Assembly: GCA_949361645.1 (NCBI GenBank)
Contig: OX442415.1
Coordinates: 27,245,092-27,309,091, forward strand
From: Spongilla lacustris
Taxonomy: Eukaryota > Porifera > Demospongiae > Spongillida > Spongillidae
Length of the DNA: 64,000 nucleotides
Direction: 5' to 3'
Shown here: positions 1-64,000 of the stretch, piece after piece
How the letters are laid out: every line of letters starts with the position of its first letter
Position numbering within the stretch: the first letter of the stretch is position 1
The notes under the pieces: generated by a model
The model's input: the letters and a program-made list of their open reading frames with translations, nothing else
Databases searched by the model: none
Told to the model about the DNA's origin: nothing
Made by a program: the position numbers and the translations under genes

Positions 1-1124
1 GACTGAATGGCATTTTTCGCGCCATTTGGAGAGTAGAATTGCGCGTAGCGAAGTGTAGAATCACGCTACGCGTTTGGACATGCGTTTAAGATAAAATAAA
101 AACCAAACTAGTTTTACTAGTCAGAAACGGTTTCAAGATGTGCATTAGTGCTACACGTTGTGCATTTTTGATCGGTGAACTTTTAATGAGATGGCGGCTA
201 GTCATGTTTTACTTGAACCGTAAATAATGTCACTGTGTTCTATTTATAAGCCTTTTCTCCACTCGAAACAGCCGTGGTATTTACCGTAATGTTCTATATT
301 TACAAACCTAGTTTCCAGCCGCAAACAGCCGTGAAGTCGAACAAAAATCGTAATATAGGGATTCACTGCGTTTGTGGCCTCAATCATAATTGTTACTGGT
401 CAATTACGTCTTCCCGCAAAACAATTTTAAGTACAACATTACGGAAATAGTCCACCGCTTTCGAATGGATTGCGCGTTCTTAGAATTGTTTTGCAGAACG
501 ACCGCGTTGACAAAAACATTTATGAGGTCAGAAATCACTGTAATTTTCCGCTAGGGTGGGATTTTCCGTTGTTTATGATTCGATCATGAATAATTTCATG
601 TGGGAAATGTCCCAATACATGTACATGTAACAATGTGACCAGAAACCAGTGTTAGACATAAGTGGTGCGTGCCTCAATGTCTTGCTTGGACGCATATCAT
701 GTTGCTCCTACATCATTTGTAAAAAGCTCTACCCTTGACATAAGAATGCTTAAGATCAAAGGCGCATGTCAAAAACAGCAGGTATAATAATCGAAGAACG
801 TCTAGCGCGGGTTACGACGCTGATTGGAAAAACAAGTCTTGTCTATTTGGACTCGCAGTGGCATGCACCATCTCTAACTTAATCACGATAGATGAGTTGT
901 ATGAGAGGTTTTAGCTGAGTAATTACCTACATTTGGAATGCAACTATTTGGCATCACAAAAAAATACTGCAATTTGATTGGTCACACGATTTCGCGACTT
1001 GTTTCCCACTAGACGTAGCATTATATAGTCAGCCACCCCCCCCCCCCCCCCCTCCCCAGCAAAAAAAATCCCTGGTTCGTATAGGTGTTTTGCTACGTGT
1101 AGTCCAAGAAACTTCTATGCACAC
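1..1124. other. Intergenic or intronic stretch left of the M13 exon
   Basis: No convincing coding exon is visible on either strand. Since the M13 peptidase gene runs leftward, this is probably its first intron. A pure poly-C run lies near 1037-1052 followed by an A-rich run. Nothing else is recognised. Confidence 0.5.
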
Positions 1125-1168
1125 TCACACCATGCACATGCATGCTTGTATATGTATGATAAACTCAC

Positions 1169-1514
1169 CAGTGGGAATGATGGTGTTCTGTTCCCAATTT
1201 CCACAGGAGAACTTGTAAAAGTCCGTACACGGATCTACAGACTGGTCAATCGCAGCTAATACAGAAGCCGCCAGCTTGATGCATTCAGGTGTTAAACAGG
1301 TCGTGGTAGAAGTCGACGCCGAGCTGGAGCTGGAGCGATACTTTTCAATAATCACCCCAAGTGGCACACCAAGAGCTATGATGATTAGTGCAGTGACCGC
1401 AATAGCCGCGGCCGCGAGGATTATTGCTCTAACTACATATCCACGACCGTTTCTTCTTCGTACGATCGTTTCGGGGGAAGAGTCTAGACCATCATATCGC
1501 ACTGAGGACGCCAT
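1169..1514 (-). CDS. First coding exon of an M13 metallopeptidase (neprilysin/endothelin-converting-enzyme-like)
   Basis: This is the N-terminal part of a type II membrane zinc endopeptidase. M13 enzymes cleave peptides outside the cell. Seen in the sequence: a short basic cytosolic tail (residues 1-27, with RRRNGRGY), one hydrophobic membrane segment (about 28-56), a Ser/Thr-rich stalk (59-71), then the family's N-terminal signature: CLTPEC, a spacer ending in DPCTDFYKFSCGNW, and IIPTG. These cysteines pair in known M13 structures. The exon ends at a consensus donor (CTG|GTGAGT; intron starts at 1168), so the frame that continues to 1125 is intron read-through. The Met at 1514 is the only start before the membrane segment. 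The catalytic HExxH domain would lie in exons beyond the left edge. The family call is firm; the exact member (neprilysin, ECE or another) cannot be decided. Confidence 0.85.
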
Positions 1515-1912
1515 AATGAAGCTATAAAATGCAGTATACGATATAGGAAACTGTCTGAAATGTGTATTATATTATATATAAATAATATACGCTTGGAATA
1601 AAAATAAATTCATATCACTGCGCAAGCGTACTGATGTATAAGCCACATAAAATAGGCAACGTGTCACCAATTGTTGTGAGGTTCCTACAAACAGAAAATT
1701 GGATTTATAGTTGTAGTGTAATTGCAATTTGCAAGTTCATTCATGATGAAAGTATTAAAGTGCATAGGACGTATATGCAATAGGGCTGTCATCGTGGTTC
1801 ATGTAAATTTTATCTGGTAACGTGTTCCTCTTCAATTAATCATTTAAACTCAACCATTTTGCAATGGACTGAATTCGATGCCGCATTGTCGGTTTCTGCC
1901 CCATAATGCGTG

Positions 1913-1976
1913 TTGTGTGTGTGCATGTGTGTGTGTGTGTTGTGTGTGTGTGCATGTGTGTGTGTGTGTGTGTGTG
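1913..1976. repeat. TG/CA microsatellite
   Basis: Mostly alternating GT with occasional TGCATG interruptions. Reading frames through it encode only His/Thr or Cys/Val strings and are not genes. Confidence 0.9.
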
Positions 1977-2219
1977 CAAAGGTCTATTTGTGTCATTTAT
2001 ATTAATCTCAAATTTCACATCACTAGTTACTATGTACTTTTGTGATCTAGCAACTGCATGGTATATAAAATAAGCTAGGCAATGTGACGATATAACGCAA
2101 CTCATTATATTGTGCGAATTGAGGGAAATCCACCACAGGGGCATTTCACAGCATTTTGACTTCTTACAAGACAAACTGAAGTCATGTTCATGAAGGAAAG
2201 CAAATTGTGAAGTCCCATA

Positions 2220-2312
2220 AATTGGCATAATGCATCAAAGCTACATACATGGTCAGAGATTGGTATAATGTTTCGAAGCTACATAACCACAAATTGGTAT
2301 AATGTTTCAAAG
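2220..2312. repeat. Short tandem repeat, about three copies
   Basis: Three imperfect copies of a unit of roughly 30-45 bp built on ATTGGTATAATGTTTCAAAG followed by a GCTACATA-like tail. The copies differ by several substitutions, so the array is old. Confidence 0.6.
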
Positions 2313-2319
2313 GTACACT

Positions 2320-2475
2320 GCTAAAAAAAGGGTGTTGCCACAACACCATTAGGGGTGTTCGTACGCCTGTTTAGGAGTAACACCCTGTGAAGTGTTAATT
2401 GTGGTAACCGCTCAAGGGTGTTAGAGCCAACACCCCTGAAGTGTAGCCAGTACACTCTAATGAGTGTTGACACAG
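2320..2475. repeat. Cluster of GGTGTT / AACACC words, probable MITE remnant
   Basis: Within about 150 bp there are several GGGTGTT or GTGTT words and as many AACACC words in opposite orientation, starting after ACACTGCTAAAAAAA. The dense alternation of a word and its reverse complement can fold into several hairpins. I do not recognise the family. Confidence 0.4.
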
Positions 2476-3310
2476 GTATCAATAGTTCGTGCATGCACCG
2501 TAATCTTATGATACAACATAAATTGATCTTAATAAACTATACAACAGCAGTTGATGATTTTAATAAAAAGTTGACAATAATAACAATCATACAACAAAAC
2601 TATAAACATGTCTTTAGGACCTATACGACGATCGAGTCGTCCTGGAGTGTTTCTCTGCATCCTTCGGACACTAAACAAACGGAGAAAACACAATATATAA
2701 TGGTCAGGTTCCAATATGAGACATGTCTAACCTTTTTAATTGAATCTTGGGTGCAGCCCTCAGTCCGACGATGGTCATGTTCGCTAAGCGGATCGGTGAC
2801 AATAACAGCGTCAATCGTACCGATTGTTAAGCTTACCTGGAAGGCTTGCTAGAGCCAGCGTGTCATATGACCTTTGTAAGGTAAGGTAGGGCGTTATTTA
2901 GCGCGACAAGGTACTTACCTGCCTTATGCAGTGGCTCATTATAGTGAGGCAGCGCAGCGAGCGGTAGTAGCAGAATTTTCCTTAGCTAGACCGTATAAAC
3001 AGGCATTCCGGTCCGATCGCGCGAACTGCTGTTCTCGATGAACTCTCTTCAAAGCGCTCAACTCGTCTTACTCAAATGCATCGCTCAACGCTGGAAGAAA
3101 ACAAATAGCTTACCAAACAGTCGGTACTTACTTTAGTCTTACCTGTTCCTAAATAACAGAACGTGTTTCTAAAGGTCACGCATGCGCAATGAAATATGAC
3201 CTTATGAATATACGTTGCCCAAATGTGAGGAAAGCTATACAGGACTTTTGAGTAGTTCCAATTGCAAAAAAGCGCACCTCTCTCAGAGTGTATTTGCTGT
3301 CCAACAGTAT
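2476..3310. other. Intergenic, nothing recognised
   Basis: Frames here of up to 144 codons show no family signature and lie in biased sequence. No RNA gene seen. Confidence 0.4.
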
Positions 3311-3725
3311 TTCTGTGTATGTGTGTATGTGTATGCACATGAAGCTATACACATATACACATGTGCATGTGTGTTAATGTGTGCATTGTGTGTATGAATG
3401 CGTGTGTATGTGTGAATATGCATGTGTGCCATGTGTGTGTATGCAGGCCTGTAGCCAGGGGGGTTGGTCAATCCCCCTTGTTTGATGTCTGATTGCGAGG
3501 GGACCCCCCCCCCCCCCCCCCCCCCCCCCCGCTAGCGCTTTCGTATTTTATTTGGTTGTGAGGCCCCCTCCCCCTTCCCAAACAGTCTTGCAGTCCTATT
3601 AATCGACGCTCCCCCCTGCGTGTTGTGCGTGTGGGTGCATGTGTGTGCATGTATCATGTATGCATTGTGTGTGTGTGCATGTGTGTGCATGTATGCATTG
3701 TGTGTGTGCATGTGTGCGCATGGTA
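3311..3725. repeat. TG-rich arrays flanking a hAT-end-like motif and a poly-C run
   Basis: Two TG microsatellites (3311-3440 and about 3618-3722) flank GCCTGTAGCCAGGGGGG at about 3446 and a poly-C run at about 3504-3530. The GCCTGTAGCCAGG word closely matches the end of the hAT relic at 40755, so this may be a solo end of the same family. Confidence 0.6.
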
Positions 3726-4960
3726 CTGTTTAGGGAGCTAAACAGGTTTTAACCAATTGATGCCTAAATAAAGTTTATTGGGTAAAAGTGATTTGATCTC
3801 ATATATGTGGCCACAAAAAATCTGTGTGGCAGGAAGGGATAATCTAACAACACCCACTGAAGCCATGTTCATGACATGTCCAGAAATTGTGGACATCGAT
3901 GCATAACTCGGCGTACGATTGTGATAAAAAAAATCTCATTGCACCATTAAACTCACTAGGTACTTTAGAGATTTATCACGTTATTAAAACTGCTAATTAA
4001 TTTATTAAAATATATTATTGTTTTTGTCTTTTAATAAATGCATTGTATGTCTGCATGGCAGGGAAGTTAGGAATAGGCATCACTGTTACATAAAATCCTT
4101 CCAAACTACAGCTATCGTCGATTTTAGTAATGTAAGCATACGCATGCGCAACTCAAAACATTTAGTTGTACTCGTGCCCCAGCCATTGGATGCATTCTAG
4201 AGGTCACGTGATCTGTTATTTAACCATTTTGATCCATTGTATAGTAGTTGGGCGTAGCCTTTTGGTGGATCAAGCCTAGGCCTATATCTATCAATCTAAT
4301 TCTTGGTATACGCTAGTCTCGCTAGCAAGACGTACAACATCGAACTTCAACTGGATAGGCTTGAAACCCCCATTACGCGGAGTAGCTACTACATAATATG
4401 ATATATAGGTGTGACTACGAGACTCGCTCGTTAAGATGCATGGGCGATTCCATCCCATAAATTATATGTATTGTATATATATCTAACTGCATGTGCATCG
4501 CTCTGACGTAGACCACGATGACTGGCTTGTTTTTGATAACATACTAGAAGTTCTCGTGGAGGTGTGTTAAGGATATTGCCTTCCACTAGCTAAAGAATTA
4601 ACATATGCATGGCGGCGGATATTCACAGCTGGACTCTCCACTGTGTCCTGGCCCTATTATACTGTATATCGTCGATTAATGACTGTATATTCAATTGGCA
4701 GGCAAGGTCGCTCGCGCTCACTCCATAGCAGTCTCGTTCCCAGACCCAATATCTGCTACGAGGTAAAGACATTTCTATCCAGCTCCGCCGGAATTTTGGC
4801 TAGGGTATACAAGAAGGATGAACAGCCGTAAACGTATTCGGCAGTTGGCCTGAGATGTGTGTGTTTGTTATGCCGTGTGTTCTACTTTTTTATGATTGAG
4901 CGGCTGGAAGGAAATGCACATGCACCCACACCCAAATGCAAATACCATGCACCATGCACG
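3726..4960. other. Intergenic, nothing recognised
   Basis: No coding signal. At 4244-4290 a TAGTTGGGCGTAGCC word followed by AAGCCTAGGCC resembles the ends of the MULE-like element at 16332, possibly a degraded solo end. Confidence 0.35.
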
Positions 4961-4963
4961 CAA

Positions 4964-4965
<2 letters not shown>

Positions 4966-5005
<40 letters not shown>

Positions 5006-5205
5006 CACACACACATGTACATGCAAATACACATGCACACACATACATACACACACATGTACATGCAAATACACACACACATGTACATGCAAATACACGC
5101 ACACACACACACATACACACAAATGTACATGCAAATACACACACACATACACACACACACATATACACACACATACACACACACATACACACACATACAC
5201 ACACT
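4966..5205. repeat. CA/TG microsatellite with embedded ACATGTACATGCAAATAC units
   Basis: Runs of CA repeats are broken by a recurring ACATGTACATGCAAAT word (four copies). All six frames stay open only because of the repeat. Confidence 0.9.
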
Positions 5206-6185
5206 TGACACAGGACTTGCATGGGCATGCAGTTGAAGAAAAGATCACATACATGCACCTGTCTATCTAATTTACTCCTACAAATACTAAAGCAATGGCA
5301 CAAAAAAAGGATGCCATGATGCAGCTCTGATCTGTCATCAGTGAACAGATCGATGGCCAATGGCATGAAGGCTGGTGATCATGACTCATACACAATGGCA
5401 AGGATGCTGGATAGAAACTACAAGTATGTACTAGTCCTAGCTGAGGGGCCATGCATGTGAAACGTTTACATAACAGCCATAACTAATGACCACATGCCAC
5501 CACCCTAATTAAATAGGTGACCACAATAGTTTTGAGTCAGCTACATTCTGTTAGTACATGTAAAACCTTCTGAACTTTCCACATTTATCACACACATACA
5601 CAACCAATACATAACCAAATAAATATAAATGCCACACCACAACTGTTACATTACCTATTACATACATCTGCAGAGCCATGTACATATAGCTAGACCACAT
5701 AAAGCCTTCCATTTGAGTTGTTGCTGAAGTGTTTTCACCAGGTGCATGTTGGAAGGGTGGCTGGCACAGTCCATGAGATGCAAAACTTTGTGTCCAGTCC
5801 CTGGTCCATACCAGGTGGTCATGTAGGTAAGCCTCCTCTCCTGGCAGACATCTGCTGGTGACTGTCCTATGTGTACAACCAAACCAAGGAGCTTTTCTAA
5901 CCAAACTAATAAAGGTGGACACCACAGGATGTGACAATTGTAGCCACTTTAAACAATTATTCTTTGGTCCTACATCTACATGCATGTAACACGTAGATCT
6001 ATCTCCTTCTAACGGTACCCTACATCAGAAACCTTTAAACTTAATTTGATTCATATCCCAGTGGCTGCCTCTGGGATGTGCTATCAAATTCCTCATCTCT
6101 AGGGATGTATTATCTTTTCCCAACTGTTCCACAAGGATATCTCCCATCCACCTTCACAAGGCACTCTCTCCTCTACCTCCACAAG
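5206..6185. other. Intergenic with an unrecognised open frame
   Basis: Overlapping minus-strand frames exist at 5551-5985 and 5658-5882. The latter has balanced composition, but neither shows a domain or clear splice sites that I recognise, so I do not call a gene. Confidence 0.3.
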
Positions 6186-6204
6186 GCTATCTCACAAGGC
6201 TACC

Positions 6205-6726
6205 TCCCTCCACCTTCACAAAACTACCTCCCTCCACCTGCACAAAACTACCTCCCTCCACCTTCACAAAACTACCTCCCTCCACCTTCACAAAACTACC
6301 TCCCTCCACCTTCACAAAACTACCTCCCTCCACCTTCACAAAACTACCTCCCTCCACCTTCACAAAACTACCTCCCTCCACCTTCACAAAACTACCTCCC
6401 TCCACCTTCACAAAACTACCTCCCTCCACCTTCACAAAACTACCTCCCTCCACCTTCACAAAACTACCTCCCTCCACCTTCACAAAACTACCTCCCTCCA
6501 CCTTCACAAAACTACCTCCCTCCACCTTCACAAAACTACCTCCCTCCACCTTCACAAAACTACCTCCCTCCACCTTCACAAAACTACCTCCCTCCACCTT
6601 CACAAAACTACCTCCCTCCACCTTCACAAAACTACCTCCCTCCACCTTCACAAAACTACCTCCCTCCACCTTCACAAAACTACCTCCCTCCACCTTCACA
6701 AAACTACCTCCCTCCACCTTCACAAG
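6205..6726. repeat. 24-bp minisatellite, about 22 nearly identical copies
   Basis: The unit is CTACCTCCCTCC followed by ACCTTCACAAAA. Copies are essentially identical apart from an early unit with ACCTGCAC. Because 24 is a multiple of three, each strand keeps an open frame: an octapeptide NYLPPPSQ repeat on the plus strand (frame 6078-6806) and GGSFVKVE on the minus strand (frame 6187-7041). Degenerate units sit at both ends. The homogeneity points to recent unequal exchange or slippage. Neither strand has an identifiable start region, domain or signal peptide, so I annotate a repeat rather than a gene. Confidence 0.9.
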
Positions 6727-8330
6727 GCTGTCACCCTTTCCACCTTCCCCATGTGGGTATAGTAGGTTGTTACCGCATGTATTCCTCACGTGATATATCC
6801 TTATAAGGTTCGTCTCTGTGGAACGGGTTTTTTTTGCTGTATTGGTAGTTTTCATTCTGCAGAGATGAAAATATGTATAGACACGCACAGATACAGATAC
6901 GTAAGTACTATTAGTTGCAACAAAAAAATAGAACAAAAATATGGCGTCAGGTTTGCACGTAAGGACATGCCCATCTTTACAAATATTCATGAAGGTAGAA
7001 CAGGTGCAAAAATGTGGCTTTGCTATAGGTATTACATCCACGAACTCGTTGTGGTAGAATTAGCAATATAGGTGAGTAAGCCGGAATCGAATCGTTTAAA
7101 ACCAACGCAACCAAAACAAGCCGTCGTAGAATCCATGTACATGTACATATAGGTAGCTAAAACACTCCGAACATGATCGCGCCTTACAGCTAGGGCTTAA
7201 AAAGAATGTTGGAGCAGCCGAGTAGGCCTACTACCAAAAAAAAAAGTACAATCGCATCTATATTGCCACCCATGCACACGCACAACAGTCGAAATCAGAC
7301 GCACATGTGTAACAAGCTATCAAGTATTGAACGTTCGTTGCTAGGATTCATACCGTGGTCGGTGATTTGTGCCTTCTTGTTTGAAAACCTTCGAGGGCAC
7401 GCACGCGGCGTTTGTCGATTTATTATTGAATATTGGTATTTACAAAGACATATGAACCTTAATAATAAAAGTGATCAGGGAAGCGAGGGTAAAAGGGTCA
7501 TGAACGTTAGAATATGTCACACTCCAGCCCTAAAGGTTTTACTAACAGCAGTTAGTCTTTCCTTTTTGATATCTAGCTTGGATTTTCGTCAGGAAGCATA
7601 AATGTCTTGAATAACCCTCATTTTTAAAATCAAAATCCATACATGTCTATGGAAACACTGAAATTCTGATGAGGAAGCGTCAGGAAGAGGGCTAATTTTT
7701 TTGTTTAACGACAGAGGTATACCTTATGATCCTCTTCATCATAAAGTTCTTTTTCCTTGTCATGGGCATCTTTTCCTGAGTGACAGTGATCAAAAGAGTG
7801 TCATCCTCCATACATTTCAATGGACGCGTGCACGGTAATGAAACGGGAAAAACGTCATAACGCGTCAGGAATTAGTAATGAAGGCATGCAATTTCTGGCC
7901 ATGAAGAACTTCATAATTTTTCATTCCTTTGTGGTCACCTCACTCAAAATATCTTGGAAACAGTAAACACCTATTTGAAGCCTATTTGCGTCTACAGGAA
8001 CTAATTGGTTAATGGGCACTAGTAATTCCTGTGTACATGCGTAACCACATCACACTCAAACCTTATTTTTGTGATGTGGAATAGCCTTAGATGGCGCTGG
8101 CCCCTTTGTTCGCTTATTGTGGTATAATCGGACAGCCAGCCTCTGGGTATGCATGTATATAAAGATGATGCGCAACTCCAGCGCATGCTGCTGGTTAACA
8201 GGCGCTGGAGAGCTTCACCTTTCCCACCCTCCCCTCCCTCCCCCCTCCCACCCTCCTTCCACATGTATTAGTACTTTGCTGTATGATGCATTTCCTGGTC
8301 ATATTCAATTACAGTAAGGCAGGGGGTGGA
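6727..8330. other. Intergenic, nothing recognised
   Basis: No supported gene. A CT-rich tract lies at 8219-8260. The frames at 6790-7071 and 7206-7601 have no recognisable domain. Confidence 0.4.
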
Positions 8331-8349
8331 GCCCTGCGGGCTTGTCCCT

Positions 8350-8530
8350 ACAAAGCCGGCTAGCCAAGCCTGGACCAGCGTTTTGGCTTGGTACACAGGT
8401 CACCCAGTTGGTGACCAGTGTCACCCAGTTGGTGACCAGTGTCACCCTGGTGCCTGCAGACTTCCCCAATGATCCTGGATAGCCAAGCCTGGACCAGTGT
8501 CCTGGCTTTGGTACACAGGTCACCCAGTTG
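8350..8530. repeat. Direct repeats with CACCCAGTTGGTGACCAGTGT units
   Basis: A segment of about 55 bp starting TAGCCAAGCCTGGACCAG occurs at about 8350 and again at about 8477. Between them a 21-bp unit, itself partly palindromic (GTCACCCAGTTGGTGAC), occurs twice in tandem. Confidence 0.65.
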
Positions 8531-8704
8531 TGGTCAGCGGCACTAGCTGGTGCCACCACTGCTGGGGAGTTTGGATACAGGGACACAGGCTCGCGGTGTA
8601 CTCCTGCCCCTTGCCCCCATTTGCTGCCAATCAGTCAACCAATGAACGTCACGCTTGCATTGCGTTTGGGGGTGTACCCAGCTAGGAATTATTAGGCTGA
8701 TAAT

Positions 8705-9108
8705 TAAGTGTATGTGTTTATATGTGTATGTGTGTGCATTAGCAGCACATGTATGTGTGCATGTGTGTATTGTGCGTGTGTTCATGTGTGTTAGCATGTG
8801 TGTGTTGTGTATGTGTGTGCATGTGTGTGTGTATGTGTATGCATGTCTGTGTGTGTGTTGTGTATGTGTGTACATGTGTGTATGTCATATGTGTGTATGT
8901 GTGCATGTGTGTATGTGTGCATGTGTGTATGTGAATGTGTTCATGTAATGTATGTATGTGTGCATGTGTGTGTGTGTGTGTAGGTGTGTATGTGCGCATG
9001 TATGTGTATGTGTGCATGTGTGTGTATGTGTGTGCATGTGTGTGTGCGTACATGTGCATGTGTGTGCATGTGTGTGTATGTGTGTACATGTGCATGTGTG
9101 TGTACTGG
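8705..9108. repeat. TG-rich microsatellite
   Basis: Alternating TGTGTA and CATGTGTG words. It ends at TGTGTACTGGTTTGCCCC, where a unique segment duplicated at 15005 begins. Confidence 0.9.
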
Positions 9109-9228
9109 TTTGCCCCTAATTTGACTAACCAACCCCCTGGTTTACACATGCCATGTAGAAATAAAACTGCAGAGGGAAGACATTTATTTTTGCCCAACCC
9201 CCCACCCCCTGTTGAAAATGTGGCGATA
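9109..9228 (+). repeat. Left copy of a segment duplicated on the other side of the Gypsy element
   Basis: This segment, from CTGGTTTGCCCCTAATTTG to CCCCTGTTGAAAATGTG, recurs at about 15008-15168, where it carries two small extra insertions. Both copies join TG arrays. Confidence 0.7.
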
Positions 9229-9239
9229 TATCTCTGATG

Positions 9240-9669
9240 TGTATGCTTGTGTGTCATGTGTGTATGTGTGCATGTGTGTATGTGTGCATGTGTGTATGTG
9301 TGCATGTGTGTATGTGTGCATGTGTGTATGTGTGCATGTGTGTATGTGTGCATGTGTGTATGTGTGCATGTGTGTATGTGTGCATGTGTGTATGTGTGCA
9401 TGTGTGTATGTGTGCATGTGTGTATGTGTGCATGTGTGTATGTGTGCATGTGTGTATGTGTATATGTGTGCATGTGTGTGTGCATGTGTGTGCATGTGTT
9501 TGCATGTGTGTGTGCATGTGTGTGCATGTGTGCATGTGTGTCATGTGTGTATGTGTGTGTGCATGTGTGTGTATGTGTGTGTATGTGTGTGTGCATGTGT
9601 GTATGTGTGCATGTGTGTGTGTATGTATGTGTGTGCATGTGTGTATGTGTGTGCAGGTGTGTTTGTGTG
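9240..9669. repeat. 16-bp tandem array (CATGTGTGTATGTGTG)n
   Basis: A higher-order unit CATGTGTGTATGTGTG is repeated about fourteen times, then decays into irregular TG sequence. The Gypsy retroelement is inserted at its right edge. Confidence 0.9.
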
Positions 9670-9844
9670 TGTAGCGCATGCCCAGTCTCAAACAGACTAT
9701 AAACTTGATGATAGCTTAGAACACACATACGCATACAATACACGCAATTATATACTGTTCTGCCTATTGTTCATTAATGCACACGGCACTTCAGCTCTCG
9801 AATGTTCTGCCGTCAGCCTGTCGCCAGCCGTTGCCATCGTTACA
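9670..9844 (-). repeat. 3' LTR of the Gypsy element
   Basis: 175 bp, bounded by TGTA/TACA. It differs from the 5' LTR at three positions. The last codons and the stop of the polyprotein (stop near 9791) fall inside this LTR. Confidence 0.93.
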
Positions 9845-12800
9845 CAGCTCCCCATCCAATGAAACTGTGTCCTCACAGTTTGTATGGGTGAGTACAGAAT
9901 GAACAACTATGCGCCCATACCAATCTGGTGGATGTCTGTTCCGAGTTGAACGACGCAATCGTTCTCCAGGTTCAGGTAGTTCTGGCTCAGCAGGCGGCTG
10001 TGGTGGCTGTGGGGGTACAGGGGCCATATGTAGAGGCTGGGGTACATGTTCCTCAACTGCTGGCCTCGGCTCTGGCCTCCTAGTTTCCACATATAAATAT
10101 TGCTCATCCTGTGAACTCTGTGGCTCTTTGTTAATCTTCTCCTCCTCCTCCTCCTCCTCTGACTTCTGTTCATTCCGTGGTGGTGCCTTCTCATCCTCCT
10201 CTCTTGACGTCCGCTCTTCAGGAGGTGTTGCCTGCAAAAACGGTTTCAATCGATTGTAATGCACTATTAATCTTTTTCTTGGATGTGCCAGACGTCGGAT
10301 ATCGTATGTGACTTCTCCCTTTCTTTCCAATATTTCATATGGTCCTTGCCATGGTCGATGAAATTTGGGGGACTTCCCTCTTGGAACAGCAGGGGTGTAG
10401 AGCCATACATGATCCCCCTTCTGAAAGACCCACTGTGTATTCTCTTTCTGATAGTACCCAGTCTTCTGACGCTGCATGCCTTTCTGTGCATGCTGTCTAA
10501 CATACTGATACACCAGCTGGAACCTTTTCTTCAGATGGTCCACATATTCAACACTTTCCTGTGGGACCTGCTCAATACTAACCGGTAGATTAAATATTAA
10601 ATGCTCTGGCAATACCACCTCCCTCCCAAACATCATCACAAAAGGTGTTACCCCACTGGTCTCATGCACAGATGTACGGTATGCGAACATCAATAATGGT
10701 AAGTGCACATCCCAGTCATGTTCCACATCACCAACAACAATGCTCAATAAATTTAACAGAGTTCTGTTAAATCGTTCGACTAACCCATCCGATTGAGGGT
10801 GATATGAAGATGTACGAGTTTTTCGAATTTGAAGAAGGTCACATATGTTCTTAATCATCTTACTTTCAAAATTTCTACCTTGGTCTGAGTGCAGTTGTTC
10901 AGGCACACCAAAACGACAAATAAATTCGTTCACCAAACATTTAGCTACAGTTATTGCCTCCATGTTAGGTATTGGGTAGGCTTCCGTCCATTTTGTAAAA
11001 TAATCAGCAATAACAAGAATATATTTGTTGCCTCTTGGGGTTTCAGGTAAAGGCCCCATGATATCCATCGCCACACGTTGCAGTGGTCGTTCTACAGGAT
11101 CAAGCTGCAGAGGTGCACGTGGCTTAGCAGGTGGAGGCTTCCTAGATGCACAGGATAGACAACCAGAACACCAAGCGGCTACATCTTTGCGTTGCCCTAC
11201 CCAATAAAAATGCTCACGCACCTTTGCAAGGGTCTTACTAGTTCCAAAATGACCTCCCCTTATTGAACTATGCAAGGCTTCTAATAACACTGGGACCAGA
11301 TTAGGAGGGAGAACTAACTGCAACCTTCTATGAAGCCCCTTGCAGGGAACGTCTTCCCACTGCCGATACAACACCCCATTCTGCAGAACCAGATAAAAAG
11401 ACTGAGCCCACAATGCTTGGATATGTGAGGACATATGCTTCGGAAATACTGGGGGAATACATTCATTTTCCAGCCATTGAATAACTTGCCCAATGCTGGA
11501 GTCCCGTCTTTGTTCTTCAGCAAGTTCATCCAGAGTCCAACATGGCAGCCAGATGTCCGATTGTACTGTACCAATCTGTGGAACCGATAACTGACACTGA
11601 GGGCAAGGCATACGAGATAGGGCATCAGCATTAGTATGCTTAGTACCAGGGCGATGAACCACCTCAAAATCATATTCAGAAAGGCACTCCAGCCATCTAG
11701 CAACTTGGCCCTCTGGTTCATGGAAACTCTGCAACCACCGCAATGAAGCATGGTCTGTCCGCACTGTAAAACGCCTGCCATACAGATATGGACGAAAATG
11801 TTTGATTGCCCATACTAAGGCTAGCATTTCACGCCTTGTAGCACAGTACTTCCTTTCAGCTTTAGACAGAGACCTGCTTGCAAAAGCAATGACACGTTCC
11901 CCACCCGAAATATACTGTGACAGAACAGCCCCAAGCCCCTCCCCACTTGCATCAGTATCTACAATAAAAGGCTGGTTGAACACAGGGTAGCCCAATATGG
12001 GTGCTGTTACCAGGCGTTCCTTCAACAGGAAAAATGCAGCATCACAATCAGGCGACCAATGCCATGAATGGCCCTTTTCAGTAAGCTTTACTAAAGGGGC
12101 TACTATAGCAGCAAAACTTTTGACAAATCGTCTATAATATGACGCTAACCCCAAGAATTGTTTCAATTCTTGCAGACAGGATGGAGTAGGCCAATCAGCA
12201 ATACACATTGTTTTGTCTGGATCAGTCTCAATACCATGCTCTGACACTACGTGCCCTAAATATCTGATGTTCTTTTGCAACAACAAACACTTACTGGGTT
12301 TTATTTTTAAACCAGCCTGCTTCAGACGGTCAAAGATCTCACGCAACCTTGAGAAATGTTCTTGGACTGTTGCGCTGAAAATCAAAATATCATCCAGGTA
12401 GATAAGACACGTGGTCCAGTGGAGTCCTGCTAGCACTCGCTCCATTAGACGCTGAAAGGTGGCAGGAGCATTCGTTAGACCAAAAGGCATGACACGGAAC
12501 TGAAATAGACCATATGGAGTAACAAATGCTGTTTTCTCACGATCTCCTGGTGCCACCTCAACCTGCCAGTATCCACTTGTAAGATCAAGGCAGGAGAACC
12601 ACTGTGCAGACCCCAGAACATCCAGTGCTTCGTCAATGCGGGGTAGGGGTTGTGCATCCTTCTTGGTCACAGCATTTAAGCGTCTGAAGTCCACACAAAA
12701 TCGTGTCGATCCATCCTTCTTTTTGACTAGCACTACTGGAGATGACCATGACCCCTGACTGGGTTCTATTACCTTCCTTACTAACATGTCATCCAACAAT

Positions 12801-14707
12801 TCTTTCACTTCCTCCCTCTGATGAGTAGGCAACCTACGGCCTGACTGCTTAATTCCATTATGATCCCCAGTAACAATTTGATGGTACACTAAATCTGTTC
12901 TCCCTAGATCACCCTCACATTGTGACAAAATACCACTATACTTCACTAACAGCTGTTTTAACTCATCCTTCTCATTGTCTGTAACACTGTCTGCCACCTT
13001 ATCGACCAACTGCTTGACAATGCTCTGAACACTAGTGTTATTGGCATCCACTCCAGCTGAACATACCATGCTACTGTGTTTGTCCAAAGGATACAGTGTG
13101 CCTACCACCTCCTGCTTATGCAGAACCATAGGGAAAGGAGAAGGATTAAGCAACTGAACAAGTACTTCATTGGACCCCTTACTCACACATGAGACAGATC
13201 TAGCCACCATCAAGCCGTGACGTTCCATGAATGCAACATTGGGCTCTAACAATACAGAACCATGTATACCTAATAGGCCACCATTACTACATGCAGCAAG
13301 AATTCGCATTTGAGATGACCCAGGGACCTCCACATGCTCAATAAGTTGTACATTACATACTCCTCCAACTGATAGTTGACTTTTATCCGTCTCCATACTC
13401 AATGCCTCAGTTCCTGCTACAAGTACTCCTGCCCCTAAATCCAGTTGGCAGTTAAACTTGGAAAGAAAATCAGCTCCAACTAAGCACTCTTGTATCAACT
13501 GACTAGCCACTAAGAAAGGGAAATTAGTATGTATGCTTCCAATATGCAAAGGCAATTCAACTTGACCCAGCAAGTTCAATTGTTGCCCATTTGCTGCAAC
13601 CACAGGGTGGTTAAGATCTTTTAGATGGTAACCATATCCTCCACTCTTTAATACATCCCTCCATACATTTTCCCTAATCAGTGTTACCCCGGAACCAGTA
13701 TCAATGAGCATTCTGGTTAGTCTCCCTGCAACCTCTCCCTGAATCATCATAGATGAGCTTACCGCTTGCACGACACCACGTCGTTTCAGACAATCACGCT
13801 GAAGATGCCCAGACTCACCGCATCCCCAACACTTCGACTGCCTTCTTCCATGTGCATTCTTTGGACAATCCTTTCTTACGTGTCCACGAGACTTGCAATT
13901 CCAGCATACCGGGCCCGTTTTCCCCCTTTCTTTACCCTTATCCCCTGTTCCCCGCTGCACACCTTTCAACTCATCAGATAACCTTTGTACTTCTCGTCTC
14001 AGAGTCTCTACTTCACTTCGTTCTCTATCCCGGCTTAGTGTAGCTGTAACCAATTCAGAATTAGAGCTCTCACCTTCTGTAGATGCCACAACTTCTTTCT
14101 GCCTCATCGCATGCAACTGCTTCTGTGCCATTTCAACCATCTCGTGCTTACAGGCTAATTTCAACGCATCGTCCAAGGTTTTTGGCTCTTCTTTCATCAG
14201 CGCTAGTTGCACCGACGACGAAAGAACACCTTGAATAAACTGATTGCGTAGCAGGTCCTGCAGTTGTTCAGCTGGCCATCCAGGAAAAGCTTTATCTGCC
14301 ATGCCCCGCAGGGCGCCACAGAACTCCATTAATGGCTCCCCAACTTTCTGCACCCTCGTGCGCACCTTCAACTGCCACTCCAGCTCGCTACCTAAAGGAG
14401 CATAAGACCGCTGAATGCAATCACATACCGCGTCGTAGTCATCCGTCTGAGCTAGCCCGTGGTGCGTAACCACGCGGTAAGGCTCGTCCTCTAACAGCGA
14501 GAGTAGTTCCTTTGTCCAGCTATCCCTCGCAATCTTCGCCTGAGTAGCATACATTTCGAACCTTGATAACCACAGTTTCCAATCGCCTTTAGCGCCGAAA
14601 CGTGGAGGCGGCCTAAGCGCCATTCTGACAACCCTTTCAACGACGACATTGGTCGTCCCCGCAGAAGCCGGTCCTCCAGAGGTGTCCATGTCCTCTTCTT
14701 CAGTCAT
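9791..14707 (-). CDS. Gag-pol polyprotein of the Ty3/Gypsy retrotransposon
   Basis: A single 1638-codon frame encodes the whole replication machinery, with no frameshift between gag and pol. Order seen, residues approximate: gag capsid-like helical region (1-240); two CCHC zinc knuckles (CWNCKSRGHVRKDC near 267 and CWGCGESGHLQRDC near 287); aspartic protease with DTGSG near 335; reverse transcriptase with YLDD near 768; RNase H with DTDAS near 915; integrase HHCC zinc domain about 1149-1184; integrase core with D in MDIMGPL (about 1212), D in HSDQGRN (about 1271) and E in LVERFNR about 36 residues later; then a GPY/F-type module near 1440. I see no chromodomain. The tail is Glu-, Pro- and Arg-rich. 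The start ATG lies inside the primer binding site, and the next in-frame Met is residue 7. No catalytic residue is missing. Confidence 0.95.
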   Translation of the reverse strand: MTEEEDMDTSGGPASAGTTNVVVERVVRMALRPPPRFGAKGDWKLWLSRFEMYATQAKIARDSWTKELLSLLEDEPYRVVTHHGLAQTDDYDAVCDCIQRSYAPLGSELEWQLKVRTRVQKVGEPLMEFCGALRGMADKAFPGWPAEQLQDLLRNQFIQGVLSSSVQLALMKEEPKTLDDALKLACKHEMVEMAQKQLHAMRQKEVVASTEGESSNSELVTATLSRDRERSEVETLRREVQRLSDELKGVQRGTGDKGKERGKTGPVCWNCKSRGHVRKDCPKNAHGRRQSKCWGCGESGHLQRDCLKRRGVVQAVSSSMMIQGEVAGRLTRMLIDTGSGVTLIRENVWRDVLKSGGYGYHLKDLNHPVVAANGQQLNLLGQVELPLHIGSIHTNFPFLVASQLIQECLVGADFLSKFNCQLDLGAGVLVAGTEALSMETDKSQLSVGGVCNVQLIEHVEVPGSSQMRILAACSNGGLLGIHGSVLLEPNVAFMERHGLMVARSVSCVSKGSNEVLVQLLNPSPFPMVLHKQEVVGTLYPLDKHSSMVCSAGVDANNTSVQSIVKQLVDKVADSVTDNEKDELKQLLVKYSGILSQCEGDLGRTDLVYHQIVTGDHNGIKQSGRRLPTHQREEVKELLDDMLVRKVIEPSQGSWSSPVVLVKKKDGSTRFCVDFRRLNAVTKKDAQPLPRIDEALDVLGSAQWFSCLDLTSGYWQVEVAPGDREKTAFVTPYGLFQFRVMPFGLTNAPATFQRLMERVLAGLHWTTCLIYLDDILIFSATVQEHFSRLREIFDRLKQAGLKIKPSKCLLLQKNIRYLGHVVSEHGIETDPDKTMCIADWPTPSCLQELKQFLGLASYYRRFVKSFAAIVAPLVKLTEKGHSWHWSPDCDAAFFLLKERLVTAPILGYPVFNQPFIVDTDASGEGLGAVLSQYISGGERVIAFASRSLSKAERKYCATRREMLALVWAIKHFRPYLYGRRFTVRTDHASLRWLQSFHEPEGQVARWLECLSEYDFEVVHRPGTKHTNADALSRMPCPQCQLSVPQIGTVQSDIWLPCWTLDELAEEQRRDSSIGQVIQWLENECIPPVFPKHMSSHIQALWAQSFYLVLQNGVLYRQWEDVPCKGLHRRLQLVLPPNLVPVLLEALHSSIRGGHFGTSKTLAKVREHFYWVGQRKDVAAWCSGCLSCASRKPPPAKPRAPLQLDPVERPLQRVAMDIMGPLPETPRGNKYILVIADYFTKWTEAYPIPNMEAITVAKCLVNEFICRFGVPEQLHSDQGRNFESKMIKNICDLLQIRKTRTSSYHPQSDGLVERFNRTLLNLLSIVVGDVEHDWDVHLPLLMFAYRTSVHETSGVTPFVMMFGREVVLPEHLIFNLPVSIEQVPQESVEYVDHLKKRFQLVYQYVRQHAQKGMQRQKTGYYQKENTQWVFQKGDHVWLYTPAVPRGKSPKFHRPWQGPYEILERKGEVTYDIRRLAHPRKRLIVHYNRLKPFLQATPPEERTSREEDEKAPPRNEQKSEEEEEEEKINKEPQSSQDEQYLYVETRRPEPRPAVEEHVPQPLHMAPVPPQPPQPPAEPELPEPGERLRRSTRNRHPPDWYGRIVVHSVLTHTNCEDTVSLDGELCNDGNGWRQADGRTFES
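9845..9860 (-). promoter_or_regulatory. Polypurine tract of the Gypsy element
   Basis: On the minus strand GGATGGGGAGCTG directly precedes the 3' LTR. This is the expected place and composition for the plus-strand primer. Confidence 0.7.
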
Positions 14708-14723
14708 CCCACTTCTGACACCA
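14706..14723 (-). promoter_or_regulatory. Primer binding site, tRNA-Leu type
   Basis: On the plus strand the bases ATCCCACTTCTGACACCA equal the 3' end of a eukaryotic tRNA-Leu (CAA type) including CCA. The site lies 2 bp inside the 5' LTR. The polyprotein ATG overlaps its inner end (GTGGGATG). Confidence 0.85.
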
Positions 14724-14725
14724 AT

Positions 14726-14900
14726 TGTAGCGCATGCCCAGTCTCAAACAGACTATAAACTTGATGATAGCTTAGAACACACATACGCATACAATACACG
14801 CGATTATATACTGTTCTGCCTATTGTTCATTAATGCACACGGTACTTCAGCTCTCGAATGTTCTGCCGTCAGACTGTCGCCAGCCGTTGCCATCGTTACA
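14726..14900 (-). repeat. 5' LTR of the Gypsy element
   Basis: 175 bp with the same ends as the 3' LTR and three substitutions. It should carry the element's promoter and polyadenylation signals; I cannot place them exactly. Confidence 0.93.
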
Positions 14901-15605
14901 TGTGCATGTGTGTATGTGTGCATGTGTGTAGGTGTGTATGTGTGCATGTGTGTAGGTGTGTATGTGTGCATGTGTGTGTGTATGTGTGTACATGTGCATG
15001 TGTGTGTACTGGATTGCCCTAATTTGACTAACCCACCCCCTGGTTTACACATGCCATGTAAAAATAATACTACATGGCATGCCATATAACAGTGCAGAGG
15101 GAAGACATTTATTTCTGCCCAACCCCTATATTTTTATATATTCTGAAAACCACCCCCTGTTGAAAATGTGTGTATGTGTGCATGTGTGTTGCCCCTAATT
15201 TAAATCCCTGGTGTGCAAGTTTGTGTCATGTGTGTATGTGTGCATGTGTGTCATGTGTGCACGTGTGTGTGCATGTTGGTGCATGTGTGTGTGTGCATGT
15301 GTGTGCGCATGTGTGTGCATGTGTGTATGTGTCCATGTTGTGTGTACAGTGTATGTTTTTATGCATATGTATGTGTGCATGTGCATATGTGTGTGTGCAT
15401 GTGTGTGTGCATGTGTATGTGCATGTGTGTATGTATGTGTGTATGTGTGCATGTGTGTGTGCATGTGTGTATGTATGTGTGTGTATGTGTGCATGTGTGT
15501 ATGTATGTGTGTGTATGTGTGCATGTGTGTGTATGTGTGTATGTGTATGCAACATGTGTATATGTGCATGTGTGTGTATCACTATGTGTGTATGTATATG
15601 TGTGT
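14901..15605. repeat. TG-rich arrays interrupted by the duplicated segment
   Basis: TG arrays at 14901-15005 and 15168-15605 flank the right copy (about 15008-15168) of the segment also found at 9109-9228. This copy has an extra insertion of about 25 bp around TACTACATGGCATGCC and an AT-rich insertion near 15128-15150. Confidence 0.85.
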
Positions 15606-15879
15606 ATGGAACACACCTCAGTACTGATGGAACGAGGAAGAGTGTCTAAACTCCTGCTATTAAGGCCACACAACAGTGTTCAGCAGCATTCATCCAGCAT
15701 ATTCCATTATTGTCTACTTGCTATCAGGGTATAATGATGTAGCCACATGATTGCACGAACACTTTTAGCATAAACCCAATATTATTCAAGCTGTGAAATA
15801 TATATTTTTTGAAAATAATATAGGCTATTTCCTTGCTATATGCACGTAACAAAATAAGTTCGGTTCCTCTTTACTTTAC

Positions 15880-15904
15880 CCCCCCCCCCCCCCCCCCCCC
15901 CCCC
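15880..15904. repeat. Poly-C run
   Basis: An uninterrupted run of C of about 25 bp; its length is probably uncertain in any assembly. Confidence 0.9.
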
Positions 15905-15913
15905 TTTCCTAAT

Positions 15914-16206
15914 TATAGCAACTTATTAACATATACAACCGTAGGTACTGCTGAACCTAAGCTAAACTACGCCCAGCTAGTTGGGCGTACCCTAAACTAA
16001 GCCCAGCTAGACGGGAGAACAGTCGCTGATCCGCTAATAAATCCAGCTAGACCCGGATGTAATTCGGATCTAGCTGGATTTGTTAGCGGATCAGCGACTG
16101 TTCCCCTGTCTAGCTGGGCTTAGTCTTGGGTACACCCATCTAGCTGGGCTTAGTTTAGCTTAGGTTCAGCAGTATGTACGGTTGTATATGTTAATAAGTT
16201 GCTATA
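15914..16206. mobile_element. Hairpin (foldback) MITE, 293 bp
   Basis: The two halves are near-perfect inverted copies from TATAGCAACTTATTAACATA at the left to the reverse complement at the right, with the centre near 16060. Arms of roughly 140 bp contain a repeated AGCTAG..GGGC word. There is no coding capacity. A second partial GTTGCTATA follows the right end. Confidence 0.8.
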
Positions 16207-16331
16207 TAAGTTGCTATAATACTTCAGTGTGAGTAGTGATGTATATATGCTCACATGTCATTTTACTAGGGTGTGATCTAAATAGAATCCAAGTAGGCTA
16301 TGCCATGCTACTTATTAACCTTGACTTCACT

Positions 16332-16843
16332 TAGTTGGGCGTGGCCCGCCCTTCGCGTATTGGCGGAAGGTCGGGTTGCAAGCCTATACCTGGATTTGTT
16401 TTGCTGCAACTGGGATTGCAGCGTTTAAGTGGGTCCCATTACCACCCAATTAGCGGCTGATGTGAGGTAATGATAGGCAGCTGTTCCTCCCATTTAACTT
16501 ACATGTATATGAATTTTCATGGAGCGGACAAACATTGCTTTTGTTTGCGAATGTGTTACAGAGGCAGCTAAAGAGTTGCGCTACCCTGCTACTATGAAGC
16601 CTGAACAACAATGCGTGCCCAACTAATCGACACCGCACCCGAAGCAATACATGTACATATCTTGAGCAGCTGCTCTGCAGACACACAAACCGCATTATCA
16701 CCACGTAATCTAACGCTCAATAATCATGTGCAATAACATAACGATATTCACAACGATATTACATAACACTCCAGAACAAATCTTGGTATAGGCTTGCAAC
16801 CCGACCTTCCGCCAATACGCGAAGGGCGGGCCACGCCCAACTA
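16332..16843. mobile_element. MULE-like non-autonomous element, 512 bp
   Basis: The 59-bp terminal inverted repeats are identical, beginning TAGTTGGGCGTGGCCCGCCC and ending near AAGCCTATACC. They are bounded by a perfect 9-bp duplication, GACTTCACT (16323-16331 and 16844-16852). A 9-bp duplication with long terminal repeats fits Mutator-like elements. The interior has no transposase. Confidence 0.85.
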
Positions 16844-16859
16844 GACTTCACTCTCAACA

Positions 16860-18430
16860 CAAAGTGGCATGAACAAGCTTGCATCAAATTTTAAACTTAG
16901 TATAGGACCTATGCATGCGTATTACAATACACTACTGATAGCGAAGCGCTAGCATGAGCACAGCGGTGCACATTGACGAACACTGCACACTAGTCTTCAT
17001 AAGCACAGCGAGATTACACGCATGAATACGGTAATTGCTGCGCATGTTGAAAAGGCAACGTGTATACTAGTACGCACTGCCCTAGTCTAGAAATCCACAC
17101 CAATGCACGGGCCATGGCCATGCACCCTATGTTAGACATTTTTAACTGGTATGTTGTGTGCGTGCATATACCTTTAAGCTATAACTCTGTCACTTCAAGT
17201 CCAGTAACTGTATCTACATCACCTCAAATATGAAGTCAGGCTGGTGCGCCTTGTCATCGATTTCGGGTAGCGGTAACTTGCTGCAAGACATGTAAACTAT
17301 TCTGAATCGGTACGCGTACGGCGAAAGAATTACCAGCTGTCTTGTGTAGTTAATTAAAGTTATTCATGTACCCAATAAAAAGTGGGGCGGCCTTAGCCGC
17401 CCCAGCCGCCCCAGCCGCCCCAGCCGCCCCGGCTCCGGCGGCCCTGCTGATGCATAACTCATAGTAACTACGTGAGCGCACTCTTTTAAAGTGTTTGGAA
17501 TACCGGTACTATCGGACTATGGAGTACTATTAAAACGATCGGACACTCACCAACATGTCATTGCCGACTTCTAATGAGTTAGATCGGGACTGTTGAAAAG
17601 TTATTCAGACGCGCACGGCGCACCACATGGCTACTTCTATTTTCGTATGCAGCTGATGCATTGAGGTCTGAAAACGAGAGATGGGCGGACATAAATTGCT
17701 AGGGTTACCGTACAATAAAACATATGTCGTATTGCCGTGTGAACGCACCCATATATGGGCATGGCGTACAGTTTACATGTAGGACCTAAACTATGGTTTA
17801 GGACCTAAACAAAGTGTTTAGGACCTAAACACTCGTCGTATTCGGCGTAGTCGGTACTGATAATTTTGTCAGAATCCGGACTCAGAAATTTCCGGATGTT
17901 GTTGAGACATGTAATACGGTCTTGCAATTGGGTAACTTCGTGGTGAACGGACATGTGTTGATGACAGACAGACTTGCTGCTCGTGAATAAGTTTTGTTTT
18001 TTTTAATTGTGCCGCGGTCTGTGAAGTATGGCTTAAAAGGTACGTTTTTCTTAATGCCACACATGTATAGTACGTATACATATATATGTTGCGAATTCGA
18101 AGATGCATGAATAATGCATGAACTTGACGATATACCTTGCAGAACAAGAAAACTGACAGGGCCACTTTCTTTGAAAGAAAGGAAGGAGGAAAGAATACTA
18201 CTTTTTGGTCTGAAGTACGATCAATTGAATTGTTCCCCACACACAACATGCACGGTATATTGTGCACGCATGCATGTCGCATGGTGCTGACAATCGGCGT
18301 ACAATCCACTATAAGCCATCGTACATGTATATCAGCACTATCAATATTGTGGTTTTAAAAAGTAATTCGCGTCGACGAGCACAAATGTCAATCAAAATAT
18401 AATCACAACGATTGATGAATCGAAGTGGCA
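16860..18430. other. Intergenic with small repeats
   Basis: Contains a CAGCCGCCC tandem array (about 17383-17442) and three copies of TTTAGGACCTAAAC (17779-17830). No gene recognised. Confidence 0.5.
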
Positions 18431-18439
18431 ATTGCATTA

Positions 18440-19282
18440 ATAATATGGGACTGTGTCCAGCAAAATCGGGCTTGTGGGGTTATAATTTTATCACTATAAA
18501 AATTGCACGTTGTACTAATCAACACATCTTCGCGACGGTACTACCTTTTCCTTTCAAATTTCGTACACTTGTTCCCACACCATTTCTCTGTGTGAAAATC
18601 GATTTTTGTGATCTACACATTTTCCGTGCCGTGGATACAACAATCGTTAACCCATCGGGTTAGAATTCCTCATTTCTCCATGTACGAGTGTTGAAAACGC
18701 GTCACATTCGGGTTGCACATAGAGAAGTCTTGTAGCTATTGATTTGTTCTGTTCGTTAATTTTTATATTATCCGTTACGGAGATACAGTTGAACAAACTA
18801 CGGGCACGTTTTCCCGCTTGATTCGCGCCAATGATTTTGGCAAATCGCGTCCCGCTCTGTGAATGGGAAGGCGGTGATTATATTATTGGCGCGAATCAAG
18901 CGGGTAAATGTACCTGTAGTTTGCTCAACTGTATCTCCGTAATGGATGATTCAGAAACTAACGAACAGAACAAATCAATAGCTATAGGACTCCTCTATGC
19001 ACACTCCGAGTTTGACACGTTTTTAACACTCGTACCTGGAGAAATGTGGATTTCTAACCCGCGGGGTTAACGATTGTTGTATCCACGGCACGGAAAAGGT
19101 GTAGATCACAAAAAATCGATTTTCGCACAGAGAAATGGTGTGGGAGCAAGTGTATGAAATTTGAAAGGAAAAGGTAGTACTGTCGCGAAGATGTGTTGTT
19201 TAGTACAACTTGCAATTTTTATAGTGATAAAATTATAACCGACACCACAAGCCCGATTTTGCTGGACACTGTCCCAAATATC
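18440..19282. mobile_element. Short palindromic element C, relative of giant palindromes A and B
   Basis: About 840 bp with long inverted arms. It starts TGGGACTGTGTCCAGCAAAA and ends with the reverse complement of TGGGACAGTGTCCAGCAAAA. The 4 bp flanking the ends are AATA on both sides. Each arm contains the core TTGTTCTGTTCGTTAATTTT and CCGTTACGGAGATACAG found in A and B. No coding capacity recognised; the frame at 18831-19070 spans the hairpin centre. Confidence 0.75.
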
Positions 19283-19289
19283 AATAAAA

Positions 19290-20220
19290 TGTGGCTAACA
19301 ATATCAAGCACCAAGTTATTTTATTTTGCTGTATTTAAATCATCATCATCTAAATTTGTGTTAATGTGTTGTTTTTTTCCCCGGCATTTGTATCAGGCGT
19401 GATATAACGTTCGGTGTAACATTTCAATTTAATTGTCTACAAATTACTATACAATAGCGTTATTATAATATAGCCATACATCAATGTAAAGAATAGAAAG
19501 GTTTTTTAATGATGCCACACGAACGTGTATGTATAGATCTACATGACATTTGTATACGTGTACAAGGTATGCGCGTGTGACCTCTCAGTCACGTGGATAC
19601 ACAACAAGGGTCAACTGATGTACATCTAACCGAACGTACCTATTGGGTTTGGTAGCTTTCCAAGTCGATTACCCTGCGGTAGCATTTTTCCAGCAGCATG
19701 TTTGGCTGTCGGTCGACGGTCGTGCGTTCTTGGAATCGCATTCTTTTCGCATAAGGAGAAGCGATGGAATCGTCCCGATGTTCTGCACTCCTCATGGCCG
19801 CTGAATTTTCGTTGTATCGTTGCCTCTTTAAAGTTTAGTTTAAGCTCGAAGTTCCGGTGATGCCCTCACCGGTTAGTTCTGGCTCGTTCCGATGATATTT
19901 AGTAAATAGCCGCCTAAGCGCTAGTGCCCAAACCGGATACGTGCCAAGATTTCACCAGGTTAATTACAACTAATAGGTGTAGTGCCCAGACCGTACACAT
20001 TGGATTACATATATACATGTACATGTACAGCTACATGTATTGGAGCAAAATATGAACAAGTTCTAAACTATTTGATCGTTTTGAGTCCTGGATGCTTAAA
20101 TATACGTCATTTGCTAGCACAACCACCGATATATACAATGTAGCCTCGATACATTTTAACCACTGAAGCGAGAATGCCAATGAATTCTGAAGCTATTAGT
20201 GTGATTTCCATTTCTTAGAA
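19290..20220. other. Intergenic, nothing recognised
   Basis: AT-rich with a few ACATGTACATGTA palindromes. No exon or RNA gene recognised. Confidence 0.4.
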
Positions 20221-20222
20221 GT

Positions 20223-20505
20223 GTTCCTATCTCGAGTTATGCGTGGTCAAGAAGAAGAACAACAACAACGAGAAATACGGTAGGACTGGGTACGAGTTTA
20301 AACAAGCGTTTTGTTCTCCACAACCACGCGGTTTTATGACATCAAACAAACACGAAACTGCTCGTTTTTGACTGCTTGTTCGACGATGACAAAGAGCTAA
20401 GCGATCCGATTGATAAGAGTCCCGTTAGAAGCGGGTCCCGTTTTTTTAATGACATTCATAATCGTGGTCAAATCCTATATGAGAGTTACTAACGTAACTC
20501 TCGAT
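20223..20505 (+). repeat. Dispersed repeat, copy 1
   Basis: Shares with 31722-32014 its start (TTCCTATCTCGAGTTAT), a middle portion and its end (CAAATCCTATATGAGAGTTACT then CGTAACTCTCGATA). The end forms a small hairpin, GAGAGTTAC / GTAACTCTC. Confidence 0.65.
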
Positions 20506-20690
20506 ATAATTAATATATATATAATAATAATTATATAATTATATATATATACATGTATAGCCTCGAGTTTCAGAAGGGTCCGGGTTTCTAAGGTGTTGCT
20601 AGGGCATTACATAATGTTTTGGAGACCTAATGTCCAAAATTTCAATCACCGCAAACTACATTACAAACAAGCAAAGACAATTTGTTCTGA

Positions 20691-21732
20691 TCAGTCCCAC
20701 TCATCATCAGGGAGGGTGAACTTTGTGTTTGTTGCTCCATATGATCTGCCGTTTGTTGCATTGGACTCAAACATATAATGTTCACGTCCAGCTCTTATAA
20801 TACTCACTTTTCGAATATTTATGATCAAGGTTAAAACGATCAGCATTAGAGGCGTGAGAATAGCTGCCAGGAGAGCTATAGGGAAGGAAGACTTCTGTGT
20901 TATCTGTTCCCATGCGAAAAGAACACCGTTAGCCGCAACAACCAAAACGAAAACTATCAGTAGTGAAACTATGGAAGTGACATTTTCATTTGGTGTAGAT
21001 TTGTATCCATTGGAGACTGACTTGTGTACACAATATTGACAAAAGGCAAATATAACCACCACTGCTGAAAACAGCCACACAAGAGCTGCCAATAGATGCC
21101 ACATCAGCAAGCGAGTAACAACTTCTACCACAGAAACACCAGAAGCTAGTATTGCAACGGTCAGTGTCTGCAAACCAACAAAGATATTCATCCTTTCCGT
21201 ATTTGATTGTGATGAATGGCCATGGTACAAACAAAATAGGCACAGATAATGAGGTGATAAAGTATATCCCTAGAAGCATTTTGTACTTTTTCTGCTTCTC
21301 TTCCTGTATGACCTGTAGGCACTTGGGGTGTGTCATCACCAAGAGTAGGTGGATTCCAAAGAAGGCCACAACTACTTATACACTAACAATGATATACTCC
21401 CTTAGTGCTCCTATAACAACTACTAGTACACTAACAATGATATACTCCCTTAGTGCTCCTAACACTGTACAGCCCACAGCATCATGAAAGAGCAGAATCC
21501 ATTGGAAGGACTCAAATGCCTCAAAAGTAGAAAATACAGCCAAGGCAAAAATGATCATTTGCCCTATTGGATCAAATTGATACTTGTTCTTGTAATGGTA
21601 GCATTGACACTGATTGAGAAGAAGTGAAAGGAATCCAGCAATGAAGGAGAGAAATGACAAACTCGTGTAGACGATGTTGGTTATCTTTATCTGGGTATCA
21701 GTCATGACACACGCTGATCCATTGTATGCCAT
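20691..21732 (-). pseudogene. 7-TM receptor-like gene, disrupted copy 1
   Basis: Intronless membrane protein, paralogue of the gene at 27945. Segments conserved with that copy predict seven membrane spans. An extracellular-loop motif YGKDEYLCW before TM5 resembles the CW motif of secretin/adhesion and cAMP-receptor-like GPCRs. The C-terminus ends in PDDEWD. Breaks seen: a 48-bp in-frame tandem duplication (16 residues, GALREYIIVSV...) at about 21376-21471; a TAA stop in its second copy where the paralogue has Leu; and a 13-bp insertion near 21140 that shifts the frame. The start (21732) follows a TTTTGCTTAG sequence also present in the paralogue, so a 5' UTR intron is possible. Receptor class is inferred from topology only. 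Confidence 0.7.
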
Positions 21733-24700
21733 ATCTAAGCAAAATTGAGCACAATTTTAAGCTATGATTCCAATGATGGTAAAGCCAAACACAAATGCAA
21801 CATTTTGCACAGAGTATACAACTTAACTAAATTTATTTACTACATTGTCCCAAAACCTAACCCTGCATATCTCTACCACGTCACTTATGATGTTACCATG
21901 CACTATTGTTCACCACTGCACCACTATTGGATGTCACCAGACTAATCACTACTATTGTTCAGTACTAAGATGCCTAGCTAAAAATCATGCATTTGACAAG
22001 CTTTAATCTACTATAAACATGACGCGTGCATAACAAAATGCCTGGTTTCTAATAAATGGGAACATTCCACTGCAGCACATTTTATTTACTTACGTCATTA
22101 GCAGGCGTCAAAACTTCGAGACTGTTAATGTTATGGACCTGACTCGCACACCAACCACAGATTCTGAATCAACCGTACGAAATTGATATTACGAATACAC
22201 ACACGCTGCATATACTCAAATTCAACATCAACATCATCAACTATTTTACATCATTTTAGAGTGCATTTTATACACCTTGCCTTGATCCCGCGCGTGCCAA
22301 TGGTTCTCTGTTACCTTTTCACAGGTCTGGCACCCTTTCATGAGTCCGCCCTCCATGAACTTTTCATTCATCCCAGGGTCAACCTTGATCCATGACAGAC
22401 AGCCCCTCCCCCCTCATCCCCAGCCTGGCCATAGCAAGCTGAACTATACAATATGAATGTTACTGACATGAAGAAAACGGGCTTGTGATATTGATTTAGA
22501 ACTGATTTCTAAAGGTCAAAAACAAAAGGTGGAAGAGTTTCATATTACTAATTATAAATTAATATGTTCCGCCTCCCCCTGGCCCCAGGTTCAATTACCT
22601 TGCAACGCCTACATGCATAGTATGCCCACAGGCATGGGTTGCAAATAAGACCTTCCCCTCTTCCCTTCCTCTGCCTACGTTAATAAAACCGGCATTAATG
22701 ACATATTGTGTACGAAAGGGAAATGGGTGACTTGTGAGTGTCAACAATCTAGTGATGTCTCTGAAGGTTCAGACATTCAGTGGTACATTTTAAGGTCTTT
22801 ATGCTGCAGCTGGTTAACCGCCAGCACTTACAAGAGGCTGCTAGCCTCTCTTCCGTAACCAACCATACAGTTCCACTATGGCCTGGATCAGATCCTCTCT
22901 CTTGCAGTCCACTATAATGTACTACATGTAGAGCATGCATGCCCGATCCTCCACCACCTATGGACCCGGTGTGGCTAAGGTCACACCACTTCATTAGATG
23001 CATGTTCACACACAGTCTAAGGCTCATGCAGAATGACAGATACGGTGCCAAGTACATGTAGGAATGGATCTAATTTACCTATTCATATAGTGAAATATTA
23101 CCTAATAAAAACCTAATAACGTGCTCATCAAGCTCTGAGAATGAGCTCCAAGATATTATTCAGCCACTGTTACATGTCGAAAAAAATTACTTGAGAAAAC
23201 AAGCTTGAATATACACGTGTATCTGTATCTCATACAAATGAACCATTATGATAGGAAGCACCAGACAACAGAATTATCAATTGATAAAATGGTCTTAGTG
23301 GAAAATTCATGTCAGAATAATAGGCATGTTAGCAAAAAGGTTGCTAATAAGGAAAAGGTGAATATCAACAGATTGAAGTTGTACACTAGCTTGCAGCAAA
23401 AAATACATTGAAGGTTCAGATGTTCAGTGATACATTTAAATTGGAAGGAAAATGTGAAGACTTTGATCAGTGTGTGCACTTATAGCAGCCACTGGATTCA
23501 CCAAACCTGTACAACAGAGAGAAGATGAGCAATTTGATGTAGGTACACCTTATTTTATATACAATATTTATATACAACGTTCTATTGTTATTATGCAGAA
23601 TCTCTGAATTTGAAAAGTCTGTTCTAAGCAAAGATCTCATGGTGTCGAGCATAGTATTGGGTATTCACAGAAATCGAACTCCTTTTTATTTTTGTGATGT
23701 TATTCAAGTGTACATGTCTCATTTTATGTGTATTGCAGATAGTGTATACAAAAACAAACTTTCATTTTGTTTGAATTGGGATATCATGCATACATTTACC
23801 TGACACGTGGATGCCGACACAATCTCCATATGGACTGTCAAAAAACTTGCAACTGCGTGTACTTAAGTGCCTGTTCGGCATGCATAGTTGCAAAGGGTAC
23901 AGATCAGACCAATTTGGTTCTGCATCTTGAGCTTGCAAATTCTTTTTAAATTGAATTGTTGGGAAAAAACAGGCTGCTGGATTTGCGATTTATAAACTCA
24001 GAAACTAAGTTAACCACAAGGCAATAGCCCTGTGCACCTATTCTTAGCCATATCAAGAACCGGAAAGAGTTTTGAGCAAACCAAGACTCCTCAAAGGAGC
24101 AATTTAATACTATATAGTTGCTGCTGTACATAATGCACATTGTATCTACAAGACATGTGTACATGCAACTTAATGCGAGAATGTAAGCATTTATGTTGTT
24201 TGAACATAGTGAACTACATGTAGACCAATTGCAATTGCATAATGTATGTGTGAAGCATGTGAGCTTGGCCACGTGGCGGAAGGGTATACATGTATTAGCC
24301 ATGGGAGCGGGAAGATTGGTCAGTCTAAGTCACATGTACAGTGCTCGGATACATGTTAACTTTACCTGAATTGAAGTTAAATATTAGTTTCATATAGGAG
24401 TTTCCTTGACAAGCCGGACTGCACAGATGAAGGCTCCATGCAATATTCAAACTGGGAAACTCTTTGTGCATTATTTTGTTCTATTTGTATGTTGTGTTGT
24501 CCAGAGCAGCTTGTGAAGGTTTTTTTCCTCACTTTGTGAGGGTTTTCCCACTGCCCACCACCTCTAAATAAATTAGGCACTAGCTGTTAATAAACTAGCT
24601 ATGTTGTGCGTGTGTGCGTGTGTGTGTTTTTGAGTAGCTGAGCTCATTTTAATGTATGTTGGAAGTTGTAAAACTTTGTATGGGTGGTGAGGCTATGTGC

Positions 24701-25452
24701 ACAGCCTACGCTGCACCAATGTGTTGTCATGGGAGTGGGTATGGTGCAAGAGTTATGTGGGAGGCATGCAATAGGAGAAAGTTAATAAAGCATATAGCCA
24801 TTGATGTCGACTAGGGGTCCCTTATTTCATGAAGGATCCCCAATTTTAGGATGGCGATGGGGGGAGGGGGGGGGGGTTGGGGTCAAATTGGGGATGGGAT
24901 TCTCTCTAAATTGGGACAGGTCACGGAATCCCCGATTTTACTTGACAAAATGCAAACTGTACAAAACTCCTCGACCTACAAAATTTTTCACATTGCACCA
25001 CCAAGTACTATTTGTAAGCATTTGCGTGTACATGTCCTGCATAAGGGCTAACTGACTGCAGGATGACTTGGCCAAGGTAGTTATTTCTATTTTCAAAGGT
25101 TCATTTTAATGGCAAATAAATGTTTAGGATCCACCCCTTATCAATGTTATGATCCTAATAGCAACACTTACATGTACATGCATGGCAAACAGGGTGTAAA
25201 TGCAATGTTTGCTTACATTTGCACTATAGTGTTATTTTTAAACTTAATATATTTATGATGCATTTTTATAGTATGGTGCATTGTGTATGTAGATCAATAT
25301 TTGCTTTATAGTTCCACAATCATCAGCCCACTTGTATTATGCTCGCCAATGCTAATCACAATCATACCAAAGCAATCAATGTTGCAATATCAGAGCTGGG
25401 AGTCGTCATTTCATATCTTTGCAAGGAATAGTAGCAGAAACATTTTGTATTC
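21733..25452. other. Intergenic, nothing coding recognised
   Basis: A motif GAAGGTTCAGA.GTTCAGTG.TACATTT occurs twice (about 22761 and 23411), a small dispersed repeat. A G-rich tract lies at 24858-24885 in a GGGG/CCCC-flecked segment. No domain-bearing frame recognised. Confidence 0.4.
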
Positions 25453-25660
25453 TGATTCGTCCCACTCATCACCTTGTTACTCAATATGATCTCGAACATA
25501 CAACTGATATTCACATCCAGCTCTTATAATGCTCACTTTATACTTACAATCAAGGTATAAACAATCAGCATTAAAAATGTAATGACAACAGCCAGGAGAG
25601 CTATAGGGAAGGAAGGCTTTTGTGTTACCTGTTCCCATACGAAGAGAAGACCATTAGCGC
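25453..25660 (-). pseudogene. 3' fragment of the same 7-TM gene family, copy 3
   Basis: On the minus strand this matches the last third of the two 7-TM genes: a TM7-encoding part (AGCTCTCCTGGCTGT...), the AAGTGAGCATTATAAGAGCT region and the GATGAGTGGGAC end. It is interrupted and lacks the family stop. The homology stops near 25660, beyond which the sequence is unrelated. Confidence 0.65.
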
Positions 25661-27160
25661 AGCGGACAGTGAACTTGAACTAAGTAAGTGACATTTTCCG
25701 GGGTATATCAAACGTATTTAAATTGCCGTGCGCGTACTTTCAGGGAGGGCAGTATAGTCCTTCAGCCGGGTCCACTAATTGTTTATATCAACAAAGTTTC
25801 GCTATTAATTAACCCTTTATTTAGTAAGCCTTTGCCCGTGGTCAGACGCGAAATACGCGACTAATAAAACCATGCAGAATACAATGTATTTCGACTAAAG
25901 GAAATTCTGAAAGCGGTATACGTCATCTACTACTACTACTAAATGCATAGTAGACCGAATAGGTAATCGCGAATAATCAACTGAATAACCTATAGCAACA
26001 ATAGCTGAAAATCGGTTACACACCCTAATGTGCTTGGTTCGTATGTCTGCATCTGTTCTTTTTGGCGTTACTGCACCTTATATACGTGACCAAGAGAAAA
26101 AAAACAGCAGGCTTTAAACCTTGCCATTGCTACTGAAAGGATGCAATGATAAGGATGCTATACTGTTAATACATACTGATTTACTATACAATGCATGCAT
26201 GCAGTGGAAAGAAAAAGATGTCGAAATAATGCAGAGATGTGATAAGCTATACAAACCTTTTGGTAAAAGGAACAGTATATTATACTTGGGGCCCAATAAC
26301 ATCATGCAATGGAAGCCATTCCTTTCAGTAGCTAGCAACGACAAGGATTAAAGAGCTATTTTTTTCTTTTGATAATCAGTTTCCCTTGCTGTGCAAGATG
26401 CTCAAGTGCCAACTTGTGTATTTGATTCGCAAATTCACAATACAATGGTATTTACGGGGTTTAGAACTGTAAAGCGTTAAAAATTCTGACTCGGGCGATC
26501 GATGAGTAGAGCCGTTGACATAGTAAACATATAGCGCGTAACACAGTGGAGAAAACAACAACACGTGTTTACATTATTGAACAGGTTGCACAAGTTTAAC
26601 GAAACTGCTGAATAATTACTAAGACACGTGACAAATTCATACTTGCAACATTTGTTGTCATGAAGTTTATCAACATAACACTGCAATCAGATTTGTTATA
26701 TCATTCACCATATTCCCAAAACACTAATGCCAAATATTAATTGAAAATAAATTATGTTCAAGTTCATGCATGCAGCTCCACAATCTCGCTGTTGAAGATT
26801 TTCTCCGCACAAAGCTTTCACAACTTGCCTTCCCTGATCAACAGAGAACTCAACTCCAAACTGCGATAGACACCTCGCTTCAAAAGGGTGGGTTCGGACA
26901 GAGTGTAACCATGATTTCCGCGGAATCTCTGCCCCAGCTATGTTATGTGCATATCATGAGTGTGTATAGAAAATTAGAAACGTACCTGTCCAACGTCCAT
27001 GCATTTCTGCGAGAGTCGATTAGCTTACACTGTCACGTTGGATGTGCTACCGCATGCACGTGCTACAGCATACACGCTCCTGGTTAGATCCCGCATAATA
27101 TTGTTATTGTTTTCATGTGTAAGACAATATCAGTCGGCTATATGCGAATGCAAGAAAGAA
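25661..27160. other. Intergenic; one possible orphan exon
   Basis: A plus-strand frame from about 26776 follows a CATGCATGCAG acceptor-like site and begins LHNLAVEDFLRTKLSQLAF. It has balanced composition for about 60 codons, but I do not recognise a domain and see no partner exon. Confidence 0.25.
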
Positions 27161-27164
27161 AGAC

Positions 27165-27390
27165 ATACGAATGCAGGGGGTTTAGGGTTTGGGGTTAAGG
27201 ATGCAAGGCGCGAAGCGCAGACGACGCCGACGCCGAATCCGGGGCCAAATTGCACCCCCTTCGTTGCACCAAACGGGTCGCATAAATATATATATATATT
27301 TGATCCGGCTCATCCCCAGTCCGCCTCTCGGACGAGGAGCGTTCGGCGCCTCGCTGCATGCGCGCTATACACTCTATCGCCTAAGGCATC
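27165..27390 (+). repeat. GC-rich dispersed repeat, copy 1
   Basis: GGGTTTAGGGTTTGGGGTTA, then GCGAAGCGC, GACGCCGA, a CCGAATCCGGGG.CAAATTGCACC block and a GGACGAGG..TTCGGCGCC block. The same order recurs at 60235-60431. A (TA)n run lies between the blocks. The arms GCGAAGCGC and GGCGCC can form hairpins. Confidence 0.7.
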
Positions 27391-27429
27391 TGCTCTTTGA
27401 ACACATTCTATGAAGCCGGCCAAACCATG

Positions 27430-27475
27430 CGGCTGAGATGTTTTTTTTTTTGTTTTTTTGTTTTTGTTTTTTTTT
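27430..27475. repeat. Poly-T tract
   Basis: Near-pure T with isolated G, possibly a retroposon tail read in antisense. Confidence 0.7.
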
Positions 27476-27584
27476 ATTCTTGCCTGTATCAGACTTTATG
27501 TCCATAGATGCGCACGTGAGCCCTAGACGCCTATCATTACATCATGGAATCTGCATTCCGCGCACTTAGATGGTGACTAGTCTC

Positions 27585-27654
27585 GTCCCAAGGTTGACAT
27601 GACGTAACGATTATCGGTATAATCGATATCGTTACGTCATGTCAGCCTTGGGAC
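27585..27654. repeat. Hairpin with 27-bp arms
   Basis: GTCCCAAGGTTGACATGACG at the left and its reverse complement at the right (one mismatch) enclose a short AT-rich loop. Probable MITE-like hairpin. Confidence 0.75.
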
Positions 27655-27944
27655 GCGGATAAGGGTGACTTCATTGCTGAACTATAAGGGTGACTGAAAT
27701 CATTCTAGTGGTCACATCATAATTGGTAGTCACTAGAGAATGTAGCAAAAGACCTGGCACAATATCGCCGATAATATCGTTGGAGATTCGTACGTCATGT
27801 GATAAATTACGGGAGAAAATAATTGCCACGTTGATGCTTAAGTACGTTTGAGTCTGGGCACGAGACTAGACCTAAGGCAGAAGTGCATGGTTTAATTTAT
27901 GTTTAGGAATGTTTACATGTAATTGTGCTCAATTTTGCTTAGAT

Positions 27945-28917
27945 ATGGCAGACAATGAATCAGAGTGTGTCATGACAGATACCCAGATAAAGATAACCAA
28001 CATCGTCTACACGAGTTTGTCATTTCTCTCCTTCATTGTTGGGCTGGTATCACTTATCCTCAATCAATGTCATCATCATCGCTACAAGAACAATTATCAA
28101 TTTGATCCAATAGGGCAAATATGCCTTTTAGCCTTGGCTGTATATTCGACTTTTGAACTATTGGAATCCTTCCAATGGATTCTACTTTTTCATAATGTTG
28201 TGGGCTGTACAGTGTTAGGAGCAGTAAGAGAGTATATCCTTGTTAGTCTACTGACCATTGTGGCCTTCTTTGGAATCCACCTACTCTTGGTGATGACACA
28301 CCCCAAGTGCCTACAGGTCATACAGGAAGAGAAGCAGAAAAAGTATAAAATGCTTCTAAGGATATACTTTATCACCTCGTTATCAGTGCCTGTTTTGTTT
28401 GTACCATGGCCATTCATCACAATAAAATATGGAAAGGATGAATATCTTTGTTGGCTTGCAGACATTGACCACTGCCATACTTCTGTGGTAGAGGTAGTTA
28501 CTCACTTGCTGATGTGGCAATTTCTGGCTGTTTTTGTGTTCCTATTTTCAGCAGTGGTGGTTATATCGATATTGTGTACACAAGTCAGTCTCATATGGAC
28601 ATAAATCAACACCAAATGAAAATGTCACTTCCTTGGTTTCAATACTGACTATTTTCATTCTAGCTGTTGCAGCTAGTGGTGCCATTTTCGTACATCAACA
28701 GATCACAAGAAAGTTTGACTTCCCTATAGATCTCCTAGCTGCTATCCTGTTACCTTTCATGCTGATTGTTCATACCTTGATCATAAATATTCGAAAAGTG
28801 AGCATCATTATAGGAGCTGGACGTGAACATTATGTGTTTGAGTCCTTAGCAACAAATGGCAGATCATATGGAGCAACAAACACAAAGTTCACCCCCCCTG
28901 ATGATGAGTGGGACTGA
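27945..28917 (+). pseudogene. 7-TM receptor-like gene, disrupted copy 2
   Basis: Paralogue of the gene at 20691-21732, facing it. Start chosen at the Met of MADNESECVMTDTQ, which aligns with the start of the other copy; an in-frame Met at 27909 lies before a TTTTGCTTAG sequence and is probably UTR or intron. Spans: TM1 (IVYTSLSFLSFIVGL), TM2 after FDPIGQ, TM3 after GAVREYI, TM4 (YFITSLSVPVLFVPWPF), loop YGKDEYLCW, TM5 in VVEVVTHLLMW, TM6 after PNENVTS, TM7 after KFDFPID. The cytosolic tail ends PDDEWD. An 11-bp deletion near 28568, where the other copy encodes residues between VVVI and YCVHKSVS, shifts the frame to a stop at 28604; the second part continues at 28534-28917 in another frame. 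The lesions differ from those of copy 1, so they arose independently or are assembly errors. Confidence 0.7.
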
Positions 28918-30610
28918 TCATAACATACTTCTGATACCATAGTGGATACATTGTTTTGAAGTATTCCTACTGTAATGTATTTTAATGCACAGATATGAAA
29001 GACAACACTCAACCATAACATTGGAACAAAAACTTTGCACTCTAATATGATTTTGATTAGCATTGGTACATTGCTAGTGGCTACACTGTAGAGGAATGTG
29101 GATATTACCTATGTGTAATACCACCAAATTAGTTACATATATATTGATTATATTATATGCATGTATAACATGCTGCCTAGTACCATCATGCACATTATTA
29201 CAAAAAGGAGACACTATGAGTATGCTGAATTAAATACTTCACAATGTTGAGTTGCACACATGAAAATGAAATTGGTGTGAAATACAGAATAAGAACAAAC
29301 AATATGACCACTTATGTGCTTACATCTGAGGGGTTCTCACACTTGGCTGCTACTCCTATTGAAGATAGCATTAAAGAGGGAGATGGGCTCAGGATCGTGG
29401 TTTTAAAATCTTATTAATGATGATATTTTGCATGGCTATTCACTGAGCTACTGTGGAGTCGCACTGTTATAATATGCATAGAGAGGATAAATGGAATATT
29501 CCATAAGACCTGCATGGAACATATGAACAGAATAGAAGGTTTCTGCCTTGGCTCTAACATTACATAAGAGGCAATTGCAAGGATTGTAAATTCATACACT
29601 CAAAACAGAAAGTAGTGATAGATTTTGACCAAGATGCTAATATATCATGCGGATATGTTGAGAATCATGCATATACTGCTAAGGCAACGAAAGGAAGTGT
29701 CACAAACTATATTCAGAAACAAACTCAATGGCAGCATTTTAATGGATGGCATGATACATATTGCATTTTATTTTGTGACATGAAACATAATCATAATGTT
29801 GCAATTGTGCACAATATACCAAAGCCCATACAGTGTCTGGCTGGTATGTCTAAGGTTTATTGTTCGTGGATGGCAGTATATATCAGCACCACTTACAAAC
29901 ACTTTTATAATGAAATAATGAACTAATGAGGCTTGTCAATAATTTGCCGAATATTGTAGAATAATGGCAAAAGCATGTACATACACTGTTATTTTGTTTC
30001 CAGATGACATTAAAATTAAGCTATGCTCTTTGAGACATTCTGAGATCAATTGATGAATTCTAAAGTTCACAATTGAGGAATGGGTTTGTGACCTGTATTG
30101 GTACACAGCAGTTCAAAAAAGAGAGTCATAGAGCTGAACATAACTTTGTTTGGTGACATTCACTAAATCTTTGTGAAAAAAAATTGCAAAGAAGTGAAAA
30201 TTAATCACTACCTTTGGATGAAGAGTCACCTACAATGTATTACAACTTTTGCAATTCATATGCCATGCAGGTCTAACTTATGCATGTACACATGAATGGA
30301 TGGAAGGTTGCCATGCACGAACAATGGAATTAGAAAAGTACAAGTGTGCCAACAGAAGCTATACAAGCCATTATGCAATTATAGTGAGTACTACATGACA
30401 GTTATATTCACACATGCTGACATCATCGTATGTATGCCATAACACTTACCACATATAATGTGCTAGCTGTAGAGGCAATCCTCATTAGCAATGCGTTTGA
30501 TGCCAGCCTAGCACACAATACATTTCTAGCAGGTCACACAATAATGCATAATGCAGCACTGCCCATTTCAATCAGTTCATCCTGGCATGGTCTGTTTTCC
30601 GCAATTCATC
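28918..30610. other. Intergenic, nothing recognised
   Basis: AT-rich; frames at 29615-29926 and 30430-30621 show no domain. Confidence 0.4.
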
Positions 30611-30617
30611 CAATGTG

Positions 30618-30680
30618 CTAGGACCAAGTAATAGTGAATGAATAGTTTAGACCACTTATTACCACGTCTATGGTTAACAA
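30618..30680 (-). pseudogene. Detached copy of the GH31 terminal exon
   Basis: The minus-strand frame ends ISGLNYSFTITWS and stop, matching the last exon of the GH31 gene (ISGLNYPFIITW and stop at 34511). The expected 3' splice site is replaced by the outer arm of a hairpin element, so it cannot be spliced as in the parent. Confidence 0.65.
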
Positions 30681-30957
30681 GATATTAAAAAAATTCTCTC
30701 TGAGAAAGTTAGTGGTATATAGGATTTGAAGGCAATGGTGGTGTAAAAAGAAAGGGAACAAGGGATTCAGTGGAGATACAATGATTATTCCTATATTTAG
30801 CAACATCATTGTAATGACGTTCTATACAGTGCTAAATATAGGAATAATCATTGTATCTCCACTGAATCCCTTGTTCCCTTTCTTTTTACACCACCATTGC
30901 CTTCAAATCCTATATACCACTAACTTTCTCAGAGAGAATGTTTTTTATATCTTGTTT
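30676..30957. mobile_element. Hairpin MITE, arms about 127 bp
   Basis: Left arm 30676-30802 and right arm 30830-30957 are near-perfect reverse complements (for example GGTGGTGTAAAAAGAAAGGG against its complement). They enclose a 27-bp loop. The outer arm abuts the GH31 terminal-exon copy. Confidence 0.85.
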
Positions 30958-31178
30958 CATTCATTTTTTTTAAATAAGTGCATGACTACTAGTATATCGG
31001 TATACATACATGTAGTACAATGTAGAAGTAACTGAATACGATTGTACGATAAAAATCCAGCCCACGTTTATTGCCTAGCAACACAAAGTTTACAGTTATG
31101 TTACATTTGCAGCTGTTCCATTAGTTTGAAACTCGCGCGCAAAGCTTTCCCTCTTAGAAGTTCGTTTCTCGTCTGAGT

Positions 31179-31421
31179 TCAGTTCATAACGTCGCTTCTT
31201 AGAAGCTCGCACGGTCGCACCGCAACAGAATTCTTTTCCTGTTGCCACCTCTTAGAAGCTCGGTTCGACTCCAGATTTGCTCTGTACATATCACGAGCAG
31301 ACGCCCGCCTTTGTTCAGCATCAGCATCGTACCGAACTCGGGAGGACTCTAACTCATAGTCTCGATTTAGGAGGTATTCCCCTCGTCGCTTACCTTTCCT
31401 CTTTCGTAGCCGTAAAGGCAT
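31179..31421 (-). pseudogene. N-terminal fragment of a transposon-type protein with YRxN-E repeats
   Basis: An 80-codon minus-strand frame starts MPLRLRKRKGKRRGEY and contains spaced R/Y/N/E/RAS units (RRASARDMYRANLESNRASK). Similar basic repeats occur at the N-terminus of large invertebrate transposon proteins, including Helitron-like ones. The assignment is by pattern only. No downstream domain is present, so this is at most a truncated fragment. The DNA carries repeated CTTAGAAGCTCG words. Confidence 0.4.
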
Positions 31422-31721
31422 TTTGACAAAAACAACTTCGCTAGCTAAAAGTAGTGAGCAAAACTAAAAATACAAACGAAACTCACACCTGTTCCATGCC
31501 AATCATACACAATCCACAATTCTGAAGTATTGTCATGGAAACGGTTTTAATATAGCTAACTCTCTATATATTACGTGAGATTACGTACTGATATCTTGGC
31601 GCGAGAGAACAGCTGCAAATTACGTATATTGGTTACATGCTTTATTTATATATCTGATACGTGAAGATGTATTGTCAGAATTTTCTACGATTTTTGGTGT
31701 AACTGGCGCTTTTTTAAACCT

Positions 31722-32014
31722 TTCCTATCTCGAGTTATACTCACCCATAAAGACGACGACGACGACAAACGACGACTATGGACAAATTACGGTCTGGGAA
31801 CGAGAACTACGAGCTTTTTTGTTCTCTTAAAGTACACGGTCTAGTGACTTGAACAAAACATGAAAATGATCGTCTTTCCATTGTGGATCGATAGCAATAA
31901 AGAGCTGCACTATCCGTTTCTCGGTTCGTGAGTTATACGCGGGACGCGTTTTTATAATGATATTCATGATACGGCACAAATCCTATATGAGAGTTACTGC
32001 CGTAACTCTCGATA
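31722..32014 (+). repeat. Dispersed repeat, copy 2
   Basis: Partner of 20223-20505, with the same beginning and end but a diverged middle, including a GAC triplet run near 31755. Confidence 0.65.
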
Positions 32015-32089
32015 CCTATGACAAAATAATTTTTTTTTGTTATATCAGTATGTTAATATAATGGATTATAAAACCTACCATTTTGTGTA

Positions 32090-33345
<1,256 letters not shown>

Positions 33346-33576
33346 TCAAAAAACATCACATCAATCAAACTGCTCAATGCACAGTAATGTACACCAAATA
33401 TTCGGTCCCATTCACGTAGATATATGCTCAATAACATGCACATCAGTTGCTACATGTAGGAGCAAACAAATCTGTTATGGTGCATTATATGTGTGATTTA
33501 TTCAGTAAAAAAACAATCTGCTCTTCAACAGTATAATGTCAGCCATGCAAGTCAGTTCATTCATCCATGGACATTG

Positions 33577-33835
33577 TCAGTGCCATTCATTTGAGCTGCT
33601 CTTCCATGATGTCATCCCCACCAGGTAATAACAAATAGATACATGTAGTTTAGGCCACTTATTTTCACATCTACAGATAAAACTAGGAACTACATGATAG
33701 ATAGAATTGCAGTAAATTGAATTGCTTAAGATATACACACGTACCTTATCATTGTATGAATAGTCGTATTGATTCTGTATACTTGGGGCCCAAAGAGTTA
33801 TTGACATTCACATATAGATGTCAGGGTTCTTTCTG
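33577..33835 (-). pseudogene. GH31 partial copy 3 (last two exons)
   Basis: Two exon-like pieces on the minus strand: one ends NQYDYSYNDK before a GTACGT donor (about 33744), the other encodes VISGL-type sequence (DVKISGLNYMYLFVITW, about 33620-33685), matching the parent's exons 15 and 16. Flanking DNA to about 33380 also matches the parent's 3' flank, so it arose by segmental duplication. Confidence 0.55.
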
Positions 33836-34510
33836 AAGCACAGTTGTGGCCAGTATGCTTGGGTGATGTGCATGGATGTCATTGGTGGTTGATAAGATAA
33901 TGTACTTGTGGAATCTAGATAGAGCAGCAAGGCTTCCTTTTTGGACTTGTAAGAATCACATGTTTTGAAGCTTTACTTTGAACTTAGGCTGACAGCATGC
34001 ACAAGCTAAAGTTGTTACTGGATCAGAGTTGACCATGACTTCTTCCAGCAGTATCACCACCCCCATACTAGCTGGTTTGGTAGCAGCAAGCACCAATTGG
34101 CAAAGCATAAGCCATCAACCCATTGCTGGGCACATGCTATACTTCGCACCAATGCAACATCTCAGTTGGATGTTTGTTTCCAGCAGATGGTGCCAGTGCA
34201 TGACAGTGGTGTGGGGGAGAGGGAGAGGAGATTAATTTGTCCTGGACCGTATAATATCTTTCAGGAATTGTTTCTCTAAGCATGCCATAAAAATCATAAG
34301 ATGTACATGTAGGTTCAAGCAGAGATGTACTGATCAATGCACTATATTGTGCACCAATGATTTGGTCCAGTAGCTAAGACCTAAAAAATGTGTTATGATA
34401 CATAATATGTGTGGTTTACTAAAAAAAATCTGCACTTCATCAAACATTATAATGTCAGCCACACATGTCAGGTTGCATCAGTTCATTCCAAATTGTTGGG
34501 CTCTCAATCA

Positions 34511-38563
<4,053 letters not shown>

Positions 38564-38807
38564 CTAAAACTGTCGAAAACTCATATGGAGGCCAAGAGCA
38601 AGACAACCAGGAAGCAGTGTAAAGTGCTGACTTTGACAAAATTGTTGGCAAAACATATATTTAATTCTAACACACAAAGTTCCAATCGCATGTATCCATG
38701 TTGTTTTATGTACTTCATTTTGTATGCATACAGAAAGACTTGCACACCTACAAAGATATTGTGTTATTTTGGCACATGTGCATATATTAGAGAGTTATAA
38801 AACTTAC

Positions 38808-39274
38808 CTTACATGTATCCAGTGTATGTGTGTGCCAGTTGTAGGGTTGCAGGGTTGCACACTGCACTTGTATGATCTTTGACACTCCTTTGCCCTAACA
38901 ATGCGTGTCATAGCCTTATGACACAATATGCAAAACATCTGGGGGTGGATCTCAACAGCATCACTTGCAACGTCAATATCGAAGGCTGTCATTAAGTCCT
39001 TTGAATAGGAGCGGCACGCATATTGTGGCTTTTGTTTCCCTGTTTTGCCCTTAGCTTTGAGAGCCTTTTGTAGCCTGCACCCACATACTCTACATAGGTC
39101 CTCACGTCGGCACGTGTGGTCAGATTCCATCGACTGTATAATATGGCATGAATGTGCATTATTCATGACTTGATGTGGTACGAATGCTCTCTTTCCCGTA
39201 TTATTTCGAAGGGCACTTATCAGAGCGGAATCGGGGAGCGAAAGCCAGATTACAATACAACCAATGATGCTCAA
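38808..39274 (-). CDS. Exon of an unknown cysteine-rich, probably zinc-binding protein
   Basis: An open frame of about 155 codons ends at a consensus donor (AAG|GTAAGT, intron from 38807), so it is an exon of a longer gene. Likely starts are Mets at the beginning (MSIIGC) or at MNNAHSC / MESDHTC further in. Cysteine layout: CRREDLCRVCGC, a basic linker (KALKAKGKTGKQK), YACRSYSKDLMTAFDIDV, then IHPQMFCILCHKAM and later KCSVQPC. The spacing of paired CxxC motifs suggests zinc binding. I do not recognise the family; it has the look of DNA-binding domains of domesticated or active transposon proteins. No following exon was found before the GH31 gene. It is not a shadow of the GH31 exons, which end at 38563. 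Confidence 0.5.
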
Positions 39275-40030
39275 TACAAGCCTTCGCCCTTCGGTTGCGC
39301 AACGCGTAGTGCATGAGTTTGATATATTGAAGATAGTGCATAAGTTTACCTAACTACTGTTAGCCTTTTTGTGTGCATTGTATCAGCTAGATGTGGAAGG
39401 TTTGTGCATGAAAATTAATGAGCTCTGAACTCTGAAGCCGCCATTTTGGCGTAGGTATCGCAAATTTTATTGGTTTTTCCAAATATCAAACCTATTGCCA
39501 ATGCAGAACAACCGTGTTCCAACTTTTAGTCTTGGTGCCATTCAATTATTTGTACTACCACGCCTTTCTCATGCACAATGTATTGGTGGTTCCCGGGCGG
39601 GAACCTTGTGTGGAGAATTGGTTCCCGCTCGGTTCCCTCTTTTTAAATATACAAAAAAATAAATGTTGGGTCAGGATCGTCACTATACCAGTTATACATT
39701 CGCATTAAAAGCGGCAGAAATGGTGCATGCATTCTAGCAGTACTATTTGCGGGAACCACATGCACGCGGGAAAAAAACGCTGTACGTTCGTACATTAAAG
39801 CTTTTCTTTCAGCCCATGTTTGAAAACAACTATGTATCAATAAATGCATGCAATTCTTCTAGTGATGGAATTGCCATGCAACCGTGCAATGCATATGCAT
39901 ATGGTGAAATCAGAACAACGGCTAACAGTATTTGAACTTAAGATTGCTTGCATATGTACTTAAAAGCTGGCGCATGACAAGCTTCCCGCACATGGTCGTA
40001 TAGACCTTATTCGACCGCAATATGAATATA
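39275..40030. other. Intergenic, nothing recognised
   Basis: No coding signal. Ends in the AT microsatellite where palindrome A begins. Confidence 0.4.
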
Positions 40031-40523
40031 TATATATATATGGAACATTCTATGCGATTTTGATGCTTGTGATTTTATATTTATAGCATCCAATCCAAAG
40101 CGCAATATCTTTCAAACGGTTTACGCTCTTGACTTCCTATTTTCAGCACTTCATACTACACCATTTCTCTATGCTAAAATACATTTTGGAGTCTTGCACT
40201 TGCTCCGTGACAGTATTGCAACGTTCGATACCCCACCGGGTTCAAACCCACCATAACTTACTGTAGGAGTAATCAATTCGCTTCAAATTCGGTTTTTAAG
40301 TAGAGAGGTCCTATACCTATCGATTTGTTCTGTTCGTTAATTTTTATGTCATCCGTTACGGAGATACAGCGGCGCAAAGTTGGTACAAGTTTCCCGCTCG
40401 AATCGCGCCGTTGTACGTGCGTGAACCGCTTCCATACCAAAGTGTACATGAATATGCAACTACTTCCTGTGGGCTGAGACTTTGATAACTTATAGCCACA
40501 CCTATACTGCGCTAGCTAGCCGG

Positions 40524-40883
40524 GTAAGTATTTAATCTATCGTCCCTGTCACAGTTGATATTCGTTATCTTCTGTGTAGATAAACGATATGCATGGCGAC
40601 GTCCACTGAAGACAAGCTCGTAAGAGTTTCAATCGGCGGACGAGTTCGAGCGGTACGGATACGTCGATCGATATTCAAGATACATTCGACGAGGACGGGG
40701 AGATCGAGAACGGTAGAGACGGCGGTCATACCGCTGACGATGGTGGTTGCAGCCCAGGCCCGTAGCCAGGGGGGGTTCGGGGGGTTCGAACGAACCCCCC
40801 CTCAGAGGATAAAGGTCCAGCACTCCGCTTACGTGGAAGTACTACGGTGCCGCCGTGCAGGCAGCTCTCTAAGGCGGATTTAG
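40524..40883 (+). CDS. Leader intron and short open frame in the left arm of A
   Basis: A 56-bp intron-like segment (GTAAGTATTTAATC...TGTGTAG, 40524-40579) is followed by a frame from Met 40593 (MATSTEDKLVRVS, then GGRVRAVRIRRSIFKIHS). The frame is Arg-rich and continues until it is interrupted by the hAT relic at 40755. The right arm has the uninterrupted continuation (AKSLKEPPAPPPTYG) up to 49025, but the hAT at 49223 separates it from its own start. No known domain. B has the same 56-bp intron. Confidence 0.4.
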
Positions 40884-41044
40884 GCGATTAGGCTTCCCTG
40901 TCTAATAACGTACGTATAACGGTTAACCTGTATTTATTATTATAATTATCAAATTACGTCTCAATGCAATAATTAAAAAGCAATTTGCGCCGGTTTAATA
41001 ATTAATCTATACGCCGTCGCATTAATAATCGCCGGGCCGATCGA

Positions 41045-41275
41045 CTATGCCGGGTAGCTCCCAACAAAAGAAATGAGAGCGTGAACGAGCGGAGTGCTAG
41101 TGCTCTTCGAAGACTGCACAATTATATGAGAGCCTCGATGGGAAATAGCCGTCTTTCTAACCTTGCTCTCCTGCATATACATTATGACATGGACGTGGAC
41201 TTAGATGAAGTTGTCACACGCTATGCCCATTTGCACCCAAGGAAGCTTGAACTTGACTCTATTATCCGCCCTTAA
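41045..41275 (+). pseudogene. Fossil C-terminal (dimerisation) domain of a hAT transposase
   Basis: The frame NERSASALRRLHNYMRAS, then MGNSRLSNLALLHIHYD and a DLDEVVTRYA tail, matches the hAT family C-terminus (typically NERSFSALRRLKT...). The rest of the transposase has been deleted, so this element cannot move itself. Confidence 0.8.
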
Positions 41276-41408
41276 ATACTGTTAAAACACTCTGTCACTG
41301 TATACTAATTAATTGTGTTTGTATATAAATGTATAACCTGCCTAAATATGTAGTATTTTTCATGTGCCATTAATTCAAATTTCAATATTTAACTAGTAAA
41401 CTATGTAA

Positions 41409-41793
41409 CTATGTATGAGTCAACCATCTAAGTAGAGCTAGGTCTGAGACTTTAGCACGGGGACCTGCCCTTGCAAGAAATGCTCTGCCATTCGAGCGCA
41501 CAAGGGAAAGGTTTAGTCTGGAATAAATGCTGTCCAGAGTGGTGGAAGTGGACTGAGGAGTTAACCTGGACTGAAAGGCGGGAAGCAAGTTTCTTGAAAG
41601 TGTCAGAGGCAAGTTGGTCCCAGGCCCCGAATGATTCAACAACAAGGGGTATGCAGCTCCAGCCTAGTTCTGCACAAATCCAGGAATTTGCTTGTATCTT
41701 TCGCTGTTCTGTGGCAAAAGCTGCAGAGCCTGCTGTGTGTCCCGCTTCGGAAACTATGTCAGGTTGACAAAGCAGCCATTGAATCAGAAGCAT
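41409..41793 (-). pseudogene. LINE-type polyprotein C-terminal fragment, copy 1
   Basis: The minus-strand frame has AGHTAGSAAFATEQRK, ICAELGWSCIPLVVESFGAW and KKLASRLS, clearly homologous to the fragment at 50171 (AAFAAEERK, CAELGWVCIPIAVETYGCW). A frameshift near 41560 moves the end (YSRLNLSLVRSNGRAFLARA) to another frame. Confidence 0.65.
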
Positions 41794-44700
41794 TGTTTTT
41801 TTTTTTAAGCGACGATCGATTTAGATTGCATAGCAAAACGACATGTTATGTTTAGCCCCTTCCCCTCTTTTCATATCAGCCAGCTCACCTTGGAAGGTCG
41901 CATGAAATTGAATTGCTCATCTTGTTTATTTTTCGGTTGTGAGTGTTTTGGTACATGTACATGCATGTGTCTGCAAACTATTAATTCTTTTGTGTTGCCA
42001 AATCAATGTTTTCAAAAGCTTCCGCGCGAAGCGCGGGAGGGGGCACTTCCCCCTCCCGCACCCTCCCCCTTTTGGTGACCCACGCCCACTTTGGGTCCAC
42101 AATTTTTTTTTTCGAACCCCCCCTTTTCCTGACCAGGCTACGGGCTTGCAGCCGCTAAATCACTAAAAGAGCCACCGGCCCCGCCCCCCACATATGGGCC
42201 CTCACTACTACACTGCAAGTCCAGACAGCAGCCCCGCATAACCAACAGATGAAGCCACCAACCCGCACTACCTATGGAACCACCCGCCCATATCAGACCC
42301 TACACAGGAGCCACCAACTAACCATTGGGGTCAGCCTCCACAATACCAGTGGAGACACTGCTAACCTCTTGCTGCAAATGGAGTTGGCAGCCCTCACATA
42401 TACATGTACCAAGGGAAGCCACACATTCCCCCTCCCAGCACTACCAAGCCCTCACTGCAAATGGCCTTACATCTACATGTAAGCAGAACCCCATTGGTCC
42501 AGTCCCCCTCCCCACCCCCACTAATGATTGTTCGCTGCAAGTTCAAGAGGCCAATGGAGCCATCCCCACACAGCAAAACCACCAGACTCCATCACTACTG
42601 CCTCGCGAACTTACAAATAATACGTCCACACTGCAAGTAGTGAAGCCTCCAGCTCTCATATAGATGGGGCTTTCAGACCCTGCACTGGCAGCAGGGGTGC
42701 CCACACACGCAGGGGTCAATAGGTATGATGCCAGTGGAGATGCCAGCTGTCACACTACAAGCAATTAAGCTGCAGTCCCCAAATTTCAGGGGAAGCCATG
42801 AACTGCATGTACATGCACTGAACGTACACTGACCATTAGCCCTCACTGCACGTGCCCCACACACTGGGACCAGCCCCCACGGCCTTCCTGCCCACTACCT
42901 GTTCTTCATAGCATGTAGAGTCAACGGCCCAGGGACCAATGGTGTCAGCTCCCTCATTGCAAGCAGACAGTAATGCAAGTGAACTTAAAAGCCCTCACTG
43001 CATGCATTCTCCAGTTAGCACCAGTGGAGCCATATTCCAGATGGAGTTATCAGACTGCCAGCAGGGAAGCCACCAGCTACTAAACTTCCCGGGGTCATTG
43101 GGGGACTCCACAATAAGGCATGCTGGTGCATAGAGTCACACTGCAAGTGGAAATGGCACCCCTCCACAATTTCAGGAGCCATGAACTGGTTGCCCCCACT
43201 ATCTATGGAACCATTTACCCTCACTTAGCAGCCCCCACATACGGTGCCTTTTCTCCCACTACCTATCCTTCACTGCAGGTTTCAGCAGCCTTCTCAGCCT
43301 TCTCACTTCAAGTACACCATACCAGTGACCATTCACTGCAAGTTCAAGGGGCCAATGGTCACACATCAGAACCACCATCCCCCATTGATCGCTGCAAGTG
43401 AACTCAACAGCTGCACGATGCAAGTGAATTTACATTTAATGCCTCCACACTGCAAGTTTTGGAGCCACCAGCTCTCTTACAGATGGGGTTACCAGACCCT
43501 GCATTGCCAGCAGGGGTGCCCACACATGCTGGGGTCAATAGGTATGAGGCCAGTGGAAATGCCAACCCTCGCATCACAAGCCATGAACTACATGTACTGT
43601 GCGTACACCTGCCCCTCTCCAAACACTACCAATGGAACCTATAGGCCTCCTGCACACTACCTGTCCTTCACTGCACGCTGAGTCAACGTATGCCCCAGGG
43701 ACAGTATCATTGGGACCATTAATGCAAATGAACTTAATAGCCCCACACTTCAGGTCCAGTTAGCACCAGCAGTTATCGGACTGTCAGCAAGGGAGCAACC
43801 AGCTGCCAAACACCCCAGGGTCATTGGGGCCCCCAGAATAATCATGCTGGTGGAAACTCACAACAGCGCAATTGCAATTGGCACCCCCACAATATTAGGG
43901 GAGCCATGAACTGGAGCCCCCCCCCCACTATCCATGGAACCATGAGCCCTCACTTAGCAGGAGTGTCTCCCACTACATGTACCTATCCTTCACTGCATGT
44001 TTCATCAGCCAAAATTACCAGCCATATCACTACAAGTGCACCATACCAATGAACAGGTTCAAGGGGCCAATGAGACCATTGGAGCCATTCTCACACATTA
44101 GAACCACCATCCCCCATAACTGCAAGTGAACTTAACAGCCGCACAAGACATGTGAACTTACATTTAATAACTACACACAGCTAATAGTAGAGCCACCGGC
44201 TCTCTCACAGATGGGGTTACCAGAACTACACTGCCCACATAAGCTGGGGTCAATAGGTATGTGCCAATGGAGATGTCTGCAATCGCACTACAAGTACTCC
44301 CCAAATTTCAGAGGAAACCATGAACTACATGTACTGTGCATACACCCACCCTACTCCAATCACTACCAGTGGAACCATTAGCCCTCACTGCAACTACCCC
44401 ACACACTGGGACCCACCCCCACGGCACTCCTGCCCACAATCTGTCTTTCACTGCGTGTTGAGTTAATGGCCCATGCAGGGGTCAGCACCATCACTGCAAG
44501 CGAGCAGAACTATTAATGCAAGTGAACGTAATAGCCCCACACTACAAGTCCAGTTAGCACCAGTGGAGCAATTACAGAGATGGAGTATCAGACAGTCAGC
44601 GAGGGAACCACCAGCTGCTAAAACCCCCTGAAGGGTCATTGGGGGGGCCCCACAATAATGCATGCTGATGGAGACTCCAGCTCTCACACCGTACTGCAAT

Positions 44701-47700
44701 ACAAATTCGGCACCCCCAACAATATTAGGGGAGCCATCAGCTGGAGTCACACATGCCCCCACTACCCATGGAACCATTAGCCCTCACTTAGCACCCCTCA
44801 CATACGGGGCTAGCCCCCACAGCCCTGTCTCTCACTACCTATCTTCTACTACAAGTTGTATCCGAGGTCCAGGAGCGAACGTGCAAGGCTATCCCCCACT
44901 CACTAGCCCTCTCACTGCAAACACACAATACCAGTGGAACCACACTCAACCAGCCCTCCCACCCACCCACCTCCTTACGTATGGAGTACTCAGACTTCCA
45001 GCAGGGGAGCCACCAGCTGCCACATTACCGGTCCTCACAATACTAGACCCCATCATGTGTACATGCAATGGAGCCATTAGCTCTCACTGCATGTGAACTT
45101 ACATGGTGCAGGCCCCAAACACTGGGGCCAGCCACAATGGCCCCCTATCCTAGCCCCACGCAGTACAATCACCAGCTCCTCACTGCACATGGAACCACTA
45201 CCTGTGAAACCAAACCCCCTACCTGTGAAACCATTAACCCCCACACTACAAGAGGACTTACACTGTCAGGGGAACCATCGACTACTAGTGGAGCTACCAG
45301 CCCGCATTGGACAAATGGGAACACCACCACTGTAGCAGCCTCCGTTTGTAGAGTGTACATGTCTATACATTTTGAACACATTTGTGTTGTATACCGAGGC
45401 ATGTACAGAGTAATTTTATCTGGGGTGGACATGAAGCCATCCTGTTAGTGGTGAATATAGTTACCAGCCCTATCGGTACTGATTGCGGTGGGACTGCACC
45501 CGTGGTTGGTTTACATTTGTATATACACAAGCGGAGGGCTTTTTGAAAAGAATAAAGCTTACTGGGTAGTGCTTTACAATGTTGAGATACATGTAAGTGC
45601 CACTTAGAATTGCATGCGCAGTCACAGCTACAATTTGGCACGGTGAAGCATAGGAATTCATGACCACTAATTAATATAACTCCACTTGTGTGGTCATTAA
45701 TTCTGATGTCTTCACCATGCCACACATTCTAAATGGCACTTACATGTTTTGCTACTTGTACCTCAACAATGTAAAGCACTACATGTAGTTCCCAGCTGTA
45801 GGTTGTAGGTTTTTTCTTTTCAAAAAGCCCTCTGCTTGTGTATATAAACCAACCACCGCAATCAGTACCGATAGGGCTGGTAACTATATTCACCACTAAC
45901 AGATGGCTTCAGATAAAATTACTCTGTACATGCCTCGGTACATGCACAAACATTTAGTTCAGATCTACAACACAAAAACGTATACATGTAGGCTGCTTCA
46001 GTGGTGGTGTTCCCATTTGTCCAAAGCGGGCTGGTAGCTCCACGAATGGTTCCATTGGTAGTGTTTGGAGAGGGGCAGGTGTACCCACAGTACATGTAGT
46101 TCATGGCTTGTGGTGCGAGGGTTGGCATCTCCACTGGCATCATACCTACTGACCCCAGCTTGTGTGGGCACCCCTGTGGCAATGCAGGGTCTGGTAACCC
46201 CATCTGTAAGAGAGCTGGTGGCTCCACTACTTGCAGTGTGGAGGCATTAAATGTAAATTTACTTGCATCATGCGGCTGTCGAGTTCACTTGCAGTGATCA
46301 TGGGGGATCCATGATGATTCTGATGTGTGACCATTGGCCCCTTGAACTTGCAGTGAATGGTCACTGGTATGGTGCACTTGTAGTGAGAAGGCTGAAAAGG
46401 CTGCTGAAACTTGCAGCGAAGGATAGGTAGTGGGAGATAGGGCACCGTATGTGAGGGCTGCTAAGTGAGGGTGAATGGTTCCATAGATAGTATAGGGGCA
46501 TATGTGGCTCCAGTTCATGGCTCCTGAAATTGTGGGGGGGTGCCATTTCCACTTGCGGTGTGAGGCAGCTGACGTCTCCATGCACCAGCATCCATTATTG
46601 TGGGGCCCCCCAATGACCCCGGGGAGTTTAGCAGCTGGTGGCTTCCCTGCTGGCAGTCTGATAACTCCATCTGGAATATGGCTCCACTGGTGCTAACTGG
46701 AATGCAGTGTGGGCTTTTAAATTCACTTGCATTACTGTCTGCTTGCAATGAGGGAGCTGACTCCATTGGTCTGGGCTGTTGACTCTACGTGCAGTGAAGG
46801 ACAGGTAATGGGCTGGAGGGCCGTTGGGGCTGGTCCCAGTGTGTGGGGTACTTGCAGTGAGGGCTAATGGTCAGTGTTTGGAGAGGAGCGGGTGTACGTT
46901 CAGTGCATGTAGTTCATGGCTTCCTCTGAAATTTGGGGAGTACTTGTAGTGCGATGGGTGCATGGCATCTACACTGGCACATACCTATTGCCCCAGCTTA
47001 TAAGGGCAGTGCGGCAGTTCTGGTAACCCCATCTGTGCGAGAGCTGGTGGCTCTACTATTAGTAGTGTGTTAGTATTAAATGTAAGTTCACTTGTCTTGT
47101 GCGGCTGTTAAGTTCACTTGCAGTTATGGGGAATGGTGGTTCTAATGTGTGAAAATGGCCATGGCCCCTTGAACCTGCGGTAAATGTTCATTGGTATGGT
47201 GCGGCACTTGTAGTGATAATGGCTGGTAATCTTGGCTGATGAAATATGCAGTGAAGGATAGGTACATGTAGTGAAGGATAGGTACATGTAGTGGGAGATA
47301 CTCCTGCTAAGTGAGGGCTCATGGTTCCATGGATAGCGGGGGGGCTCCAGTTCATGGCTCCCCTAATATTGTGGGGGTGCCAATTGCAATTGCGCTGTTG
47401 TGAGTTTCCACCAGCATGATTATTCTGGGGGCCCCAATGACCCTGGGGTGTTTGGCAGCTGGTTGCTCCCTTGCTGACAGTCCGATAACTGCTGGTGCTA
47501 ACTGGACCTGAAGTGTGGGGCTATTAAGTTCATTTGCATTAATGGTCCCAATGATACTGTCCCTGGGCATACGTTGACTCAGCGCGCAGTGAAGGACAGG
47601 TAGTGTGCAGGAGGCCTATAGGTTCCATTGGTAGTGTTTGGAGAGGGGCAGGTGTACGCACAGTACATGTAGTTCATGGCTTGTGATGCGAGGGTTGGCA

Positions 47701-50094
47701 TTTCCACTGGCCTCATACCTATTGACCCCAGCATGTGTGGGCACCCCTGCTGACAATGCAGGGTCTGGTAACCCCATCTGTAAGAGAGCTGGTGGCTCCA
47801 AAACTTGCAGTGTGGAGGCATTAAATGTAAATTCACTTGCATCGTGCAGCTGTTGAGTTCACTTGCAGCGATCAATGGGGAATGGTGGTTCTGATGTGTG
47901 ACCATTGGCCCCTTGAACTTGCAGTGAATGGTCACTGGTATGGTGCACTTGAAGTGAGAAGGCTGAGAAGGCTGCTGAAACCTGCAGTGAAGGATAGGTA
48001 GTGGGAGAAGGGGCACCGTATGTGGGGGCTGCTAAGTGAGGGTAAATGGTTCCATAGATAGTGGGGGCATCCAGTTCATGGCTCCTGAAATTGTGGAGGG
48101 GTGCCATTTCCACTTGCAGTGTGACTCCATGCATCAGCATGCATTATTATGGGGTCCCCAATGACCCCGGGAAGTTTAGTAGCTGGTGGCTTCCCTGCTG
48201 GCAGTCTGATAACTCCATCTGGAATATGGCTCCACTGGTGCTAACTGGAGAATGCATGCAGTGAGGGCTTTTAAGTTCACTTGCATTACTGTCTGCTTGC
48301 AATGAGGGAGCTGACACCATTGGTCCCTGGGCCGTTGACTCTACATGCTATGAAGAACAGGTAGTGGGCAGGAAGGCCGTGGGGGCTGGTCCCAGTGTGT
48401 GGGGCACGTGCAGTGAGGGCTAATGGTCAGTGTTTGGAGAGGGGCAGGTGTACGTTCAGTGCATGTACATGCAGTTCATGGCTTCCCCTGAAATTTGGGG
48501 ACTGCAGCTTAATTGCTTGTAGTGTGACAGCTGGCATCTCCACTGGCATCATACCTATTGACCCCTGCGTGTGTGGGCACCCCTGCTGCCAGTGCAGGGT
48601 CTGAAAGCCCCATCTATATGAGAGCTGGAGGCTTCACTACTTGCAGTGTGGACGTATTATTTGTAAGTTCGCGAGGCAGTAGTGATGGAGTCTGGTGGTT
48701 TTGCTGTGTGGGGATGGCTCCATTGGCCTCTTGAACTTGCAGCGAACAATCATTAGTGGGGGTGGGGAGGGGGACTGGACCAATGGGGTTCTGCTTACAT
48801 GTAGATGTAAGGCCATTTGCAGTGAGGGCTTGGTAGTGCTGGGAGGGGGAATGTGTGGCTTCCCTTGGTACATGTATATGTGAGGGCTGCCAACTCCATT
48901 TGCAGCAAGAGGTTAGCAGTGTCTCCACTGGTATTGTGGAGGCTGACCCCAATGGTTAGTTGGTGGCTCCTGTGTAGGGTCTGATATGGGCGGGTGGTTC
49001 CATAGGTAGTGCGGGTTGGTGGCTTCATCTGTTGGTTATGCGGGGCTGCTGTCTGGACTTGCAGTGTAGTAGTGAGGGCCCATATGTGGGGGGCGGGGCC
49101 GGTGGCTCTTTTAGTGATTTAGCGGCTGCAACCACCATCGTCAGCGGTATGACCGCCGTCTCTACCGTTCTCGATCTCCCCGTCCTCGTCGAATGTATCT
49201 TGAATATCGATCGACGTATCCGCAGTGCCAGGTTAACCGGGGCGCAGGTGGCGCAAATGCGCCAGGCCCACCGAAGGTAGGGGCCCATTAATCCACATAT
49301 GTACACGCCTACAATCGATAAATTTTATTACCTAATTAGCTAGGTATATGTTAATAATTAACTGCATAGAAGAATTAAGCGCGAGCGCCGTGCGTGACGA
49401 TCATGACAAGTGAAGTGGCAATTAATATCACCGGCCTTATTGCCAATTATTGCGCACTGAAGTATACTATTTGCCAATTGTTTCAGTTCTTTTGTTTTGC
49501 TTCAGTATCTTTGGATTTCGCATTCAATTTGATTGCCTATACCACGCTTTGATGTCTTCAATAAAGAAACATTTGAGTGGCTATGAAAAGCGGCGGAAAA
49601 AAGCAGACATCGAAGCCTCTGTTTCGAAGCATCCTAAAATCAGTTCGTTTTTTTCTGCAGCTAGCTCTCCTCCGTCCGAGCCATCTGAGTCTTCATCTGC
49701 TGCTGACAATGCTGTAACAGTTGTCGCTCATCATGTCTGTGATGTTAGTTCAGCCGTAGTACATACAGAGGCACCTCTTTGTATTGAAGAAAGTTTTCAA
49801 GTTCTTGCACGGGATGAAATGGAGGCTTCCCAATGCGAAGTCGGCAACACAGTTCATCAGGATAGTGCATTATGCCTCCATCAGATGGAAACAGATCCTG
49901 CTTTGTGGTCTATTAGTGAGAAAATGGTGCAGTACTGGTTGCCAGAGCTATGTAGAAACAGGGATGGAATTTATACTAATTCTACAAGGCAAGGGATTAA
50001 AAAGTCAAACAGGTAAACAGCGCATTGCACGCTCAGTATAATATAATAAAAGAAGAGCTCGTACATTCACACTATATAGATATTTATTATTATT

Positions 50095-50735
50095 ATTATA
50101 ATTATAGGTATATATATAATACAATACAGATAAACAAGCACATAACCTACCACCTAGACAAAATAATATATCAGTAGCCTGTGTCTGAGATGGCCCTTGA
50201 AAGAAGAGCCCTCACATTTGCCCTAACAAGGGTCATGCTCAACCTCTGATATAGGGCTGTGATAGCTGCAGACTTTGGGCAGTTCTGACGTGTGGCCAAG
50301 CGAGAGGCTAGCTGCGATAGTGCCCACTTTGCTTCAGTGCCCCAACACCCATAGGTCTCCACAGCTATTGGGATGCATACCCAACCCAGTTCTGCACATT
50401 TGGAGTCATTGGCCTTATGCTTCCTCTCCTCTGCTGCAAAGGCTGCAGACCCTGCTGTCACACTCGCTTCAGGTAAATTACTTGAGGTTAGCGGTGATGT
50501 GACAGTAAAGTCAAATGCAGCAGGCTTTCCCATCATCCAGTTTGCTGCCAGGACATCAGCTGGTCGCGTGTGGCGCTCCTCAGATGTAAAGCCATACCCA
50601 ACCTCCACCTGAGCACTTATGCAGGCTCTCCTACATGACTCTGCAAATACATCCCGGAGCCTGTTGTGACGAATGACTACATCGCCCCCATGCTTGCATG
50701 TCAAAGCATGATGGCCTATAATTATAATTATAATT
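50095..50735 (-). mobile_element. 5'-truncated LINE fragment inside the transposase intron
   Basis: The minus-strand frame (about 50171-50730) has GHHALTCKHGGDVVIRHNRL, a CRRACISAQVEVG stretch and RPADVLAANW..GKPAAFDFTV, a pattern I know from the C-terminus of invertebrate non-LTR retrotransposon proteins (possibly a nuclease-like domain). ATT-type microsatellite lies at both its ends (50080-50110, 50715-50740). No reverse transcriptase is left. Confidence 0.6.
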
Positions 50736-51112
50736 ATTACATATACTGTATATAGGCACACATTTGCATATGAAATTAAATTAAGCGCGTATGTATATTG
50801 AAAACTAGCATGCATAAATATTTCTTACTCTGCCCAGGAAACTAAAGGATACAGCACTCACAACACTGTCTCCAAATGGAGAAAAGGTTGTAAGAAGTTG
50901 GCTGATATAATCCTCATCAACAGGATGCGTGTTTTGCTTTGTCTGCAAACTGTTCTCTACAATTAGTACAAGCAATTCCTCCAGTCTGGCAACAACAGGT
51001 TTTGATTCGTGGGATCATATTGGACGGCTTAATGATCATGAACGTTCTTTGCAACACAGAGAATCACTTTCAAAATATGCTATTCGCCAAGCAAAATGTG
51101 AGACAATAGACC

Positions 51113-52285
51113 TAGGGTGTGTAACCGGTTATCAGGTTATTCGGGTTATTCGGATATTCGCAAAAACCTATCCGTTCGAATAGTAATTTAGCATTACTCG
51201 GAAAAATCGATTATTGGATTTGTTCTATTCGAAATAACCGGTTTGTGAATCTCCATTCGGAGGTACTTAGGTATTCGTCGTCCGCATCGACAATTCGCCC
51301 ATTATTCGAATACCTTTTTATGACGATATCCGGATACGCGTTTACGATATTACAAGTACAATAACAAACTTCTAATTTGAAACGTAACGTTAATTAACGT
51401 CACTGTTGTTATTACTATACTACGTGGGGACGAGATCATATGGATGGGGCAGTAATTCGAACTAGCCAACATATCTCCCTCTTCACGAGTCACGACGATG
51501 GACAGCTCCAGCTACAAATCAAAGTTAGTTCGCTTAGTGTATTTCGAACTAGCTGGTTTCTTGCATCAATCTCTGTGAGCTGATATTGCCGCGATCGCAT
51601 TTAGGCCTGCTTAGTTACTAGTATTTGCTATGGTGAAGTGGAGGCTGCATGGCCGGTGGTACATAAACTTCATCTGTGTTTCTACTCTTTTGGCATCGGG
51701 TACGATGTGACTGTGTACATCTGTAGGTAGACCTCAGCGTGACCACGCTAACTTAGGTCAGGACACGCCCATCTAGGTAGGTGGTTAGGCCAAGCGATTT
51801 AGGCCTATGTAGGTAGCTGTGGTAGTGTGCTGAGTGGATGTGGGTAGCTGTCGATGCATGCTGTACTGATCTGGTGTAATGTGGGTAGTTGTAGGAGGGT
51901 GTCTGGTGTGATGGGGGTAGCTGTGGTTGTGTGCCTCATGAGGACATCTGGTGTGTCGGGGGGAGGTGTGTTTGTGTGCCTCATGAGGGCACTGGTGTGA
52001 TGGGGGTAGGTGTGTGTATGCTGAGGGCATCTGGTGTTATGGTTTAGCTGTAGGACGGTATCTGGTGTGATGTGTACATTTAGGTGGCTCAGTGAGCAGA
52101 AAACCTGAATAACCTAGGTATTCGGCTGGCAAATTGTTAAAACCTATTCGGAAAAATCGGTTTTCTTTTTTCAAGTATTCGGAAAAATCGATTTTCTGAT
52201 CCAGAAAAACCTGAAAAATCGATTAGTGTTTTAAAAGTATTCGGAAAAATCGATTTTCATTATTCAGGGGAGGTTACACACCCTA
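51113..52285. mobile_element. hAT-like non-autonomous element, 1173 bp, nested in the transposase
   Basis: The terminal repeats TAGGGTGTGTAACC are identical at both ends. The 8-bp duplication AATAGACC lies at 51105-51112 and 52286-52293. Excising it restores an open frame in the transposase (CETID|RCIIDSYA). Subterminal regions are full of GGAAAAATCGATT words; the centre (about 51720-52080) is a degenerate GT-rich repeat (GGTGTGATGGGGGTAG). No coding capacity. Confidence 0.92.
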
Positions 52286-55200
52286 AATAGACCGCTGTAT
52301 CATCGATAGTTATGCAAGGGAAAATTCATACTGGAAAGAGGTTTTGAGGAGAGTAGTTTCAGTAGTTACGTTTCTTGTCACTCGTGGACTAGCTCTTCGA
52401 GGCAGCAATGAGGTCTTTGGATCAGAGCACAACGGGAATTACCTTGGATGTTTAGAGTTGCTTGCTGAATATGATCCGTTTCTTGCACAACACATAGAGA
52501 GGTATGGTAATAGGGGACGTGGCAATCCATCTTATTTATCATCTACAATATATGTGAAGAGTTTGTTTTGCTCATGGCAGAGGAATTAAACCAAGTTATC
52601 ATTAACGAGATTGCTTCTGCAAAGTATTATTCGTTTAGCATTGACTCAACACCAGACATCTCACATACGGACCAGCTGACATTCACAGTGCGCTACGTTC
52701 ATGAAGATGGAATGCCAACTGAGCGTTTTCTAAAGTTTGAAGAAATACATTCCCACACTGGTTTAAATTTGTTCAAAACGATAATAGAAGCTCTTAAAGA
52801 TTTTAAGCTTGATCTCAAAGATTGTCGAGGTCAATCTTATGACAATGCTAGCAACATGTCTGGAAAATATTCTGGTGTGCAGGCCAGGGTATTGGAAGAA
52901 AATGATAAAGCTATTTATATTCCATGCATGGCGCACTCGTTGAATCTATCGGGAGCCTCGGCAGCAGAATCATGTGTCAATGCTGTAACCTTTGTCGGAT
53001 TTGTTGAGAAGTTGTATGTTTTTTTCTCTGCTTCAACACATCGATGGAATATTTTGAAAACAGTACTCGGTGCTTTGGATACAGATGAAAGACAACATTT
53101 GCCAAAACGGCTTTGTGATACCAGGTGGTCAAGTAGATCTGATGCTCTGAAGTCCTTATCGCAGCACTATACGACGTATACCGTAATGTTCTACAGCAAA
53201 TTGCTGATGACTCCTTGCAGAAATGTGATACAAGATCAGAAGCACTTTCACTGGCAAATATAATGGACACACTAGAAACTGTTTTCATGACTGTGTTTTG
53301 GAATGCACTCCTTAAAAGAATACATGAAAGCAGCCAGCTTCTCCAGTCAAGTACAATAGAAATAGGATCTGCCATTGCTACATTGAAGTCTCTTCTAAGA
53401 TTTCTTGAGGCTCAAAGAAGCTTATTTGATGATTATAAGGCTACAGCAGTCGCTAGTAGCAAGACTGGCTGCTTTAAAGAAGTGCGACTGCGACGGGTAA
53501 AGCGTGTCTTTGGTGACTCCAGTGAGCCCGAGGTCGTGATGTCTTCAGAAGAGAAATTTAAAATTGAAACGTTCTACGCTATAATTGATCGTATTGTGAC
53601 TGATCTCAACGTTTCCTATTCGTAAGACACCACGAACTTGAGAATTCTGAAGTGAAAGATTCCTTGTCTCGATTAACATCTTTCTATTCCGATGATCTTT
53701 GATGCCGAAATATTTGATGAATGGTTGCAGTGGACAGAATTTGAGAAGGCTCTATATCCGAAAGCTGCATCGAGAAGGCAGGCACATGAAATGTTGTCCA
53801 CCTTAAAAGAACATCATGCCGAAAGTGCCTTTCCGAATATATTTATTGCACTTCGAATTTTTTTAACTCTTCCAGTATCAAATTGTACTGGTGAGCGGTC
53901 ATTCAGCCACCTTAAGAGAATAAAAAATGCTCTCCGCTCGACAATGGGTCAAGTACGTCTGTCAAGCTTAACGATTTTAAGCATAGAATCTGAACTTGTT
54001 CGACAAATTGACTTTTCTAAGCTAATTGCCAACTTTGCCGAAGTCAAATCACGTCGTAAAGCTGTTTAAAAGTACACAGCTGCATACTATTATTAAGTTG
54101 ATCTCATCAATTGGTGATTGTATAGCCTATTAGTAAGCCAGTTCAAATACCAATGTATGGAGATAAGTAATTGCGGGATGATTGTAAGAAAGGATTTATT
54201 TTTATTTTTGAAAACCGCATTAATTAAGAAACGAAAATTTCAAATGTGACGCCTGCGCATAGCGTTCCACAGTACGACGCTGTACGCGGGAAGCAGTTTC
54301 GCCCCACTTTTGCTATACTCCAGGGGCCCATTAAATTTACCCTGCGCCAGGCCCATTATATGGTTAATCCGGCACTGCGTATCCGTACCGCTCGAACTCG
54401 TCCGCCGATTGAAACTCTTACGAGCTTGTCTTCAGTGGACGTCGCCATGCATATCGTTTATCTACACAGAAGATAACGAATATCAACTGTGACAGGGACG
54501 ATAGATTAAATACTTACCCGGCTAGCTAGCGCAGTATAGGTGTGGCTATAAGTTATCAAAGTCTCAGCCCACAGGAAGTAGTTGCATATTCATGTACACT
54601 TTGGTATGGAAGCGGTTCACGCACGTACAACGGCGCGATTCGAGCGGGAAACTTGTACCAACTTTGCGCCGCTGTATCTCCGTAACGGATGACATAAAAA
54701 TTAACGAACAGAACAAATCGATAGGTATAGGACCTCTCTACTTAAAAACCAAATTTGAAGCGAATTGATTACTCCTACAGTAAGTTATGGTGGGTTTGAA
54801 CCCGGTGGGGTATCGAACGTTGCAATACTGTCACGGAGCAAGTGCAAGACTCCAAAATGTATTTTAGCATAGAGAAATGGTGTAGTATGAAGTGCTGAAA
54901 ATAGGAAGTCAAGAGCGTAAACCGTTTGAAAGATATTGCGCTTTGGATTGGATGCTATATATATAAAATCACAAGCATCAAAATCGCATAGAATGTTCCA
55001 TATATATATATGGGACAGTTTCCGAGAAAATGTCGCTTCGCATATATATATAATGTTATAAAAATACTTCTCTTTTGAATCGCTATATCTTCCGAACGAT
55101 TAACGCTATCAACTTCCTATTTTCAACACTTCATACTACACCATTTCCCTATGGCAAAATATATTTTGGAGTCTTGCAATTGCTCCGTGCCAGTATTGCA

Positions 55201-55504
55201 ACGTTCGATACCCCACCGGGTTCAAACCCGCCATAACTTTCTGTAGGGATAATCAAATCGCTTCAAATTCGGTTTGTAGGTAGAGAGGTCCTATACCTAT
55301 CGATTTGTTCTGTTCGTTAATTTTTATTTCATCCGTTACGGAGATACAGCGGCGCAAAGTTGGTACACGTTTCCCGCTCGAATCGCGCCGTTATACGTGC
55401 GAGGCCCGCTTCCAGTCATCAAAGCACATGAATATGCAACTACTTCCTGTGGGCCGATACTTGGATAACTTATAGCCACACCCATACTGCGCTAGCTAGA
55501 TCTG

Positions 55505-55730
55505 ATGGGTAAGTATTTAATGTATTGTCCCTGTCACAGTTTTTATTCGTTATCTCCTATTTAGATAACGGATCTGGCAAAGACAGCACGCTCGCAAGAG
55601 TATCAGTCGGCGGACGAGTTCGAGCGGTACGGATACGACGATCGATATTCAAGATACATTCGACGAGGTGGGGAGATTGAGAACGGTAGTGACGGCGATT
55701 ATACTACTGACGATGGTGGTTGTAGGGAGT
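55505..55730 (+). CDS. Leader exon with 56-bp intron in the left arm of B
   Basis: ATGG precedes a 56-bp intron (55509-55564, GTAAGT...CCTATTTAG). The spliced frame gives MDNGSGKDSTLARVSVGGRV and the same Arg-rich segment as in A, but stops soon after because of a one-base difference (CGAGGTGGGG against CGAGGACGGGG). A second frame over the same DNA (EYQSADEFERYGYDDRYSRY, to a stop at 55731) is also open. I cannot tell which, if any, is translated. The mirror copy is at about 62595-62757. Confidence 0.35.
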
Positions 55731-56033
55731 AAGCAGCTCCTAAACGACTAAGAGCCAGCAGCCCTAGTCTCGTACCCAGACCCTGATTCTCACAGCTGCT
55801 GATGGACACCAGCCCCACCCCCACATATGCCTCACTACATTGCAAGTCCAGACAGCAGCCCCGCATAACCAACAGCAAACACCACCAACCCGCACTACCT
55901 ATGAACCACCTGCCCATATCAGACCCTACACACGAGCCAATGGGGTCAGCCTCTACAATACCAGTGGAGCCACTATTATCCCTCTCGCTGCAATTGCCCC
56001 CACAATTTCAATCAATGGAAGCCACACATCCCA

Positions 56034-56459
56034 ATGGACTTACAGCAGAACCTAGCTGACTGTGTCCGGCAGTTTGGCCAGGATGTCACTTGTGTGTCAC
56101 AGCTGTACCAGGACTGGGATGCTTTCTTGGGCCAGTGGTTTGGTCCTCTGGTTGGCCCAGGACACTACCGCACATTTGAGTTTGATCAAGACCACCCTGG
56201 TGTCATGAGGATGAAGACCTTGCCATCAGACACAAACCCCACCGAGGTAACCATGCTGAGGGCTGGAGTGGCCATAAAGGACATTAGGCTTATCAGAGCC
56301 AAGTGATGCCACCTGTTATTACCCCGAGTGGATTTCCCTAACGCGGTCACTGTACCTGTACGAGAAGGTGAAGGAATATACGTACGTGACCCCAAGAAAA
56401 GAGACAAGGTGTGTCCAAAGCCTTCACAAAGCTCAGAGGCCAACTCTTCCTATCCATGA
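56034..56459 (+). CDS. Coding-like stretch in the left arm of B, with an in-frame TGA
   Basis: The frame begins MDLQQNLADCVRQFGQDVTC, continues YQDWDAFLGQWFGPLVGPGH and PGVMRMKTLPSDTNP, reaches TGA at 56304 and then stays open in the same frame for about 50 more codons (LLPRVDFPNAVTVPVREGEG, then RDPKKRDKVCPKP) to 56459. Codon choice and composition look like a real protein on both sides of the TGA. No family recognised. The mirror copy is 61851-62471. Confidence 0.45.
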
Positions 56460-56567
56460 GGTAGTGCTTCATCCCATGCAGTAGCAGAACTCACTTACCT
56501 ACTGTTGAGGGTCATGAGTCTGCAGATTGACACTCACAGCAAATTGCAATAGCTGTGTTTCTGGCAG

Positions 56568-56701
56568 GAGAAAATGCAGACCCAGGTCTGAACTAATCCT
56601 TGCCTACCAATGCATTGTACATTTATGTGGCAAGAAGTATGCCAGTAGCCAGGCCTTGTCCCTGCACAAAAGAAACACTCACAAGCAGCCTGCTGTTCCA
56701 G
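56568..56701 (+). CDS. C2H2 zinc-finger exon in the left arm of B
   Basis: Between an acceptor (TTTCTGGCAG|G) and a donor (CCAG|GTGATG) lies a frame with one C2H2 finger: YQC-IVHL-C, 12 residues, H-KRNT-H. It is preceded by a basic stretch. It reads inward like the stretch at 56034, so the two may be exons of one gene, probably a DNA-binding protein of the element. The mirror copy in the right arm is about 61609-61742. Confidence 0.5.
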
Positions 56702-56889
56702 GTGATGAACACAGATTCCAGTGTTGACAAAGGAAGCCAGGGTCCACCCAAGCGCAGGCTGCAAGGCGTACGCTACAATCTGAAATTGACAGACCATTTT
56801 CCTGTTCGGTGTAAGGCAAGACGTACGGCACCCCAGCCGCACTGTATACTTACAACAAGACCAACAATGGTTCATAACAAATGAACCAT

Positions 56890-57950
56890 ATTGTGAGATG
56901 CATGCTTGTTTAAGGTCACCTCTGCAGTGTACACCATACATCTGTGTTGTTAAGGGGTTAACTTTGTATACCATGCATCTGTGTCATCAAGGGGTTACCT
57001 GTACACCATACATCTCTGTCATCAAGGGGTTACCTGTACACCATACATCTGTGTCATTAAGGGGTTAACTCTGTACACTTTGTGTAAGTGTTGTTAAGGT
57101 ATCACCTGTACACCATACATTTGTGTCATCAAGGGGTTACCTACATGTATACGTGTACCATACATGTGTCGTTAAGATGTTACCTCTACATGTATGTACA
57201 TGTATGGGTTGTTAGGGTATCACCTGACTGTACACCATACATCTGTGTCGTTAAGGGGTTACCTCTATGTACATGTATGGGTTGTTAAGGTATCACCTGA
57301 CTGTACACCATACATCTGTGTCATTAAGGGGTTACCTCTACGTACATGTATGGTCATCAAGGGGTTACCTGTACACCATACATCTGTGTCATTAAGGGGT
57401 TAACTCTGTACACTTTGTGTAAGTGTTGTTAAGGTATCACCTGTGCACCATACATTTCTGTTATCAAGGGGTTACCTACATGTATACGTGTACCATGCAT
57501 GTGTCGTTAAGATGTTACCTCTATGTACATGTATGGGTTGTTAGGGTATCACCTGACTGTACACCTTACATCTGTGTCGTTAAGGGGTTACCTCTATGTA
57601 CATGTATGGGTTGTTAGGGTATCACCTGACTTTACACCATACATCTGTATCATCAAGGGGTTACCTGTACACCATACATCTGTGTCGTACCTCTGTATAC
57701 CTTATGTATGTGTTGTTAAGGGGTTAATTACCTGTACACCATACATCTGTGTCGTTAAGGGCTCACCTCAGTACACTGTGCATCTGTGTCGTTAAGGGGT
57801 TACCTCTGTACACCATACATCTGTGTCATCAAGGGGTTACCTGTACACCATAGATCTATGTAGGGACACCTCTTTACACCTTATTTATGTGTTGTTAAGG
57901 GGTCACCTGTACGCCATACATCTGTGTCGTTAAGGGGTCTTTACTTTTCA
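56890..57950 (+). repeat. 34-36 bp minisatellite in the left arm of B
   Basis: About 30 imperfect units of the form GTACACCATACATCTGTGTC followed by RTTAAGGGGTTACCT. The array is mirrored in the right arm at 60665-61390. Confidence 0.85.
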
Positions 57951-58009
57951 CGTAATGGTTATGTAATCTATCTGATGCTGTGAAAATCTGGGTCTGGGTA
58001 CGAGACTAG

Positions 58010-58235
58010 TGATGATGGTGGTCCCATTTACACCCTGTATATGTGTCTGCTGTGAAATCAAATCCATGTTCCCATTTATACCATGTACTTGTGTATGTGG
58101 TGGGCTCAAATCTATGGTCCCATTTACACCATGTACTTTGTCTGTTGTGGGGTCAAATGCATGATCCACGCATTTACACTCTGTACTTGATTCTGTTTTA
58201 GGATCAAATCCATGGTCCCATTTGCACCCTGTAAT
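58010..58235 (+). repeat. Second minisatellite in B, about 55-bp units
   Basis: Four or so units of CCATTTACACCATGTACTTG followed by a TCTGTTGTGGGGTCAAAT-type tail. Shorter mirror at 60475-60600. Confidence 0.7.
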
Positions 58236-60180
58236 GACACAGGGTCCAATCGGGTTGGCTCCCTCACTGCAGGCGGTCAGAATGTCCAGTGCATGGAGCA
58301 GTTGTGGATGGAGTTATCAGACTGCCAGCAAAAGAGCAATCAGGTGCAAAAAAATCCTACAGGGTCATTGGGGCACCCACAATAATGCAGCTCTTACACT
58401 GCGATAGGAATCCGCACGCCCCACAATATTTGGGGAGCCATCAACTGGATTCACACATGCCCAATTTGCCCCATGGCCCTATCTCCCACTACCTATCCTC
58501 CTTTACTGCAAGTTATATCCGAGGCACAGGCCATCCCCTACTCAATAGCACTCTCAGTCCCCACACAACCAGCCCTCCCACCCACCCCTAAGCACCCCTC
58601 TTACATATGGTGTAATCATACTACCAACAGGCCGGAGAGCTTCCAGCTGCCACATTACCAGGGATGAATGGGGTCGTCACAAAACTAGACCTCAGCATGT
58701 GGAGTGGAACCTTGAACTGGAGCCAGCTCCAAACACTGGGGCCAGCCACAATGGCCCCCTATCTTAGCCCCACACAGCTCCTCACTGCAAATGCAAATGA
58801 AGCCACTACCTATGAAACCATTAACCAAGAGGACTTACTGTAGGAGTTACCAGCTCACATTGGACAAATGGGGATACCACCACTGGAGCAGCCTCCATTT
58901 GTAGAGTGTACATGCCTATATTTTTCTCTTCACACATTTTGTGTTGTACATGTAGATCTGAACTACTTTGACATGTACAGAGTAAATTTTATCTGGTGTG
59001 AAGCCATGCTTTTAGTGGTGAATATAGTTACCTGCCCTATCGGTATTGATTGCGGCTTGCAGAGGGCGTTTTGCCTACTGGGAACTACTGTACGCGAGTA
59101 GCGAAACATGGAAGTGCCATTTTGAATGTCACATAAATTGCATGCACGGTCACAGGTGCAATGTGGCACGGTGAAGACATCAGAATTCATGACCACACAA
59201 GTGGAGTTAATAGACCCTACAACTTTAATGGATTCATCAACTACCTAGCCCTAGGCTGGTGTTTCTGCAAAAATGTATGCATGTGCTACCGGGTACCGGT
59301 AGTGTATTATCATTCCATGTGTTGCTATTCGCTAGGCAAAACGCCCTCTAGATCTGCAAGCCTTGGTTGTCTATATACACCTACCACGGGTGCAGACCTA
59401 CCGCAATCAGTACCGATAAGGGCAGGTAACTATATTCACCAAAAACAGCATGGCTTCACACCAGATAAAATTTATTCTGTTAGTCTCTTACAGTAGTTCA
59501 AATCTACATGTACAACACAAAATATGTGAAGAGAAAAATATAGGCATGTACACTCTACAAATGGAGGCTGCTCCAGTGGTGGTATCCCCATTTGTCCAAT
59601 GTGAGCTGGTAACTCCACGATGGTTCCCTACTAGTAAGTCCTCTTGTAGTGTGGGTGTTAATGGTTTCATAGGCAGTGGCTTCATTTGCTTTGCAGTGTG
59701 GAGCTGTGTGGGGCTAGGATAGGGGGCCATTGTGGCTGCCCCAGTGTTTGGGGCCAGCTCCAGTTCAAGGTTCTACTCCACATGATGGGGTCTAGTTTTG
59801 TGACGACCCCATTCAACCCTGGTAAAGTGGCAGCTGGCAGCTCCCCAGTTGGCAGTCTGATTACACCATATGCAAGAGGGGTGTTTAGGGGTGGGTGCAT
59901 GGGTGGGAGGGCTGGTTGTGTTGGGACTGAGAGTGCTATTGAGTACGGGATGGCCTGTGCCTCGGATACAACTTGCAGTAAAGGAGGATAGGTAGTGGGA
60001 GATAGGGCCAGGGGGCAAATTGGGCATGTGTGAATCCAGTTGATGGCTCCCCAAATATTGTGGGGCGTGCCGATTCCTATCGCAGTGTGAGAGCTGCATT
60101 ATTGTGGGTGCCCCCAATGACCCTGTAGGATATCTTAGCACCTGGTTGCTCAGTCTGATAACTCCATCCGCAACTGCTCC
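58236..60180. repeat. Central palindrome of B and flanking CACTGCAAGT-type patchwork
   Basis: The inner arms carry the same words as A (ACTGCAAGT, CCAATGGAGCC-like) around the conserved core GAATATAGTTACC, GCCCTATCGGTA and GGCACGGTGAAGACATCAGA. The two halves diverge within about 120 bp of the centre, leaving a small loop. Confidence 0.7.
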
Positions 60181-60234
60181 ATGCACTGGACATTCTGTAA
60201 TAACATGCCGAAGGCATCTTTACATCAGGAGATA

Positions 60235-60431
60235 GTTAGGGCTTTAGGGTTAGGGTTGCGAGGCGTGAAGCGCCGACGATGCCGACTCCGAATCCGGGGT
60301 CAAATTGCACCCGCGGTGCTGTCCAGACACTCTTCATTGAAAAAACACCGCCTCGTCCCGAGTCCGCTTCGCGGACGAGGCGCCTTCGGCGCCGTACTGC
60401 GCGCTTCGCGCGCTATACTAACTCGCCTGAC
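60235..60431 (+). repeat. GC-rich dispersed repeat, copy 2, in the right arm of B
   Basis: TTTAGGGTTAGGGTTGCGAG, then GAAGCGCCGAC, CCGAATCCGGGG and GCGGACGAGGCGCCTTCGGC blocks in the same order as at 27165. It is absent from the corresponding place in the left arm of B, so it was inserted after the palindrome formed. Confidence 0.7.
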
Positions 60432-60474
60432 CACCTGCAGTGAGGGAGCCAATCTGATTGGACCCTGGTAATTA

Positions 60475-61390
60475 CAGGGTGTAAATGGGACCATGGATTT
60501 GATTCTATAACAGAATCAAGTACAGGGTGTAAATGCGTGGATCATGCATTTGACCCCACAACAGACACAAGTACAGGGTGTAAATGGGACCACCGTCGTC
60601 ACTAGTCTCGTACCCAGACCCAGATTTTCACAACATCAGATAACCATTATGTGAAAAGTAAAAAACCCTTAACGACACAGATGTATGGCGTACAGGTACA
60701 GGTAACCCCTTGATGACACAGATGTATGGTGCACAGAGGTAACCCTTTAACGACACAGATGCTCAGTGTACAGGTGAGCCCTTAACGACACAGATGTATG
60801 GTGTACAGGTAATTAACCCCTTAACAACACGTACATAAGGTATACAGAGGTATGGCACAGATGTATGGTGTACAGGTAACCCCTTGATGACACAGATATA
60901 TGGTGTAACGACACAGATGCACAGTTTACAGGTGACCCCTTAACGACACAGATGTATGGTGTACAGGTAACCCCTTGATGACACAGATGTATGGGGTACA
61001 CACAAGAGGTAACCCCTTAACAACACATACATAAGGTGTATAGAGGTAACCCCTTAACGACACAGATGTATGGTGTACAGTCAGGTGATACCCTAACAAC
61101 CCATACATGTACATACATGTAGAGGTAACATCTTAACGACACAGATGTATGGTACACGCATACATGTAGGTAACCCCTTGATGACACAAATGTATGGTGT
61201 ACAGGTGATACCTTAACAACACTTACACAAAGTGTACAGAGTTAACCCCTTAATGACACAGATGTATGGTATACAGGTAACCCCTTGATGACACAGATGT
61301 ATGGTGTACAGGTAACCCCTTGATGACACAGATGCATGGTATACAAAGTTAACCCCTTAACAACACAGATGTATGGTGTACACTGCAGAG
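60475..61390 (-). repeat. Minisatellites of B, right-arm mirror
   Basis: Reverse complements of the arrays at 56890 and 58010, with fewer units (for example CCCCTTAATGACACAGATGT). Copy number differs between arms while the flanking unique sequence is nearly identical. Confidence 0.8.
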
Positions 61391-61608
61391 GTGACCTTAA
61401 ACAAGCATGCATCTCACAATATGGTTCATTTGTTATGAACCATTGTTGGTCTTGTTGTAAGTATACAGTGCGGCTGGGGTGCCGTACGTCTTGCCTTACA
61501 CCGAACAGGAAAATGGTCTGTCAATTTCAGATTGTAGCGTACGCCTCGCGGCCTGCGCTTGGGTGGACCCTGGCTTCCTTTGTCAACACTGGAATCCGTG
61601 TTCATCAC

Positions 61609-61742
61609 CTGGAACAGCAGGCTGCTTGTGAGTGTTTTTTTTGTGCAGGGACAAGGCCTGGCTACTGGCATATTTCTTGCCACATAAATGTACAATGCAT
61701 TGGTAGGCAAGGATTAGTTCAGACCTGGGTCTGCATTTTCTC
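61609..61742 (-). CDS. C2H2 zinc-finger exon in the right arm of B (mirror copy)
   Basis: Same finger as at 56568, with an Arg-to-Lys change just before the second His region (HKKNTH). It reads inward on the minus strand. No known family. Confidence 0.45.
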
Positions 61743-61850
61743 CTGCCAGAAACACAGCTATTGCAATTCGCTGTGAGTGTCAATCTGCAGACTCATGACC
61801 CTCAACAGTAGGTAAGTGAGTTCTGCTACTGCATGGGATGAAGCACTACC

Positions 61851-62471
61851 TCATGGATAGGAAGAGTTGGCCTCTGAGCTTTGTGAAGGCTTTGGACACA
61901 CCTTGTCTCTTTTCTTGGGGTCACGTACGTATATTCCTTCACCTTCTCGTACAGGTACAGTGACCGCGTTAGGGAAATCCACTCGGGGTAATAACAGGTG
62001 GCATCACTTGGCTCTGATAAGCCTAATGTCCTTTATGGCCACTCCAGCCCTCAGCATGGTTACCTCGGTGGGGTTTGTGTCTGATGGCAAGGTCTTCATC
62101 CTCATGACACCAGGGTGGTCTTGATCAAACTCAAATGTGCGGTAGTGTCCTGGGCCAACCAGAGGACCAAACCACTGGCCCAAGAAAGCATCCCAGTCCT
62201 GGTACAGCTGTGACACACAAGTGACATCCTGGCCAAACTGCCGGACACAGTCAGCTAGGTTTTGCTGTAAGTCCATTGGGATGTGTGGCTTCCATTGATT
62301 GAAATTGTGGGGGCAATTGCAGCGAGAGGGATAGTAGTGGCTCCACTGGTATTGTGGAGGCTGACCCCATTGGCTCGTGTGTAGGGTCTGATATGGGCAG
62401 GTGGTTCCATAGGTAGTGCGGGTTGGTGGTGTTTGCTGTTGGTTATGCGGGGCTGCTGTCTGGCCTTGCAA
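61851..62471 (-). CDS. Coding-like stretch in the right arm of B (mirror, longer)
   Basis: Here the frame opens earlier than in the left arm: it starts MQGQTAAPHNQQQTPPTRTT, a Pro/Gln/Asn-rich lead (YGTTCPYQTL, QWGQPPQYQWSHYYP), then the same DVTCVSQLYQDWDAF block, the same TGA (62004-62006) and the same open continuation to 61851. The left arm has small deletions that break the Pro/Gln-rich lead, so this arm is the better-preserved copy. Function unknown. Confidence 0.45.
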
Positions 62472-63219
62472 TGTAGTGAGGCATATGTGGGGGTGGGGCT
62501 GGTGTCCATCAGCAGCTGTGAGAATCAGGGTCTGGGTACGAGACTAGGGCTGCTGGCTCTTAGTCATTTAGGAGCTGCTTACTCCCTACAACCACCATCG
62601 TCAGTAGTATAATCGCCGTCACTACCGTTCTCAATCTCCCCACCTCGTCGAATATATCTTGAATATCGATCGTCGTATGTCTTTGCCAGATCCGTTATCT
62701 AAATAGGAGATAACGAATAAAAACTGTGACAGGGACAATACATTAAATACTTACCCATCAGATCTAGCTAGCGCAGTATGGGTGTGGCTATAAGTTATCC
62801 AAGTATCGGCCCACAGGAAGTAGTTGCATATTCATGTGCTTTGATGACTGGAAGCGGGCCTCGCACGTATAACGGCGCGATTCGAGCGGGAAACGTGTAC
62901 CAACTTTGCGCCGCTGTATCTCCGTAACGGATGAAATAAAAATTAACGAACAGAACAAATCGATAGGTATAGGACCTCTCTACCTACAAACCGAATTTGA
63001 AGCGATTTGATTATCCCTACAGAAAGTTATGGCGGGTTTGAACCCGGTGGGGTATCGAACGTTGCAATACTGGCACGGAGCAATTGCAAGACTCCAAAAT
63101 ATATTTTGCCATAGGGAAATGGTGTAGTATGAAGTGTTGAAAATAGGAAGTTGATAGCGTTAACCGTTCGGAAGATATAGCGATTCAAAAGAGAAGCATT
63201 TTTATAACATTATATATAT

Positions 63220-64000
63220 ACAGGGTGATCCAAAAGTCGCGCAAAATCTTTGAATTGGCATAACTCCAGAACTGAACATGGTAAAATTATGCTGTTTAAA
63301 CCAAAAATCATGCCAATCATTAGCTTAAGTTATGAATGTGTAGTTATTAAAAGTTAGTTATCGGTTTATTAAAAACATGCCAATGCTATGATCAACATTC
63401 AGTACCACCCAGGAAGTGTGTAAAAATTAATTTTTATAACTATTAAAATTACTTATCACGTGATCTATCTTATATGTGGTTTTTGTGGGGAAACCCCTGC
63501 TGAAAGTCAAGCTATTGCAAATTAATCACCAATATCACGGTGAATCTATGCAAAGAAGCATCCAATAATCGTGCCAATGAACAGCTTACCATCTTGCGTG
63601 GTGACTAACGAAGCCAAACGTTTAAAACGGAGTTGATTAGTTTCTGTTAATTGACATTGTTAAAAGCTAACTTTGAATTATCAGACCTGTAGAGGAAGCC
63701 GTACTCTAATTGTGGAACTAACTTTTGTATTTTCTCCTCCACTGGAAACAAAGTTACAAACTGTCCAAGTTTGGCAGCGCTTACGCATGCGCGGAATTAT
63801 TGAACGAAAGTGGAACATGAATGTTTAGGTCTGCGTACGAGAGGTCTCACGTGAACACAATTGAATATTATCACATTCACGTGATACATTGCCGCTGTGC
63901 ACAACACAGCCCCACCCTCCTAAACTATGCTTCTCTTCAACATCATTGCGCGCACTTTTCATTCGCCTGCGCAAATGTGACCCATCAGATGCATGGGCAA
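63220..64000 (+). mobile_element. Start of a mariner/Tc-like element interrupting palindrome B
   Basis: After a TATATATA run the sequence turns to CAGGGTGATCCAAAAGTCGC, which closely resembles terminal repeats of Tc1/mariner-type elements, beside a TA. The last about 30 bp of B (seen at 55011-55040) should follow and do not appear before the window ends. No other terminus and no transposase frame lie within 63220-64000, so the element continues past the edge or is truncated. Confidence 0.5.

Follow-up and report, generated by a model that had tools for sequence, protein, structure and literature searches.

Two adjacent giant palindromes, elements A and B, were very probably complete foldback-type elements, non-autonomous and derived from a DNA transposon of the DUF7869 type with one long gene. 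They were located in a 64-kb window, the whole stretch of Spongilla lacustris DNA that was analysed (64,000 nucleotides; Table 1). The foldback architecture is already known, and the size here is unusual. In the literature searched, with subscription papers and Repbase outside its scope, no foldback transposon with arms longer than 2 kb was found.

Self-comparison recovered the inverted arm pairs of both elements, as had been claimed in a preliminary description, and the palindromes measured about 8.4 kb (A) and 8.2 kb (B) after removal of nested insertions. The A tip was TGGAACATTCTATGCG rather than TGGGACAG; it lay at 40041 and was matched by an inverted copy at 54985-55000. Arm identity in A was 99.7% for 40030-40663 against 55011-54378, 100% for 40656-40754 against 49222-49124, and 92.4% for 42146-44810 against 49131-46442. 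The values for B were 99.6% (55043-55585 against 63220-62678), 97.2% (55633-57394 against 62678-60906) and 88.9% (58278-59055 against 60197-59401), and inverted arms covered 92.0% of this element, measured up to 63215. Nine long elements were examined at the sequence level, and arms held 91-98% of the bases in the seven that were measured. The interior of A consisted of degenerate tandem units near 720-810 bp. Tandem units of ~720-820 bp were found in the arms of A and of the element at locus L009, with shorter units in B and 27-bp-type units in C. Tip-like sites within the arms showed no excess over chance, and the window gave no match to Rfam at the gathering threshold and none in a tRNA scan. 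The features described as common to A and B were confirmed for the subterminal core (88% identity over 659 bp), the predicted 56-bp leader intron, which was present in both arms of each element, and the centre, which matched in pieces. The ends had been described as identical, but the tips differed, TGGAACATTCTATGCG in A and TGGGACAGTTTCCGAG in B. Within the proposed range of 40031..63219, A began at 40041, and B did not end at 63219: its terminal 36 bp, which include the exact tip, had been pushed by element C to 78649-78684, beyond the window.

Table 1. Features of the palindromes and related elements, by position in the window
Feature	Position	Strand	Description
Short palindrome, ~0.85 kb	18436..19285	.	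Variant tips TGGGACTGTGTCCAGC / TGGGACAGTGTCCAGC
Short element, 271 bp	37306..37576	.	TGGGACAG-type tips
Element A	40041..55000	.	Giant palindrome, tips TGGAACATTCTATGCG, type-1 interior
Leader intron (predicted)	40524..40579	+	A left arm; 56-bp, GT-AG
Exon-1 remnant, A	40593..40748	+	52-codon open stretch MATSTEDK...
Later insertion, 1.4 kb	40755..42148	.	A left arm; empty site in right arm
Later insertion, 5.2 kb	49223..54377	.	A right arm; empty site in left arm
Leader intron (predicted)	54462..54517	-	A right arm
TA run	55001..55010	.	Short spacer between A and B
Element B	55011..63220	.	Giant palindrome, tip TGGGACAGTTTCCGAG at 55011, type-2 (minisatellite-rich) interior
Leader intron (predicted)	55509..55564	+	B left arm
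Remnant, codons 585-886 of DUF7869/C2H2 gene	56034..56874	+	B left arm, inward-reading
Remnant, codons 585-886 of DUF7869/C2H2 gene	61436..62276	-	B right arm, inward-reading
Leader intron (predicted)	62699..62754	-	B right arm
Element C, first 780 bp	63221..64000	.	Tips CAGGGTGATCCAAAAGTCGCGC; full palindrome 63221-78648, 15,428 bp

Later insertions in the palindromes had also been proposed. Two were found in A, each matched by an empty site in the opposite arm. The larger one carried an 8-bp duplication, CGTATCCG, and encoded hAT-type protein fragments. Element C was a third giant palindrome, unrelated to A and B, with arms of ~7.7 kb; it sat in a TA run of the B right arm. The short palindrome at 18436-19285 showed ~81% identity to the family outer arm over 136 bp. 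MITEs are short, under ~1 kb. This size limit was exceeded by A and B (>8 kb), and the family members of 0.3-0.85 kb did fit it.

A/B-type palindromes are mobile and multi-copy. Mobility had been deduced from multiple copies, and it was upheld by a genome search for the end sequence: rather than no other copies, 629 exact copies of the TGGGACAG tip (317+312) were found in the 248.6-Mb genome, and the reversed control gave 0. In the window, the tip with up to 2 mismatches occurred twice, against 0.05 expected from shuffling. The A tip had 163 copies (84+79) genome-wide and the C tip 138 (67+71). Among the first 100 listed of the 163 A-type tips, 64 were in inward pairs with a spacing of 7.8-18.2 kb and 36 were unpaired; by orientation, the pairs were 32 +-, 3 -+ and 1 ++. 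For C, 78 of the first 100 listed of 138 tips were in inward pairs (median 15.9 kb), and pairs within 30 kb were 39 +-, 3 -+ and 3 --. Arms carrying the exon gave a similar picture within 20 kb (46 +-, 4 -+, 1 -- and 0 ++; 58 arms unpaired) when 150 of 874 candidates were scored. Near-identical copies were found at separate loci. L010 and L011 shared 99.7% identity over 8.6 kb in opposite orientation and with different flanks, and both halves of L012 were ~99.2% identical to L010.

The target duplication was likely a 2-bp TA, weakly resolved. A 2-bp duplication fitted 15 of 16 pairs, where mismatched pairs predicted 11.3, and a 4-bp duplication fitted 14, where 10.4 were expected; one pair fitted neither length. 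The 2-bp duplication was favoured because T preceded GGG in 629 of 640 ends. Flanks ended in TA in 84 of the 100 among those listed. MULE duplications are 8-11 bp long, and membership of this group was rejected with duplications of 8, 9 and 10 bp in 0 of 16 pairs. Duplications of 7 and 8 bp were likewise seen in 0 of 16 pairs, and the P superfamily (Galileo) was rejected.

The coding relative was found through a 90-codon stretch of B and the protein relatives of that stretch. This element, at C1:2152190, carried an intact open frame of 886 codons with an acidic start, a DUF7869 domain (4e-17) and C2H2 fingers, and only DUF7869 and C2H2 were matched. It was known from one end plus the gene, the far end lying beyond the stretch read. 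The element started with TGGGACAGTTTCCACG, a near-identical tip, followed by the same subterminal region and leader, and exon 1 at the start of its gene corresponded to that of the palindromes. Two relatives of the coding stretch had EukProt names starting with Em, which probably stands for the sponge Ephydatia muelleri. The outer arms of the palindromes corresponded to the 5' end of this element. Over its first 484 bp, identity was 88.7% to B and 89.1% to L009, and A was matched at 83.0% over 581 bp; in the shared end region, identity to A, B, L009, L010 and L025 was 83-90%. Judged from these similarities, it was likely the parent of the palindromes.

The arms had been described as carrying inward-reading coding stretches. 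At least in B, these were remnants of a real gene, but the coding was decayed and frame-shifted, not intact. The B remnant at 56034-56874 contained frameshifts, with the first 90 codons open. For this 90-codon stretch, dN/dS over 15 comparisons gave no clear signal either way, and conservation was not above that of the surrounding sequence. Remnants of codons 585-886 were also found in L025, L027/28 and L072; none was found in A, L009 or L010, and A-type elements showed no gene remnant of this kind beyond the exon. The exon after the leader was frame-shifted in A and B compared to MATTDDELVVYHSADEFEW of the coding relative, and the exon-1 stretch of A had no Pfam match.

The arms were compared within and between elements. 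Divergence within elements ranged from 0 to ~11% and was present in most of them. Artefacts are known to take the form of long inverted repeats, and the palindromes could have come from fold-back chimaeric molecules or mis-joined haplotypes during library preparation or assembly. However, such an origin was extremely improbable because the arms differed in most elements (2.7% in the outer part of L010, 7.6% in the inner arms of A), the tips were fixed, the flanks differed and full-length copies recurred at other loci. Each insertion in A was also present in one arm only. Arms grouped by element in A, B, L009 and L025, and weakly in L027, and by side in L010, L011 and L012, a freshly copied trio. 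Re-making of the palindrome at each insertion, by copying one arm and folding the copy back, for example via a hairpin or template switch, would agree with the arms of most older elements being closer to each other than to those of other elements, and with the outer arms of L009 being identical over 673 columns. It was nevertheless highly improbable: the differences between left and right arm were the same in L010, L011 and L012, which lie at separate loci, and this meant that these copies moved whole. Grouping mostly by element, and by side in the trio, suggested that elements move whole and that their arms homogenise slowly. The right arm of L027 differed by 1.0% from L025 and by 1.7% from its own left arm, which counted against simple homogenisation.

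We also considered whether the DUF7869/C2H2 gene was captured cargo, with an unknown TA-targeting enzyme of the Tc1/mariner type moving the palindromes. The TA target was consistent with this, the genome had other transposase families, and Pfam gives DUF7869 (PF25273) no function; the domain was found in 3 of 8 public relatives tested. However, the intact gene was preceded by a tip, a subterminal region and a leader that matched those of the palindromes, with which it also shared exon 1, and no element with these tips carrying DDE_1, DDE_3 or DDE_Tnp_4 was found among the loci examined. Captured cargo was thus distinctly unlikely. Tc1/mariner membership was rejected for the family of A and B, with no such transposase in the coding relative and these tips at 0 of 6 DDE_3 loci; on C1, 1 of 10 DDE_3 and 1 of 27 DDE_1 matches had a TGGGACAG tip at most 8 kb away, in neither case closer than 6 kb. 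A Transposase_1 search gave no match, and its control was silent too. PIF/Harbinger or ISL2EU was rejected with 0 of 30 DDE_Tnp_4 loci (of 139 matches) having these tips; on C1, 0 of 16 DDE_Tnp_4 places were near a tip, and the domain was absent from the coding relative. DDE_Tnp_4 elements with the tip GACCAGTTGCGGCGCG and a 608-aa frame were a separate family. Unpaired exon copies (L062-L065), the tip pairs L061/L073 (2.9 and 5.0 kb) and L072, from the most numerous subfamily, were truncated, interrupted or without an intact gene. Autonomy of the elements themselves was dropped as an explanation after the coding relative was found. The place of the gene, and what we take to be RNase-H-like motifs spotted by eye, suggest that the DUF7869 protein may be the transposase. 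A structure prediction for one DUF7869 relative was too poor for use (pLDDT 38), NCBIfam and solved structures gave no useful match, and in the literature searched, with the scope given above, no paper that mentions DUF7869 by name was found. The loci might also be useful to the host, if inward transcripts formed long hairpin RNA for small-RNA silencing and the palindrome was under selection, for which an excerpt on maize Mu killer provides a precedent (PMC3440606). The leader intron in both arms and the remnants of the parent gene in B, a possible silencing target, were consistent with this. However, intron signals were missing from some arms (L025, L062, L064), and the copy number and fresh insertions suited a parasite, which made usefulness to the host very unlikely.

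Known systems were compared on the basis of excerpts of their published descriptions. Tetris / DAIBAM is a Drosophila virilis foldback with arms up to 1,735 bp and three structurally complete copies, described in the excerpt without a coding partner (PMC4079207). Like the sponge elements, it is non-autonomous, has long arms with internal tandem repeats (~220 bp in Tetris) and has a short relative with the same ends. In contrast, arms in the sponge elements are near 4 kb, or ~7.7 kb for C, inward pairs number in the dozens, and there is a relative that codes for protein. Galileo, of the P superfamily in Drosophila, has arms up to ~1.26 kb, 7-bp flanking sequences and a P-type transposase (PMC3573991). 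It is also foldback-like, with variable internally repetitive arms that recruited internal regions and are longest in copies without transposase, but the sponge arms are ~3-6 times longer, with a 2-bp (or 4-bp) duplication and a DUF7869 partner. Tm1, a Mutator/Foldback element of root-knot nematodes, shares composite internally repetitive arms and small, large and coding members, but has 9-bp duplications and a Phantom-like transposase (PMC3169594). The Mutator-like MuTAnT of Medicago shares insertion in TA microsatellites and short non-autonomous relatives with one coding element; it has a mudrA-like transposase, whereas the sponge elements are without a 7-10-bp duplication (PMC4486113).

In the favoured derivation from a DUF7869-type transposon, both palindrome ends would be inverted copies of the 5' end of the gene, including the tip, subterminal region, leader and exon 1, and the B arms would additionally retain the decayed last third. 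In the order of events that we infer, the arms would have grown to at least 4 kb as internal segments were duplicated in tandem and minisatellites expanded. The protein of the parent, probably a transposase, would recognise the common ends, and insertion would take place at TA; since the site is often part of a TA run, elements would come to line up and nest. The element would transpose whole, presumably by cut-and-paste, and the arms would slowly be made alike between moves, most simply via gene conversion. A tentative and rather unlikely extension is that DUF7869-zinc-finger proteins are transposases of an undescribed superfamily that targets TA and has ends of the TGGGACAG type. In this genome, the superfamily would be the source of giant palindromes that move whole, are kept by conversion, carry inward transposase pieces in both arms and could form hairpin RNA against the parent.

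In dividing cells, long palindromes that are almost perfect are expected to be unstable. Many palindromes of 8-17 kb move and persist here, contrary to the expected instability. They provide a natural system for the replication and repair of giant hairpins, gene conversion between arms and the growth of foldback elements. The coding relative makes it testable what role DUF7869 plays and whether a foldback derivative silences or competes with its parent.

Self-alignment bore out the two adjoining giant palindromes, A and B, that the preliminary description had claimed. Inside the window, the ends proposed there were accurate to within some ten bases, and the idea that the two elements share ends was abandoned, since A's tip is TGGAACATTCTATGCG. 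The assembly has 51 contigs (248.6 Mb), and the window corresponds to C1:27245092-27309091. B's apparent early stop is explained by C, a third palindrome of 15,428 bp that interrupts a TA run in B's right arm; B's final 36 bp, including an exact TGGGACAG tip, were found beyond C at 78649-78684. The tip of C is mariner-like.

Features of the window and its continuation (window positions; C1, genome coordinates)
Feature	Position	Description
Minisatellite	6187-6790	coding-like; 24-bp unit, LPPPSQNY repeat; several frames open
1650-aa open frame	9791-14743 (-)	by eye resembles Ty3/gypsy-type polyprotein; bordered by 175-bp direct repeats 9670-9844 / 14726-14900, 98% identical
Short palindromes	15914-16206; 30676-30956	91% and 93% self-complementary; tips of other kinds
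Inverted pair	20683-21756 / 27921-28925	85-88% identity; resembles duplicated membrane-protein gene; public-contig relatives, identity up to 93%
Element A	tip at 40041 to inverted tip ending 55000	giant palindrome, ends TGGAACATTCTATGCG
Insertion in A	40755-42148	opposite arm is the uninterrupted site
Insertion in A	49223-54377	8-bp duplication, hAT-type protein fragments; opposite arm is the uninterrupted site
A-B spacer		ten bases of TA
Element B	start 55011, apparent stop 63220	giant palindrome
90-codon open stretch in B	56034-56303; inverted 62007-62276	both arms
Element C	63221-78648 (C1:27308312-27323739)	15.4-kb palindrome, tip CAGGGTGATCCAAAAGTCGCGC

Inverted arms were present in all nine long elements read (A, B, C, L009, L010, L011, L012, L025/26 and L027/28), and the right end of L012 was diverged short-element sequence. 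In the seven other than A and L012, arms made up 91-98% of bases at a mean identity of 89-98%. From the tip inward, an arm began with some 480-500 bp, followed by a GT-AG intron (54-60 bp long, usually 56), an exon-like start and the interior. The intron signals were gone in L025, L062 and L064, and the intron was not located in L065. Stops were found in 79 of the 150 scored exon copies, as judged by the window's own open frame, which is shifted by one base relative to the coding relative described below. The interiors were of two types with related centres: units near 720-820 bp in type 1 (A, L009-L012) and shorter units in type 2 (B, L025, L027, L072). Among the matches listed, a 27-bp-type minisatellite occupied about 1.4 to 6.1 kb of C's left arm. 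The longest stop-to-stop frames among the long elements listed were 327 aa (L010-L012), 195 (L009), 180 (L025) and 179 (B); those tested gave no Pfam match.

Tip searches gave 317 + 312 copies of TGGGACAGTTTCCGAG genome-wide, with none for the reversed control. On C1, where 84 such tips were listed, neighbouring tips no more than 20 kb apart formed 16 inward, 4 outward and 2 parallel pairs; the inward pairs measured 0.5-0.83 kb (nine), 3.7 kb (one), 8.3-10.2 kb (five) and 19.7 kb (one). A's tip TGGAACRTTCTATGCG had 84 + 79 copies; of the neighbour pairs among the first 100 listed, 32 were inward, at spacings of 7.8-18.2 kb, three outward and one parallel. C's tip had 67 + 71 copies; its first 100 formed, within 30 kb, 39 inward pairs (5.0-25.9 kb, median 15.9), 3 outward and 3 parallel. 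For exon arms, 150 of 874 candidates were scored: 92 of these arms formed 46 inward pairs, and the other 58 had no partner. Inward spacing by itself is no proof of a palindrome. The best 40 of 168 C-arm candidates, two being C's own, were all 100% identical (rounded) over 500-501 bp, which places the spread of C in the recent past, as a burst of giant palindromes. A 5.0-kb relative, L073 (C6:1138409-1143419), was about 82% similar to C; its 1.35-kb arms were 99.3% identical mutually, and its longest frame was 128 aa. Elements of 3.1 kb with tip GACCAGTTGCGGCGCG, common to nine loci looked at, carried a 608-aa DDE_Tnp_4 frame (L039, C11:3875317, and others).

L010 and L011 lay in different places in opposite orientation, with 99.7% identity over 8.6 kb. 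Duplication was examined in the 16 inward pairs that measured 10 kb or less and had their two flanks listed. The same two bases stood outside TGGG...CCCA in 15 of 16 (13 TA, one AA, one TT), where mismatched pairs gave an expectation of 11.3. A 4-bp duplication fitted 14 of 16 against 10.4, and one of 7-10 bp was found in none of the 16. Flanks ended in TA in 84 of 100 listed (59 of 75 distinct), with TATATA in 35 of the 100, and 629 of 640 ends had the T of TGGG. A tree of 20 outer arms paired left with right, with good support, for A, B, L009 and L025 and weakly for L027 (88/74); by raw distance the two arms of L027 lay further apart than its right arm did from L025. L010-left grouped with L011-right and L012-left, and L010-right with L011-left. 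These patterns fit elements that would move whole, with slow and incomplete arm homogenisation, for which gene conversion may be the cause.

The 90-codon stretch was also whole and open in L025 (both arms), L027 (left arm) and L072, and was split over two loci in the right arm of L027. Its public relatives extended into proteins with DUF7869 (3 of 8 tested) or C2H2 fingers (2 of 8). At L007, ten bases of TA past one TGGGACAG tip, the next element starts (TGGGACAGTTTCCACG, C1:2152190). Over its first 484 bp, identity to B, L009, L010 and L025 was 86-90%; A was matched at 83% over 581 bp. The element held an intact 886-codon frame (stop at C1:2155422), of which the part scanned had DUF7869 (4e-17) and a C2H2 finger below Pfam's cut-off; a public protein was identical to the product over 177 residues. 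This gene, behind a TGGGACAG-type tip, adjoins a run of palindromic elements (L007/L074/L075, C1:2152190-2155422). No inverted copy of the element's start occurred in the 4.3 kb read, which ends before its far end. Codons 585-886 were matched, with frameshifts, by B, L025, L027/28 and L072, and had no match in A, L009 or L010. On the sequence matches to the element's start and to these codons, the palindromes appear to be 5'-end foldback derivatives of the coding element, type 2 additionally carrying the gene's last third.

The architecture is already known from Tetris and Galileo, whose arms reach 1,735 bp and about 1.26 kb, respectively; their enzymes are others, or none is known. The palindromes here differ in scale, in the small duplication and in the DUF7869 partner, and this genome has giant palindromes in another tip family too, that of C, which is unrelated. 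Should DUF7869 turn out to be an undescribed transposase, the case would go beyond a variant of a known architecture.
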